A DNA stretch of 64,000 bases from Pseudoscleropodium purum (lineage: Eukaryota > Streptophyta > Bryopsida > Hypnales > Brachytheciaceae): positions 9,766,479 through 9,830,478 of the forward strand of contig OZ017800.1 in assembly GCA_963969395.1 (NCBI GenBank), read 5' to 3'. How positions within the stretch are numbered: position 1 is the first letter of the stretch; each line of letters opens with the position of its first letter. Both the position numbers and the translations under genes were made by a program. Below the pieces are notes generated by a model. The model searched no databases. It had not been told where the DNA came from and saw only the letters and a list, made by a program, of their open reading frames with translations. This document shows, piece after piece, positions 1-64,000 of the stretch.

Positions 1-174
1 ATTACCTGCTCAATATCCCCGACAAAAGCACGAAACAGACACTTTGCGTTATGCCTGTTGGGCACGACACAATGCCCAAGAACTGGGAGGATATTGAGAA
101 TGGCGAATTCTATATTATAAACGGACAGCACAGTGTTGCAGCTAGCAAATTTATGCTGGACGAGAGGAACAAGG
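1..174 (+). pseudogene. 3'-truncated coding fragment with NGQHS motif
   Basis: An open frame enters from the left edge (codons from base 3) and runs to base 174, where the TGTCGCAGC repeat begins; the codons after that belong to the repeat. The fragment reads YLLNIPD...CVMPVGHDTMPKNWEDIENG, then FYIINGQHSVAASKFMLDER. The NGQHS signature recalls the DGQHR / ParB-sulfiredoxin-like fold, in which the Gly-Gln-His turn sits in the active or binding loop; this is a resemblance only. The 3' part of the gene is not found elsewhere in the window, so the element probably cut it off in a rearrangement. It could also be cargo of another transposon. Function unknown. Confidence 0.4.
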
Positions 175-388
175 TGTCGCAGCTTAAAATTTTGATTTTC
201 TTAGCATGCACCAAAATAGGAACGGAAACTAGCCATTAGAGAACCGGATCCGATTAGGTGAAGAAGGAAAATTCAAAACTAGTACAGAACATGAAGTAGT
301 GGGCCTCTTAGATCTAATCCGATCAAGAGTAACTTTCGACGGAAACGGAATGCAACACGGATTAGGTCTAGGACCGGATTATGGGTGA

Positions 389-647
389 ACCGGATTCCTT
401 TCCGGATGCGTCCGTTCCGAAGGGTGGGAAGGATTGGACTTCCGAGTCCAAGAAGTCTGCACGGACTGAGACTCCGGGCACGAGACCAGGTAGGACAATC
501 AACCTGGAGTCTTCACCCGGATCCAACCAAGGCACTCCGGTTCCTAACCCTGTGGAGGGGGAACGGAACCGGAACTTGAGTGAAGTCTTTAAGCAGCTGG
601 TTCCGGAAAGCGGAAGCCCGACAATAGGATCTAGGGTTGTAGAGTAG
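389..647 (+). pseudogene. C-terminal remnant of the family ORF in copy X
   Basis: The frame encodes the terminal ~85 residues of the element protein (SFPDASVPKGGKDWTSESKK onwards, ending ELVPESGSPTIGSRVVE-like). It matches the C-termini of the ORFs at 1852-3510, 7205-5547 and 8005-8742. The N-terminal four fifths is deleted, so no functional protein is expected. Confidence 0.75.
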
Positions 648-796
648 ATAGGATTTTGATTTGAGTTAGGAGTAGAAGCGGATCCGGATCCGGATTCGGC
701 TCAACAGTATTAGGTTAGACCGGAAGTTGAATTAGGGTGGCGGCGGACCCCCACGGGTTTTCCGCTCCTTTTTGTGCTTTTAGAGTTTTTACCCTT

Positions 797-808
797 TGTA
801 TATAAATC
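797..808 (+). promoter_or_regulatory. Conserved TATA-like box downstream of the ORF (copy X)
   Basis: A TGTATATAAATC box lies after the ORF end and before a C/T-rich tract. It recurs in the same relative place in copies Y (about 3660), Z (reverse, about 5390-5400) and W (about 8899). A TATA box between an ORF and the right end of the unit is what a U3/R boundary inside an LTR would look like. Confidence 0.4.
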
Positions 809-1679
809 GGTTCCTACGATGGGAACTGGGAGTCTTCATTTTGCAAATCTCTTGTGCCTTCCTCTTCTCCTCATTGTGTGTCTCTCTCCAGCGCGACATG
901 GTTGTATGATGTGGAGTTAGGATAGTACGAGTTGGTTGGCAAGTGATTTCTCCCCTTGGTGTTTTCTTTTCCGATTCTATATGCATGTGAGTAGGTATCT
1001 AAGAGTTGGGAGTGAATTTAGTTCCTCAGCACTTCTAGAGTTCCAGGTTCCGGATGAGAAAGCCGTTGTTAGGCTAGGCAAGTAGGGAGGGATTCCTTAG
1101 CTGCGCTAGAATTCGCGGGTGGGAAATCCGGTCGAGTGTCCGATATCCTGTGAGGTCTCACCACCCGTGTGGGTAAGCGGAAGAACTTTAGTTGATGTTG
1201 GAATGGACGGGTACACTTGTAACCACCTATCTTCGCACGGATCGGAAGTAGCATCAAGGTCGTTGTAGTATGAGAGGGTCGAGTGTGGGGTCTTTGTGTG
1301 ACCTACAACCCGGATTGCTATCTGGGTTGTTATGAAGGACCAAACCGGATCCGGATTAGCTTAGGAGTTTAGGAAGTAGGACAGTGGGTCTTCAGCTACT
1401 ATAAGTCACAGAAGGAGTGGTGGTGTCGCAGCTTAAAATCTTGATTTCCTTAGTATACACCAAAATAGGAATGGAAACTAGTCATTAGGGAACCGGATTC
1501 GATTAGGTGGAGAAGGAAAACTCGAAATTAGCACGGAACGTGAAGTAGTGGGCCTCTTGGATCTAATCCGGTCAGGAGTAACTATCGACGGAAACGGAAT
1601 GCAACACGGATTAGGTCTAAGACCGGATTATGATGGGTGAACCGGATTCATGATGACCAAACTGGAAAGGGTCCAGAGA

Positions 1680-1690
1680 CTATATAAGTA
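1680..1690 (+). promoter_or_regulatory. TATA box upstream of the element ORF (copy Y)
   Basis: ACTATATAAG lies about 165 bp before the ATG at 1852 and is followed by a C-rich CACCCCC stretch, a plausible RNA polymerase II core promoter. In copy Z the matching site has drifted to CTATAAAA-like sequence. Placement fits the ORF being expressed from its own promoter within the repeat unit. Confidence 0.45.
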
Positions 1691-1851
1691 GGAGCCTTCA
1701 CTATTGCACCCCCTTTTAGAAACTCGACCTTGAGTGCGCGGTTGAGTTTTTGCGTTTGTGTGCTGCTTGTTTCGATTCCGGTTGAGATCAGAGACAGAAC
1801 TTGAGGAACGGGACGTGCGGCTAGGAGAGAGTGAGATAGATTGAAGGGGGA

Positions 1852-3510
1852 ATGCCGCCGCTACGTAGGTCTAGACCAGCGAGTCCCTCTAGAGGCGAGG
1901 TGAAGCTCCGGAAAGTCATTCCGGTTATTCCCTCCACAGAGCCGGAAAAGTCTCAACTCATGGAGGATCTCAAATCCATGGGTTGCCTAGGGTTTGCAGA
2001 GAAACCCTAGGGTTTTAGGGAGGAGAGAATGGTCAAGGAGCTCCTCGGAAAGCTGTCCAATCAGTTTGACAACACCGTGAGAGGAACCACCGTCAGCTGG
2101 AACGAGGGAATGTGGAGAGGGGTTTACGGTTTCCGGGCAGGAGGTTTAGGGATGGCGAACTGGAAGGATGAGTTTGTCCGAGAGAAATTCCACGGAGCTG
2201 TCAACCTGAAGGACGGATACGCGGTCGAGGATTGCGTGGATGACCGACACCGTCGGCTTCTGCAATTCCTGGTTCTGGTTCTTCATCCGGAAAAGCCGAC
2301 CAGGGTGACGATCACCCTCGGCAACACCATTTTCGGTGCCCTCAATGGTACCCGGAAAGTGGACTGGGCACGGATCATTTCCGATCTCGTGGCCCAGCTC
2401 GTTAGTAGAGGTGGGAAGAAGAGGGCCAGTCTAGTGTGCCCTTACCTCTTCCACCTCTATCGGGAACACCTAGTCCTCACCGACACGGAGGAGAAGGTGT
2501 GGAAGACTCAGGAAGTCTTCCTGAAGTATCGGGAGTCGAAAACGGATGATGAGGCCGAATCCGATTCTAGGTCAAAACGGGAGTCGAGTGAGGAAGAGGA
2601 GGAGCCGATGCCGCCGATCAAGCGACAGAAGTTGACGCCTCCACACAAGCGCGGGACGCCTCCCGGTCAAGACAGACCGGCCCCGGAAAAGAAACCGGAA
2701 GCCGAGAAGACCGTTTCCGGGGGAGACCCGGAAATGCAAGATCCATTCAACGGTCTTATCAACGTCCTCTGCAACATCAGGGCGGATTGGGAGGTCAAGC
2801 ACAGGACGCTTGCGGCGATCGAAAAGTTGGTAGGTGCGCCACCGGACAGCAAGTTGGCGGAACAGGTGGCGGAGTGCATCATCAATCCGGAAGAGAGCCG
2901 AAAGCAGGAAGCAGAGATCCGCCGGTTGCAGGAGGAGGTGGATAACCTGAAGGCAACTCTTTTTGCCTATCGGGAAGACGTGACGGCCGCCCGGGAGATG
3001 GCGGAGGAGACTCAGAAGATAGCCGAGCAGATCAAGGCGGTCCTGGGAGAGACCGGAACGGCCGCCGCCAAAGCGAAGCTCTTCGACGAGAAGATCCACG
3101 AAGAGAAGAAACTATCCGGTTCCCGGATGGTCCGGATTCTCGCGGACTTCGCTGAGCAGGTGGAGACGGCAATGGTGGAGGGGCGGAAGGCTGCGGACCG
3201 GATCGAGGAAAGCAGCCGGAAGCTGACTGGAGCGACGTCCTCCAAGGGCATACATCTTTCGGACATCTCGCTACCGGATATCTTTCCGGACGCGACTATT
3301 GCGAAGGATAGGAAGGATTGGACTCCTGAGTCCAAGAAGTCTACACGGACTGGGACTCCGGGCACGAGACCGGATATCACCATCGACCTGGAGTCTCCAC
3401 CCGGATCGAATCCTACGGAGGGGGAACGGGTCCGGAATTTGAGTGAAGTCTTCGAGGAGCTAGTCCCGGAGGTCGGAAGCCCGACGATAGGATCTAGAGT
3501 TGTAGGGTAG
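1852..3510 (+). pseudogene. Element-encoded coiled-coil protein, copy Y (one in-frame TAG)
   Basis: The frame opens at ATG 1852, meets TAG at 2008-2010 (codon 53), and then runs open for 500 codons to TAG at 3508-3510. Copy Z has Trp (TGG) at the codon-53 position, so this is a point lesion. Layout: basic N-terminus; an alpha/beta-looking domain with KRASLVCPYLFHLYREH; an acidic stretch followed by basic, Pro-rich, possibly nuclear-targeting sequence (PPIKRQK); then a long coiled coil (RKQEAEIRRLQEEVDNLKAT) and a Pro/Glu-rich tail. The CPYLFHLY block loosely recalls plant transposon / plant-mobile-domain proteins. No reverse transcriptase, protease, integrase or DDE motif is visible. Function unknown; a gag-like or accessory role is possible. 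Confidence 0.7.
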
Positions 3511-3658
3511 ATAGGATTTTAATTTCAGTTAGGAGTAGGAGCAGATCCGGATCCGGATCCAGCTCAGCAGTATTAGGTTAGACCGGAAGTTAGATTTAGG
3601 TGGCGGCGGACCCCCACGGGTTTTCCGCTCCTTTTTGTGCTTTTAGGGTTTTGACCCT

Positions 3659-3671
3659 TTGTATATAAATC
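3659..3671 (+). promoter_or_regulatory. Conserved TATA-like box downstream of the ORF (copy Y)
   Basis: TTGTATATAAATC is followed by GGTTCCTGCGATGGGAACTG and a C/T-rich stretch. It is conserved in all four family copies, always between the ORF stop and the right end, in the position of a U3/R promoter if the unit is an LTR. Confidence 0.45.
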
Positions 3672-4359
3672 GGTTCCTGCGATGGGAACTGGGAGTTGTT
3701 CATTTTGCAAATTTTGTTGTACCTTTCTTTTCTCCTCATTGTGTGTCTCTCTCCAGTGCGATAGGATTGTATGATGTGGAGTTAGGATAGTACGAGCCGG
3801 TTTGCAAGTGATTTCTCCCCTTGGTGTTTATTTTCCGATCCTAGGTGCATGTGAGTAGGTACCGAAGAGTTGGGAGTGAACTTAGTTCCTCAGCACGTCT
3901 AGAGTTTGAGATTCCGGGTGAAAAAGCCGTTGTAAGGCTAGGCGGGTAGGGAGGGATTCCTTAGCTGCGCTAGAACTCCCGGGTGGGAAATCCGGTTGAC
4001 TGTCCGATCTCCTGTGAGGTCTCACCACCCGTATGGGTAACGGAAGAACTTTAGTTGATGTTGGAACGGACGGGTGCACTTGTAACCACCTGTCTTCGCA
4101 CGGATCGGAAGTAGCATCAAGGTCGTTGTAGTACGAGAGGGTCGAGTGTGGGGTCTTTGTGTGACCTACGACCCGGATTGCTATCTGGATTGTTGTGAAG
4201 GACCAAACCGGATCCGAATTAGCTTAGGAGTTTAGAAGGTAGGACAGTGGGTCTTCAGCCACTATAAGTCACGGAAGGAGTGGTGGGCCTACCACTCTCA
4301 AAATTAAGCGGCGACCCCTCTGATGGTGAAACAGAGGCAAAACTAAACCGGGTAGGATT

Positions 4360-4364
4360 ACGGG
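4360..4364 (+). repeat. Target-site duplication ACGGG, left of copy Z
   Basis: ACGGG at 4360-4364 directly precedes the left end of copy Z and is repeated at 7669-7673 directly after its right end. Removing Z and one ACGGG joins GGATTACGGG to TACATAATGACCATCC. The uninterrupted copy W has a near-identical sequence at about 9590-9610, which shows that this is the true insertion point. Confidence 0.9.
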
Positions 4365-7300
4365 TGTCGCAGCACAGGGCAGGTCAATTCCCCATTATAC
4401 TCACAAAAATCGCTCTAGAGTATAACTAAGTGACTCTAAAGATCGAACCCACGAGATCCTGTGAAGTATCTAGCTCTATTAAGCAGTTAAGCTCAGTCAG
4501 TATGCCAATCTTACTTTCCGGTCCTAGATCTAGAACCAGAAATACTACCACACCGGATAACTATAGACCGGATTACTCCTTCTTCCGGTCCTACTAACTA
4601 TCCGGTCCGTACAAATACCCAAATCCCAGGATCTCACAACTTCCGATCCTGGAAATCCGTCCTGACCAATCCAGTCGGGATGGTCATCCTGTACTCGTAA
4701 TCCTATCCGGTTTGGTTTTGCCTCTGTTTCACCATCAGAGGGGTCGCCGCTTAATTTTGAGAGTGGTAGGCCCACCACTCCTTCCGTGACTTATAGTGGC
4801 TGAAGACCCACTGTCCTACCTTCTAAACTCCTAAGCTAATCCGGATCCAGTTTGGTCCTTCACAACAACCCAGATAGCAATCCGGGTCGTAGGTCACACA
4901 AAGACCCCACACTCGACCCTCTCGTACTACAACGACCTTGATGCTACTTCCGATCCGTGCGAAGACAGGTGGTTACAAGTGCACCCGTCCGTTCCAACAT
5001 CAACTAAAGTTCTTCCGTTACCCATACGGGTGGTGAGACCTCACAGGAGATCGGACACTCGACCGGATTTCCCACCCGGGAGTTCTAGCGCAGCTAAGGA
5101 ATCCCTCCCTACCCGCCTAGCCTAACAACGGCTTTCTCACCCGGAATCTCAAACTCTAGACGTGCTGAGGAACTAAGTTCACTCCCAACTCTTCGGTACC
5201 TACTCACATGCACCTAGGATCGGAAAATAAACACCAAGGGGAGAATTCACTTGCCAACCAACTCGTACTATCCTAACTCCACATCATACAATCCTGTCGC
5301 GCTGGAGAGAGATACACAACGAAGAGAATAGAAAAGTACAAGAAGTTTGCAAAATGAACAACTCCCAGTTCCCATCGCAGGAACCGATTTATATACAAAG
5401 GGTCAAAACCCTAAAAGCACAAAAAGGAGCGGAAAACCCGTGGGGGTCCGCCGCCACCTAAATCTAACTTCCGGTCTAACCTAATACTATTGAGCCGGAT
5501 CCGGATCCGGATCCGTTCCTACTCCTAACTGAAATTCAAATCCTATCTACCCTACAACTCTAGATCCTATCGTCGGGCTTCCGACCTCCGGGACTAGCTC
5601 CTCGAAGACTTCGCTCAAATTCCGGACCCGTTCCCCCCCCGCAGGATTCGGTCCGGGTGGAGACTCCAGGTCGATGGTGATATCCGGTCTTGTGCCCGGA
5701 GTCCCAGTCCGTGCAGACTTCTTGGACTCAGGAGTCCAATCCTTCCTGTCCTTCGCCATAGTTGCATCCGGAAAGAGGTCCGGTAGTGAGATGTCCGAAA
5801 GGTGAATACCTTTGTCGCACGTCGCTCCCGTCAGCTTCCGGCTGCTCTCCTCGATCCGGTCCGTTGCCTTCCGCCCCTCTACCATTGCCGTCTCCACCTG
5901 CTCGGCGAAGTCCGCGAGAATCCGGACCATCCGGGAACCGGATAGTTTCTTCTCTTCGTGGATCTTCTCGTCGAAGAGCTTCGCCTTGGCCGCTGCCGTT
6001 CCGGTCTCTCCCAGGACCGCCTTGATCTGCTCGGCCACCTTCCGAGTCTCCTCCGCCATCTCCCGAGCGGCCGTCACGTCTTCCTGATAGGCAAAAAGTG
6101 TTGCCTTCAGTTTATCTACCTCCTCCTGCAACCGGCGGATCTCGGCTTCCTGCTTCCGGGTCTCTTCCGGATTCGTGATGCATTGCGCCACTTGTTCCGC
6201 CAAGTTGCTGTCCGGTGCAGCACCCATCAACTTGCCGATTGCCGCAAGCGTCCTGTGCTTGACCTCCCAATCTGCCCTGATGTTGCAGAGGACGTTGATC
6301 AGACCGTTGAACGGATCTTGCATATCCGGATCTCCCCCGGAATTGGTCTTCTCGGCTTCCGGTTTCTCCTCCGGGGCCGGTTTGTCTTGACCGGGAGGCG
6401 TCCCGCGCTTGTGTGGAGGCGTCAGCTTCTGTCGCTTGATCGGCGGCATCGGCTCCTCCTCTTCCTCGCTGGACTCCCGGTCTGACCCGGAATCGGATTC
6501 CGCCTCGTCATCCGTCTCCGACTCCCCATACTTCAGGAGCACTTCCTGCGTCTTCCACGCCCTCTCCTCCGTATCGGTGAGGACTTGGTTCTCCCGATAG
6601 AGGTGGAAGAGGTAAGGGCACACTAGAGTGGCCCTTTTCTTCCCAACCCTACTAACAAGCTGGGCCACGAGATCGGAAATGATCCGTGCCTAGTCCACTT
6701 TCCGGGTACCACTGAGGGCACCGAAAATGGTGTTGCCGAGGGTGATCGTCACCCTGGTCGACTTTTCCGGGTGAAGAACCGGAACCAGGAATTGCAGGAG
6801 CCGACGGTGTCGGTCATCCAAGCAATCCTCGACCGCGTATCCGTCCTTCGGGTTGACGGCTCCCTTGAACTTCCCTCGGACAAACTCATCCTTCCGGCTC
6901 GCCATTCCCAAACCTCCTGTCCGGAAACCGTAAACCGCTCTCCACATCCCCTCGTTCCAGCTGACGGGAGCTCCCCTCACGGTGTTGTCAAACTGGTTGG
7001 ACAACTTTCCGAGGAGCTCCTTGACCATTCTCTCCTCCCTAAAACCCCAAGGTTTCTCGGCAAACCCTACGCAACCCATGGATTTGAGATCATCCATGAG
7101 TTCAGCCTTTTCCGGCTCTATGGAGGGAATAACCGGAATGACTTTCCGAAGCTTCACCTCGCCTCCAGAGGGACTCGCTTGTCTCGACCTACGTAGCTGA
7201 GGCATTCCCACTCACATCTACCTCACTCTCTCCTAGCCGCACGTCCCGTTCCTCACTTTCTCTCTCCGATCTCAACCGGAATGAAAATGAACAGAACGCA

Positions 7301-7668
7301 AACGCACAGACGCACAAACGACAAAAACTCAACCGCGCACGCTCAAGGTCGAGTTTCTAAAAGGGGGTGCAACAGTGAAAGCTCCTCCTTTTATAGTCCC
7401 TGGACCCTTTCCGGTTTATCATCATGAATCCGGGTTACCATCATAATCCGGTTCATCATCATCATCCGGTCCTAGACCTAATCCGTGTTACATTCCGTTT
7501 CCGTCGTTAGTTACTCCTGACCGGATGAGATCCAAGAAGCCCACTACTTCACGTTCCGTGCTAATTCTGAGTTTTCCTTCCCCACCTAATCGGATCCGAT
7601 TAGTTAATGACTAGTTTCCGATCCTATTTGGGTGTATACTAAGAAAATCAAAATTCTAAGCTGCGACA
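4365..7668 (-). mobile_element. Repeat-family copy Z: complete 3,304-bp element
   Basis: Both ends are present: on the minus strand it begins TGTCGCAGCTTAGAATTTTG (from 7668) and ends CCTGTGCTGCGACA (at 4365). The terminal inverted repeat is 9 bp (TGTCGCAGC), the outer bases are TG...CA, and the target duplication is 5 bp. It carries the family ORF and both TATA-like positions. TG...CA ends with a 5-bp duplication are the hallmark of integrase-mediated LTR insertion, so the unit may be a very long solo LTR with an ORF inside. A short-TIR DNA transposon is the alternative. Confidence 0.88.
5547..7205 (-). pseudogene. Element-encoded coiled-coil protein, copy Z (one in-frame TAG)
   Basis: The reverse-strand frame runs from the ATG at 7205 to TAG at 5547-5549, about 553 codons. 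It is broken once, by TAG at 6690-6692, where copy Y has TGG in GTRKVDWARIISDL. Conversely, copy Z keeps the Trp that is a stop in copy Y (GFAEKPWGF). Domain order is as in copy Y: basic start, CPYLFHLYREN block, acidic/basic linker PPIKRQK, coiled coil, GSPTIGSRVVG C-terminus. Comparing the two copies shows an ancestral uninterrupted protein. Function unknown. Confidence 0.72.
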
Positions 7669-7673
7669 ACGGG
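7669..7673 (+). repeat. Target-site duplication ACGGG, right of copy Z
   Basis: Second copy of the 5-bp duplication flanking Z; the pair is exact. Confidence 0.9.
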
Positions 7674-8002
7674 TACATAATGACCATCCGGACCGGATTG
7701 GTCAGGACGGATTTCCAAGATCGGAAGTTGTGAGATCTTGGAATTTGGGTATTTGTATGGACCGGATAGTAAGTAGGACCGGAAGAAGGAGTAATCCGGT
7801 CTGTAGTTATCCGGTGGGGTGGTATTTCTGGTTCTAGATCTAGGACCGGAAAGTAAGATTGGGATACTGACTTAGCTTAACTGCTTAATAGAGCTAGATA
7901 CTTCACAGGATCTCGTGGGTTCGATCTTTAGAGTCACTTAGTTATACTCTAGAGCGATTTTTGTGAGTATAATGGGGAATTGACCTGCCCTGTGCTGCGA
8001 CA

Positions 8003-9925
8003 GCAACATCAGGGCAGATTGGGAGGTCAAGCACAGGACGCTTTCGGCGATCGAAAAGTTGGTAGATGCGCCACCGGACAGTAAATTGGCAGAAAAGGTG
8101 GCGGAGTGCATTACCAATCCGGAAGAGACCCGGAAACAGGAAGCAGAGATCCGCCGATTGCAAGAGGAGGTGGACACCCTGAAGGCAACTCTCTTTGCCT
8201 ATCGGGAAGACGTGACGGCCACCCGGGAAATGGCGGAGGAGACTCAGAAGATAGCCGAGCAGATCAAGGCGGTCCTGGGAGAGACCGGAACGGCCGCCGC
8301 CAAAGCGAAACTCTTCGACGAGAAGATCCACGAAGAGAAGAAACTATCCGGTTCCCGGATGGTCCGGATTCTCGCCGACTTCGCTGAGCAGGTGGAGACG
8401 GCAATGGTGGAGGGATGGAAGGCTGCGGACCGGATCGAGGAAAGCAGCCGGAAGCTGACTGGAGCAACGTGCTCCAAGGTGATACACCTCTCGGACCTCT
8501 CGCTACCGGATTCCTTTCCGGATGCGACCATTCCGAAGGGTGGGAAGGATTGGACTCCCGAGTCCAAGAAGTCAGCACGGACTGAGAATCCGGGCACGAG
8601 ACCGGATATTACAATCGACCTGGAGTCTTCACCCGGATCTAACCCTGCGGAGGGGGAACGGGTCCGGAACTTGAGTGAAGTCTTTAAGCAGCTGGTTCCG
8701 GAAAGCGGAAGCCCGACAATAGGATCTAGGGTTGTAGAGTAGATAGGATTTTGATTTGAGTTAGGAGTAGAAGCGGATCCGGATCCGGATCCGGCTCAAC
8801 AGTATTAGGTTAGACCGGAAGTTGAATTAGGGTGGCGGCGGACCCCCACGGGTTTTCCGCTCCTTTTTGTGCTTTTAGGGTTTTTACCCTTTGTATATAA
8901 ATCGGTTCCTACGATGGGAACTGGGAGTCTTCATTTTGCAAATCTCTTGTGCCTTCCTCTTCTCCTCATTGTGTGTCTCTCTGCAGCGCGACATGGTTGT
9001 ATGATGTGGAGTTAGGATGGTGTGAGCCGGTTTGTGAGTGATTTCTCCCCTTCGTGTTTTCTTTTCCGATTCTATATGCATGTGAGTAGGTATCTAAGAG
9101 TTGGGAGTGAATTTAGTTCCTCAGCACTTCTAGAGTTCCAGGTTCCGGATGAGAAAGCCGTTGTTAGGCTAGGCAAGTAGGGAGGGATTCCTTAGCTGCG
9201 CTAGAATTCGCGGGTGGGAAATCCGGTCGAGTGTCCGATATCCTGTGAGGTCTCACCACCCGTGTGGGTAAGCGGAAGAACTTTAGTTGATGTTGGAATG
9301 GACGGGTACACTTGTAACCACCTATCTTCGCACGGATCGGAAGTAGCATCAAGGTCGTTGTAGTATGAGAGGGTCGAGTGTGGGGTCTTTGTGTGACCTA
9401 CAACCCGGATTGCTATCTGGGTTGTTATGAAGGACCAAACCGGATCCGGATTAGCTTAGGAGTTTAGGAAGTAGGACAGTGGGTCTTCAGCCACTATAAG
9501 TTACGGAAGGAGTGGTGGGCCTACCACTCTCAAATGTAAGCGGCGACCCCTCTGATGGTGAAACAAAGGCAAAACCAAACCGGATAGGATTACGGATACA
9601 TGATGACCATCGAGACCGGATTGGTCAGGACGGATTTCCAAGACCGGAGATTGTAAGATCCTGGGATTTGGATATTTGCACAGACCGGATAGTTAGTAGG
9701 ATCGGAAGAAGGAGTAATCCGGTCTATAGTTATCCGGTGTGGTGGTATTTCTGGTTCTAGATCTAGGACCGGAAAGTAAGATTGGGATACTGACTGAGCT
9801 TAACTGCTTAATAGAGCTAGATACTTCATAGGATCTCGTAGGTTCGATCTTTAGAGTCACTTAGTTATACTCTAGAGCGATTTTTGTGAGTATAATTGGG
9901 AATTGACCTGCCCTGTGCTGCGACA
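8003..9925 (+). mobile_element. Repeat-family copy W: 5'-truncated, right end intact
   Basis: The sequence begins in the middle of the family ORF (GCAACATCAGGGCAGATTGG, matching about 2774) right after the end of copy Y. It continues through the ORF end, tail TATA box and 3' region to the right end GCTGCGACA at 9917-9925. The next base belongs to the accessory gene of the kinase element. W and X are more alike than either is to Y, and they overlap in content, so they are not two halves of a single copy split by Y. Confidence 0.8.
8005..8742 (+). pseudogene. C-terminal half of the element coiled-coil protein, copy W
   Basis: The open frame covers the second half of the family protein, from NIRADWEVKH through the coiled coil (KQEAEIRRLQEEVDTLKATL) to the GSPTIGSRVVE C-terminus and TAG at 8740-8742. 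It has no start codon of its own because the 5' half is missing at the junction with copy Y. The frame is otherwise unbroken. Confidence 0.72.
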
Positions 9926-10696
9926 AGGGGCGCAAGCGATTGTATGCCAGAGTGGTCTAATCGAGGTTATCTACAACAACCTTCAGTTGTTCTACGAGAT
10001 GCTGAAGATGCGTGGACAGATGACGATGATGACGATGATATGCAAGCGCCTGTCACATTTGGAGTTAGGCACGAGCGGGTAGAAGAACGAGAACCAATTG
10101 AATTCGAACAACAAATGCAAGAGGCAACACGTAGAAGCCTTCAAGATCGTGGACGGCAAGATAGGCATGGTGAATCCTATGGACATGAACATGGAACGCG
10201 AGAATCTGAACAAGGAAGAGGTGGTTCATACTTTGGTTACGATCCTCAAAATAGATATGAAGGTGGAAGAGGGAGCTATGGATTCACGCATTATGGTGGT
10301 TCAAGTGCAGTTGGTTCTCGTTATGGCACTCCCCCTGAAATTGGCTCTCTAGGTGGAACAGGTAGCTATGGCAACACGCACTATGGTAGGTCTAGTGGAT
10401 CTGATTCATATTATACGACGCCCACTCAAGTGGGCTCCGAAGGTAGTGGAGGAAGCCATGTAACCCCGCAGTATAGTTGCTCTCTTCATGGAAGCGCCCA
10501 ATACTATCCGGGATCAACTAGAAGTGATTCATACGGGTATCATGGGACCTCTTATTACGGGTCTTCAAATGAAAGAGGATCAGAGCCTACTACTCTGGTT
10601 CCTCCTCCCACTTTTGGAGGTTCAAATTATGGACAAGGAGGTGCACCGAGTGGATATCACGAAAACTACGGAGGTGGTCCGTTCATTGGAGTATAA
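9926..10696 (+). pseudogene. Accessory protein with prion-like Gly/Ser/Tyr-rich tail, copy 1 (5'-truncated)
   Basis: The frame enters at the junction with copy W (first residues RGASDCMPEWSNRGYLQQPS) and runs to TAA at 10694-10696. An acidic cluster (AWTDDDDDDDMQAP) is followed by EPIEFEQQMQEATRRSLQ, which resembles a ubiquitin-interacting (UIM-like) helix. A long disordered tail follows with repeated GSYG, HYGGSS, SSYYG-like units, similar in composition to FUS/EWS-type prion-like domains. Copy 2 (62 kb) reads CAA where this copy has TAA, and continues with RRGNGQQFESDSDSE, so the C-terminus here is cut short by a nonsense change. Function unknown; multivalent protein or RNA binding is an inference. 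Confidence 0.6.
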
Positions 10697-11340
10697 AGAA
10701 GAGGCAACGGTCAACAATTTGAGTCCGATTCAAATTCCGAATAAAAAAACATGCAAGTATATAGTGAGCATGTGTTTGCTCGATTTTCTCATTTTTACTC
10801 TCACGACAAGTATAGAGCACTAGATTGGTAGAAGTAGTACAAAATTTTAAATGAATAGAACAATTTTGAACAACAATTTTGTTCACTTTTTCAAAAAGTG
10901 TTGTGTAATAGTCTACACCAAGTATGTATGTAGGCAAGCATGTTGTTGAAGACATCATTGTATTATTTTATAATACCGTTGATGTATACGGCTATAAGCG
11001 ACTTTGATAAATAATAAAAATCTGAAAAAGAAATGTAACTTTGTAAGAGCCATATTATGTCTATTTTTGAATTTAGCATTCGAGGTTAAATATGTACTAG
11101 ACTACTAGCATGGTGTATATTTTGAAATTATTGTTGTGTGTTTATTACATTTACAAACTCGTAAATGGTATAAATGTATTTCTAATTAATTTATGAAAGA
11201 TTGAATTATTTGAATATTTGAAATTTTTTTATTTTTCATTCAACGATTGCTAAAAACTAAAATGATTTCTTATTCGTATGAAGAAATGCCCAAATTAGAC
11301 AATTAGTGGTTCTTCTTTAGATTCTATTTTCAAATATGAA
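10697..11340. other. AT-rich 3' spacer of accessory gene
   Basis: Non-coding and AT-rich. It includes possible poly(A)-signal-like AATAAA/AATAAT runs near 11010 and is nearly identical to 63020-63620. No independent gene is seen. Confidence 0.6.
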
Positions 11341-11575
11341 AAATAAATCGGATCGGGCGAACGCTTGATTTGTCCACCCGTGCCCGTCCAATCGGGCGGA
11401 CGCGGCTGCAAGGTTTCAGGGAGGCGGACAGTTGATGCGTCCACCAACCGCGGCCCGTCAGATCAAGCAGACGGTTTGGGGCCGTTCGCCGCTGCCCGTT
11501 GGATCGGGCGGACGGTTTGGGGCCGTCCGCGCCCCAATAAGATGGGCGGACGGGCCATCCGCATTGTCACTTTTG
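11341..11575 (+). repeat. CGGACG-rich array before kinase, copy 1
   Basis: A GC-rich stretch built from GGGCGGACG, GGTTTGGGGCCGTCCGC and CGGGCGGACGG motifs, in sharp contrast to the AT-rich surroundings. The same array precedes the other kinase copies (minus strand 40.9-41.3 kb; plus strand 63.62-64.0 kb). Short ORFs over it are low-complexity artefacts. Confidence 0.75.
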
Positions 11576-11757
11576 CTTTGCCCCTTGTGAATGCAAGGTG
11601 GAGCGGAGAGCTTGGTGGTTCATCCTCCATTGGCTCCTTTCCGAGGCAAGGCAAGAGTGGTTTATTGGGGCCCCCTTGTTGCCAATTTATTGGACACTTG
11701 CGCGTGAATTCAATTTCAAATTAAAAAATTTGATCTATATCAATTTCATTTGTCACG

Positions 11758-13251
11758 ATGACGAAGGAGAAGAAGAAGGTTGCGAAGCTTAAACATGGAG
11801 AGGGACCATCGAACTTGGAAGTAGCTCGCCAAAGTCCTTCGGAGGAATGCAAAAAATTCATGATTAAGCGCATCGTTCAATTTTATGAATCAGAAACAAC
11901 ATTGTCTTTAGACAATAAGTACATCAGATATCAAGAGGAGTGCGTGTCTAAATTCAAGGTAGACATGACACAGATGTTGTTGGATGCATTGAATGTGGCG
12001 AAGTGGCATGACGAAATGCATAAAACGTACTTCACCAAATGTTTGGAGAACAAGGTTCATGACGCTTTGTGGAATTCTAAAGTCATTTTGTTTAAATATG
12101 GCAAGGAATATCTACCCAATGACGCTCAGTTTGAAGAAGTGATTCTGAAAGCGGACTTGTTTAGGGGGCGATGTGCTCCATTCGCCAAAAAACACAATCG
12201 AGTTGGTTCAATTGGTTGGTGGAAAAGCAATGATGGAGTTGCTGAAGCGGAAAGGACCAAACGGCACCTCATAGCACTTCCAGATACAGCACGCGTGATT
12301 GCTGTTGATGATAGAATGATGAGAGGTGGATATGCAACGATTCGAAAGGTTCGTATTGAAGGATGTTCAGGAATACTTCCTTATTGGAAGTTTGCGGCAA
12401 AGAAATCCATTCACTACCAAACTCGACCCGATCTTGCAAAGTTAGAACATCAAAACAAATCAATGGCTGTTCGAATTCTACACGCAGGTGTGATACGGTT
12501 TGCTGCGGTAGACGGAACGACATGTGAAGGTTATGCGTATTGGTGGAATGGTGGAACTCTTCGACAAATGTTGAATATGGATAAGGACTTTCCAGACAAC
12601 ATTCAAATCCGTTTGATGTATAAAAATCCAACTGAAGAGGAGGTTGTAAAAGCTCACCGTTTAGGGCGATATTGGAAGAAGCGCACGGAGTTGACATGGG
12701 CGTTTATGCATATAATGTATGCAGTGCATTTTGCTGGACATTTGCACAATGATCTTTCTCCGGACAACATTTTGTTGCATTTTCCAGAGGATGAGTCACG
12801 TGTGTATATTGGAGTTTGCGATTGGAGCATGACTACCTTAACTTCTCAACCAATGAAGTCTTTGTACACATTCACATCAGCAGATGAGATGAAACAAACT
12901 TTGCAGAGGAGATGGTGGGTGGATCCACGTATTGCATATTTGCATAAAGCAGGTGCAGATGTGGAAGTCATTCCGATGTATTTACGTAAGTCGAAAGAGT
13001 ATGCCGTTCGAAAAATTGCTCGACGGATGAATGGAAACAACATGTCAGAGGTATATTTCAACATGCTACTTAAAACACCTAGTGCGACACAATTTCTCTT
13101 TCATGACTTTGCAAAAGTGTTTTATCCTTACTTGAAGCACATTTCTTCGAAGACTGACAATGAAAATACTAGTTTGGCCCATGTGATTACGCGATTTTTT
13201 AATACATATCGTTGGCTGATGCCAAATGAACATTTCCGCCATTTATATTAG
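11758..13251 (+). CDS. Transposon-borne protein kinase-like protein (497 aa, intact)
   Basis: A single uninterrupted frame from ATG 11758 to TAG 13249-13251. Residues 1-180 are a lysine-rich N-terminal region of unknown fold. A protein-kinase-like core follows: glycine-rich loop RGGYATIRKV (about 189-198), ATP-binding Lys in FAAKKSI (K215/K216), catalytic loop HNDLSPDNILL with D332 and N337, and a metal-binding Asp in GVCDW (D355), where DFG is replaced by DWS. About 140 C-terminal residues are unassigned. All classical catalytic positions are present, so activity is plausible. The gene lies between two CGGACG arrays, just inside the element's terminal repeat. A decayed copy is at 40731-39436, and a third is expected just past the right window edge. 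Host targets and role in transposition are unknown. RIO/aminoglycoside-type small-molecule kinases are an alternative. Confidence 0.75.
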   Translation: MTKEKKKVAKLKHGEGPSNLEVARQSPSEECKKFMIKRIVQFYESETTLSLDNKYIRYQEECVSKFKVDMTQMLLDALNVAKWHDEMHKTYFTKCLENKVHDALWNSKVILFKYGKEYLPNDAQFEEVILKADLFRGRCAPFAKKHNRVGSIGWWKSNDGVAEAERTKRHLIALPDTARVIAVDDRMMRGGYATIRKVRIEGCSGILPYWKFAAKKSIHYQTRPDLAKLEHQNKSMAVRILHAGVIRFAAVDGTTCEGYAYWWNGGTLRQMLNMDKDFPDNIQIRLMYKNPTEEEVVKAHRLGRYWKKRTELTWAFMHIMYAVHFAGHLHNDLSPDNILLHFPEDESRVYIGVCDWSMTTLTSQPMKSLYTFTSADEMKQTLQRRWWVDPRIAYLHKAGADVEVIPMYLRKSKEYAVRKIARRMNGNNMSEVYFNMLLKTPSATQFLFHDFAKVFYPYLKHISSKTDNENTSLAHVITRFFNTYRWLMPNEHFRHLY

Positions 13252-13456
13252 ATTGGTAGTGCAGAAGTAGTAGTTGAATACTTGAATAGGTTATATAGGC
13301 ATAAAAAATTAGTTTAGAAATATAGAGTTGGAATGAAAAAAATTATATGTGCAATTAGCCAAATGTGTACAATGTATGGTATTCTACATTAAATTGAATA
13401 CATTTTGCCCATATTGATTATGTTTGTATTTGTGTTGATCTTGATTTTTTAAATAG

Positions 13457-13485
13457 TATATATATATATATATATATATATATTT
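13457..13485. repeat. (TA)n microsatellite
   Basis: An uninterrupted run of TA dinucleotides in the 3' flank of the kinase gene. Confidence 0.9.
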
Positions 13486-13667
13486 AAAGTCACAAATTTT
13501 TTTAGTTTGCCTTTTGAAAATGAATTGGAATTGTTTCATAGTTTCAAGACTATTATGGACTTGTGGTCAAACTTTATAATCTTTCAACTTATGAGAGACA
13601 TTGTTTTAATAACAAATCGCGAACTATTGCACTTCATTTAACATTTAATTGTTTAAAGATTAAGGGA

Positions 13668-13824
13668 GTGACCGCGGGGCAGTTTGGGTAGGGCGGTCGG
13701 GGGAAATAGGGCCGTCTGGGCGGACGGGCGGGGCGGACGGGGCGGTCCCGGCGGACGTTGCGTCCGTCGGAATCGCGAATGTCGGCGGACACAGCGTCCG
13801 CGTCCGGACGTCGTGTCAACCCTG
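13668..13824 (+). repeat. CGGACG array and right terminal repeat of element copy 1
   Basis: GC-rich CGGACGGGCGGGGCGGACGG-type sequence leads into CAGCGTCCGCGTCCGGACG and ends GTGTCAACCCTG at 13824. The end matches in reverse the CAGGGTTGAC left termini at 16790 and 54382 and the right terminus at 50626. The base after the G begins unrelated AT-rich sequence. Confidence 0.7.
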
Positions 13825-14011
13825 CTTGTATTATGGTAGAAAAATACTGTAATTGGTGGTGGCTTAATTTATGTTTCTCAACTCGGCTGCTTTGTTGCCT
13901 ACCATTGCTTTAGCAGGTGGTGCACACCTTGCTAGAGCGCATTTGGATCAACAAAGGTCAATAGATTATCACCTCGGTGGTCCCCTAACCCACAGCGAAA
14001 ACAGACCATAG

Positions 14012-14383
14012 GGAACCATAGCATGGGGCCTGATTAAGTTTCGTGGCACGGTTATTGCAAGTATAAAGTGGGAAGACAAGAACCTTTGGAATGACGTGCT
14101 TGTCACAATTGTACACTCCCGAGATGAGTTCCCAGGTTCAATGCCCAATGTTAAGATATATTCTACATTCTGTCTTAATTTGGATGTAGCCGTTACACCC
14201 GCAAGAGTAGACTGCTGTCCAAAAGCGTCGACTGGACAAAAAAAGGACAACATTATTACTCATGGGGTGTATGATTATTACATTTCGTCCAAAAGGGGTC
14301 ACACTACAGAATTTGAGGTCTTTTCAGAGAGCTCAAACATGCATAATCCCAATCAATGTGTTGCTCCTCCAAATTTTCTCTAA
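14012..14383 (+). pseudogene. Orphan coding-like fragment, function unknown
   Basis: A 123-codon open frame starts just after a TAG at 14009 and ends at TAA 14381-14383. It reads GTIAWGLIKFRG, SIKWEDKNLWNDVLVTIVHS, ... NVKIYSTFCLNLDVAVTP. The balanced composition and regular hydrophobic spacing look like real protein, not chance. There is an internal ATG at 14096, but the coding look extends upstream of it, so it may be an exon or the tail of a broken gene. No family recognised. Confidence 0.35.
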
Positions 14384-14399
14384 AATTAAATCATGAAAA

Positions 14400-15600
14400 T
14401 GCTTTCTTAAGGTTTTGTACAAAAACTCCATTTGCAATTTTGGATTTTTAAAGTATTTAGAGCTATTGCATGTGCATGTCAAAAGCAATGTACTTTGAAA
14501 AGAACTCATATTAGAAATTCATTTACAAAAATTGTAGACTATTTATAAAAAGTAACAAACTAATAGGGAATTTAAGATTATGTATAGTAGGTCCTTCAAT
14601 TTCAAATATTTAAACAGACCAACAAATTAAATTTGCCTAGGCAAGATAATGATTGAAAGACTGAAAGTCACATTTTACATTTTTTTATACTATTTTATTT
14701 CAAAAATTAAATCTTTCAATGTGAAAGTAATTTTCTTTTGATTTCTTCTTCTGAGTGATATTAGAAAACTCTACTTTGAATTTAAAAAGTTGCACTTTTT
14801 GAGAACATTGTCTACCATTAAATTCATTTTATACTTAAATCTTTTTGGAACCTAGTTACACACTTTTAAATTGAATGAGTATTACAAGGACTAGAAAACA
14901 CTAAAAGATATTGAAGTATATTATAAGTGAGGTTTTATTTGATCCAATAACTATTCATTAAACACTTTTGAATACAAAGTAAATTAGTAACTATAATAAT
15001 ATATAAATAATATTGAATTATAACCTATGTATTAAATCATAACTTACAAGTTATAAAGCAAAATACAATTGTATAGAGAAATTTGAAGGGCCTTTCTAGA
15101 TGAAAGAACTTCAACATGAAATGTCTATGCAGAAACTTTTATTCCACATTTATTGAAGTAGTTATAGAATGTTAAATTATTTGATTTTTATTTGTTACAA
15201 AACAATTGAATTTTTGTGCAGATTTTTTATTTATTTAAATAAAAAAATTAGAACAAACTTTCTTATAGTTGAACATTTTATTGATTTTAATCTATTTTTT
15301 ACTTTTTATATTATCAACTAAAACAAATTTTTCTACAATTGAACCTTTTTTGTAGTATTGCAATTGATGAAATAGAAATTTTATGTAGTTGAATATATTT
15401 GAATACAACTTTTTCTAAATGGCATTTCTAAAAGAATATAGAACCTTATACTATACCATTATTATTAGTCTACAATACAATATTGTAATATAATAACTTC
15501 AATTAAGGTAGAATTATCTATATCTAAGAAGACACAAATAGCAAGACCAATTCTTGTTGAAAGCTTAGAGTTAGAGGTGGGGATGTATCTGAAGGTAGAA
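14400..15600. other. AT-rich non-coding stretch
   Basis: Very AT-rich sequence with short homopolymer runs and no frame of coding character. No repeat structure was recognised beyond simple A/T richness. Confidence 0.6.
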
Positions 15601-15835
15601 AGGAGAGCTTGAGGGACTAAGTAGGAGGAATGGACAACAATCACGAACCACTATGCTCAATAACATCAGACCAAAAGGAACAAATTGATCTAAAAAAACT
15701 CAAAAGATCAAGAATGTTGCATTTGCATTGCTTATACAAGAAGGAGCTGGGTGGAAGAGAAGTGCTACGATTATCTCTTGAGATTGCTTCTGAGGCCGCA
15801 ACAACACCACCAGAAACATCAAAAGCTTCAATGTA

Positions 15836-15915
15836 CTTACTTGGGTCCTAAAGGAATTGTTTCACAAATGCCTGCATCAAAGTCTCAGAAATGTGATCCA
15901 TTGTCAAAGCCTCTT
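15836..15915 (+). repeat. ~80-bp direct repeat, copy 1
   Basis: Begins CTTACTTGGGTCCTAAAGG and includes TCAAAGTCTCAGAAATGTG. A second copy with a handful of mismatches lies at 16237-16316, 401 bp downstream. The surrounding 15.6-16.3 kb holds no convincing gene. Confidence 0.75.
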
Positions 15916-16236
15916 ACATTAAAAACAGAGAGTGACAACGAGCCAGCCAAAGCAAGCGGGTAGGGTGTAGAGAGCAAGCAAGGCAGAGTAAGTAGAGCGT
16001 GAAACTCGCAGATGGCGTAGATTGAGGTCTCTTGTCCTAATTACTATTTCAATTGCGGCTTCGTAAATTGCAGTGGGGCAGAGGAAAGCTACATAAAAAA
16101 AGAAATTACTCTTTGGTTGCGCTAGAGCTCTAAATTGTTTGTTACCCAGTTCAGAAAGACCAGATGGACGGCAATTTAGCATGCTAGGATATCATGCAGT
16201 TGTCACATAACTAGACTAGTTTGTCTTCACTATACT

Positions 16237-16316
16237 TACTTGGGTCTTGAAGGAATTGGTTTACAAATGCGTGTATCAAAGTCTCAGAAATGTGATCCAT
16301 CGTCAAAGTCTCTTAA
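16237..16316 (+). repeat. ~80-bp direct repeat, copy 2
   Basis: Begins CTTACTTGGGTCTTGAAGG and is colinear with 15836-15915. Both are followed by AT-rich sequence. Confidence 0.75.
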
Positions 16317-16319
16317 ATT

Positions 16320-16770
16320 TGAAAATGCCCTCCTACCAAAATTGTCCTTTTTTTGATAATGATAAAATTGTTCATATGACAAAATTGGTTTGGTATTAGA
16401 AGTATCCTTATGGTGAAAAATCCCTCATCCAAAAATGCATTTGTATTGAAAGTGCCGTCAAGATAATATTGCTACTATTACAAAAATGGCACTTTGAAAA
16501 AGGAAAATTTTTCAACAAGAAGGCCTTTTTATCAAAAGGGCTTTTTCAATGTAAAAATGCTCTTGTAGTCAAAATGTCCTTGTGGTCAAAATGCCCTTTT
16601 TAGTGAAAATTTCTAAGAGTTAAAACACTCTTGTAATAAAAGTCTCTTTGAAAGGAGGTTGACCTTGGAGAAAAATTGACCTTGGAATAAAAATGCCCTT
16701 GTAGTCATAATACTCTTAATAATGAAAACTTCTTAAAGTAAAATTGTCCTTGCAGTGAAATTCTTTTCAA
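16320..16770 (+). repeat. Degenerate short-period repeats (AAAATGCCCTTGTAGT-like)
   Basis: Imperfect units such as AAAATGCCCTTTTTAGTG, AAAATGTCCTTGTGGTC and AAAATGCCCTTGTAGTC recur roughly every 20-35 bp. No conserved frame runs through them, so they are treated as decayed tandem repeats. Confidence 0.5.
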
Positions 16771-16789
16771 AATTAAGTTCAATTCAAGG

Positions 16790-17132
16790 CAGGGTTGACG
16801 AATTTGAACGTCCGCCCCAAAATAGCATCCGTTTTCCGGACATCCGGACGCTAGCGGACGCAACGACCCAACCGCCGTTGGAAAGCGGACGGGTGGGGCG
16901 GGGCGGACGGCCCGAGGCGGACGCCTAGATCGTGCGGACCAGATCAGTCGCGCGTCGATCGGACGGCCGTAATCGGGCGGACGGGCGGACGAGGCGGACA
17001 GGGCGGACGAGCGGACAAGCGGACGGGGGACTGGCGGACGCTGCGTCCGCCAGGACGCGAATGTCAGCGGATGCTGCGAACACAGTGTCCGCGTCCGGAC
17101 GTCCCGGACGTCTGGACGTCCTGACAATCCTG
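16790..17132 (+). mobile_element. 343-bp non-autonomous hAT-like element (MITE)
   Basis: The left end CAGGGTTGACGAATTTGAAC is followed by GTCCGCCCCAAAATAGCATC, nearly identical to the terminus at 54382. The right end is GTCCTGACAATCCTG at 17132, an imperfect inverted match. The interior is almost only CGGACG array. It lacks any transposase gene and would need one in trans. Flanking octamers (ATTCAAGG and TGTATGAT) do not match, so the target duplication has decayed or one end was rearranged. Confidence 0.65.
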
Positions 17133-17660
17133 TGTATGATTCCGAGGAGGAGGAGGAGGAAGAAGAAGAAGAAGAAGAAGAAGAGCTTGAAGAGGACAGG
17201 ATTGAGGGATTGGACGAGATGACTACACCAACCAGTCGTCCGTCCATAGATATTCCGAGGTCGTCTGCAAGCTCTATGTTGCCTCCTCTCTCTCAAACGC
17301 CGCGAACTCCAATTGCATCGGGACAGCCGGACAAGAAGAGGAAGCGGGATACGATCACTAGTATTGCTAAGCAACTGGTGGAGATCCAGCAGCAGAATGC
17401 CATCTCCCTAGCCAACATGCAGAGACAGACCGAGTTAGTGCAGCAATAGACTGAGCTGGCTCTGGCACAGATGAGGGCGGACAATGCAAAGGAAAGGCTG
17501 GTGAACATAGAAATCTACAAGAGTAATCAGGCGTGGATGCGAGAGGAGTCGAAGGCAAACAGGGAGCTCTCCCAACAGAACAGGGACATGCTCCAAATAC
17601 TGATCAAGAAGATCGGTATAGAGCCGTTGCGACGTTGCCGCTTGCCTCTGGAGAGCCAAT
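17133..17660 (+). pseudogene. Glu-rich / coiled-coil protein fragment with in-frame stop
   Basis: The frame starts in the flank of the small element and reads a long Glu run, then PTSRPSIDIPRSSAS, GQPDKKRKRD (basic, possible nuclear signal) and a Gln/Glu-rich helix SIAKQLVEIQQQNAISLANM. TAG at 17447-17449 interrupts; the same frame continues ELALAQMRADNAKERLV... REESKANRELSQQNRDMLQI. This resembles the C-terminal coiled-coil half of Myb/SANT-type transposon accessory proteins, but the DNA-binding domain is missing. It may have been truncated by the adjacent element. Confidence 0.4.
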
Positions 17661-17676
17661 TTTGCAGTTGTAGGGA

Positions 17677-20138
17677 TAGCCATCTGGTTCCAATATCAGC
17701 AATGCCTCCAGTCCTTCCAATCCGCTCAAGGATGCTGCGCCTCTTTCTGCGAAAGCGCCCACGCCGACCCCCCTTCCCCCGTGCGAGGGTGATGTAGCCT
17801 ACTTGTCTTCTTCAACGAATCCTGAGGCTGTCGGAGCAGAGGAGAAGCACCTCGAATCCAAAGCAGAAGCGCAGGGGGAGACGTCATTGATAGGCCTTGG
17901 GCAGAACCTGCCCATGGATGCTTCCGAGGTGGCGCCTGGAAGTGATGCCCTGCCCACCGAAGATCCACCAGCAGGTTCTTCCCAATGAAAACTTAGTGTT
18001 TTATGTTGTAGTTTTAGCGCGGATCGCGCTAATTTGTATCGTAGAAGAGTACCTGTAGTTTTCATTTTAGATACAGTGCTCATTTTTGATGTACTTCTAG
18101 TCTGAACAGCGTCAACCAAAGTGGACGCATTTTCCAAATTGTAAATCTGTTGTTTGCGACAGTGTAATATATTACTTACATGTATTCTTGCCTCCACTTG
18201 AAATCGCAGGCCTTCCAAATCTTAGAGAATCGCTTCCAGAGTCTGAGTATCCTGTCGATCACTGTCAGTTGCCAGCGGAATCATCCCTCCCGATTGAGGA
18301 CGTTGAACCTTTGAATCAGCCCGTGTCTTCGGAAATCGGTGATGACATTGCATTGCGGGATCATTCGCTAACCCGTCGTGAAGGACATGAAAAGCCTTCA
18401 CATTCTCAAGTACCGAAGGTATGACGGTTCTCTCATCTTCTCATGACTTTAGTGGACACAGTCAGTCATGGTTTTGCCGGTCCTGTGGCATACTTTCTTG
18501 GTTGATTTTACGTGGTTCCCCATCTCGGCCAGTTTCACGATCGTAACTGGCCTCAAACTCCTACGTTTCTTGTCAGGAATCTGATCCTGCACTAGCTCGT
18601 GAGGAGGAATCCAAGGGAGTGTGTCGGTCATTGAGGTCGGGGGTGGCAGACAAGTGGATTAACGTCGTCCTAGACTTCAATGGCGTTTTGTGCCTCTGCG
18701 AGGATTGGAAGTCACAGGGGTCAAGGTTGCAATTTAACCGGGACTCAGAGCCTCACTCTGCCGTAGTGGCTGCAGTAGTTGGGCCCAAAGCCGTCTACGT
18801 CCGTCCAGATTGCGCTCACTTCTTGAAGGAATTAGAAAAAATAGCAATCATCTCCGTGTGGAGCTCCATGAAAAAGTCTACCACGGAGGAAATCTGTGCA
18901 TACCTTTTCAGAGAAGGAAGCCTCCCATTCCTAGTTCTTGGGCAGGACTCATGTAAAACGGTCAAGTGCAAGGATAAGTTCGGAAGGATGACCACTTATA
19001 AGGAACCTGGATCCAATAAAGACTTGTTCCTCAAAAATGTTGAATTCCTCACTACTGGCTTCCAGGGATCCTTCTCGCTGGATAATACAATCATTGTCGA
19101 CAACAGTCCTCGCAAGCATGTCATGAATAACCCAAAGAATGTCATATTAGTGGATCCTTGGAGTAATCGAGGAAATGGTGACAGGGACACGTTTCTTCTA
19201 GGGGTCCTACTTCTCTGGTTCCGACAATTGCACGGCAGCCGGGACGTGGGGCTCAAGTCCTTCCGCCAAAATGTAAAACGGAAGATTGGAAAAAGAATGC
19301 TGTGCGAGGAGAGGGGTCGTCGAGAGTACGACAAACTGATGGTAGTGGTCCGGGGGTCACCTAGTGTTCTTATTTAGTGTTGCTTCCCGAGGTATGCAGC
19401 TCATTTTTATTTCGGCGATTATGCTGCATGTGCAGCAGTTATCAGGTCATATGTATGCGGCAGTTGCACTTCAGCGCGGGGCGCGCTAATGTGTAGCATG
19501 TTATAATCTTCATTTCAGTAGTCCGGAGTCCCTTTGTTCATGTGTTACTAGAAGCGGCATGCTCTTAGGTGTCTGTAGTGATTTTGGGTGATGCAACTGT
19601 GGAGTGTTTCTCATGCTAATTTGGTTTCCATTTCTGTTAGATGCAGAATATCCCGAGCGAAACTAGGCTCAATGCGGACATGCCTTGTCAAGCGTCGGAG
19701 GACTCCATCCTTGACTATGGACAGTACGTTATTCTTAGTACGAGAAATTTCCTTTGCTCGGCGCCTACGCTGAATTCGTCCATGGACTTCTCCGTCAAGA
19801 ACATTGAGGACGGAGTGGTAAATAGTCCTCCCAACAAAAAGGTGCACCTGCCCGTGTCGTGCTCACCGTCTCCGTTGCGTTCTAGGGAGGTTCGAGAGAA
19901 GTCAATGTCGCCAATTGTTTCGGAGAAAGGGACGCAAAGGAAGCTGTACGAAGATGCTAATTACTTGGTATCCACACCAGAAGTAAAGAAATTTGTGCCT
20001 GTTGGACAACATCCAAGAAATGATGCTCTCCCTATTGTTGCACTCGCACTCCCACGTTGCCGTGCTCAAACTCAAGCAGGAAGACTAAAGAGGAAAGTCC
20101 TTACGCCATCGGGTAGTCATTCGTCGACTCGTACTTAG
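17677..20138 (+). CDS. FCP1/SCP-like HAD-family protein, multi-exon gene model
   Basis: Proposed exons: 17677(or earlier)-17974, 18210-18418, 18577-19337 and 19641-20138. The first two introns have good GT/AG sites and compatible phases (GCAG|GTTCTT to TCGCAG|GC, phase 1; AAG|GTATGA to TTGTCAG|GAA, phase 0). The third (ATG|GTAGTG to CTGTTAG|ATG, phase 0) is less certain; unspliced, the frame stops at 19375. Ser/Pro/Glu-rich N-terminal exons precede a phosphatase-like domain: VVLDFNGVLC (HAD motif I, nucleophile Asp kept, second Asp replaced by Asn), AIISVWSS (motif II), and DNTIIVDNSPRKHV, the FCP/SCP hallmark VDNSP. C-terminal exon: Ser/Pro-rich tail. The start codon is not resolved. Phosphatase activity is doubtful because of the D-to-N change. 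Confidence 0.55.
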
Positions 20139-21160
20139 GACGCGTGGGAAGAGAGGTCGTTAAGAGCACAAAGCTGGGAATTCATTCGACAGTGTGGGAC
20201 AATCAATAAGGGAGGGTATAGTCACGGACCGGAAATTCTGAAGGCCTTGGAGAAGATGAAGAATTCATCTCGTAGTTGTTAGGTCTTGATTCTAGATGTA
20301 AAAAAAACATTTTGGATGGATTCATCCTAGAGTTACATTTGTAAGTATTGAAGTAATTCTATTAATAGTAATACATGCCTCATAAATGCATGGTATTTCT
20401 GAAATCTTTATGTACGCACTGGTTTTGAATGTCATGACATTGAATTCCTAGGTGATTGAAGGCCTAGAGGCCTCTTTGTTTGTCACTTGTGTGCATCAAA
20501 AGTTGCAAGGTTCTGGAATAAAGACACTCATTTCCTTGGAAAACTCCCAAAATAGTGAATATATTGTTTAGTTATCATTGAGTCAAGGATACTTTTGGTA
20601 TTCGTGTGTTTGTTTGTCTTATGGCTTCTAGTTTTTGGTATGATTATTTTTTGAAATTTTTTGAGCCCTCTAAAACTATTGATTCTTTAATTTTTTTTGT
20701 CATATTTTGAATCGCATGATAGCTTCTTTCTCTTGTGGAGATACCCTAGATTATTGACCAAACAGAGTTTGCTTAGACCTATTCCCTCTACATATAAAAT
20801 AAAATACAATTTGAAGTAAAAAAAGTAAGCTGCATATACTAGAGATTGCGGCCATTTTGTGCAAAATGAGATGCTCCTCTGATTCTGACATCCCTTTGCT
20901 AGAATGATCTACCAAGGGCGCTCCAAGCTCATACTGATCTACTCTAATTTCTTCAAAACAAAGTCAGAGAGCCTAATCAGGGCAAAGCGACTGAGAACCA
21001 CCACAGAAAGAAGGGCAGAAAAAGAAAACCCTACTCATAACCAAGTTGCTCACCCTGGACGCAACTTTACAAACACACAAAGCACCTTCCAATAAAATAG
21101 CCAAAAGCTCCAAAACCTTGGCTCATCCCTCACAAAACCAAACATTGCAAGATTCAGGGC
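20139..21160. other. Intergenic region, includes a lone unit related to the 86-bp array
   Basis: AT-rich and without a convincing gene. At about 20572-20620 it contains GTTATCATTGAGTCAAGGAT followed by ACTTTTGGTA. This is clearly the palindromic core and right flank of the 86-bp unit arrayed at 34.9-35.6 kb. Confidence 0.55.
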
Positions 21161-21164
21161 ACAC

Positions 21165-22031
21165 TTGAGACGCACTAATAGAACAGGCCCTACCCGCTCC
21201 ATGCCCACGAATGCATCACCGCCCAACAATTTAGACAACCCTACACAACGACGAGAACCATTCCAGCGACCACAACTGATTCCACACCTAAAAGCATCCA
21301 AACAAAAATGCCCCTCGTACGAGTGGGATCGACAAGCACCCTACAACAAAGGGGACAGAACGATTAGACAAAAACACTCATCACCTCAGTCCGCTCCAAC
21401 TGAAAACACACACGCGACACAAACGGAGCAACTTCAGAACCAACAGCCAGACTGCAGCCAAACTGCCACAAACACAGATCCATGCTCGGCCTCACAAACA
21501 AAACACCCTTCCACGCCACGCCCAAAGCCTACCCACCGCCCAGTCAATCACTCGAAAAACCTAAATGGCCCCGGGAACGTCCTGCAACCTCCCCACGGGG
21601 CCCCTCATGCATCCCCACCTGCCCCACAACGCCCAAACCCAACAAACCCCACATACCTAACTCCAGTAGCGCAGGACCAATGTCGCGCCCGCACGCTCCA
21701 CCTTGCCCCAGCACGCTCCGCCACTCGACGCGCGCACCCCTGCGTGCTCCACCTCGCCCCGGCAACGCCTGCAGCCGCCGCACTCCTCTTCGCAAGCGCC
21801 TGCAGCCGCCACACTCCTCTCCGCAAGTGCACCGCAGTAGGAACCCTAACGCGGACGCTCCTGCAGCCGCCACACTCCTCTCCGCAAGTGCACCGCAGCA
21901 GGAACCCTAACGCGGACGCTCTGAAACGACTCCCTGCTACACAACGTACAACAATAGCAACGCAGTTCCACTTGGAACTTGGCACTACATTCATCCATTC
22001 CAGCCCCGCTGCGAGAACGGGAAGAGCGTAA
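21165..22031 (+). other. Long Pro/Thr/Gln-rich open frame, probably not a gene
   Basis: A 288-codon open frame with biased Pro/Thr/Asn/Gln/His content in a locally C-rich region. The opposite strand is also open over much of it, and its end runs through two local tandem repeats. These are signs of compositional openness, not coding selection. It could be a disordered N-terminal exon or promoter-proximal C-rich sequence for the next gene. Confidence 0.25.
21800..21921 (+). repeat. Two-copy tandem repeat, 61-bp period
   Basis: TGCAGCCGCCACACTCCTCT followed by CCGCAAGTGCACCGCAG and ACGCGGACGCTC recurs with a 61-bp offset, almost exact. Confidence 0.8.
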
Positions 22032-22158
22032 GCCGAATCGAACGGGAAGCGCTTTGAATGGTACGAAGTTGCTTATTCATCCAATCCAGCTCCGCTGCGA
22101 GAACGGGAAGAGCGTAAGCCGAATCGAACGGGAAGCGCTTTGAATGGTACGAAGTTGC
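21987..22158 (+). repeat. Two-copy tandem repeat, 86-bp period
   Basis: GCTGCGAGAACGGGAAGAGC at 22008 recurs at 22094. Bases 22011-22072 equal 22097-22158, and the remaining third differs by a few bases. This looks like a recent local duplication. Confidence 0.85.
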
Positions 22159-22414
22159 TTATTAACAGAGTGTGGACGTTTGTGTACCCAGGATATCTGT
22201 GCAATCTCAATCTTCAGGTCTCCATGGCCTATCTACCCTTCTTTATCCCTGCCCTTGTCCTCTCACATACGAGGCAGTGGACCAATCCGGTGTTCACCAT
22301 TTCCATCAGTTTGGAAGAGATCACCTTCGAATTCCAATGCTTCAGGTATGTATCGTATGCCCATCGTCACAGAAAGAGTTTGCCTCTCCTAGCGAGAATG
22401 TGACTGACATGGGT

Positions 22415-22519
22415 AAAGCATGTTGCGGTGGATTCAGGTGACCTACAGTCGGTTGAAGAACTTTGGAAAGAGTACTTCGCGGATCCTACGCAGTGGTGGG
22501 ACAACAGAGCTGACAAGGT
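22415..22519 (+). pseudogene. Exon-like fragment resembling an OSB PDF motif
   Basis: An in-frame stretch reads VDSGDLQSVEELWKEYFADP and then TQWWDNRADK, followed by a splice-donor-like AAG|GTATGA. The W(K/R)xFF/YxxPxxWWDNR pattern is the signature of the PDF motif in plant organellar single-stranded DNA-binding (OSB) proteins, normally followed by KxNPxxPDFKHK. No clean continuation was found downstream. It may be an exon of a broken OSB-like gene, independent of the PWP2 pseudogene that follows. Confidence 0.35.
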
Positions 22520-22873
22520 ATGACTAGAGAAAAGAAAGCGGATACAATACTCGGCTGAACAAGTGACGGGACGTTTCTTGCTTGTACGAGACCATGGGCA
22601 CTTGTGGGCACTTCGTAATGCAACAAGTATGAAATTGCGTTGTTTGCTGTCATTGACTGGAGTGAACACTGCTCAGATCTTTGACCAAAAAAGACCAAAA
22701 AAGAGGCCCTCAGGCGCATCAATTAGTAGCTGCGTGGAAACAAGTATCAAAGTTTATTATTTAGCCCTTCAAGTGTGAAGTCGTTTATGAGAGGTCATCT
22801 CTGGACTTTGAGATAGCACGGCAGAATACATGAATTTAGTTTGCATTAATGGTGGAGGGTCCATCAGTTGCAA

Positions 22874-25423
22874 GGCTATATTACAACACCTACACCAACA
22901 CAATTTGTTTCACTTGTAGCAGATCCGAGTGCCGAAATTCTTTGCGCAGGGACCCTCGATGGTTTCCAAGTACTGCATCTCTTTGTGATACTGCTGTCTC
23001 CAGCATTAGTGAGGCCTGGGGCTGGCCAAACTGTACAGTGTCCAGGACTTCGTGTTTCTCTCACGGCATTGTTTGGTCTATAGAAAGAATTCTTCTTTCT
23101 ATTGTTACATTTTTAAAACTTTTTGATTGATTGATTCCAAGTCCTAAAGATTTGGAAGCTGCCACTTTGGGCCATGCGGCCGCTAGGGGTTGATATCCCA
23201 TTCTCTGTTACGAGCATTAATTGTAAAGCCTCTTTGGTACAGATATACGTTTGGTCAGTGAAAACAGGACGACTGCTGGATGTGCTAAGCAGACATGAAG
23301 GTCCAGTACACGGTTTATCCTTCTCTTCCACTTCTGTAAGTAAAGTAATCTTCGAAAGTTATCATTCACTGTTGTTTGCAAGAGGTACCGTACGTCAATT
23401 GTGATTTGTCAAGGTGCGTGATGGTGCGACATTTTCTTTCCAGGATAGCTTTTGAAACATTTAAAGTAGTTTTGGGGGGCAATCGTGTGGTCGGTGTTGT
23501 TCATCTGACTGTGCACTGTGCCTGCTGCTGGTGCTGCTGCTGTTAGTGCTCTGCATGTAGTGTTGACAATTTCACAGGAGATTTTACGGAAGGTCCGACT
23601 TATGTGGTCTGGTTTTTTATTTGTCTTTGCTCGTGAATGAACGGAACATTCCACACTATTTACCAGCTTCATCATGATGCCTGCATGTCTTGGTCGCCTT
23701 TCTCTCACTACTTGTAAAAAGTCGATTTACTGAAGTGGACAAAGTCTTTGCTACTGCTGTCAGGAAATGTTAGCTTCGTCATCCTAGAACAAGACTATGA
23801 AGCTTTGGGATGCTTTTGAAGGAAAGGGTAACGTCGAGACTTTTACTCACACCCACGACGTGCTAACGGTTGTTTACCGTCCAGATAGTAAACAAATTGC
23901 TTGCAGTACTCTTCATGGTCATATTCACTTCTGGGATCCTGTAGAGGGTATTGAAACTGCTAGTATTGACGGCAGAACAGACATTAAGGGTGGTCGACTC
24001 ATGGATGACCGTAGAACAGCGGAAAATTCTAGCACAGGAAAGTGTTTCACTAGTTTGAGTTATTCTGCCGATGGCAGCTTTATCTTGACCGGTGGCTCTA
24101 GTAAATACATCTGCATGTATGATGTAGTTGAACAGGTGCGTCTTATCTCTTCTACTTCCTTGTCCTTGTATCTGTCATTTTTACAATTTCAAAGAGTACC
24201 ATTGAACTTGAGCGCTGAAATACCATGTCATTTGCACGTTGTCGTATTTTCTCGAAATATTCTCAATTTCGTCATTGTGATATTTTCTCAGGTGCTACTG
24301 CGAAGGATACACAAATAACAAAGCCCTCGATGGAGTTTTAGACATGTTGAATTCAAAGAGAATGCCAAGTGACGGACCGTTGGACGTGATAGATGATCAC
24401 GATAGTGATGACGATATGAGTCTTAAGCAGTCATATAAATAGTTGGGACCTAATCTTCCAGGAACAAAGTCGAACTTTGGAAGGCCCATCGCTTGTTCAA
24501 AAGCACTACAGCTTGCCCTGACAGGGAGAACTTTTGCGGCTGCAACATCTGAAGGCTTACTTATATATTCTATTGATGACAATCTCATCTATGATCCGGT
24601 TGATATTGCTATTGATGTTACACCTGAGGTAGGCTCTTCTTGATTTCATTTACTACTTATGCCTGGTGTGCAATTGGTTTTAACAAGCTGGTTGGAGCAT
24701 GACAATTTTGTGTCATACCTGTTGGTAGCAGTAAGTCGAACAGGTTGAGCATTTAACTTCTGCATGTACTAAAGCTTACGTAATTGATTCCTTGATTAGT
24801 GGTCTGCTGATTGCCATTATGACAGTTCCAGGTTTCAGAACGAAAACTGCAAGTTTGATCAGTTTTTGCAGGTGCTATAGCCGATGTGCCTTACCAACTG
24901 TCTTATTGTTGCAGGCAATATACTGTGCTCTAGAAGAGAAGCTGAGTGCTCGCGCTTTGGTGCTTGCTCTTCGTCTCAATGAACATAAATTGATCAGAAA
25001 ATGTATAGAGTCTGTGCCTCCAGAAGAGATGACGACAGTTGTTTCTTCGATTCCAGTCAACTATCTGGTGACCCTCTGCACAGCTTTGGGCGAATACATA
25101 GTAAATTTCGTGCACTTGGAGTTCTTGCTCCTACGGTGTCAGGTTGGTTATTTTATTTCTCATCCTCCTGTTTTGAAGAATAATTTGCAGGAATCATGAA
25201 ATTCCAATGTGGAGCCTTATTCTATGCACCTATCTTTATTAGCTTTTTCAAGATTTTCCTCAGGGCCAGTAGTTTTTTGAACTACATAACTGAGATTGAA
25301 TAACTGGGATTGTGGTTGCAGGAGGTTGTTGTAATACATGGAAAGACTTTAGAAGCACGTCAAGCACAGATGCTTCCTGCAATGAGGGGTCTTCAGAAAA
25401 GCCTCATATCAGTGCATGAGGGG
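22874..25423 (+). pseudogene. PWP2: PWP2/UTP1 (WD40 small-subunit processome protein) pseudogene, 5'-truncated
   Basis: Colinear exons: 22874-22969 (TTPTPTQFVSLVADPSAEIL), 23243-23335 (IYVWSVKTGRLLDVLSRHEG), 23764-24135 (KLWDAFEGKGNVETFTHTHD ... YICMYDVVEQ), 24292-24628 (LPGTKSNFGRPI ... DVTPE), 24915-25142 (LSARALVLALRLNEH ... HLEFLLLRCQ) and 25322-25423 (LPAMRGLQKSLISVHEG). Most introns keep GT/AG. Order and content match plant PWP2, a WD40 protein of the UTP-B complex in 18S rRNA processing; these exons cover the last WD repeats and the helical C-terminal domain. The five-prime WD repeats were not found. Breaks: TAG at 23785 where the family has Trp (SSSWDKT), an indel near 24310, and TAG at 24440. 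Almost certainly non-functional; the working gene must be elsewhere. Confidence 0.8.
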
Positions 25424-27285
25424 TAGATCTGACCTCTCCTCATCCAATTTGTACATGTTACAATACTTGTCTTCTGCTCCCTCGCCGTTACCCTTGGCCC
25501 CTACAACACCTTAGTTTTGAAGAGTATTATCTGAGCAGGTATTCACGGCTTATTATAAAAGTTGGAAATTGCCACCGAGTTTGTTTTTCTTGAGGTCTTT
25601 GAGCAGGCCAGATACTTCAATGCAAATGGTCGCATTTCAAGTTGGACAAGTGAAACGATGTACTCGCAGATTGCCCGACGTGCGAGGAGGAAATGGAGTC
25701 GTCATCAACTGTCGTCCTTCATAGATGGTCCGCAAGAGGTTCTCAAACACAGATAGGGCAGTCATGACCACAGAAGTTCACTTGAATTGCTAGAATTTTA
25801 TTTACAGGAGAATGGGTTTAGTCTGGCACTTGGTCTCAAAGTGGCAGACCACTGCTCAATTTGTTGTTACCACAATCATGGTATGCATCTTTCTGCACTG
25901 AAAGAGGTAGGCTTCGGAACATGGTGCCCTCCCCCGAAGGTAAACTAGCCCATCGCAGGCAAAAGAAATTCCATCTCACACAGCTAGGAAAGGACCCATT
26001 AAAAGTCTCAAATAAACCCATGATACAATTTTTTCAGTAAATGAGATTGGGGTTACATTTGCTTGAGATTGGGGCTACAATCCATGTCTTGGATGGTGAC
26101 GTAGTGATTATTGATTTTAATAGGAACTTTCACCTTTTGAATGTAAATTTATCACAAGAAGTGACTTCTGTAGGCCTTCATGTTGTAGCCATGATACGAA
26201 ATATTGTGATTGCTTTAGGTGAAAAGATGACCATTATAGGTATACTTTTAGGGCCTTTTGCCATGTAAGACCATTGTCCAAAGCTATAGGTTTAGGTGAG
26301 AAATTGTAGAGGCTTGTGGACATGGTAAGTGGGGAGAGATCAAGAAAAATTGTAGATGAAGGGATTCCCTTTAAGTTGATCAATCTCCACCAATAGGCTT
26401 GTTGATTGATTTTTAAAACCTTGAAATTCTTCTTTTCCATTCATTAAGGTTAGCAAAATAATTGGTGGGATCTTTTTGTCTTCTAGTGCTTTTTTTGCCT
26501 ACCAATTTCACATGGCAAGAGCCCCTTAGTTGCTTTCTAAAGATTCTATTTTTGCAATTAGACATGACACTTCAGAAATTCATTCTTAAAAATGTGTTGC
26601 ATTTTTTCTAAGGTTTTTGCCTTCTCTTTTCAATTACTATCTTCCAAATAAAGTTGATAGGACTAAGGTAGAGAATTCCAATTCTGTCACTATCTTGGAA
26701 GGAATAAAGAAGAGTGGCAAAAATGTCACTATATTCTTCAAAACCACTATACAAACTCTTTAAAACAATCAATGAATGTTGAAGCATCTTTTGTTTTGAG
26801 GATTTTCATTTAAGGGGATTTAGAGGCATAAGAACATCCTCATGAGTGAATTCCCTATCCATGTCTCTATCTAGATGAAATGGAGCAAAGATGGGGATAG
26901 GAATATGAAATTCGTGTACATTAAACTACATCATGTTCAATACATGTAGTTTGTAGTCAATGTGTCACTAAAGAAATAGTAAGGAAGGCAATGGTACAAT
27001 GTTAATATAAATCAAGGAAGCATACATCTAATTAGATAAGCACATCATGTAACTTTAGTAAGGATCAATTATATAGAATTTGTTGTATATGAGTTCCTTG
27101 TCCAACTTCTTGTTTAAAGAATTGGAACCCCTCTTTTCTAAAAATTTGAAAATACAATCTACTAGTGAAGGGTGACTCTTCTCTATATGGATGAAAATCA
27201 TCCAAGTACAAATAGAAAAGTTCATTGGTGGGAATGTTGTAAGTAGGTATTATATGCTTCAATTTTGAAAAGTTATTGAATAAGA
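25424..27285. other. Region without recognised genes
   Basis: AT-rich sequence with short frames only. One at 25562-25756 (EQARYFNANGRISSWTSETM) has some coding look but no recognisable family and no supporting splice context. Confidence 0.5.
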
Positions 27286-27288
27286 GTG

Positions 27289-28670
27289 GTTTGTGCTTGT
27301 TTTGCTACGCATAAAATATATTACTTTAATTAATTTCTCATGTGATAGAATGTTAATAAAATAAATTATGTATAATCTTTAAATGAAAATATTGACATCT
27401 ACTTTATTAATTTTTTTTTAATTGTAATTCTAAAAATTCAAAGTAGACATGTTTGAGGTCACATAGGAAAAGAAAAAAATCCGTTATAACAAACAAGCAA
27501 CAAATGTGCCCTAAATGTACAGTGTTTTCTTTGAATATTTATTGCAATGGAAAGTAATTAAAGAAAATCTTCATATCAAAATTTTCACAAAAGAAAATTT
27601 GCAAAGATGAAAACATTGCAATAAAAAGACATTAATCAAATAAACAATGTAAGTAGAATCTTCACATTTGAATATGTAGAGCAATAGTTTCAATTTCAAG
27701 AAAAATTTCAATTAAACACCAGTACTAATAATTTCTTCCTTCACAACCAATGGTGACCTAAAATTTAAGAATTCAAATTTGAATTTCTCAAATTGCAAAA
27801 AGTTGGTTGTGGAATCCAAAATTGCTTCAATCTAACAAAAGTTTCAAATTGTTGGCGCTTACTATGCTTTGCATTTATCATTAGAATTTTACAAGAATTT
27901 TTATATATTAGATAGAATGCAGACCAAAAAATTCAATAAATCTTTGTATAATTTTTTTAATAAATAAGCATATATTGAAATGTACAATATAAATTTATTG
28001 AATGATGAATGAAATGTATGCAATGGTGAACATTGTCAAAGATACACATATATTAGAATGCTTTAGAAATTTGATTCAATTTTTACAAACAATAGCACCT
28101 CAAATTGAAGAATTGAAAACAAAAACTTGTAAATCTCAAAAACTTTGTAAACAACTTAATTGTTGTAAAATCCAAATCGCTTGAATTAAATAAATTTCTG
28201 AAAATCATTTGGTAGTAGCAATAGAAAATTGAAATCATGAAAGCTCAAAGCTCACAAAAGCACAAAATCATAGAAGTGTAAGCCTATAGAAGCAATGGAA
28301 TTACTACCTATATAATATCACCCTACGGATCCTCTTTAATATCACCTTAATTGCAAGAACTACATTATTTCTATGATAGCATCTTTTGTAAGAAGTGATA
28401 TTACAGAGGTGATGCAAATTGCTACTCTGTTTTTGTAATATCACATTGTGTGAAAATACAATTTTTATGTATGCATAATTAAAAATATTTTTACAAAATA
28501 TTTAAAATAGTTATTTTAAAGACTTATTGAAATCATTATCATGCACTCTGTTCAAATATATCAAAATTTTACCAATATCTGATAGAATGAATGCGTAGCA
28601 TAGCAAGTACCAGCCCTTCGTATTAACGGTAGCATTTGTGATATTAGAGAGGGAGTTATGATTTTATGAT
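27289..28670 (+). repeat. Diverged ~1.3-kb AT-rich repeat, copy 1
   Basis: Begins TTGTTTTGCTACGCATAAAA and ends with GAATGCGTAGCATAGCAAGT. The termini are inverted relative to each other (CTTGCTATGCTACGC type). It is colinear with 31835-33130: shared blocks include ATGTATAATCTTTAAATGAAAA, GCAATAGTTTCAATTTCAA and TCACAAAAGCACAAAATCAT. An internal GGCGCTTACTATGCTTTGCA near 27855 repeats the terminal motif, so the unit may be a dimer. No coding potential; probably a decayed MITE-like element. Confidence 0.6.
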
Positions 28671-31600
28671 TGTATAAATTAGTCTAAAAAATACAAAATG
28701 ATTTGAGTTGGATATCTTCATGGGGGCAAAAAAGTCGTAATTATAGGTGTGCATACCTTACCATTTTGGGAGTCCGCCTCAATGAATGGGGAGTACCGGC
28801 ATTAAATTACAAGTTAGCTAGTTGAAATCATGAATTATCTAATTGATTCAAAATCTTTCCGCAAAAAAACAATCATTTAAGAAGAAAATCAAAGAATATT
28901 CTTTGTTTTTTAAAGGCCTAGCCGATAGAATGCTTCAAACAACCGGTTGGTCCAAGAAAATGTAGGATTTTAGCCGGTTAAGCTAAAATGCATATAATTA
29001 TTTATAGAATCCAAAAATGCTAAAATGCTTATAATTATTTATAGAATCTTAAAAATTTATTTTATTTTGTAATCTTCCATAAACTTTTAGCATTTCAATT
29101 GCAACTATAACATATACAAGGGCTTATTATTATTTATAGGATCTATAAAAAAAATTCTTATGAATTCTTATATAAATTTGTAGTTTTTCAATTGTAACTA
29201 TGACATACACTTTTACATATTTATATTTATAGGAAGGTAAAATTTTTATTTTTTCTGAACTCCTATATAATCTCATATTTATATGTATATAACCTTTAAT
29301 TTTGTCTTATGAGTGTTGGATTCTTCCTTTCCTTGAGGAGTGCATGGGGTGCATTGTAAACAATTGGTTCCTAAACGTCCCTATGTACATACTTGAGGGG
29401 TAGGCATTGGATTCCCCCCATGGAGACTTAAAGTCCTTGTTGTAATCTTCTTTTGTCTTATAAGTGTTGGTAAAACCTTGATTTGATGCAAGACTAAATA
29501 GAGAATGTTTGGAGAGATTATTACATTATTTTCAATTTACTGCATAGGTCAATTGGCTTTATCATTTGCATTTTTGTATGTTAGATGTATGTTTAGGATT
29601 TTATGTATGTTTTGTGAATGTCTTGGACAAGTTTTTAAATAAAAAAAGGGTGTTGTTGTAGAAGTTTTTCTCCTTAAGTTTGAAAGTAATGCAACTAATG
29701 TTTTTGTTGGCATTAGTCACAGAAGACAAAGTCTTCTATAACTTTTTAATAATTTCAACATTGAATTTTTCAAAAAATGTGTAGATTATTTTTAAAGGAT
29801 GTTGAATGCTTGTTTGTTGACTTTTCCAATTTTTTCCAATTTTTTTATTGTTCTAAGTAATAATTAGAATATATTTCAAAACTGGCTTTATCATTTGTAT
29901 TTTGGTATGTGAGGTGTATTTTTAGGATTTAGTATATATTTTTTGAATGTCTTGGACAAGTTTATAAGCCAAAAAAGGGTGTTATTATGGAAGTTTTTCT
30001 CTTTAGTTTGAGAGTAATGCAACTAATGCCCTTGTTGGCATTAGTCACATTAGTCATAGAAGACAAAATTTTCTATAGCTTTTGACTAATTCCAATATTG
30101 AATTTTTCTAAAAATTTGTAGACTTACATTTTTTGATTAGCATAGGGTTTTGGTCCATTTTTCAAATGTGTCATCCCTCCTTTATCTTGCCAGGCTTCAT
30201 GTAGGTCAGAAATGAAGGGCCAGGTCATGGATCCAGCCTTTTTTATACTTGGAACCTTGTTTTTAGTTTGCATAAGGAAGCAATAGATTGTGTTTTTCAA
30301 TCTCCTTCACGAATAGATGAGATTTCAATATCTTAGGTTAGAAAAAATTTCTTTAGATGGTGGCCATGACATTGAAGGTGGTGACCATTCACTTTTTCAA
30401 GAAACTTTTTTATGAAAGAGAAATGAAATTCTAAAGATTTCCAAGTGTATGAATTTGTGGACAAACATGTTTGCACACTTGCATTTTTTGGTATATGTTG
30501 TACAATCTTGATCAACTTGAAATTTTTGGAGCAAGTTCCTTTCTTACCAAGTAATTGCAAGTATAATAAAATATTCTCAGTAAGAAAATTCAATCTTAAA
30601 AATTAATGTATGAAGTTATTGTGAATTCATATTATTGACTTATGAACAATAATTATTGTGGACATTGGATGGCATAACAATTCCTTTAAAATACCAATTA
30701 GAATAAAAATCATATTTCCAATAAGCCTATGTGTTTTCAAAAGTTTCAACATATCACATAAACTAAGTATGGAGATTACAAGAACCCCCAAGTGAACCTT
30801 TGCAATGTTCTAAGGAAAGATACTTTGATTTGATGAGGATTTTATACTTAAAATCCCCTTCAAGGAATTATTTTTTAGTCAAAACTGCATTGGGAAATGG
30901 TGCTTCTCTTAAACTTCCAAACCATTGCATTACACTTTAAAAGAAGTAACAACAACTCTCAAAAATATTGAAATTTCTAAAAACATGTAGAAGGTGACTG
31001 TTCTATTTCTAGTGTATATAAGTTATCACCATATGGACTAAGTTAGATACAAGATTTTGAAACAATCTTTGTTCTCTAGAAATCACTGCAAAATATATAG
31101 TGTGTGGTTATATATATATAGGCAATTGCTACAAACACTTGCCAATTTACCTCAAAATGGCTCCAGTAGTTGTGTACAAGGACTTAATATGGAAAAAAAT
31201 TTAAATATAAAATAGAATGTAGATCACTAGTAAAGGATTCAATAAATTATATGTGAGAATATTTAGACTTATTAAAATTTATCTTTAAATGTTATACACA
31301 TTCAAAGAGTGATGATAAATGCAAGAAAAAAGACACTTAGGTTTTGTTTTTTAAATCCCCCTACAAACCATTTTTTCTAACTCAACAATCTGTTTCTCAG
31401 AAAAAAAATTATTCTTTGCATGTGCACAAAGATAGTACATTTTTAGCATTTGTAGAGGATGGAAACTTTTTTGGTTTTTAATAAATCTTTAAAGGACTTT
31501 GGTCACTTGATTATAACTCCTAATATCTCCATTTTCACCTTCAAAGTTGCATTTGTGGGTTGGAAGTTCTACGGAACTGACTCGAAATGGCTAGAATTCC

Positions 31601-31834
31601 CAACCAAATGGGGGCAGTTAAAATTGTTTAAAGTAATTTTAATAAAAAATTTAAGAAGAAACCCAATGTCAAAAAGTAAAATATGTACCTTCATTTCTAA
31701 TTTCATAAAGAATGGATATAAAACGCAAAAAATATTATCAACAAACTACTTATTTAAGGCCATAGGGACCAAAAAAAAGAACAAATGTTTTTTTTTACAA
31801 GTGATATGGATGATTTCAAATGAGTATTAGCAGT
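28671..31834. other. AT-rich stretch without genes
   Basis: A ~110-bp block, TTTTGTATGTTAGATGTATG...GTCTTGGACAAGTTTTTAA, near 29575-29640 recurs in diverged form near 29890-29960, followed in both by AAAAAAGGGTGTTGTTGTAG-like sequence and GGCATTAGTCACA. No gene or RNA recognised. Confidence 0.5.
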
Positions 31835-33130
31835 TGGCGCTTGCTTTGCTACGCATTAAATATATCACTTTCATCGATTCTCCATGTGTTAGAAAGTGGA
31901 TCAATAAAGTATGTATAATCTTTATATGAAAATTTTAACATCCTCATATAATATTTTATATATATTATATATACAATGCAATAGAAAATTATTTAAAAAA
32001 AATATTTATATTATAATTTTCACAATAAACCATTTGCAAAGATGAAAACATTGCAATAAAATGAAATAAATCAAGCACATAATGTAAGCGAGAATGTAAG
32101 TAGAATCTTGAAATTTTAATATGTAGAGCAATAGTTTCAATTTCAACAAAATCTTCAATTAAACACCAATAAATTTCTTCCTTCACAATCAATGGTGACT
32201 TAAAATTGATGAATTAAAATGAAAATTTCTCAAATTGCAAAGATTTTGTTATGAAATGCAAAATTGCTTCAATTTAATCAAATTGTTGGCCCTTGCTATA
32301 CTTTGCATTTATCAATAGAATTTTATAAGAATTTTTATGTATTAAATAGAATGTAGACTAAAAAATTCAATAAATCTTTAATTAAAATTTACAAAAATCT
32401 TTGTATAATTTCCTGTACAAGTATGCATATATTGAAATGTACAATAGGAATTTATGGAATGATGAATGAAATATAATTATGCAATAGTGAATACTATGAG
32501 GGATACACGTATATTAGAATGCATTAGAAATTTGACTCAATTTTTTACAAAGAATGGCACCTCAAATTGAAGAATTGAAAAGAAAAACTTATAAATATCA
32601 AAAACTTTGTAAATAGCTTAATTGTTGTGAAATTCAAAATTGCTTGAATTGAATAAATTTCTCAAAATTATTTGATAATAGCAATTGAAAATGGAAATCA
32701 TGAAAGCTCAAAACTCACAAAAGCACAAAATCATAGAAATGTAAGCCAAGAGAAGCAATGGAATTGCTACCTCTATAATATCACCCTACAAATCTTATTT
32801 AATATCACCTTAATTGCAACAACTATATTATTTCTATAATATCACTCTTTGTAATAAGTGATATTACAAAGGTGATGCAAATTGCTACTGTATTTCTGAA
32901 ATATCACATTGTGAAAAAATATGATATCTACGTATGCATAATTGAAAGTACTTTTACCAAAAATTTAAAATAATTATTTTAAAGACTTATTGAAATCATT
33001 ATCATGCATTCTATTGAAATGTATCATAATTTTACCAATGTGATACAATGAATGCGTAGCATAACAAGCAATAGTCCTTAGTATTAATGGTAGCATTTGC
33101 AATATTACAATGGGAGTTATGATTTTAGTA
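31835..33130 (+). repeat. Diverged ~1.3-kb AT-rich repeat, copy 2
   Basis: Starts GGCGCTTGCTTTGCTACGCA and ends GAATGCGTAGCATAACAAGC, with imperfect inverted termini. It is colinear with copy 1 about 4.5 kb upstream, with many substitutions and small indels. The internal repeat of the terminal motif (GCCCTTGCTATACTTTGCA, near 32290) is also conserved. Confidence 0.6.
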
Positions 33131-33184
33131 GTATGATTGTTATATTGTTATATTGTTATTTTTTAACATTGTTATTTTATTATA

Positions 33185-33366
33185 TTGTTAATTATAAATT
33201 ATAAATTTTAAAATTTAAAATTCAAATTAGAATTTAAAATTTAAAATTTAAAATTTAAAATTTAAAATTTAAAATTTAAAATTTAAAATTTAAAATTTAA
33301 AATTTAAAATTTAAAATTTAAAATTTAAAATTTAAAATTTAAAGTTTAAAATTTAAAATTTAAAAT
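33185..33366. repeat. (AAAATTT)n heptamer microsatellite
   Basis: Around 25 near-perfect copies of the 7-bp unit AAAATTT, which is one base short of self-complementary. It is followed at 33367-33475 by two copies of a ~52-bp unit containing TTTTTAGTATTTATTTGAGT. Confidence 0.9.
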
Positions 33367-33707
33367 TTTTTAATTTTTAGTATTTATTTGAGTAATACTT
33401 GTTTTTTTAATTTTTTAATTTTTAGTATTTATTTGAGTAATACTTGTTTGTTTAATTTTTTAATTTTGTCATATTGTTATTTTGTTATTTATGTTATTTT
33501 GTTATTTTGTTATATTGTAACGAAATATCAAAAATAACAAAAATAATAAAAATGCATCTTTTTCTTTAGATGAATGATTTTTGAGCCCCCTACTTTAAGT
33601 GTGTAGCTGTTGGGAAGTATTGTTTCATGGTATGTCAGCCCTTCATAAATTCATCAAATATCATCCAAAGAATGTGAATAAATGTATACACTATTAATAA
33701 ATATTAT

Positions 33708-33911
33708 AATGTTGGCAAATCTGTTGTTGATTCCATACTAAAGGCGCCGCACTCTAATGGTGTAAACTTGACAAGGAATGTGCTGACATTACTCAAAGCG
33801 TTAAGTGATGTCAGAGAAGTTGTACGCCGATGTAGAATGATGTTGAGGAATTTGAAGGAAGTACAAAAATCCAGAACATTTTGCTCAAGTATTTCCGCGC
33901 CTACTCTCTAG
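33708..33911 (+). pseudogene. Short coding-like fragment, function unknown
   Basis: A 67-codon frame reading NVGKSVVDSILKAPHSNGVN then LTRNVLTLLKALSDVREVV and RRCRMMLRNLKEVQ, ending at TAG 33909. It looks like two amphipathic helices of a real protein, in an otherwise non-coding AT-rich region. It may be an exon remnant or captured host fragment of the neighbouring transposon. No family recognised. Confidence 0.3.
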
Positions 33912-34149
33912 AAGCTCTGTCTACCTTCTCCGGAACCTCCATCTTGTGTGCCAATTTCACATCAAAATTAATCAGTCTTTTTGTAGCTGACTTATTCATT
34001 TTCCTTTGTTGAGCTTTCTTGTACTCTTGCGGACTGCGGCGTATTGTATTCCAACATCTTCTGGCCCAAGTTTGATAGTTTCAGTGGCGAGCGTGGACGT
34101 TGCTATGAGTTTCGAGTAAGTGCCATTATCCTCAAATAGGTTGTAGCAT

Positions 34150-34870
34150 TACCAAATGTGCTGCTGTTGTTGTTTGTTTTGAAACATAGAAGCATCTGCA
34201 TACATGTAGCCATTGCTCTTAAGAAATTGGTGTGGAAGTAGTTCATATTGAGTCTGTGAGGAGACGCATTTAGGTTTTCAATGTTGTAATCACAAGTGTC
34301 ACAACTGCTTTTCTCATTTCCGCTGAGAGAAATGCAATCTTCGGTCATGCAACCCTATATACATGTTGCTATTTTGAAGTTGATATGTCTTGAATTCATG
34401 TTGGGTGTATGAGGAAAGGTGGTGTCTTTGTATTGTTGTAATCGCGAAGTGTGCTTCCAATTATTGTTTGGAGAAAATTGTAGTCTTTGGTCATGCAACT
34501 CCATGTAGATTAGTATTCAGATTTTATGTTGGGTCCATGAGGAAGCGTGGTGTATTTTGCATTGTTGTAAGCGCGAAGTACACTTCGTATTTTTTGTAGA
34601 TCACATTGTAGTCTTCGATCATGCAACCCCATGTGGATGTCGCTCCAACAAAATCAGTATGAAAGGAATTCATGTTAGGAAGTGCGGTGTCCATTGTATT
34701 GTTCTAATTGCAAAATACGCTTCCTCATATTTTCTCAACCGGAAAAGAGTCTTTGGTCATGTAGCCCCATGTAGATGTTGTTGAAGCAAAATTTGTGTGA
34801 AAAGAACCCATGTTAGGTCCATCTGGAAGTGCATTGTGTTTTTGAATGTTATAATTGCGAGGTATACTGC
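34150..34870 (+). repeat. Degenerate ~130-146-bp tandem repeats
   Basis: Units share GTCTTTGGTCATGCAACCCC followed by ATGTAGATGTTG, then CATGTTGGGTCCATGAGGAA and a TTGTAATCGCGAAGT-like block. The GGTCATGC core occurs at about 34343, 34489, 34617 and 34755, so spacing is irregular. It directly abuts the 86-bp array. Apparent frames across it are by-products of the repeats. Confidence 0.6.
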
Positions 34871-34879
34871 TTTGTATTA

Positions 34880-35590
34880 GTTATAATCAATTGTCGTGAA
34901 AAATATGCAAAGTTATCATTGAGTCAACGATAATTTTTAGTAGAATTCAAAGGTGTGTTCATTTCACAATAATCCATTGTCAAGAAATATATGCAAAGTT
35001 ATCGTTGAGTCAACGATAACTTTTGGTAGAATCCAAAGGTGCGTTCATTTCACAATAATCCATTGTCAAGAAATATATGCAAAGTTATCGTTGAGTCAAC
35101 GATAACTTTTAGTAGAATTCAAAGGTGCATTCATTTTACAATAGTCAACTGTTGTGAACTATATCCAAAGTTATCATTGAGTCAACGATAACTTTTGGTA
35201 GATTCCAGAGGTGCATTCATTTCACAATAATCCATTGTCAAGAAATATATGCAAAGTTATCATTGAGTCAACGATAACTTTTATTCAAATCCGAAGATGC
35301 GTTCATTTCACAATAATCAATTTTTGTGAAATATATGCCAAGTTATCGTTGAGTCAATGATAACTTTTATTCAAATCCGAGGGTGCGTTCGTTTCACAAT
35401 AATCAACTATCGAGAAATATATGCAAAGTTATCATTGAGTCAATGATAACTTTTGGTAGAATCCAAAGGTGCGTTCATTTCACAATAATCAACTTTTGTG
35501 AAATATATACTAAGTTATCGTTGAATCAATGATAACTTTTACTCAAATCTGAGGGTGTGTTCATTTCACAATAATCAATTGTAATTGCTA
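34880..35590 (+). repeat. Eight-copy tandem array, exact 86-bp period, with palindromic core
   Basis: The core starts at 34912, 34998, 35084, 35170, 35256, 35342, 35428 and 35514, every step exactly 86 bp. The core is a palindrome: arm GTTATCGTTGA, central G, arm TCAACGATAAC, containing the bZIP/AP-1-type heptamer TGAGTCA. Unit flanks include CACAATAATCCATTGTCAAG and TTGGTAGAATCC. A degenerate core follows near 35640, and another (ATTTATCATTGATTCAACGA) near 35800. The array ends about 400 bp before the DUF7869-like transposase frame. Plausible roles are subterminal transposase-binding sites or an enhancer-like cluster. Confidence 0.9.
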
Positions 35591-36007
35591 GCCTAAAATA
35601 TATAAATGATCACTTTGTATGTTATTTTCTATCATCAAAGTTATCGTCAACTCACCGATAACTAAACAATTCTAGAAATTTAGAATATGAACCTCAATAT
35701 ATTGATGTGATATAGAGTTGATCATACTAGAAGACTGTTTATGAAGCATTTAGAAAGTGCCAATGGCTTTTTTTACCTTAGACCTATTGCAAGCTTATAG
35801 TATTTATCATTGATTCAACGATAAACTATTCAAAATCAGATTACATTACTTTTGACATTAGATGAAAGTTGACACGATACATTTTTAAATTCTTTAGAGT
35901 CAGTCCATCTATATCTTATCTATTCTTACTTTTCATCAAGTTGATGATACATTTCTAATACTCTAACATCATCAGTTGTTTAAGGGATGTGTATTTAAAT
36001 TAATATT

Positions 36008-38858
36008 TTGGATACTTTTTCTTGCAGAACATTTCATACACCTGAAGAGTTTACAATTTCTGTACCTACACTACCTGAAGGAGTTTTTCAGTGTGATGGA
36101 ATTCCTCGAGCAAAATGGAATACGATGCTAGTCACTATCAGAAACGATGCAAGGGATGATGTCGCAAATGCAATTTGTTATAATGTGGATCCCGAGCTCG
36201 TCATCGATACAAATGGAGAGCCTTTGGGTGATGATCGAGTGGCCATTCAAATTGCAGAGTCTTTATGTGAAGAGGAAGTTCCGTCCTCTTAGATGTGGTC
36301 AATGCGATCTTGGCACATTAAACAAGTATTTTTGAATGGTCCCAGTTTGTATGACCATGACCAAACGTACATTTACAATACAGCTGTGTCTACCGCGAAC
36401 AGAAGAGTTCGTAAAGGACTTCGACGGTATGAAAGCATGCGTGAAAGGCTTGAGCCTAATCTTCTTCCAAAAAAGGAATCCCTCCTCACAATGCAGTCTA
36501 TTGTTGAAGTATCAACTATAACATGTTGTGTGAAAAATTGCTTACAGCCTTTCCCACGTGGACAAATTCAAGCCATCCGGTGCCAACTTCATGTAAATGA
36601 CGGAGTGTATGCCTGCAAGAAGTGTCTTCTTGAGGTACATCGGCAAATCCACAAAGACAATGACGGCAAGGATTGTATCATCTTGAAAGGAAGGGAAGTG
36701 TGTCCTCTAGCTTGGTACACCATCCACGGTATATCAAAAGCAACTTTCTATAGGTACAAGGAAATGGCTAGAGCTGGGAAGCAAGTAGAGGGGCACGGGA
36801 ATTCAGGGTCCAAGAAACCCCGTACACATACCTTGCAAGCAACTGCCACGCTTCGGACATTGCTTGTGTCGAATGCAGACAAAATGCCACATAAAACTAG
36901 GACAATGGAGTCTGGAGAGAAAGTGACTGCAATGGTTTTGCCATCACCATTTCGTTGGCGTGACCAATTGCCAATCCTCAATGAGGCCAATGCAATGTTG
37001 AATTTACAGCCAATATCATCTAGTGGCTTGAGCAACATTCGGTGTGCTTCTTTTCCAGAGTATGCACCAAAGGCTCGAGGAGATACTTTTGCGCGTTGTG
37101 GCTTGTGTGATCGATACAAGCAACTCAGATGTGCATGCACTCCATTTTTGGTTGCACAAAAAAAATGGTCTACACTTTTAAATATTCACCTTGTAGGCCA
37201 AAGGGCACATAGAGAATTGTACTATGCAAATCGTTATATATTTGAAAAATACCCTGACAAAATGCTCACTATCATTCATGATAAAATGGATCACTCCAAG
37301 ACGGCTTCGCCACACTTCTCTCACAAGACCAAGTCGATAGATCCTTTTATGAAGATGCCCATTGCTATGACGGGTATGATAGCACATGGTCATGGTGATG
37401 TCCGATATGCACACTATGGCCTCAACATATTTCCAACAGACTCAAACATACTGTTGGATCCATTGCAAAATTATTGCGTGATTTAGAAACACCTCCAAAG
37501 AATTCTTCCCGCAATTTATTTTCAGTAGAAGAAGGGCAATCCTTGTTAACAAAGGCGCTTTTGAGTGGTTCAGAAGCTTGCTTGGATTCACTACTTCCCC
37601 CTTTTGATGAATCACTTTTGGCTCATCCTCTTCCACCAATATTAACTTTGCAGCTTGATAATTGCTCTGGAGACAACAAGAACCGATGGGTTTTTGCCTA
37701 TTGCTCTTTGCTAGTGTACAAAGGCATTTTCAAGGAGGTATACATAAATTTCCTTATTGTTGGGCATATTCACGAAGACATCGATGCTCTTTTTGGTCGA
37801 TGGAGCACGAAGTTGAAAATGAATGACTACCCAACACTTCCGAAGTTGATGAAATCATTTATGGATTGTGAATCACACCCCGTAATTCCTCATCTTATAG
37901 AGGAGGTTCCGGACTTCAAGACATTTGTGCATGGATATTTGGCACAGGTGGAAATTTTTTAGAAGGTCATTATTTTTCCCAACAGTTCAAGTTTTCTATG
38001 AATTCTAATGGATGGCCCATAATGGAGTATAAGGACCTTTGCACTGACAAGGACTGGTTGCCGGAAAATGGCAAAGGAATTCGGTTGTGGAATGAGACTG
38101 AAGATGGGCGTCCTAAAGTACCCAATGGTAGTCCACTACTTCTAAAACCGGAGCAGATTAAAGCCTTTGTTGAGGTAAAGAAAGGATTAAATGGTTTCAT
38201 TGCTTATTGGAACCAAATGGCCAACGATGATGCCTCTGGAGAATTTAGACGAAAAAACGATCCCATCAAGAAGTATTGGGTGGGTGTTAGAGCTGCATTT
38301 GATGCACCTCTACAAGTGCGAGAGAGGCTATTAGATGCTTTTTGGCCTACTTCTAGAGTCACTCATGACGACGTTGACCGAAGGCAAAGAGATGGCACAA
38401 TGAATGAAGAAGAAGCAGAGGATCGCCCCTTTGTTGGACGTAGGCGTGATCATCCTCCACCTTCATTTCGTATTGTACGTGATACGCATGCAGGTTCATT
38501 TGTTGTAGTGCACACTACAGATGGTGACCCAAAGCCATTTTGGCTTGCAAGGGCGATTACAAAGCCGAATCCAGATCCATCGCACATAAAACAAATCCAA
38601 ATTCAGTATTGGACACCAGCTTCGGATCGAAACATTGACATGGAGACTTACGGTGGGTGGGACACAAATGGAGGGATTCAATGGCGTGAAGACACAATAA
38701 TATCTCCAACATGGTCGAATACAGATTGTATTATGACAGCATGGAAGCCTAGTTTTAGAGATGGAACAGCAAACCCGCGAGCATCAATTTCGAAAAAGCA
38801 AATTGAGATCATCAAAGCATCATTGGCAGCTTTTATGGTTGAGGAAGAGACTAGTTAG
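36008..38858 (+). pseudogene. DUF7869-like DDE-type transposase gene, broken
   Basis: One long coding region with three lesions: in-frame TAG at 36290-36292, a frameshift near 37445-37455, and another near 37945-37955. N-terminal part: Cys clusters (CCVKNC, CKKCLLEVHRQIH), then VCPLAWYTIHGISKATFYRY, the 'school-of-thought' helix-turn-helix-like segment of this family. Catalytic part: IIHDKMDHSKTASPHF (first Asp, ~37271), LTLQLDNCSGDNKNRWVFAY (second Asp, ~37657) and VGHIHEDIDALFGRW (third acidic pair, ~37760). C-terminal part: KPFWLARAI/IQYW, a chromo/BAH-like small beta segment. The D...D...(H)EDID pattern matches the transposase-like DUF7869 group found in algae, fungi and animals. The 86-bp array just upstream probably belongs to the same element. 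Confidence 0.6.
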
Positions 38859-38869
38859 AATCTTCAATC

Positions 38870-39435
38870 CACGGATGAAGAATTCATACTTAAATAAGTA
38901 AAGTGTTGTTTATATAGTTGTAAATATTATTTTTAGTTTTTGCATATTTTGAGCTCTACACATGGATATATGAATGTATTAAGTTTGTTATGATACAAAA
39001 GCAATCTAGCGCCGGATGACTACTGATTTCTATCAATGAAGTCATTTTTTTTATTATGATGTTTTTGAATTCTCTGCAAATGTATTGTACAATCATAAGG
39101 GATAGAAATAATTATATTTCTTTTTATTACAATATGGAATAAAGAGTCTTTAGACCCTAAATCTAAACACATGCAAGTCTCAATTTAATGGATTGTCTCA
39201 CTTTACTGTCTTATTAATTGCAGTATTTCTATATTCATAATAAAATTTTGCAAAATTTAAATGTTCAATAAGCACTTGCCACTTTCCAAAACAATAAGTA
39301 AATGATTACACATGGAAATTGACATTTGAAAGTCTCAATATTCCCCTAATGATTCAATTTAAGTAGAGCTTTTTCTACATTTTCAAGTTGTATGAAAATG
39401 AGACCTCACTTTGTCTCAAATTAACGAATATGGCC
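38870..39435. other. AT-rich 3' flank of DUF7869-like gene
   Basis: Non-coding and AT-rich. It ends at about 39435, where sequence homologous to the kinase gene starts abruptly. Confidence 0.5.
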
Positions 39436-40731
39436 TGCCTCTGACATGTTGTTTCCATTCATCCGCCGAGCAATTTTTCAAATGGCATACTCTTCCGACT
39501 TACGTGAATACATCGGAATGACTTCCACATCTGCATCTGCTTTATGCAAATATGCAATACGTGGATCCACCCACCATCTCCTCTGCAAAGTTTGTTTCAT
39601 CTCATCTGCTGATGTGAATGTGTACAAAGACTACATTAGCCGAGAAGCTAAGGTGGTCATGCCCCAATCGCAAATTCCAATGTATACACGTGACTCATCC
39701 TCTGGAAAATGCAACAAGATGTTGTTCGGAGAAAGATCATTGTACAAATGTCCAGCAAGATGCACTGCATACATTATATGCATAAACGCCCATGTCAACT
39801 CCGTGCGCTTCTTCCGATATCGTCCTAAATGGTGAGCTTTTACAACCTCCTCTTCAGTTGGATTCGTATACATCAAACGGATTTGAATGTTGTCTGGAAA
39901 GTCCTTATCCATATTCAACATTTGTCGAAGAGCTCCACCATTCCACCAATATGCATAACTTTCACACATCGTTCTGTGCACCGCAGCAAACCGTATCACA
40001 CCCGCGTGTAGAATTCGAACAGCCACTGATTCAATTTGATGTTCTAATTTTGCAAGATTGGGTCGAGTTTGGTGGTGAATGGATTTCTTTGCCGCAAATT
40101 CCCAATGAGGAAGTATTCCTGGACATCCTTCAATACGGACCTTTCGAATCGTTGCATATTCACCTCTCATCATTCTGTCATCAACAGCAATCACGCGTGC
40201 TGTATCTGGAAGTGCTATGAGGTGACGTTTGGTCCTTTCCACTTAAACAATTCCATCATTGCTTTTCCACCAACCAATTGAACCAACTCGATTGTGCGTT
40301 TTGGCGAATGGAGCACATCGCCCCCTAAACAAGTCCGCTTTCAAAATCACTTCTTCAAACTGAACGTCATTGGATCGATATTCCTTGCCATATTTAACCA
40401 AAATGACTTTAGAATTCCACAAAGCGTCATGAACCTTGTTCTCCAAACATTTGGTGAAGTACGTTTCATGCATTTCGTCATGCCACTTCGCCACATTCAA
40501 TGCATCCAACAACATCTGTGTCATGTCTACCTTGAATTTAGACACGCACTCCTCTTGATATCTAATGTACTTATTGTCTAAAGACAATATTGTTTCTGAT
40601 TCATAAAATTGAACGATGCGATCGATCATGAATTTTTTGCATTCCTCCGAAGGACTTTGGCGAGCTACCTCCAAGTTTGATGGTCCCTCTCCATGTTTAA
40701 GCTTCGCAACCTTCTTCTTCCCCTTCGTCAT
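39436..40731 (-). pseudogene. Transposon-borne protein kinase, decayed copy
   Basis: Homologous to 11758-13251 from ATG at 40731 (MTKGKKKVAKLKHGEGPSNL). Stops: TAA at 40243-40245 and TAG at 39631-39633, both in the original frame (the second replaces a Lys codon). It keeps RGEYATIRKV, FAAKKSI, NDLSPNNILL and ICDWGM. Here the catalytic loop reads SPNN where copy 1 has SPDN, and the DFG position reads DWG. Sequence identity ends at about 39436, inside RRMNGNNMSE, so the last ~70 codons, the 3' array and the terminal repeat are missing. Confidence 0.8.
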
Positions 40732-40919
40732 CGTGACAAATGAAATTGATATAGATCAAATTTTTTAATTTGAAATTGAATTCACGCGCAAGTGTCCAAA
40801 AAATTGGCAACAAGGGGGCTCCAATAAACCACTTTTGCCTTGCCTCGGAAAGAAGCCAATGGAGGATGAACCACCAAGCTCTCCGCTCCACCTTGCATTC
40901 ACAAGGGGCAAAGCAAAAG

Positions 40920-41310
40920 TGACAATGCGGACGGCCTGTCCGCCCCATCGAACGGTCCTAAACCGTCCGCCCGATCGGACAGCCACGGGCGGACAAATCT
41001 GGCATCCACCCGATCAAACGGTCCGGGGGGCGGATGCATCGCTGTAATGGGGCGGTTAGGGCGGACACCGGTTCCGACGGACAGGGCGGACGGAGGACGG
41101 AGCGGACAGGGCGGACGCCGGATCCGACGGATAGGGCGGACGGAGGACAGGGCAGACGGGTATCCAGGCCGACGGGGCGGACAGGGCGGACGGCGGACAG
41201 GTATCGGGGCGGACAGGGTCTGGGCGGACGGGGGTCTGGGCAGATGGGACAGACGGGTATGAGGGCGGACGGGTACAAGGGCAGACGGGGCGGTTTGACC
41301 CTAAAGCGAC
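40920..41310 (-). repeat. CGGACG array upstream of decayed kinase
   Basis: Contains GCGGACGGCCTGTCCGCCCC, CCGCCCGATCGGACAGCCAC and many GGGCGGACGG units. The part next to the kinase is the reverse complement of the array at 63.9-64.0 kb. Open frames on both strands here are low-complexity artefacts. Confidence 0.75.
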
Positions 41311-41697
41311 CCTAAACTCATATTTTGCACGATAAACAAAGATCTTCATGGCACTGTATTGTTCAACTAACTTTTCATTCATTCAATGTAAAATTTGAAA
41401 TTAAAAAAGATAGCCTTCCTTTATGACCAAATATATGAATTCTTGGTAAATGATATTTTTGTACAAAGATATGACCTAAAATGTGCAAAAATTCACGAAA
41501 GGATTGCGACGTTTAATATATGTACCCAAATATTCATGTTGCATTGTGTATAAAGCAATTGTAAGAAGGTAGTTGAATAAAAATTCTACTATTAAATTGA
41601 ATTAGTTGACGTCTAATCACTTAGTAAACCGCTAAATGTCCAAGTCCTTGCAAGTGTGTTTTGGCTATCGAAAAAGAGCATGGACTTATAGTTATCC
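41311..41697. other. Spacer without gene between array and inverted-repeat arm
   Basis: AT-rich. It begins with CCCTAAAGCGACCCTAAACT, short telomere-like heptamers. It has no counterpart at the equivalent place near 61.26 kb, where the accessory gene module follows instead. This suggests a deletion or replacement. Confidence 0.5.
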
Positions 41698-44212
41698 CCA
41701 ATGAAGCAAATTGTTCTTTTTTCAAAATCTAATGGTATAGATATTTAGCCCCTAAAGTTCTTTTCACTAAAAACACTTCAAAGCTGCTAGTAGTAGTGCA
41801 AATATCAAGTCTTGGAAGAAAAATACTTTGGGGCATATGTAACCGTAGGATCTTGTAGTAAATTAATTGGAAAAGATGTGGAAAAAATTTTAGACAAATC
41901 CACCATTTGGATTGTAAGATATTAGATATTGAATGTTTTATTTAAGGGGGCTACTCAATTATGTCTATTAATGAACAATTGGTAGGCTAACAAACCTAAC
42001 TTAGCATGTATTTTAATATTTGTTGCAATTGTTTTAGGAATATTATAACATAATACTATTATAATATTCTTATAAATGATATGGTACTAAATCATTTCAA
42101 AATCAATAACATTCGAACACAATCTGTCAATCTTGTCTTCCATACTCCTTTAATGATATATATATATATATATAAACATATATACATACATAAAATATAT
42201 TAGATAAATCAACATGAACAAATCAATGATTATATATTTCATAGATCTATTCTTCATCAATCAAATAAGAGTGCATGTGCAAATATAGACAAAGATGGTT
42301 TCTCCATTTGTTCCCAAAAAATAGATAAACAAATAGAGAAAGATATGAAGTGAATGTTACTTGGAGAATTGGAAAGAAAGAAATTGAAGTACTCAATTGC
42401 ATTTTATTAAATTGGAAAATTGCATGTGGATGGCATGAATTAATCTTCATAGATGCTAAACTCATACGAGTTGCATTTCAACATTTATGATTTATGCAAT
42501 TGATTGAATTGAAATCTCTTGTAATTACATTTTCAAATTTTCGATTCAATCATTCAAATTTGCAAGAGTGATTTATGATAGATTTATAACTTTAAATGTG
42601 AAAGCATTCAATGCCTTTATGCGTTTGTTCATCAATATATTAATTTTAAATAAATAATATATATTTTTTATAACATATGCATAAACCATTGCATTAAAAA
42701 AATAAAAAAACTAAGAGCCAAGCCAAATAGGCTGGTCAAATGAAGAGAACAAGAGAATAAGAGCCCTACGAGACAGAAAACACAGGAAAATAAAGAAAAT
42801 ATCAAAAGGATTCAAAGGAAGGAGCAAGATGCATTCTTGCAAGACCGTAGAATACATAATGTGATAATGATTTCAAAATCCAAACACAAATATATTTTCT
42901 ATTTCAATGAGAGTCAAAAATGAACTACCCTGCTCTCAAAGATTGTACAATGTACACGTTATACAAAACGAACATATAACAGAAAGAGTAGAAGACATCG
43001 TTTATCATGATTGAAAACTGAAATGATTTTTTCTTTCTATGTAGAATATTTTATGAAATGTTACAATGTATTTAATTATTATAGTAATTGGTAGAAATCT
43101 TTGTGCAATACATAGAAACATTTCATTCATGTGGAATTTTTTCATTTATTTAGGATTAAAATTGAAGTATTATACTCTGCAAAGTACAAACCAAAAACAA
43201 TATCATATACGGATATACCTAAGTTCAAAAGTTTGGAATTGTTTCGTGAATTCATTTTGAAAACTCAAACGAAGAAATATTTTATAATCAATATCTTGTT
43301 CATTTGAATCATTTCAAAATTCGAATTCCGAATTCAATTCCTATTTATAATAGAAATTATGTTTGTCAAATTTTTAGATCTTTAAACAATGAACCCTCTT
43401 TTTTAAAATTAATATTTAAAAACATCTGAAATAAGAATATTGGAATTACCCTTCAAAATAAATATAGCACATGTATAAGTGTATAATGTATTCTACTCCA
43501 CCAACTCAAGTAACAAATTTTTCTATGTTTTTAAGGAAAAATATAGCCATACATGATTTGAAAGTTAAAACATTGATTCTTTTTCTTTGTTTTCAAATCT
43601 AATCAAAATTTCATTAAAAAATATGAAAGACTCGATGTTCATTTGAAGATCGTGATGCACTTTTAATGAGAAATCACAACCTTTCATTAAATATCATGAG
43701 GTTGAAATCCATTAAACTGTTATTCTAATTATGTATTGGGGCCTTTTTTTAAAATTTCATTTGCTTATGATGAAAAAGGAATTGATTATTTCTGCAAAAC
43801 ATTTGATTTCCTAATGAACTTTAAAAAAATCCCCACCATCTTCAGATCTTCTCAAAACCTATTTAGAAGGATAATATGAGTAAATAATTCAAACATATTC
43901 AACTTAACCACATTCCCCTCATTCGTAAAACAATTTAGGGGAGAAAAGAAAAGGTTTAGGGTAATTAGGGTTTAGGGTTTACATTTCTTTTAAAAATAAA
44001 ATGATAAATCAATTACATTGATCCTCATTTAGTAGTGATTATTAGGCTGTTTTGTTTTGGAAATGTTACCGCTCTTTTTGAGTAATATCAGCCTCTTAGG
44101 ATGCTCCAATGGACAGCTGGGCGGACGCTGTTGGCGGTTAGTGTTTAAGTGGGGCGGTTGGCGTGTCCAAAGCGCGGACAGCGTCGGAAGGCGCACAATG
44201 TGGACAGTCCCA
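41698..44212 (+). repeat. Left arm of a 2.5-kb inverted repeat
   Basis: Reverse-complement match to 58737-61254 over essentially its whole length. Examples: ATGAAGCAAATTGTTCTTTT at 41700 against the 61250 end; identical 72-codon chance frames on opposite strands at 42247-42465 and 60487-60705; GTGTTTAAGTGGGGCGGT at about 44142 against 58.80 kb. It is AT-rich with no gene, and its inner end runs into CGGACG array. Confidence 0.88.
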
Positions 44213-44310
44213 TCCGACCGCCCTGTCCGACCCGTCTGCCCTGTCCGCCCGCCCCCGTTCGGCCTGTCCGCCCGTCCGCTTCAGCCCCGTCACGGCCGTT
44301 TCTTGTTTTT
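44100..44310 (+). repeat. CGGACG/CCGTCCGCC array before transposase
   Basis: GC-rich stretch combining GGGCGGACGCTGTTGGCGG, AAGCGCGGACAGCGTCGGAA and CTGTCCGCCCGCCCCCG. The first ~110 bp belong to the inverted-repeat arm; the rest diverges from the 58.5-58.7 kb counterpart. Confidence 0.7.
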
Positions 44311-45134
44311 GAACGGAAATCCTAAAAATGAACCTTTAATTTTCTGGAGGGGACTATAAATGTTAAAAGAGAAGCTTTGGTATTCACTCTCGAAAAACCG
44401 AACGCTAAGATTTCCAAGGGCTATGAGCTTCAATTTATTGAGTCTCTTGCTTGGTAATGTATAGTTCGGTGGACGGGGGGGCTTTGATTTTCAAAGCTTT
44501 GTGTGACTAATTTCATTGATATTGTATACATTGTCACGTTGTGAGTTTCAAATTTAAAACATTCTATTGGTTTCTTTTGAAATTGAGGTAAAACATACAC
44601 TTGTCAGTATGGTGGCCAAATCGACGGGGGATTTTTTTCCTTGGTTTAGTGTGCAAGAGGGTGGTAAAGTAAAATGTAGGCTTTGCAAAGCGAGCATGTC
44701 AAGGAAGCTCAGCCGTATGTTCAGCCACTTAGGCTATTCTGGGCCTGGAGGTGTACGTGATAAAGGGGTGAGTCTTTTTCCACAATTATCAATGGCAGTT
44801 CGAGATTTATTTCGGCATTGCGAAGGAGTTTTTCCAAAACGTGTTGTAATGGACAATGTGGATGGCAACCCTGGCCCTTCAGATGTTCAAGAGTTTTTGG
44901 CCGGAAAGGCTGTGTCGCATTTTGACCACGAAGATTCTTGTTCAACGTCCAAAGAATTGGTATCAATAGTATGTGCCACAACTGAAATGACTTTGAGTAC
45001 GGAAGCTTCTGGTGAACGTGAAACCCCGAGGGCATTAAGTTCTAGGACTCAGAGGCAAGGCAGCTTAGTGAATGTGTTTGAAGAAGGTCATACACGCAAA
45101 TTACATTCAGTGTGGACAAATTTTTTTTATTCGG

Positions 45135-45139
45135 CGAAC
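45135..45139 (+). repeat. Target-site duplication CGAAC, left
   Basis: CGAAC at 45135-45139 lies just before TGTAGTC and is repeated exactly at 47310-47314 just after GACTACA. Confidence 0.93.
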
Positions 45140-47309
45140 TGTAGTCTAGCTTTTACGTTTTTATAGAACTTTTTCAATTTTCTATGACATTTCCTATATT
45201 ATTTATATATATTTTGAGTATTTAGTGTTGAAAAAGTCCAAAGTACACTAAAATATCCAAAAAGTAAAAAGATACTTTAGTAAGTAGCTACAAACTAATA
45301 GAAAATGGCAAAAAGGCAAAGAAAAAGTTAAAGTAAAAGAAAAAGGAGAAAGATAAAGAAAAAGCTGAGGTTAAAAGAAAAAGAAAATGCAAATTAGGGA
45401 TTTGGAGGTGTAAGCAGGAACATTGTGCTGGTCACGACGAGTTGCAACTTTTCCGATCACCCCCGAATTTCTGATTTAATCCCTCCCTTCTCTCTCAATT
45501 TCTCTCTTCCCCCCCGTGCTGTGTTATTACCCTTCGTTGTTCTTGCGCTATCTATTGTTTTTCGGTGCTGTTCATTGTTGTCAAAAGTGATGTAATTTTA
45601 CGTAATTTGTGCTGAGGAATAAAAATGCTGTTTCAATTATGCTGGTTTGAAATTGTGAATTGTGATTGTGTGCGTGTATGGATTTGAAGTTTTCAATCTC
45701 TAATGCCTCGCGTTGCAAGGAGTCTTGATTTGTGAGATTTGAGCGACTTCTGAGGGATTGGCGGATTGAGGGAATTTGATTGTTAGAGCATTATTCAGAG
45801 ATCGTGACAGCCTGCTTGCACATTGGATTACGAGTGCTGAAAAATTCCTTGTTGCACCGACGAAGGAGACATTGGCTTGAGCGAGCTGAGACCCCGAGCG
45901 GAGGTGACGCTTGATTGGGTGGTGGAACGGAGGAGCAAAGTGACTCGGTGAGTTTGGAGCATGATTTCGGAGAGAAACAGGGAGACTGATAGGAAGAGAA
46001 TCAAGGGCTGATTGACCAATTCGGCCAACAATCGAATTTCATTCGTCATTCTGGAAATTGGAAGATCGGCTGTTCAGGATTGTGAGACTGTTTACAAGAT
46101 TGCGAGATTGTTTGGTTGATCAAGTTGTTGTTACAGGGAGTTGTATCACAGCGCCGAGTCAGACCTCGGTGGAAGAAATTCAAAATTCAAATTCGTAATC
46201 TTCCTTGTGGATCCTCGTGTACGATTGATCAAGAGAACCAAGGGTTTGAAATTGGTTGTGAAATTAGTTTGATTTCGGTGTAGAAATTGCTAATTCGGTG
46301 ATCTATAGTGACAACTGAATTAGGGATTTGAATTGCAATCATCATCACAAACCAGGAATTGAAATTGGAATTCCGACTGGAATTGAAACCAAAAGGGAAT
46401 CGTGAGTTCAGTAAGTGCAATGAACTCGTGCAATGTGGTCAAAATTTGAGAAATTGAAGGAAAAAACTTGATCGCCGGAGGCAGCCTGCACGCCGAAGTT
46501 CAAGCGCGGACAGGCGCCGCTCAGGCAGACCGGCCCGCCCTGGGATACCCGCCTCGATTTTCCGATACCCCTCTCTGATTGATAACCGGACCGGGTTTTC
46601 CGATTGATACCCGTGAGGAAACCAGTGAGGGTATCAACCGGGTATTGACCGGGTACCGCGGTTTTGGATGTTTTAAACTAAACGTTCAATTAAAACAAAT
46701 TTAAAATAAGGTCCAAATTTTTCAAACGGCCCTTGGGCCGTGATCCCTAATTGGGAATTAGATTTAAAATTCTATTAATTATTTTGTATTAATTACTATT
46801 AGAATCTGCATTGAAATTACATATGTATGAAGTAAATTTGAATTTTGGGAATTGTAGGAATCGATTAATCCATGTATTGGCCAATATTGGCCCTAGAGTT
46901 GTTGAGGGGCAACCCATTGTAAGACTTTCTAAACCCTTAAACTCTAAAATTTAGGGAAATATTAAATACGTATAATTGTACTATTTTCAAAGTACTATAG
47001 TGGGCTGTACTAAAGTCTAAGTCCTACATTGCATCCATACACAAGTCAGTCCAACTTGACATATTGTCCAGACGTATTGTCTTGAGCCCTAGAACACTAG
47101 ACAAGATAGGGATATGCATACTGAGTCTTTTATCTTATAATGGACTGTTTCTTGGGGTATTTAGTGGGAATAAAAAGGAATTTTTATTCTATCTTCAAAA
47201 CTTAAGTACAAAGTGACATTTGAATACACTACACTAACCTTACATAGATCATTCCCTGGTATTCGAACTTGGTAGCGTTTGGAATAAGGATTCCCAAAAC
47301 CTGACTACA
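45140..47309. mobile_element. 2,170-bp TG...CA insertion, probable solo LTR
   Basis: Begins TGTAGTCTAGC and ends CTGACTACA, a 7-bp terminal inverted repeat (TGTAGTC/GACTACA) with TG...CA ends and an exact 5-bp duplication. Removing it with one CGAAC restores the transposase frame exactly. No substantial ORF, primer-binding site or polypurine tract is visible. The interior holds a C/T-rich tract near 45480-45520, a region with CCGGGTATCAACCGG-type short repeats near 46580-46660, and AT-rich sequence. The best reading is a solo LTR left by recombination between two LTRs; strand is undetermined. Confidence 0.85.
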
Positions 47310-47314
47310 CGAAC
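47310..47314 (+). repeat. Target-site duplication CGAAC, right
   Basis: Exact second copy of the 5-bp duplication; codon AAC (47312-47314) resumes the transposase frame. Confidence 0.93.
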
Positions 47315-50300
47315 ATACCATTTTCCGTGGCTCGAAATCCAGCTTTTAAAGAAGCAGTGAAGAAAACGGCTGCGTTTGGTAGGCCATACATTCCTCCCTC
47401 ATACCACGACCTTCGGTACAAATTGTTGAATGAGGCGAAGACCAACATTCAAACACAGTTGAATGCACGAACCGAAGACAACATTCGAAAATTTGGAGCA
47501 ACATTGTCCATTGATGGATGGAGCTCAGTGACTAATCGACCTCTCATCAATGCCATGCTTGTATCATCCGCAGGTGAAGAATTTCTTGGATCTGTGGATA
47601 CAAGTGGTTGTGAAAAAAATGTGGAGTACTTGGCAACTGTGTTGGAAAAGTTCATTGAACAAGTGGGGTCCAAGAACGTCGTGTTAATAACTACGGATAA
47701 TGCTCTCGTAAATCCGTCCGTATGGGATGTAATATCTATAAAATATCCTCATATTTTTTACCAAGGGTGCGTGGTAGATGCATTGAATTTGTTGTTGAAG
47801 GATTGGGCTGCACAGAAATGGATTGCTTCCAAATTGGATAAAAGAGTTCTTGTAGCTAAATTTATCAAGAAGAGACATATGCCGCTAGCTCTATTGCGAA
47901 AGTATTCGCCAAATCTTGGTCTCTTGATGCCTGGGGATACAAGGTTCGCCTCTAAATTTATCATGATGGAGCGTTTGACAAAATTGAGAGGAGCATTGAA
48001 ACAAACGGTGGTAGATCCGCAATGGGTTGAGTATGTACATACTCTCAAGAAGAAACGTGGAGCCAAAGTCCAACCAAAAGACTTGGCCTTAGCGGTGAAG
48101 AAAATTGTTCTTGATGACCATTTTTGGAATCGATCGATCAATTATGTGGAGATGGTTGAACCAATCATATGTGCACTTCACGATTTGGATTCAAAATCAC
48201 CATGCATGGGGAAGGTGTTGCATATCATGAGGAAGTTAGAGAAGCACGTGAATGGATTACAAAGTCCACCATTTTGTTTGCTAGAAGAACTTGCAATTCC
48301 ATTGGTACAGTCTTTTTATGCCCGAAGAAGAATGGTGGACAACGATCTCCAATCAGCCGCAGCTCTTTTGAATCCATACCTTCTTCATGACAAAGAGCTA
48401 GCGGATGACGCAGATGCAATGTCAGGATGTAAGAAAGTTTTGGAGAGAATATGTAAACCGGATGAATATGCAGCAGTGATGAAGGAATTTGTAGCTTTTC
48501 GACACAAGGAACCTCCATTCTACAATATGTTGAATCCGGGAGATCAAATGTTGTCCGCACATGCTTGGTGGGATTTTGAAGGTGCATGTGGCAAGTTTAT
48601 AGCTCCATTAGCGAAGAGGATATTGGCTCAACCGGTGTCATCATCTTCATGTGAACGGAATTGGAGCAACTATTCTTTTGTTCACAACAAATCTCGAAAT
48701 AAATTGAAGCCGAAGAGAGCAACGAATTTGGTGTACGTATATACCAATTCCAAAGTATTAAATGCATTGAAGGAAAAAGATGAAAAAAAATGGTATAATG
48801 ATAATGTGGATTCGATGGAATCAGAGGATTCAGATAGGCCGACGTTAGAAGATGATGATAACAAGGATTTGGAAAGGGCCCTTTCAACTGTAGATGGTAG
48901 GGATGACTTCAATCATGCGACAACATGGGGAGATGAAGACGTTATGGAAGGCTTTCCCGATTTGGTGAATGATATGCATGATTATCATCTAAACCGCAAG
49001 GATGTTGTTCCCGACAATGCAAACGATGCATATACCTTTTGTGAAGACGAGGACAATGTAGGGGTACAGGAGAATCTACCTTCTATAACTGCATATTGCA
49101 ATGAAATGGGATTCTTGAATAGCGAAAACATTCTATCGGAAAAGGCAAACGCTATTGCCAAAGAGGTGAAAATCAATGAGAATGCTATTGGTGATGATGG
49201 GAGAAATGAAGAAGTTTTAATTTCTCAATCTCCATCCATGGTATTAAATGTAGTGCAAGGAAATGACAAAAGAGAAGATGCGGTCATGGAGGTGGATGTT
49301 CCAAAAGATGTGGGCAACAATAGTGGTGATGAGGGGGAACCAAATATTGCGGTATAGAAAAATAATGATATACTTGGGATGGCAGTCACAAATTCGGCAA
49401 TTGTGAAGAGTGATAAAGGAAAAGAGCCAATGAAGTCAATTTTTGAAATACCGAGATCTAGTGCTCTTCCACCAATACCGTTGAAGTCTGTTAGCACACG
49501 ATTGAATGATTCTCAGAGCTTTGGATATGGAAAACGCCTAATGAACATTTCCAAAGAAATTTCTACAGGCGGTAATCTACGGAAAGTAGCATCATCACCT
49601 ATAAGCCTAAATGATACGGATAGTGATCGGATGCCATTGGCATCTTTGCGTGATCACATTTTAGGAAAAGGAATGGCGCAAGAACCCACCAAATCAACAA
49701 ACGGTACTCTATTACTTCAAAAGAAAGGCAAAGTGGAGATAACTGTTCATGGACATGTCGACCCTACATCGAGATTGATGGTTCAAGAATCTAGTAACGT
49801 GAAAGCGAAAAGAGAAATGCAACCTTTTGCTATCTCTCCAGTGAAGAATAGGACCCCTCTTGATGAAAATGTTGCTACTTTGTCAAATAGAAAGAAAAGA
49901 AAGGTTCCTATTCAAAAAGCCTTTAATCGTTTTGTCAAAGTAAAAAAAAAAAAAATTAAATTCGAAAGAAAGGAGTAAACCTACTTCGAGAAAAGACTTG
50001 AAGGAGACAACGATACTTGATTCCAACAATGAAGATGACTCCGACAATGAAGATGACTCTGATAATGAAGATTTTGAACGGAGAGCTGCAAGAGAGAGTA
50101 GTGGGGCTGAGGTTAAAGGAGATGCAGATTGGCGTCCATAGGAATTGTGGAGATGTGAATTTAGATGTTTGATTGTTTAGTTGCTCATGATATATGGAGC
50201 TCATGTTGACAAATGACAATGGTTTCTTCAATCATTTTATTATAAAATTGTTTGTTTATTAATGATATACATCTCGTTGGATTTTAAAGTGATTTTGTTT

Positions 50301-50489
50301 CTAAATCAAAATGAAATTCAACAAAAAAAATTAAAAATATATTTCATATTTTAGCTTTTACATAAATAGTGATATACAACTCTATTGAATCGCAATTGCA
50401 ATATAAGAAAAATCAAAATCAAAATGACTTCACTCTCAATCTCTCATTGGTGAAAACAATCAAAACAAAAAAATAAAAACGGGTTTTCT

Positions 50490-50626
50490 AAGCTGCCCCG
50501 TCCGTCCGCCCCGTGCGTCTGCCTTCCGATGGCGGGAGGGATGCGGCGTCCGCTAGCGTCCGTGCGTCCGGACGTCCGGAAAACGGACGCTATTTTGGGG
50601 CGGACGTAGAGATTCGTCAACCCTGT
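50490..50626 (+). repeat. CGTCCG array and right terminal repeat of transposase copy
   Basis: C-rich sequence with CCGTCCGTCCGCCCCGTGCG and CGTCCGCTAGCGTCCGTGCG, then GGAAAACGGACGCTATTTTG and GGGCGGACGTAGAGATTCGT, ending CAACCCTG at 50626. Read in reverse it is nearly the same as the left terminus at 54382 (CAGGGTTGACGAAT, then ACGTCCGCCC, AAAATAGCGTCCG). The two ends face each other across 3.75 kb. Confidence 0.8.
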
Positions 50627-53600
50627 ATTTGATTGCAATCAATTGGTGGTGAATTTTTTGAATTTGATTGTGGATACATGTAGGAAACATGCATAAATAT
50701 ATCTTTCTCTTTGCAAGCATCTCCAAAAAAGTTTTACAATTCCTTCTATAGAAATTTCAATGTTGAAGTGACAATGCCCAAATGTTATGAAAATTGAGAT
50801 ATCTTTATTATAATTAGTTTTTTCTATTTTTCCTTCATGTGGTAACTAATGTGGTACATTTGAGTAGAATGTTTCAATTTCTTTGCCAAAAGCAATTAAA
50901 ATCTAGAGATGTTTATTTTACAAAGTTTGGTCATATGATGTCTCATATTGAGTCCTTACTAGGGGCTTATGTTTTTGTTACTTAATGGGATGTTTTTAAT
51001 TTGAAGGATGTGCATATTGAAGTTCCCTACATATTTGTGCAATTGAATCAAAAGAATTCATCACCAATTGCTTGCAATAAAATATTATGTAAAACTATGA
51101 AAAATTGACTTCCAAAATTTGCCAAAAATGGAGTTTCCATTTTTTGAAATTGAATTTTTGTAGGCTTCAATGGGATTGTGTGAGGATTCCATGATAATAA
51201 TGTTGACCAAAAATATAAAATTTACAATCTACATTGTGTCGTTTTTTTAAATGGGTCATAGAAGTAGTTTGTAAATGAACTAGACCTCATTGTACAATGT
51301 GCTACTTTAAACTCAAGTGCAAATTTGGAAAACTGCATTTTTCTTTCCTAACAAATGTATATTTTTTATCTGAAATAAATTAAAAGACAATGACAGACTT
51401 TTAAATGGCTAGTGTAGATCTCCTTGTCAACTCATGCTCATGACTCTGGCAGCAGTCTCCTTTGCAAGTTTTAAAAATTGAACGGACCTCATCACTCAAC
51501 AAGCTTAGGGCCTTTACTGTTGGTAAGCTAAGCCAAGCCAAAAGCCAAGCAAAGGAGAGGCAAGGGAAGGCCAGGCAAGCTCCCCTTGTGCAACGCCAAG
51601 CTTGCCTACGCCATCGTTGTGAGCTTTTCCATGTTCAATTTCAATTTATTTCACTACATTTATTTCACCACATTTATTTCAAATTAATTTTTTGGGTACT
51701 AGCACCTTTAGCTCATTGCTCCTGAAGTAATTGTGCATGGCACCTTCAACTATCACTCAAGATTAAGTTGCAGAGAATATATTATCTTGCTAAATTGATC
51801 AGACGAAGATAATTAGAGAGTCACCAAGACTAGAAGGGGCAAACAAAAGAGCGGGAAAACTACAACACAACAATATTTTAGAAGTGAAACTCTTTTTGGA
51901 TGTCAAGACTAAGACATGCTTGGCCAAGAGTCCATGGCCATTTCTAAGCACTTGCATACAAGCTGTGCAATCCACTATTGAAAAAATTAGGGTGCCATGT
52001 ACAATCACTTCAGTTTTGCAAGCATTTACTTAATCAACACAGTAAGTTATTCACCCTCTATTGAAAAAATTAAGGTGCCATGCTTTGGCAAGCCACGGGT
52101 GTGTTAATCTAGCTACAATGTGAGCTCAAGGTTCCTTGCTGTATTTTGTTTTGTTTTTAAATTGAAATTGTTTCTTTGATTTCAATGGTAGTGAATATTC
52201 AATTGTACTTGGTATAACATGTGCTTGGTGCTCATGTTGCTTCTATTATATTGTTGTGTATTATATTCAGTGCCTCCTGAAATATGTGAAGAGAACTTTG
52301 CCCAAGTCAATGTTGGACTTTGTATTCATAGGTTACGAGGCTATGAAATTACAAAATGGACCAAAATTGTGAGGTTTCTGACCATGAGGTTGGCACTATG
52401 AATAATGGTGCCATGGGCTTTGAAGATTCTCATCGCAATTTCATTATCATTGATGAAATTGTCAATGGTGTTCTAACATTTTCGCAATTGATATAAGAGT
52501 ATTGTGCATTGAATGGAATATGGGAACCCTTTTTGCAGCATGATTAGTTAGGTATTTTTTAATCATTGGAAACAAGAATGAACTACTGAATTAGTTGCAC
52601 TTAGTTGCCATGAGGATTGCAAAAAGTCAGTGGATTTTAGCCAAATGATTAGGTTTTGCGTTGTATGCTCAAACCCTAATTATTAGGTTTAAACCCTAAA
52701 TTTCAAGGTATATTTCTCATTCTTCTGTGCTGAATTTGATTAGATTATGTGCTCAGAAAAACATTGGAGGGATTTATTCAATCAACTAATTGTAAGATGT
52801 TGTCGTTACCATTCAAAGTCTGAAAGTACTGACAAGTTCTTGCATTAGAGAGTCTCTACGGCTCTATTAACTGTGAGAGGACTTTGAGTCTTCCTTCAGA
52901 GCAATTTGAGAGGTACTAGTTCTTTAGATAGAATAGGAAAAGAAGGCTACATTGAGATTTTCTATATGTTGAACAAGGTGCTTCACAAACTGAAAAATTG
53001 TTCTACTGACCTCAATGAAATCAAGAGTTTTGTGACTAAACTGATTCCAAGTACACATGATAATGAGATGGAAGCAATTGACGTCCATCTATTTGATCAT
53101 CATAGGTACCTTGTGGGAAACAATGAATTTTCTCAAAGTAGACCTTGAAGAAGTTTGAGATGTGCAAAAAATACAAGTGTCCATCTTCGGATTGAACAGC
53201 TTAGAGGAAGACAACAACATGGGGTCGACACCCTTTCCTATCTTGGGCAACATAAATCATGGGCCACTCTGCTAGTGTTGAAGATCTACAGGTATACAAA
53301 AACAATCTATATTTCACTCCATGACTTCATAGGCCATGCCAAAAATCATGTATGCAATTAACATTTTTCTTTGAAAGGTGTGGTACTTGTCGCTCTGTTA
53401 TAAATAAAGGTGCATCTACTAGTTTTATAGTTGAGAAATGCCTTGGCTATTTGTGAATAGTGTTATTTTGTTGGAGATCGTATTGACGTATTTGGACCAA
53501 GTCTTGAAGGTAACTTGTGCGCTATGTTCTTTGTTATTTTGTAGTGAAGTCCAACTAAAGTAGATGTTTTTGTGTATTGTTCTGCGGATGTTACTTTGTG

Positions 53601-54381
53601 AATTTAGGACACATGTGCTCGTCAATCTCAATCAAAGCTTACACTGCTAATATCAATGTTATTTCTTGGAATTGGTATGAATGTGGATTGCTTCTTTTGG
53701 TCTTCAACTGTTGGGATTTGTGAAAATGCCATCATTGACATTTGCAAAGGATGCTTATGAGTAACCTTGGAAGCTAAGTTTACAAAATTATGAGCATTCT
53801 AGTGTTGATATTGTTATTCATCTTCCTGACGTGAAGGAAGGTAACAGAAGGTTGCAACAGAATAGGTAACAATAGGAAAAAAACATAAGTGAAATAATTT
53901 CATGTTGGGAACAAGCTAGTGAGTTGTATTATTGCCTCAAGTTATAGTGATAGAACCTTCAAGATTAGGGATTTGAAAAACCTTTGAAGACGTATGGTTT
54001 TTGTTTTACAAGGATCATACAGTCTTCAATTACCATTCATGATTTCAGTTCTAGAAATGTGTAGAGGATCAACGGATTCCTCTATCCTAATGTGCATACT
54101 AAATCTCTCAATTGTAGGAGAATACATGTGTGGTTCATTTCAAGTACCACATGCTTCCCACAACATCTATTGAGTGGAGCCCTTATGAATTTCCACACTT
54201 GTTGTTACCTCAGTTGATCACCAATCGACGTATTCTTCTAAACCAACTCTTAGAACTTTGTGTTTTTGGAGTTTTATTATTATCATTGTTTTTTATAATT
54301 CTTGGAGTTTATTCTATTTATGGCTTATGACTGAATATGTCTATGACTTCAGAATAAGGAACTTTGTATTAGAAAGGAATC
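50627..54381. other. Spacer between the two giant elements, no recognised gene
   Basis: AT-rich. Near 51721 AAGTAATTGTGCATGGCACC has an inverted counterpart near 51990 (GGTGCCATGTACAATCACTT), and TATTGAAAAAATTAGGGTGC recurs near 51975 and 52060. A frame at 52906-53148 and others here lack family features. This could be host sequence or an older element. Confidence 0.5.
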
Positions 54382-54612
54382 CAGGGTTGACGAATTTCAA
54401 CGTCCGCCCTAAAATAGCGTCCGTTTTTCGGACGTCTGGACGCACGAACGCTAGCGGACGCAGCGTCCCTCCTGCCGTCAGAAGGCGGACGCGCGGGGCG
54501 GGGTGGACGGGCGGGGTGGACGGGCGGGGCGGACGGTAGGGGCGGATGGTAGGGGCAGACGGACGGCGCGGTCGGGCGTACAGACCAGACGGGGCGGACG
54601 GGGCGGACTTCG
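54382..54612 (+). repeat. Left terminal repeat and CGGACG array
   Basis: CAGGGTTGACGAAT leads into ACGTCCGCCCTAAAATAGCG and TCCGTTTTTCGGACGTCTGG, then GGGGCGGGGTGGACGGGCGG-type array. This is nearly identical to the start of the 343-bp element at 16790. Confidence 0.82.
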
Positions 54613-54910
54613 CATTGCCATTAGTCATTAGAAATTTTTTTATTGTTATGTAATTTGAATGTTATACAATCAAAAATGAATGCATCCACGTAAAATAAGA
54701 TGTACATATAAAAATATTTTTATACGCAAATGAAAATATAGCATCTTTATATATAAATATATATGTATAAACAAAATACATGAAAACATAGTTCCAACAT
54801 CACTATTGAATCCTATACGATCTTTTTAAGATCTAAATCTTTCACATTCTTTTTTGTTTTTAAACAATGAAAGGACCATTGTTTTTAAAAAACAAAATTC
54901 TCCTCAAATC

Positions 54911-57900
54911 CTACTTTCCACCGGATGGACCACTACCTTCTCCCAAAACAAAAGGAAAATCTGCTGTACCGAGGAGTTTAGCAGATGATTGACGAATTGA
55001 CCGTTGTTGACTTGGACGGACTATTCGCCCTCCAGATTGAACTTCGATGTTCACCTTATGAAATTGTTCCTTGGTTTCCGGAGAGAAGTCATCGTCCTCT
55101 TCACGCTTCCTTTTTTGTTTTCTTTTCGGTGATAAATCAACTTCGTCTGCCTTCAAGGTTCTCAAGTTGCTCTCCACACGATCTACCATCGCTTGAACAA
55201 CTTCATCATCTCCTTTCCCTTGCCATACTGTGAGGCAGTCTCCATCCAATAGGAAAGCCTTCCAATGCCCTATAATATCGCCAATGCGCCTATCAAATGC
55301 TGCTGCCACATCTACAAATGAATGTCCTGTGCTTGTTCGTCCATTTGTATCGTAGACAGCACGAACTTTTGCAGCCTCTTCCAACTTCGACAATAGAAGG
55401 GCCCTACCTACGAGGGTGTCGTCGTATGCCTTATACTGCTCATCAAATTCTTTTCCATGGTTCACCTCCACCCAACTGTCTTCTAGTCCTCTCTCCACTT
55501 TTTTATCTGGAAAAAGAAAGAACTTTTCGTGTTGCAAGCTCCAATGTCCCCCCATGTTGCGACAAAACATTTCACGGGCCGCGTCATCTACGATTCCTCG
55601 AGCCCGCAATTCCACCTCTCTATTGTGAGTCATCCACACATCCAAATTCAATGGTTGCTGAGATTCCTCGTACAAATCATGCCTTTGTTCATTTGCATTC
55701 CACCGGATTGGCTTCCCCCAATGTTGATAATTTTGAAATTTGTACGGCGCTTGATCAAGTGGAAGATTCCAACGATTGTACTCGTGGCCTGGAGGCATAG
55801 CTTCCAAGATACCAAACATTTCGTAGAACCTAGCACTCAATGGACTACGACACTCGGCACACACCGAACGAATGAGTGATGCTTTTACAATGCAAATGAC
55901 ATGGAAAGTGTGGCAACATTGGCCCATGGTTACCGCACCTTCCAGTCCGAAGAGGTCTTGGCAAAGGCTACAACAACCATCCAAGATTGGAGAGGCTGGA
56001 TCACAAGCATGCACCACTCGCTTATCTTTCACATTGATGTGTGCTGAAAGTGTGTTGTAAGGGACCCATCCTTCCTCTACTTCCAAGGCCCAATTGATGG
56101 GTGGAGCTTGGTCCTTCTTTGTGTGGTTTAACCGCTCAAACATGGCATCCATGTCTCCCCAACATGTGATCTCCGTATATCCCTTTGAAGGATGTTGGTC
56201 AAACATAGTCTTGAACCAACTCAAAGAGTTTTGAATGGCATCGCAATTTTCATTCGACTCCATTGCCAATGTTTGAAGACCTGCCATTGCTTGAGATACT
56301 ACAGAGGGTCTGTCTTGGAGTCTTTGTACCCATGCTAACCATCGAGACTCCAAGCCGCTAGATGGCATAAACTTCTTCAAATCCAAGTACAATTGCAATC
56401 GATTCAACTTGGATTCAACGATTCCTTTTGCTTCAATTGCCTCCTCCAATTTATGCTTCAACTCTTCAAAGTCACAACTCTCTGTTTGCGTCTCCGCATT
56501 CACGTAAACGGATGAAAGCTTTTCCATTGATGGTTGTTGTGTCGCTTTTAACATGCTCATGTCGTGACTTTCTTATACATTCACAATGGCAAGATTGTCG
56601 CTTGCTTCAGCCTTATCAAAAGGAAGAGAGAGCTTATCTTCACTCTCTTGAGTCTCTTGACTGTCTCCGAGTACAATCACTGGTGAGATTGCAACCTCAC
56701 TTGGATTTTTGGAGGTCCCTTGCAATTCTGCAATCCGTTTACGCATCTTCATCAACTCCTCCATTTGCCTCGATGATTGTTGATTTAAATGTTCAACCTC
56801 ACTCTCCGAAGTCTTTAATTTCAACTCCAACACTTTGCACCTTGCTTCCACTCCTTCAAGGTCAGCAATTTTCTTCTCATATTCCACCAATTGTAGTATG
56901 TGAAAATCTCTTTCTTCGAAAAGTGGTCGAAAAGTCTTCGTGAGATTCTGAAATGCTGTAGCACCTTTCAACATCTCTAGTGCTATTAAAGAAAACTCCT
57001 TGGCCAAATTCATAAAAGTCGGAGCAGCTTTCGCTAAAAATTCAACTGACATCGTTATCTTGAAAGCTGTATCAAGTATATGTGCAACATCCTTTGGATT
57101 TGTAAGTGGACTCATTGGAACAGTAGTAGCACCATCATCGGGGTTGGACGATCCGCCTATTTCTTCATGAAGGTAAGCAAACTGAACCGAGAGCTTCAAA
57201 AGATTTTCCAATTGTTTTGAATTGAACATGTCTTGCATGGTTCGATATAGAGGACTCGGCAATGCCGCTGTAAACGGAAACTCCTCCGCCCGCCTTTTAC
57301 GCTCGGAACTCCATAATGAGGATATATTATCAATCGTCACGCCTTGTCCACGAGGCGTATGTACTTTGTCTCCTAAACTTAACGCTAAACTAGATTCAAC
57401 GCCTTAATGCATAGGCGGAGATTTGTAGACCAAACTATCAAAACAATTGTTGTCTATCAGACTATCAATTGTAGCATTAGCCTTTGCCACTTTCTCCGCC
57501 AAAACTTCGTCTACTTTACTTTTTGAAGTTTCCCCACGTTCCGTGCAAACCTTGCCTTTGTTTACAAACTCCGTTTGCGTTTGTGCCGCAACATTTGGTG
57601 TAGAGGTCAAACGCGTTGGAGCTGTGGAAAAGACTTCAACCTCCTGCGCCTCTACATCTTTCTCCACATCTTTCCCCACATTTTTCGAAGAGCTTTCATT
57701 GATTGCTTTTGTTAGAGATTGTACAGACCGTAATTCTTCAACATTTGAGGCTTTCTCCACACCATCCGTTTTCACCTCAATAGTATTTTTTAATACTTTT
57801 TCTGTTTCTCCCTCAAAATTGTACAAGTCGGGAATGTCCTTTTGATTGGCTTCAAGTAGAAGTGGGCAAGCTGTTGTTGTCGAAAACGTGCTCCAATCAA

Positions 57901-58318
57901 TCTTGCGCTCTAATATAAGTTCCGCGTAAACCATACACGCCACGCTATAATTAATATAGCCTTTGCTTCTGCGCTTGTTTCCGAATAGAACACGCCACAC
58001 CTCCTCAGATCGATGGACAAAATGTTTGTTGTTGCAAGTCCATGGTTTACAACAAAAATCCCGTGTATGACTCCTGTGCGACTCCTAAGGCCACAACTTG
58101 TCAATGTGGTACATTTTAACATAGGTCCTGCACATTTTTGATGTCCAATACTCCGCATCTTCATCTTCCCATCTGCTCTCTGCTTTAATTGTAGGGTCAT
58201 TTAAAATGTCGAGCCGAAGGTCATGCGTAGCCCCCTTCACTTTGCTCTTTTTCTTCGCTTCGCTTCCCGGAGTCACCCCATCCACATTTCGATCACCTTC
58301 GTCATTCACGATTGTCAA
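54911..58318 (-). pseudogene. RING-H2 / coiled-coil cargo protein with three in-frame stops
   Basis: One reading frame from about 58318 down to TAG at 54911, interrupted only by stops at 58085 (TAG), 57404 (TAA) and 56573 (TAA). No in-frame ATG is seen at the start; ATGACGAAGG near 58303 lies one frame off. Order: lysine-rich start; WTSKMCRTYVKMYHIDKLW motif and a VACMVYAELILERKIDW block, both shared with the accessory protein; a Ser/Thr/Glu-rich linker; coiled coils (EGVEARCKVLELKLKTSESE). The last 549 codons are uninterrupted and hold a canonical RING-H2 (C197-x2-C200-x14-C215-x-H217-x2-H220-x2-C223-x10-C234-x2-C237), then a basic KRKQKRKREEDDD tail. RING domains usually recruit E2 enzymes, so a ubiquitin-ligase role is the inference. 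Confidence 0.65.
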
Positions 58319-58504
58319 TTGGATTCAATAACCAATTGAAGTGAATAAAAAAATCTCACGTGATAGTCAAAAGTGATGGCATCAACCGTAACACAGTAAC
58401 AAAAAATAGAGGACCCCAACTCTCCACCCCGTAGGAGCAACTAGCGCATAAAGCAATAGTAGCACATCCAACTTGGCACCGAAAGAGAATTGAGGTGAGA
58501 AGAA

Positions 58505-58800
58505 ATGAAAAGTCACTCCACCCTTATAGCCGTCCGTCGTCGGACCTGCCCCGAACCGCGCGAAGCGGCCCCGAACCTCGCCGTCCACCCGTCGCCCCGT
58601 CCGACCAACCTGACCAACCGACCCGTCCAACCGAGCCGCCCGCCCGACCTGTCCGACCGACCTGACCGACCACCCCGTCCGATTGCCCCGATTGACCGCC
58701 CTGTCCGACCGCCCCGTCTAACCTGCGCGTCCGCCCGGACTGTCTGCATTGTCCGCCTTCCGACGCCGTCCGCGCTTTGGACACGTCGACCGCCCCACTT
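58505..58800 (-). repeat. CGTCCGCC / GGACGG array next to RING cargo
   Basis: C-rich on the plus strand: CCGTCCAACCGAGCCGCCCG, CCGCCCTGTCCGACCGCCCC and similar units. The part from 58737 on belongs to the inverted-repeat arm. Arginine/glycine-rich open frames across it are by-products of the repeats. Confidence 0.72.
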
Positions 58801-61254
58801 AAACACTGACCGTCGACAGCATCCGCCCAGCTCTCCATTGGTGCATCCTATAAGGCCATTATTATTCAAAAAAAGCGGTAACATTTCAAAAATAAAACAG
58901 CCTAATATTCACTGCTAAATGAGGATCAATGTAATTGGTTTGTCATTTTTAAAAAAAAAAAATGTAAACCTTAAACTTATACCCTAATTACCCTAAACCT
59001 TTTCTTTTCTCCTCTAAATTGTTTTACGAATGAGGGGAATGTGGTTAAGTTGAATATGTTTGAATTATTTACTGATATTATTCCTCTAAATAGGTTTTGA
59101 GAAGATCTGAAGATGGTGGGGATTTTTTTAAAGTTTATTAGGAAATCAAATGTTTTGCAAAAATAATCAATTCCATTTTCATTGTAAGCAAATGAAATTT
59201 TAAAAAAAGGCCCCAATACATAATTAGAATAACAATTTAATGGATTTCAACCTCATGATATTTAATAAAAGGTTGTGATTTCTCATTAAAAGTGCATCAC
59301 GATCTTCAAATGAACATCGAGTCTTTCATATTTTTTAATGAAATTTTGATTAGATTTGAAAACAAAGAAAAAGAATCAATGTTTTAACTTTCAAATCATG
59401 TATGGCTATATTTTTCCTTAAAAACATAGAAAAATTTGTTACTTGAGTTGGTGGAGTAGAATACATTATACACTTATACATGTGCTATATTTATTTTGAA
59501 GGGTAATTCCAATATTCTTATTTCAGATGTTTTTAAATATTAATTTTAAAAAAGAGGGTTCATTGTTTAAAGATCTAAAAATTTGACAAACATAATTTCT
59601 ATTATAAATAGGAATTGAATTCGGAATTCGAATTTTGAAATGATTCAAATGAACAAGATATTGATTATAAAATATTTCTTCGTTTGAGTTTTCAAAATGA
59701 ATTCACGAAACAATTCCAAACTTTTGAACTTAGGTATATCCGTATATGATATTGTTTTTGGTTTGTACTTTGTAGAATATAATACTTCAATTTTAATCCT
59801 AAATAAATGAAAAAATTCCACATGAATGAAATGTTTCTATGTATTACACAAAGATTTCTACCAATTACTATAATAATTAAATACATTGTTACATTTCATA
59901 AAATATTCTACATAGAAAGAAAAAATCATTTCAATTTTCAATCATGATAAACGATGTCTTCTACTCTTTCTGTTATATGTTCGTTTTGTATAACGTGTAC
60001 ATTGTACAATCTTTGAGAGCAGGGTAGTTCATTTTTGACTCTCATTGAAATAGAAAATATATTTGTGTTTGGATTTTGAAATCATTATCACATTATGTAT
60101 TCTACGGTCTTGCAAGAATGCATCTTGCTCCTTCCTTTGAATCCTTTTGATATTTTCTTTATTTTCCTGTGTTTTCTGTCTCGTAGGGCTCTTATTCTCT
60201 TGTTCTCTTCATTTGACCAGCCTATTTGGCTTGGCTCTTAGTTTTTTTATTTTTTTAATGCAATGGTTTATGCATATGTTATAAAAAATATATATTATTT
60301 ATTTAAAATTAATATATTGATGAACAAACGCATAAAGGCATTGAATGCTTTCACATTTAAAGTTATAAATCTATCATAAATCACTCTTGCAAATTTGAAT
60401 GATTGAATCGAAAATTTGAAAATGTAATTACAAGAGATTTCAATTCAATCAATTGCATAAATCATAAATGTTGAAATGCAACTCGTATGAGTTTAGCATC
60501 TATGAAGATTAATTCATGCCATCCACATGCAATTTTCCAATTTAATAAAATGCAATTGAGTACTTCAATTTCTTTCTTTCCAATTCTCCAAGTAACATTC
60601 ACTTCATATCTTTCTCTATTTGTTTATCTATTTTTTGGGAACAAATGGAGAAACCATCTTTGTCTATATTTGCACATGCACTCTTATTTGATTGATGAAG
60701 AATAGATCTATGAAATATATAATCATTGATTTGTTCATGTTGATTTATCTAATATATTTTATGTATGTATATATGTTTATATATATATATATATATATCA
60801 TTAAAGGAGTATGGAAGACAAGATTGACAGATTGTGTTCGAATGTTATTGATTTTGAAATGATTTAGTACCATATCATTTATAAGAATATTATAATAGTA
60901 TTATGTTATAATATTCCTAAAACAATTGCAACAAATATTAAAATACATGCTAAGTTAGGTTTGTTAGCCTACCAATTGTTCATTAATAGACATAATTGAG
61001 TAGCCCCCTTAAATGAAACATTCAATATCTAATATCTTACAATCCAATTGGTGGATTTGTTTAAAATTTTTTCCACATCTTTTCCAACTAATTTACTACA
61101 AGATGCTACAGTTACATATGCTCCAAAGTATTTTTCTTCTAAGGCTTGATATTTGCACTACTATTGACAGTTTTGAAGTGTTTTTAGTGAAAAGAACTTT
61201 AGGGGTTAAACATCTAGACCGTGAGATTTTGAAAAAAGAACAATTTGCTTCATT
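58737..61254 (-). repeat. Right arm of the 2.5-kb inverted repeat
   Basis: Reverse complement of 41698-44212, with scattered substitutions and small indels. AT-rich and gene-free. Its outer end is followed at once by GGTTTAGGGTTTAAG (telomere-like) and a CGGACG array. Confidence 0.88.
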
Positions 61255-61267
61255 AGGTTTAGGGTTT

Positions 61268-61560
61268 AAGATGAGCCGTCTGCCCTGTCCGTCCGATCTA
61301 GCGTCTGCCTTGTCCGCCCTGTCCGCCCCGTCCGCCGTGATATCCGTCCGCTCGTCCTCCGTCTTCCGTCCGCCCCGTCCTCCGTCGGCCCAGTCTACCC
61401 GATCCGGCGTCCCCCCCTGTACCCATCCGCCTCGGTATGGCCGTCCGCCCAATTACGGCCGTCCGATTGACATGCGGACTGATGTGGTCCGCATGATCTA
61501 GACGTCCGCCTCGGGGCGTCCGCATATATATATGGGGAGGCGGACGGCTCATTCCGAACA
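61268..61560 (-). repeat. GTCCGCC array upstream of accessory gene
   Basis: CTGTCCGCCCTGTCCGCCCC, CCGTCCGCCCAATTACGGCC and GGGAGGCGGACGGCTCAT. A short TATATATA follows at about 61526, roughly 230 bp before the accessory ATG, and could serve as its promoter. Confidence 0.65.
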
Positions 61561-61756
61561 ATCGTTCTCTTTTGGAGTAGGCGGATCAGTGCATTGGAAG
61601 CTCTGCGCGCCCCTTCCGCTTCGAGTGAACGATTGTTGTGGCATTGTTACAAATTTTCACAAAGTTCACGCTTGTAAAATTTTAATTAATTAATTAAATC
61701 AAAATTTTGATTCTTAAGCTTTCTAATTGTTTCATTCTCTTTGCTTCGGCTTCATC

Positions 61757-63020
61757 ATGCCGAAAGATAAAACACCCAAAAAAAAGTAGTCGAATGGAAA
61801 GACCCCAATTGTTCGATTGGGATGCTTGGGGCGATCCATTGTGCGTGGGTGAACCGGGATGGGAAGAAGAACCAACAGGAGTGTGGGATTGCTCAATGTG
61901 CAAGAAATATGTGAAAATGACTCACATTCAAAAACTTTGGCGACGTGACCGTGTAGAGCACCAAGCGCCACGTTGGGAAGGACAAATGTCTATGTGCCAA
62001 AGTGAGCACTTCAAACAATGATACACACAAGTGCATCGAGTTCTTGGCATTAAAAGCGCCAAACCAAATATAATGAATTATAATGTTATGGCAATGGTTT
62101 GGGCAGAGATTGTACTCCACAAGGACGTGGACTGACATACCGCTACAGGTCGCAATCTGGAGAACTATACGCGCACGGATGCCGTTATAGATACACAGTG
62201 GAGGGGTGCAAGCGATTGCATGCCAGAGTGGTCTAATCGAGGTTATCTACAACAACCTTCAGTTGTTCTATGAAATGCTGAAGATGCGTGGACAGATAAC
62301 GATGATGACGATGATATGCAAGCGCCTCTCACATTTGGAGTTAGGCACGAGCGGGTAGAAGAACGAGAACCAATTGAATTCGAACAACAAATGCAAGAGG
62401 CAACACGTAGAAGCCTTCAAGATCGTGGACGGCAAGATAGGCATGGTGAATCCTACGGTCATGAACATGGAACGCGAGAATCTGAACAAGGAAGAGGTGG
62501 TTCATACTCTGGTTACGATCCTCAAAATAGATACGAAGGTGGAAGAGGGAGCTATGGATTCACGCATTATGGTGGTTCAAGTGCAGTTGGTTCTCGTTAT
62601 GGCACTCCCCCTGAAATTGGCTCTCTAGGTGGAACAGGTAGCTATGGCAACACGCACTATGGTAGGTCTAGTGGATCTGATTCATATTATACGACGCCCA
62701 CTCAAGTGGGCTCCGAAGGTAGTGGAGGAAGCCATGTAACCCCGCAGTATAGTTGCTCTCTTCACGGAAGCGCCCAATACTATCCGGGATCAATTAGAAG
62801 TGATTCATACGGGTATCATGGGGCCTCTTATTACGGGTCTTCAAATGAAAGAGGATCAGAGCCTACTACTCTGGTTCCTCCTCCCACTTTTGGAGGTTCA
62901 AATTATGGACAAGGAGGTGCACCGAGTGGATATCACGAAAACTACGGAGGTGGTCTGTTCATTGGAGTACAAAGAAGAGGCAACGGTCAACAATTTGAGT
63001 CCGATTCAGATTCCGAATAA
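61757..63020 (+). pseudogene. Accessory protein with Cys/YVKM motif and prion-like tail, copy 2
   Basis: ATG at 61757 (MPKDKTPKK) is followed by a run of 8 A that shifts the frame; the rest lies in the frame that contains 61707. N-terminal domain: DWDAWGDPLCVGEPGWEEEP, VWDCSMCKKYVKMTHIQKLW, then a MVWAEIVLHKDVD block shared with the RING cargo protein. Stops TGA at 62019, about 62133 (where the RING cargo has Trp) and 62268 (copy 1 has CGA) break it. From 62316 the frame is open to TAA at 63020: EPIEFEQQMQEATRRSLQ (UIM-like) and the Gly/Ser/Tyr-rich tail, ending RRGNGQQFESDSDSE. The longer of the two copies and the only one with the N-terminus. Confidence 0.6.
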
Positions 63021-63619
63021 AAAAACATGCAAGTATATAGTGAGCATGTGTTTGCTCGATTTTCTCATTTTTACTCTCACGACAAGTATAGAGCACTAGA
63101 TTGGTAGAAGTAGTACAAAATTTTAAATGAATAGAACAATTTTGAACAACAATTTTGTTCACTTTTTCAAAAAGTGTTGTGTAATAGTCTACACCAAGTA
63201 TGTATGTAGGCAAGCATGTTGTTGAAGACATCATTGTATTATTTTATAATAGCGTTGATGTATACGGCTATAAGCGACTTTGATAAATAATAAAAATCTG
63301 AAAAAGAAATGTAACTTTGTAAGAGCCATATTATGTCTATTTTTGAATTTAGCATTCGAGGTTAAATATGTACTAAACTACTAGCATGGTGTATATTTTG
63401 AAATTATTGTTGTGTGTTTATTACATTTACAAACTCGTAAATGGTATAAATGTATTTCTAATTAATTTATGAAAGATTGAATTATTTGAATATTTGAAAT
63501 TTTGAAATTTTTCATTCAACGATTGCTAAAACTAAAATGATTTCTTATTCGTATGAAGAAATGCCCAAATTAGACAATTAATGGTTCTTCTTTAGATTCT
63601 ATTTTCAAATATGAAAAAT
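63021..63619. other. AT-rich 3' spacer of accessory gene, copy 2
   Basis: Nearly identical to 10745-11340. No gene is seen. Confidence 0.7.
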
Positions 63620-64000
63620 AGATCGGATCGGGCGGACGGGGCTCGAGGGTTTCGGAGAGGTAGACGGCCGATGCGTCCACCAGCCGCGGCCCGTCTGATC
63701 GGACGGACGGTTTGGGGCCGTCCGCCGCGACCTGTTGGATCGAGCGGACGCCAGATTTGTCCACCCGTGTCCATCCAATTGGGCGGACGCAGCTGTAGGG
63801 TTTTGGGGAGGCGGACGGCTGATGCGTCCGCCAACCGCGGCCCGTCCGATCAAGCGGACGGTTTGGGTCCGTCCGCCGCTGCCCGTCGGATCGGGCGGAT
63901 GGCAGATTTGTCTGCCCGTGGCCGTCCGATCGGGCGGACGGTTTGGGGCCGTCCGGGCCCCAATAAGATGGGTGGACGGGCCGTCCGCATTGTTACTTTT
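63620..64000 (+). repeat. CGGACG array upstream of a predicted kinase (cut by window edge)
   Basis: Two partly duplicated blocks, each with GGAGAGG/GGGGAGGCGGACGG, CGGACGGTTTGGGGCCGTCC and GGGCGGACG units. The end, GGGCCGTCCGCATTGTTACTTTT, matches the sequence just before TGCTTTGCCCCTTG at 11575 in copy 1. The next ~180 bp there lead to the kinase ATG. Confidence 0.75.

Follow-up and report, generated by a model that had tools for sequence, protein, structure and literature searches.

A multi-gene hAT transposon family with two long element types in the moss Pseudoscleropodium purum

To our knowledge, plant hAT elements normally encode a transposase only. VANC-type anti-silencing proteins of the Arabidopsis VANDAL elements (Mutator-like) are thought to act via short motifs clustered in the non-coding parts of the element. 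From a moss, Ceratodon, a DNA transposon lineage named Lanisha was reportedly described by Maumus, McDaniel and Carey in 2020. In the sections of PMC12730594 drawn on here, Lanisha is placed near EnSpm, within a group whose ends are mostly CA..TG and whose duplications span 2-5 bp. The same sections present fungal DNA transposons bearing TET/JBP genes, among them hAT7 and IS3EU families that code for alpha-kinases; these carry extra enzyme genes, gene order is conserved among some families, and an escape from methylation-based silencing is proposed (PMC12730594).

We analysed a stretch of 64,000 nucleotides of P. purum (OZ017800.1, positions 9,766,479 to 9,830,478), hereafter the window, together with the 313-Mb genome of the same species. 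Three copies in the window, A, B and C, belong to one DNA transposon family of the hAT superfamily. The anatomy of this multi-gene family and its past mobility, as read from the DNA, are almost certain. No such element was described in the titles and abstract openings of the papers listed, for several topics the first 12-20 of many, a coverage that excludes subscription papers and Repbase.

Three copies in the window

A sequence-only reading of the window had described repeats, termini and genes shared between partial copies, and self-comparison recovered them. The AT-rich segment at 41697-44210 matches 58737-61257 inverted (97%), the kinase at 39438-40949 matches 11541-13051 inverted (95%), and the accessory gene at 62202-63638 matches 9926-11363 (98%); the termini at 54382, 50625 and 16790 align across 72-142 bp at 80-90%. 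The features are listed below, arrays being delimited by motif clustering and the start of the copy B RING gene by eye.

9926..13824, + strand: copy A, the right-hand portion of an element assigned to the R-type from its accessory gene; on the + strand it holds the 3' accessory part, an array (11397-11551), the kinase, the R-terminal array (13721-13809) and the R-end at 13824
11758..13251, + strand: kinase of copy A, uninterrupted reading frame of 497 aa
16790..17132, + strand: short L..R derivative of the family, 343 bp
39438..50625, - strand: copy C, T-type (kinase and transposase), with its L-end at 50625 and a break within the kinase at 39438
39438..40736, - strand: kinase of copy C, truncated, 3 in-frame stops
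40928..41270, no strand: array upstream of the copy C kinase
41697..44090, - strand: AT-rich segment of copy C, from self-comparison
44122..44278, no strand: array upstream of the copy C transposase gene
44609..50141, + strand: copy C gene for the hAT transposase, with the N-terminal part at 44609-45139, DUF659 and hAT dimerisation domains at 47312-49357, and the C-terminal part, in broken frames, reaching about 50141
45140..47309, no strand: 2,170-bp TG..CA insertion, solo-LTR-like, with 5-bp duplication CGAAC, splitting the copy C transposase gene
50500..50625, - strand: array and L-end of copy C, from self-comparison and motif clustering
54382..64000, + strand: copy B, R-type (RING, accessory gene and kinase), L-end at 54382, running off the window
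54382..54471, + strand: L-end of copy B (CAGGGTTGACGAATTT...), from self-comparison and end search
54402..54608, no strand: CGGAC/GTCCG array at the copy B L-end
54911..58309, - strand: copy B gene for the RING/coiled-coil protein, split into an N-terminal part and open frames at 54911-56572, 56573-57403 and 57404-58084
58532..58772, no strand: array 223 bp upstream of the copy B RING start
58850..61260, + strand: AT-rich segment of copy B, common to both element types
61287..61545, no strand: array 211 bp upstream of the copy B accessory start
61756..63020, + strand: copy B accessory gene with a disrupted frame, RING-shared N-terminal domain and G/S/Y-rich tail
63633..63987, no strand: array 197 bp upstream of the copy B kinase start

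The kinase module of copy B continues for ~1,857 bp beyond the window end and is then broken by another repeat. No R-end of copy C was found within the window. The insertion in its transposase gene is missing from the corresponding place in three other elements (E023, E029, E031). The arrays of CGGACG type proposed earlier are real: 33 of 39 CGGAC/GTCCG motifs in copy C and 49 of 55 in copy B (including the part beyond the window end) fall inside arrays, against 9.4 (copy C) and 11.8 (copy B) motifs in all in mononucleotide shuffles. They sit at element ends and, for 6/6 genes measured, 192-331 bp upstream of gene starts set by eye.

Two long element types across the genome

Whole-genome pattern searches gave 2,532 L-end matches (1274+1258) versus 8 (6+2) in the control, and 2,013 R-end matches (1013+1000) versus 0+0. 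The two ends are distinct, yet both start with CAGGGTTGAC, as short terminal inverted repeats of CAGGG/TAGGG type. The termini put forward as paired queries in the earlier reading, at 54382 and 50626 (50625 here), are both of the L kind; the second end type, the R-end, lies at 13824, away from the coordinates given there. As that reading had anticipated, many loci carry both ends, 8-bp duplications and a fixed internal order, with more than 100 long elements of 8-12 kb in two versions. Among 12 complete long elements, the last read by eye, the 8-bp target duplication matched at 8/8 bases in 7, at 7/8 in 1 and at 6/8 in 2; it was absent from E031 and from the element at about C47:1106335-1114194. 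Eight of these 12, E020 and E029 not among them, gave 8/8 in 5 cases and 7/8, 6/8 and 3/8 in 1 each. Examples are E020 (R-type, 12,144 bp including a nested 313-bp short element, complete, ACTTTGTA on both sides) and E029 (T-type, 10,233 bp, complete, TTTACATT on both sides).

The termini bound long elements too, though 37 of 40 sampled exact L-ends pair with their own R-end at 191-351 bp; of the remaining three, two belong to long elements and one has no R-end partner other than that of a neighbour. Target duplications of short elements (n=38) matched at 8/8 in 27, 7/8 in 7 and 6/8 in 2, and 2 were unmatched. Having the same ends and target duplication as the coding element, these short derivatives are hAT MITEs. 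The short pair at 16790-17132 showed no target duplication (1/8 bases match). Short elements and other repeats are also nested inside long copies.

The T-type (~8-10 kb) carries kinase, AT segment and hAT transposase. The R-type (~12 kb) carries kinase, accessory gene, AT segment and RING gene, without transposase. Genes point outward from the central AT-rich segment: on the R-end side lie kinase and accessory gene, on the L-end side transposase or RING. The earlier reading had predicted a hAT family of very large size with a swappable slot, and at about 12 kb for one type this is what we find. The single gene order assigned to all copies has to be replaced by two different ones: copy C lacks the accessory gene, which travels with RING and is not part of the common frame in which it had been placed.

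Initial genome candidates (kinase, 1,542; transposase, 1,132; AT segment, 1,018; RING, 843; accessory, 498) are not copy numbers, and gene-pair geometry was scored on the best-scored copies only, taken from these longer sets and lying <=15 kb apart. Kinase and accessory gene were at -1.12 to -1.34 kb on the same strand in 14/15 pairs. On opposite strands were kinase and RING (11/14 pairs at -8.2 to -8.5 kb), accessory gene and RING (17/21 at -6.2 to -7.0 kb) and kinase and transposase (7/10 at -5.3 to -5.6 kb). Between 0.30 and 0.65 pairs were expected at random for these combinations. Accessory-transposase and RING-transposase pairs occurred once each among the best-scored copies, both times as the window neighbours B and C; in these copies and the 7 analysed closely, the two long architectures were not found mixed. 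Kinase and RING genes are not mostly found away from the termini: by end pattern, without shuffled control, 19 of the 20 kinase copies chosen for their score have an R-end downstream, one lacking it at the expected place, and an L-end lies downstream of 17/17 RING and 3/3 transposase copies.

Encoded proteins and history of the copies

A hAT transposase had been placed in the slot of one copy, and Pfam agrees: DUF659 (PF04937, 4.4e-30) and hAT dimerisation (PF05699, 1.1e-8) match copy C at about 47288-49357, and the N-terminal part (44609-45139) has a weak BED match below cut-off. Transposase frames are stop-free over up to 1,155 aa in the query region, with a C-terminal extension beyond the Pfam domains, and dN/dS was <1 in 6/6 pairs (0.44-0.68). 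In the AT-rich segment of copy B, the single frame of at least 150 aa overlapping its end (61013-61501) has no Pfam match.

Sequence matches of the window kinase are weak in Pfam (0.0012, below cut-off) and in the PDB (best E 0.051), so its identity is drawn from homologues and predicted fold. The predicted structure (pLDDT 82.9) matches 1,096 PDB chains at E<=1e-3; TM-scores by query length are low (0.28-0.37), in part because of an extra N-terminal domain. Residues K215, D332, N337 and D355, which we take to be the VAIK Lys, HRD Asp, catalytic Asn and DFG Asp, are invariant in 31 aligned sequences, with HND and CDW instead of HRD and DFG. With catalytic residues and fold present, the protein is predicted to be of the eukaryotic protein kinase type. 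All 21 pairs had dN/dS <1 (0.28-0.70). In-frame stops occur in 6/7 analysed copies (all but A) and in 53/86 scored copies, so that in this genome the family is dead, at least in part. Among the few kinase homologues named out of 62 matches there is no angiosperm; P0022 and P0037 are from Ceratodon, and since they are listed as ordinary proteins of that moss, moss kinase counts may be inflated by transposons. The P0037 cluster has 126 member sequences, some possibly the same protein from several databases. Kinase relative P0034 and hAT relative P0094 come from ENA contigs that are both 27,639 bp long, their linkage being judged by equal size only. In a viral contig collection the kinase profile gave 27 pattern stretches, of which 0 were confirmed, and the 16-base L pattern was present in eight contigs, by our own estimate about chance level for that collection size. 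A match of ~42 residues to an Erythrobacter contig (E 9e-5, genome contig search) was also judged to be chance.

For the putative RING-H2 protein of the earlier reading, a relative, P0069, matches PF13639 above cut-off (34.8 versus 27.3), but the window copy itself is a weak match (E 0.003-0.02) below the curated cut-off. RING protein P0063 is 97% identical, and further relatives in other data are 33-77% identical. The frame is broken in the window copy and in E020; the 549-aa query region is stop-free in 20/79 scored genome copies, counted by eye, and the longest frames reach 1,137 aa. For RING, dN/dS was 0.51 in the one pair computed, and the structure prediction, poor at pLDDT 43.1, was set aside. 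The accessory protein shares a domain with the RING protein N-terminus (E 1.5e-16). Its 248-aa tail is 40% G+S+Y and 50% G+S+Y+Q+N, and the other 181 proteins compared have at most 29% G+S+Y; the label "prion-like" fits by composition and no further.

In 7 kinase copies C-to-T changes affect 38% of CG, 31% of CHG and 21% of CHH sites, versus any change at 4.7% of A/T sites. This decay suggests that the copies were once methylated, which makes past silencing plausible; it could also inflate apparent synonymous change and lower dN/dS.

Scored same-gene pairs <40 kb apart, including the B/C pair of the window, were inverted in 22/22 cases and direct in 0; a duplication spanning several genes enters this count once for each gene. 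E029 and a neighbour 4.1 kb away are 99.98% identical across 9,903 bp, with unrelated flanks and about the last 110-170 bp at the R-end differing, a pattern that an assembly fold-back artefact would not produce in this one pair examined. We read the similarity as gene conversion between inverted neighbours. Type-specific descent was rejected for the kinase (RING-type monophyly, AU p 0.0009), whereas the AT segment did not reject it (AU p 0.34 and 0.38). The kinase tree groups copies B (R-type) and C (T-type) at 100%, and conversion between these inverted neighbours may explain the result entirely. A further caveat on that tree is the abundance of parallel-prone transitions among kinase copies.

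A possible division of labour, its rivals and known systems

Overall, the best explanation, and a reasonably probable one, is a multi-gene hAT family with a division of labour between T-type and R-type and with cargo directed at the host or at the transposase. The T-type transposase (weak BED match, DUF659, hAT dimerisation) would bind the CGGAC-rich ends and move T-type, R-type and short elements alike. The R-type would then be a coding but transposase-dependent partner, and its mobilisation in trans is very probable. Upstream arrays might bring the same DNA-binding protein to promoters and so co-regulate or de-silence the genes. The kinase of both types and the RING/accessory pair would act on host or transposase proteins, relieving silencing or timing transposition, with the common N-terminal domain perhaps serving for docking; slots would be exchanged through homologous recombination or gene conversion between copies. 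That kinase and RING counteract silencing or otherwise act on the host has, to us, somewhat less than an even chance. A more tentative picture is a cooperative two-element system, set in a host whose homologous recombination is very active: the T-type would give the transposase, the R-type the RING/accessory pair with its common docking domain, and both the kinase; CGGAC arrays would couple transposition and expression to one element-coded DNA-binding protein, gene conversion would reshuffle modules, and the whole would amount to a counter-defence kit.

Kinase, RING and accessory protein might instead be cofactors of the element's own transposase, acting on its timing, stability or complex assembly and not on host silencing. 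The T-type does retain the kinase alongside a transposase with long frames, whose C-terminal extension is a possible substrate; the RING/accessory pair, however, was found only in transposase-free elements and so travels apart from its supposed partner, and we consider this account rather unlikely. It is improbable that R-type elements are selfish passengers whose genes are mere remnants, only the T-type mattering. They lack a transposase, and neither the window copy nor E020 has an intact RING frame, but the stop-free RING copies, the frames to 1,137 aa, the relatives in other data (P0063 among them) and the dN/dS of the single RING pair speak against it.

The stops in many copies would suit a passive capture of host genes (Pack-type transduplication) with no role for the element. 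Complete reading frames in a fixed order at many loci and dN/dS <1 in every computed pair make this very improbable, as do the named kinase matches (two from Ceratodon, no angiosperm) and the equal-sized contigs of P0034 and P0094. That unrelated repeats became nested by chance, kinase and RING lying outside the element, deserves hardly any credence: such nesting of short elements and other repeats is indeed seen within long copies, but the geometry is fixed far beyond random expectation (0.24-0.65 pairs), 39/40 gene copies have an end at the expected distance and, decisively in our view, complete elements have target duplications.

This hAT lineage has retained a kinase that bears marks of selection in both long types, and has divided its other tools between the two. 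The kinase common to both suggests that elements pack proteins for dealing with the host, not just for moving. Should silencing be a target of the kinase or of RING, mosses, with their easy gene targeting, would offer a direct test of DNA transposons fighting host defence with signalling enzymes. VANC/VANDAL offers an analogy, an element-coded protein (here putative) combined with clustered short non-coding motifs, but superfamily and protein both differ. Lanisha is likewise a DNA transposon lineage reported from a moss; being near EnSpm with 2-5-bp duplications according to the sections cited, it differs from the hAT family with 8-bp duplications. The fungal TET/JBP transposons, as presented there, are also DNA transposons, hAT included, carrying extra enzyme genes. 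They live in another host kingdom, the moss kinase has a predicted protein-kinase fold, no TET/JBP match was found among the scanned frames of the moss family, and its two-type system with RING is not described for them in those sections (PMC12730594). With the hAT superfamily (Ac/Tam3-like) and hAT MITEs the moss family shares the transposase with DUF659 and hAT dimerisation, CAGGG-type ends, 8-bp duplications, motif arrays at the ends and many short derivatives; it differs from them in that both long types encode a kinase and one of them a RING/accessory pair, in the arrays upstream of internal genes, and in having a transposase-free type with three protein genes.

Ends in the window and genome-wide

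The window corresponds to C44:9766479-9830478 of an assembly of 313,191,705 bp in 52 contigs. Its self-comparison bore out the repeated units that the sequence-only reading had claimed, and close reading of the termini distinguished two end types, L-end and R-end, which gives the elements an L to R orientation. The following were located in the window.

54382 (+), 50625 (−) and 16790 (+): L-ends, CAGGGTTGACGAATTT...
13824 (−): R-end, CAGGGTTGACACGACGTCCGG...
17132 (−): R-end, decayed
Copy B: left part of an element
Copy C: element broken within the kinase
Copy A: right part of a third copy, with accessory gene
Short derivative, L-end to R-end: one

Other repeats were also seen. One, at 4365-8002 and 9592-9925, has terminal inverted repeats of about 334 bp (319/334 bases, TGTCGCAGCACAGGGCAGGTC...); one of its ends adjoins copy A at 9925, where the accessory gene is broken, and this end also interrupts the copy B kinase past the window. 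An AT-rich tandem array (86-bp unit, about 8 copies) lies at 34883-35582. Reading frames on the + strand at 36293-38858, shortly ahead of the broken copy C, include a DUF7869 match (37399-37962, +, 4e-35) and are possibly another mobile or repeat gene.

In the genome, the L pattern (at most 1 mismatch) gave 1274+1258 matches versus 6+2 for the reversed control, and the R pattern 1013+1000 versus 0+0. Short elements were sampled with 40 of the 42 exact L-ends listed on C1, C1:5668102 and C1:42820618 being left out; the former (within locus L025) has an R-end at 295 bp and an 8/8 duplication. An R-end was found within 960 bp of 38 of the 40, for one of them (L045) solely via its neighbour's R-end. 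The 37 with their own R-end delimit elements of 191-351 bp, so that the majority of the sample bounds short elements. Target duplications among the 38 matched at 8/8 positions in 27, 7/8 in 7 and 6/8 in 2, the last 2 being unmatched. The remaining two sampled L-ends belong to long elements, which together form one inverted pair.

Gene linkage and long elements

Two long architectures were read from long loci encountered during L-end retrieval.

E020, R-type, C1:2421485-2433628: total length 12,144 bp, of which a short element takes up 313 bp; order from the R-end to the L-end: kinase, accessory, AT segment, RING; target duplication ACTTTGTA at both flanks
E029, T-type, C1:6383051-6393283: total length 10,233 bp, of which a short element takes up 273 bp; order from the R-end to the L-end: kinase, AT segment, transposase; target duplication TTTACATT at both flanks
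E031, T-type: 10,078 bp, contains a nested short element; no matching target duplication when the flanks were compared

A further locus, E023, was traced only as far as its transposase. Copy B and E020 are R-type, and copy A represents the right-hand portion of an element carrying the accessory gene; copy C, E023, E029 and E031 are T-type, and all four lack that gene. The single gene order that had been proposed thus fails for copy C. The transposase gene of copy C carries a 2,170-bp TG..CA insertion (45140-47309, 5-bp duplication, solo-LTR-like); at that site the transposases of E023, E029 and E031 are unbroken.

Linkage was then assessed independently of the ends. Genome searches scored the best 86 of 1,542 kinase, 79 of 843 RING, 65 of 1,132 transposase, 40 of 498 accessory and 40 of 1,018 AT-segment candidates; 39 AT places were used, both parts of the split match C40:29476018-29477739 being dropped. 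Among scored copies, pairs within 15 kb stood at a fixed offset and strand in 14/15 cases for kinase-accessory, 11/14 for kinase-RING, 17/21 for accessory-RING, 7/10 for kinase-transposase and 6/8 for transposase-AT segment, with 0.24-0.65 pairs expected at random. A single accessory-transposase pair and a single RING-transposase pair turned up, in each case formed by the window neighbours B and C. Since RING and transposase copies lie in separate elements, we infer that the scored lists alone represent more than 100 long elements.

In the DNA 3′ of the kinase copies ranked 2 to 21, the R-end was found 455-604 bp beyond the end of the kinase query in 19 of 20 copies. The L-end was present downstream of all 20 copies inspected, 17 RING and 3 transposase; 12 of the RING copies came from ranks 2-16, excluding rank 7 and also ranks 5 and 10, which served as partners; the other 5, with the 3 transposases, were partners of the tested kinases. 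The genes sampled are thus mostly found with the termini, contrary to one outcome that would have spoken against a giant family. Eight elements with both flanks showed duplications of 8/8 (5 elements), 7/8, 6/8 and 3/8 (1 each). With E020, E031, E029 and the latter's inverted neighbour (flanks TTCGTAAA and TTTGTAAC, 6/8 by eye) added, the set comprises 12 long elements, with 8/8 in 7, 7/8 in 1, 6/8 in 2 and failure in 2; in these samples the termini therefore do not bound short elements only.

Neighbouring elements had a marked orientation: all 22 same-gene pairs less than 40 kb apart (scored copies) were inverted and none direct. In the pair examined, C1:6383051-6393283 and C1:6397427-6407598, 9,903 bp align at 99.98% identity, but the flanks are unrelated and the R-terminal arrays differ. 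From this one pair, our reading is that the likeness would reflect gene conversion between inverted neighbours; that direct neighbours were removed through recombination is a guess. The kinase tree grouped R-type B with T-type C and rejected R-type monophyly (AU p 0.0009), which the AT-segment trees did not reject.

Encoded proteins, selection and decay

The kinase of copy A is a stop-free frame of 497 aa, and 33 of the 86 scored copies (best 86 of 1,542) are stop-free. It has 62 homologues, 15 of them distant (25-34%); the sole plant names among the matches are two Ceratodon purpureus proteins (46%, 41%), on which basis the host would be a moss or moss-like plant. Lys215, Asp332, Asn337 and Asp355 are invariant (alignment, n=31). 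The predicted structure (pLDDT 82.9) resembled protein kinases in fold, with 1,096 PDB chains at E≤1e-3 and TM-scores by query length of 0.28-0.37 among the 50 matches listed; no close family emerged from the structure search, and matches to viral proteins were just as general. The Ceratodon purpureus kinase relatives P0022 and P0037 are listed like any other moss protein; 126 member sequences make up the cluster of P0037, whose record is on a 110-Mb contig (locus tag KC19_VG055000).

For the RING protein 18 homologues were found, the best at 97% across half of the query, and in the relative P0069 the RING domain exceeds the Pfam cut-off; the query region is stop-free in 20 of the 79 scored copies (by eye; best 79 of 843). 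The N-terminal part of the accessory protein, taken from E020, matches the N-terminus of the RING proteins P0069 (E 1.5e-16) and P0063 (7e-14), 2 of the 181 proteins given for comparison; its tail is 40% G+S+Y. This common N-terminal domain suggests that the RING and accessory proteins have a partner in common. The transposase has 101 homologues, and its query region is stop-free in 21 of the 65 scored copies (best 65 of 1,132), with frames of up to 1,155 aa. One hAT relative and one kinase relative each lie on an ENA contig of 27,639 bp, an equality of length which suggests kinase-hAT linkage elsewhere.

Pairwise dN/dS was 0.28-0.70 for the kinase (21 pairs), 0.44-0.68 for the transposase (6 pairs) and 0.51 for RING (1 pair), below 1 in every pair, with neutral decay mixed in and a possible bias from C-to-T change. 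Seven kinase copies showed 189 transitions versus 26 transversions at two-state sites; C-to-T (or G-to-A) change affected 38% of CG, 31% of CHG and 21% of CHH sites, and any change 4.7% of A/T sites. In five AT segments the values were 32%, 25%, 8% and 4.9%. This pattern is the trace expected from methylated, silenced DNA, selection and composition also differing between sites.

Arrays and comparison with known systems

CGGAC/GTCCG motifs occur in clusters in E020 (79/84), E029 (60/64) and E031 (64/68), nested short elements counted. The arrays are located at the element ends and, in the window copies, ahead of the start codon by 192-331 bp in 6/6 genes measured, the copy B kinase start being just beyond the window edge. 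Because arrays stand both at ends and upstream of genes, we propose that a single element-coded DNA-binding protein would act on both ends and promoters. The kinase and RING proteins have two leading candidate targets, namely silencing factors and the element's own transposase.

Judged by its transposase, ends and target duplication, the family is hAT. Passages of PMC12730594 describe fungal DNA transposons, some of them hAT, that bear TET/JBP genes, in some families with conserved gene order, and fungal IS3EU elements that bear alpha-kinase genes. The likeness of the moss family to the fungal TET/JBP transposons, as described there, is that of DNA transposons, hAT included, with extra enzyme genes. 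Four features are new relative to these known systems: the host is a plant, both types carry a protein kinase, a RING/accessory pair takes the place of the transposase, and arrays lie upstream of internal genes.
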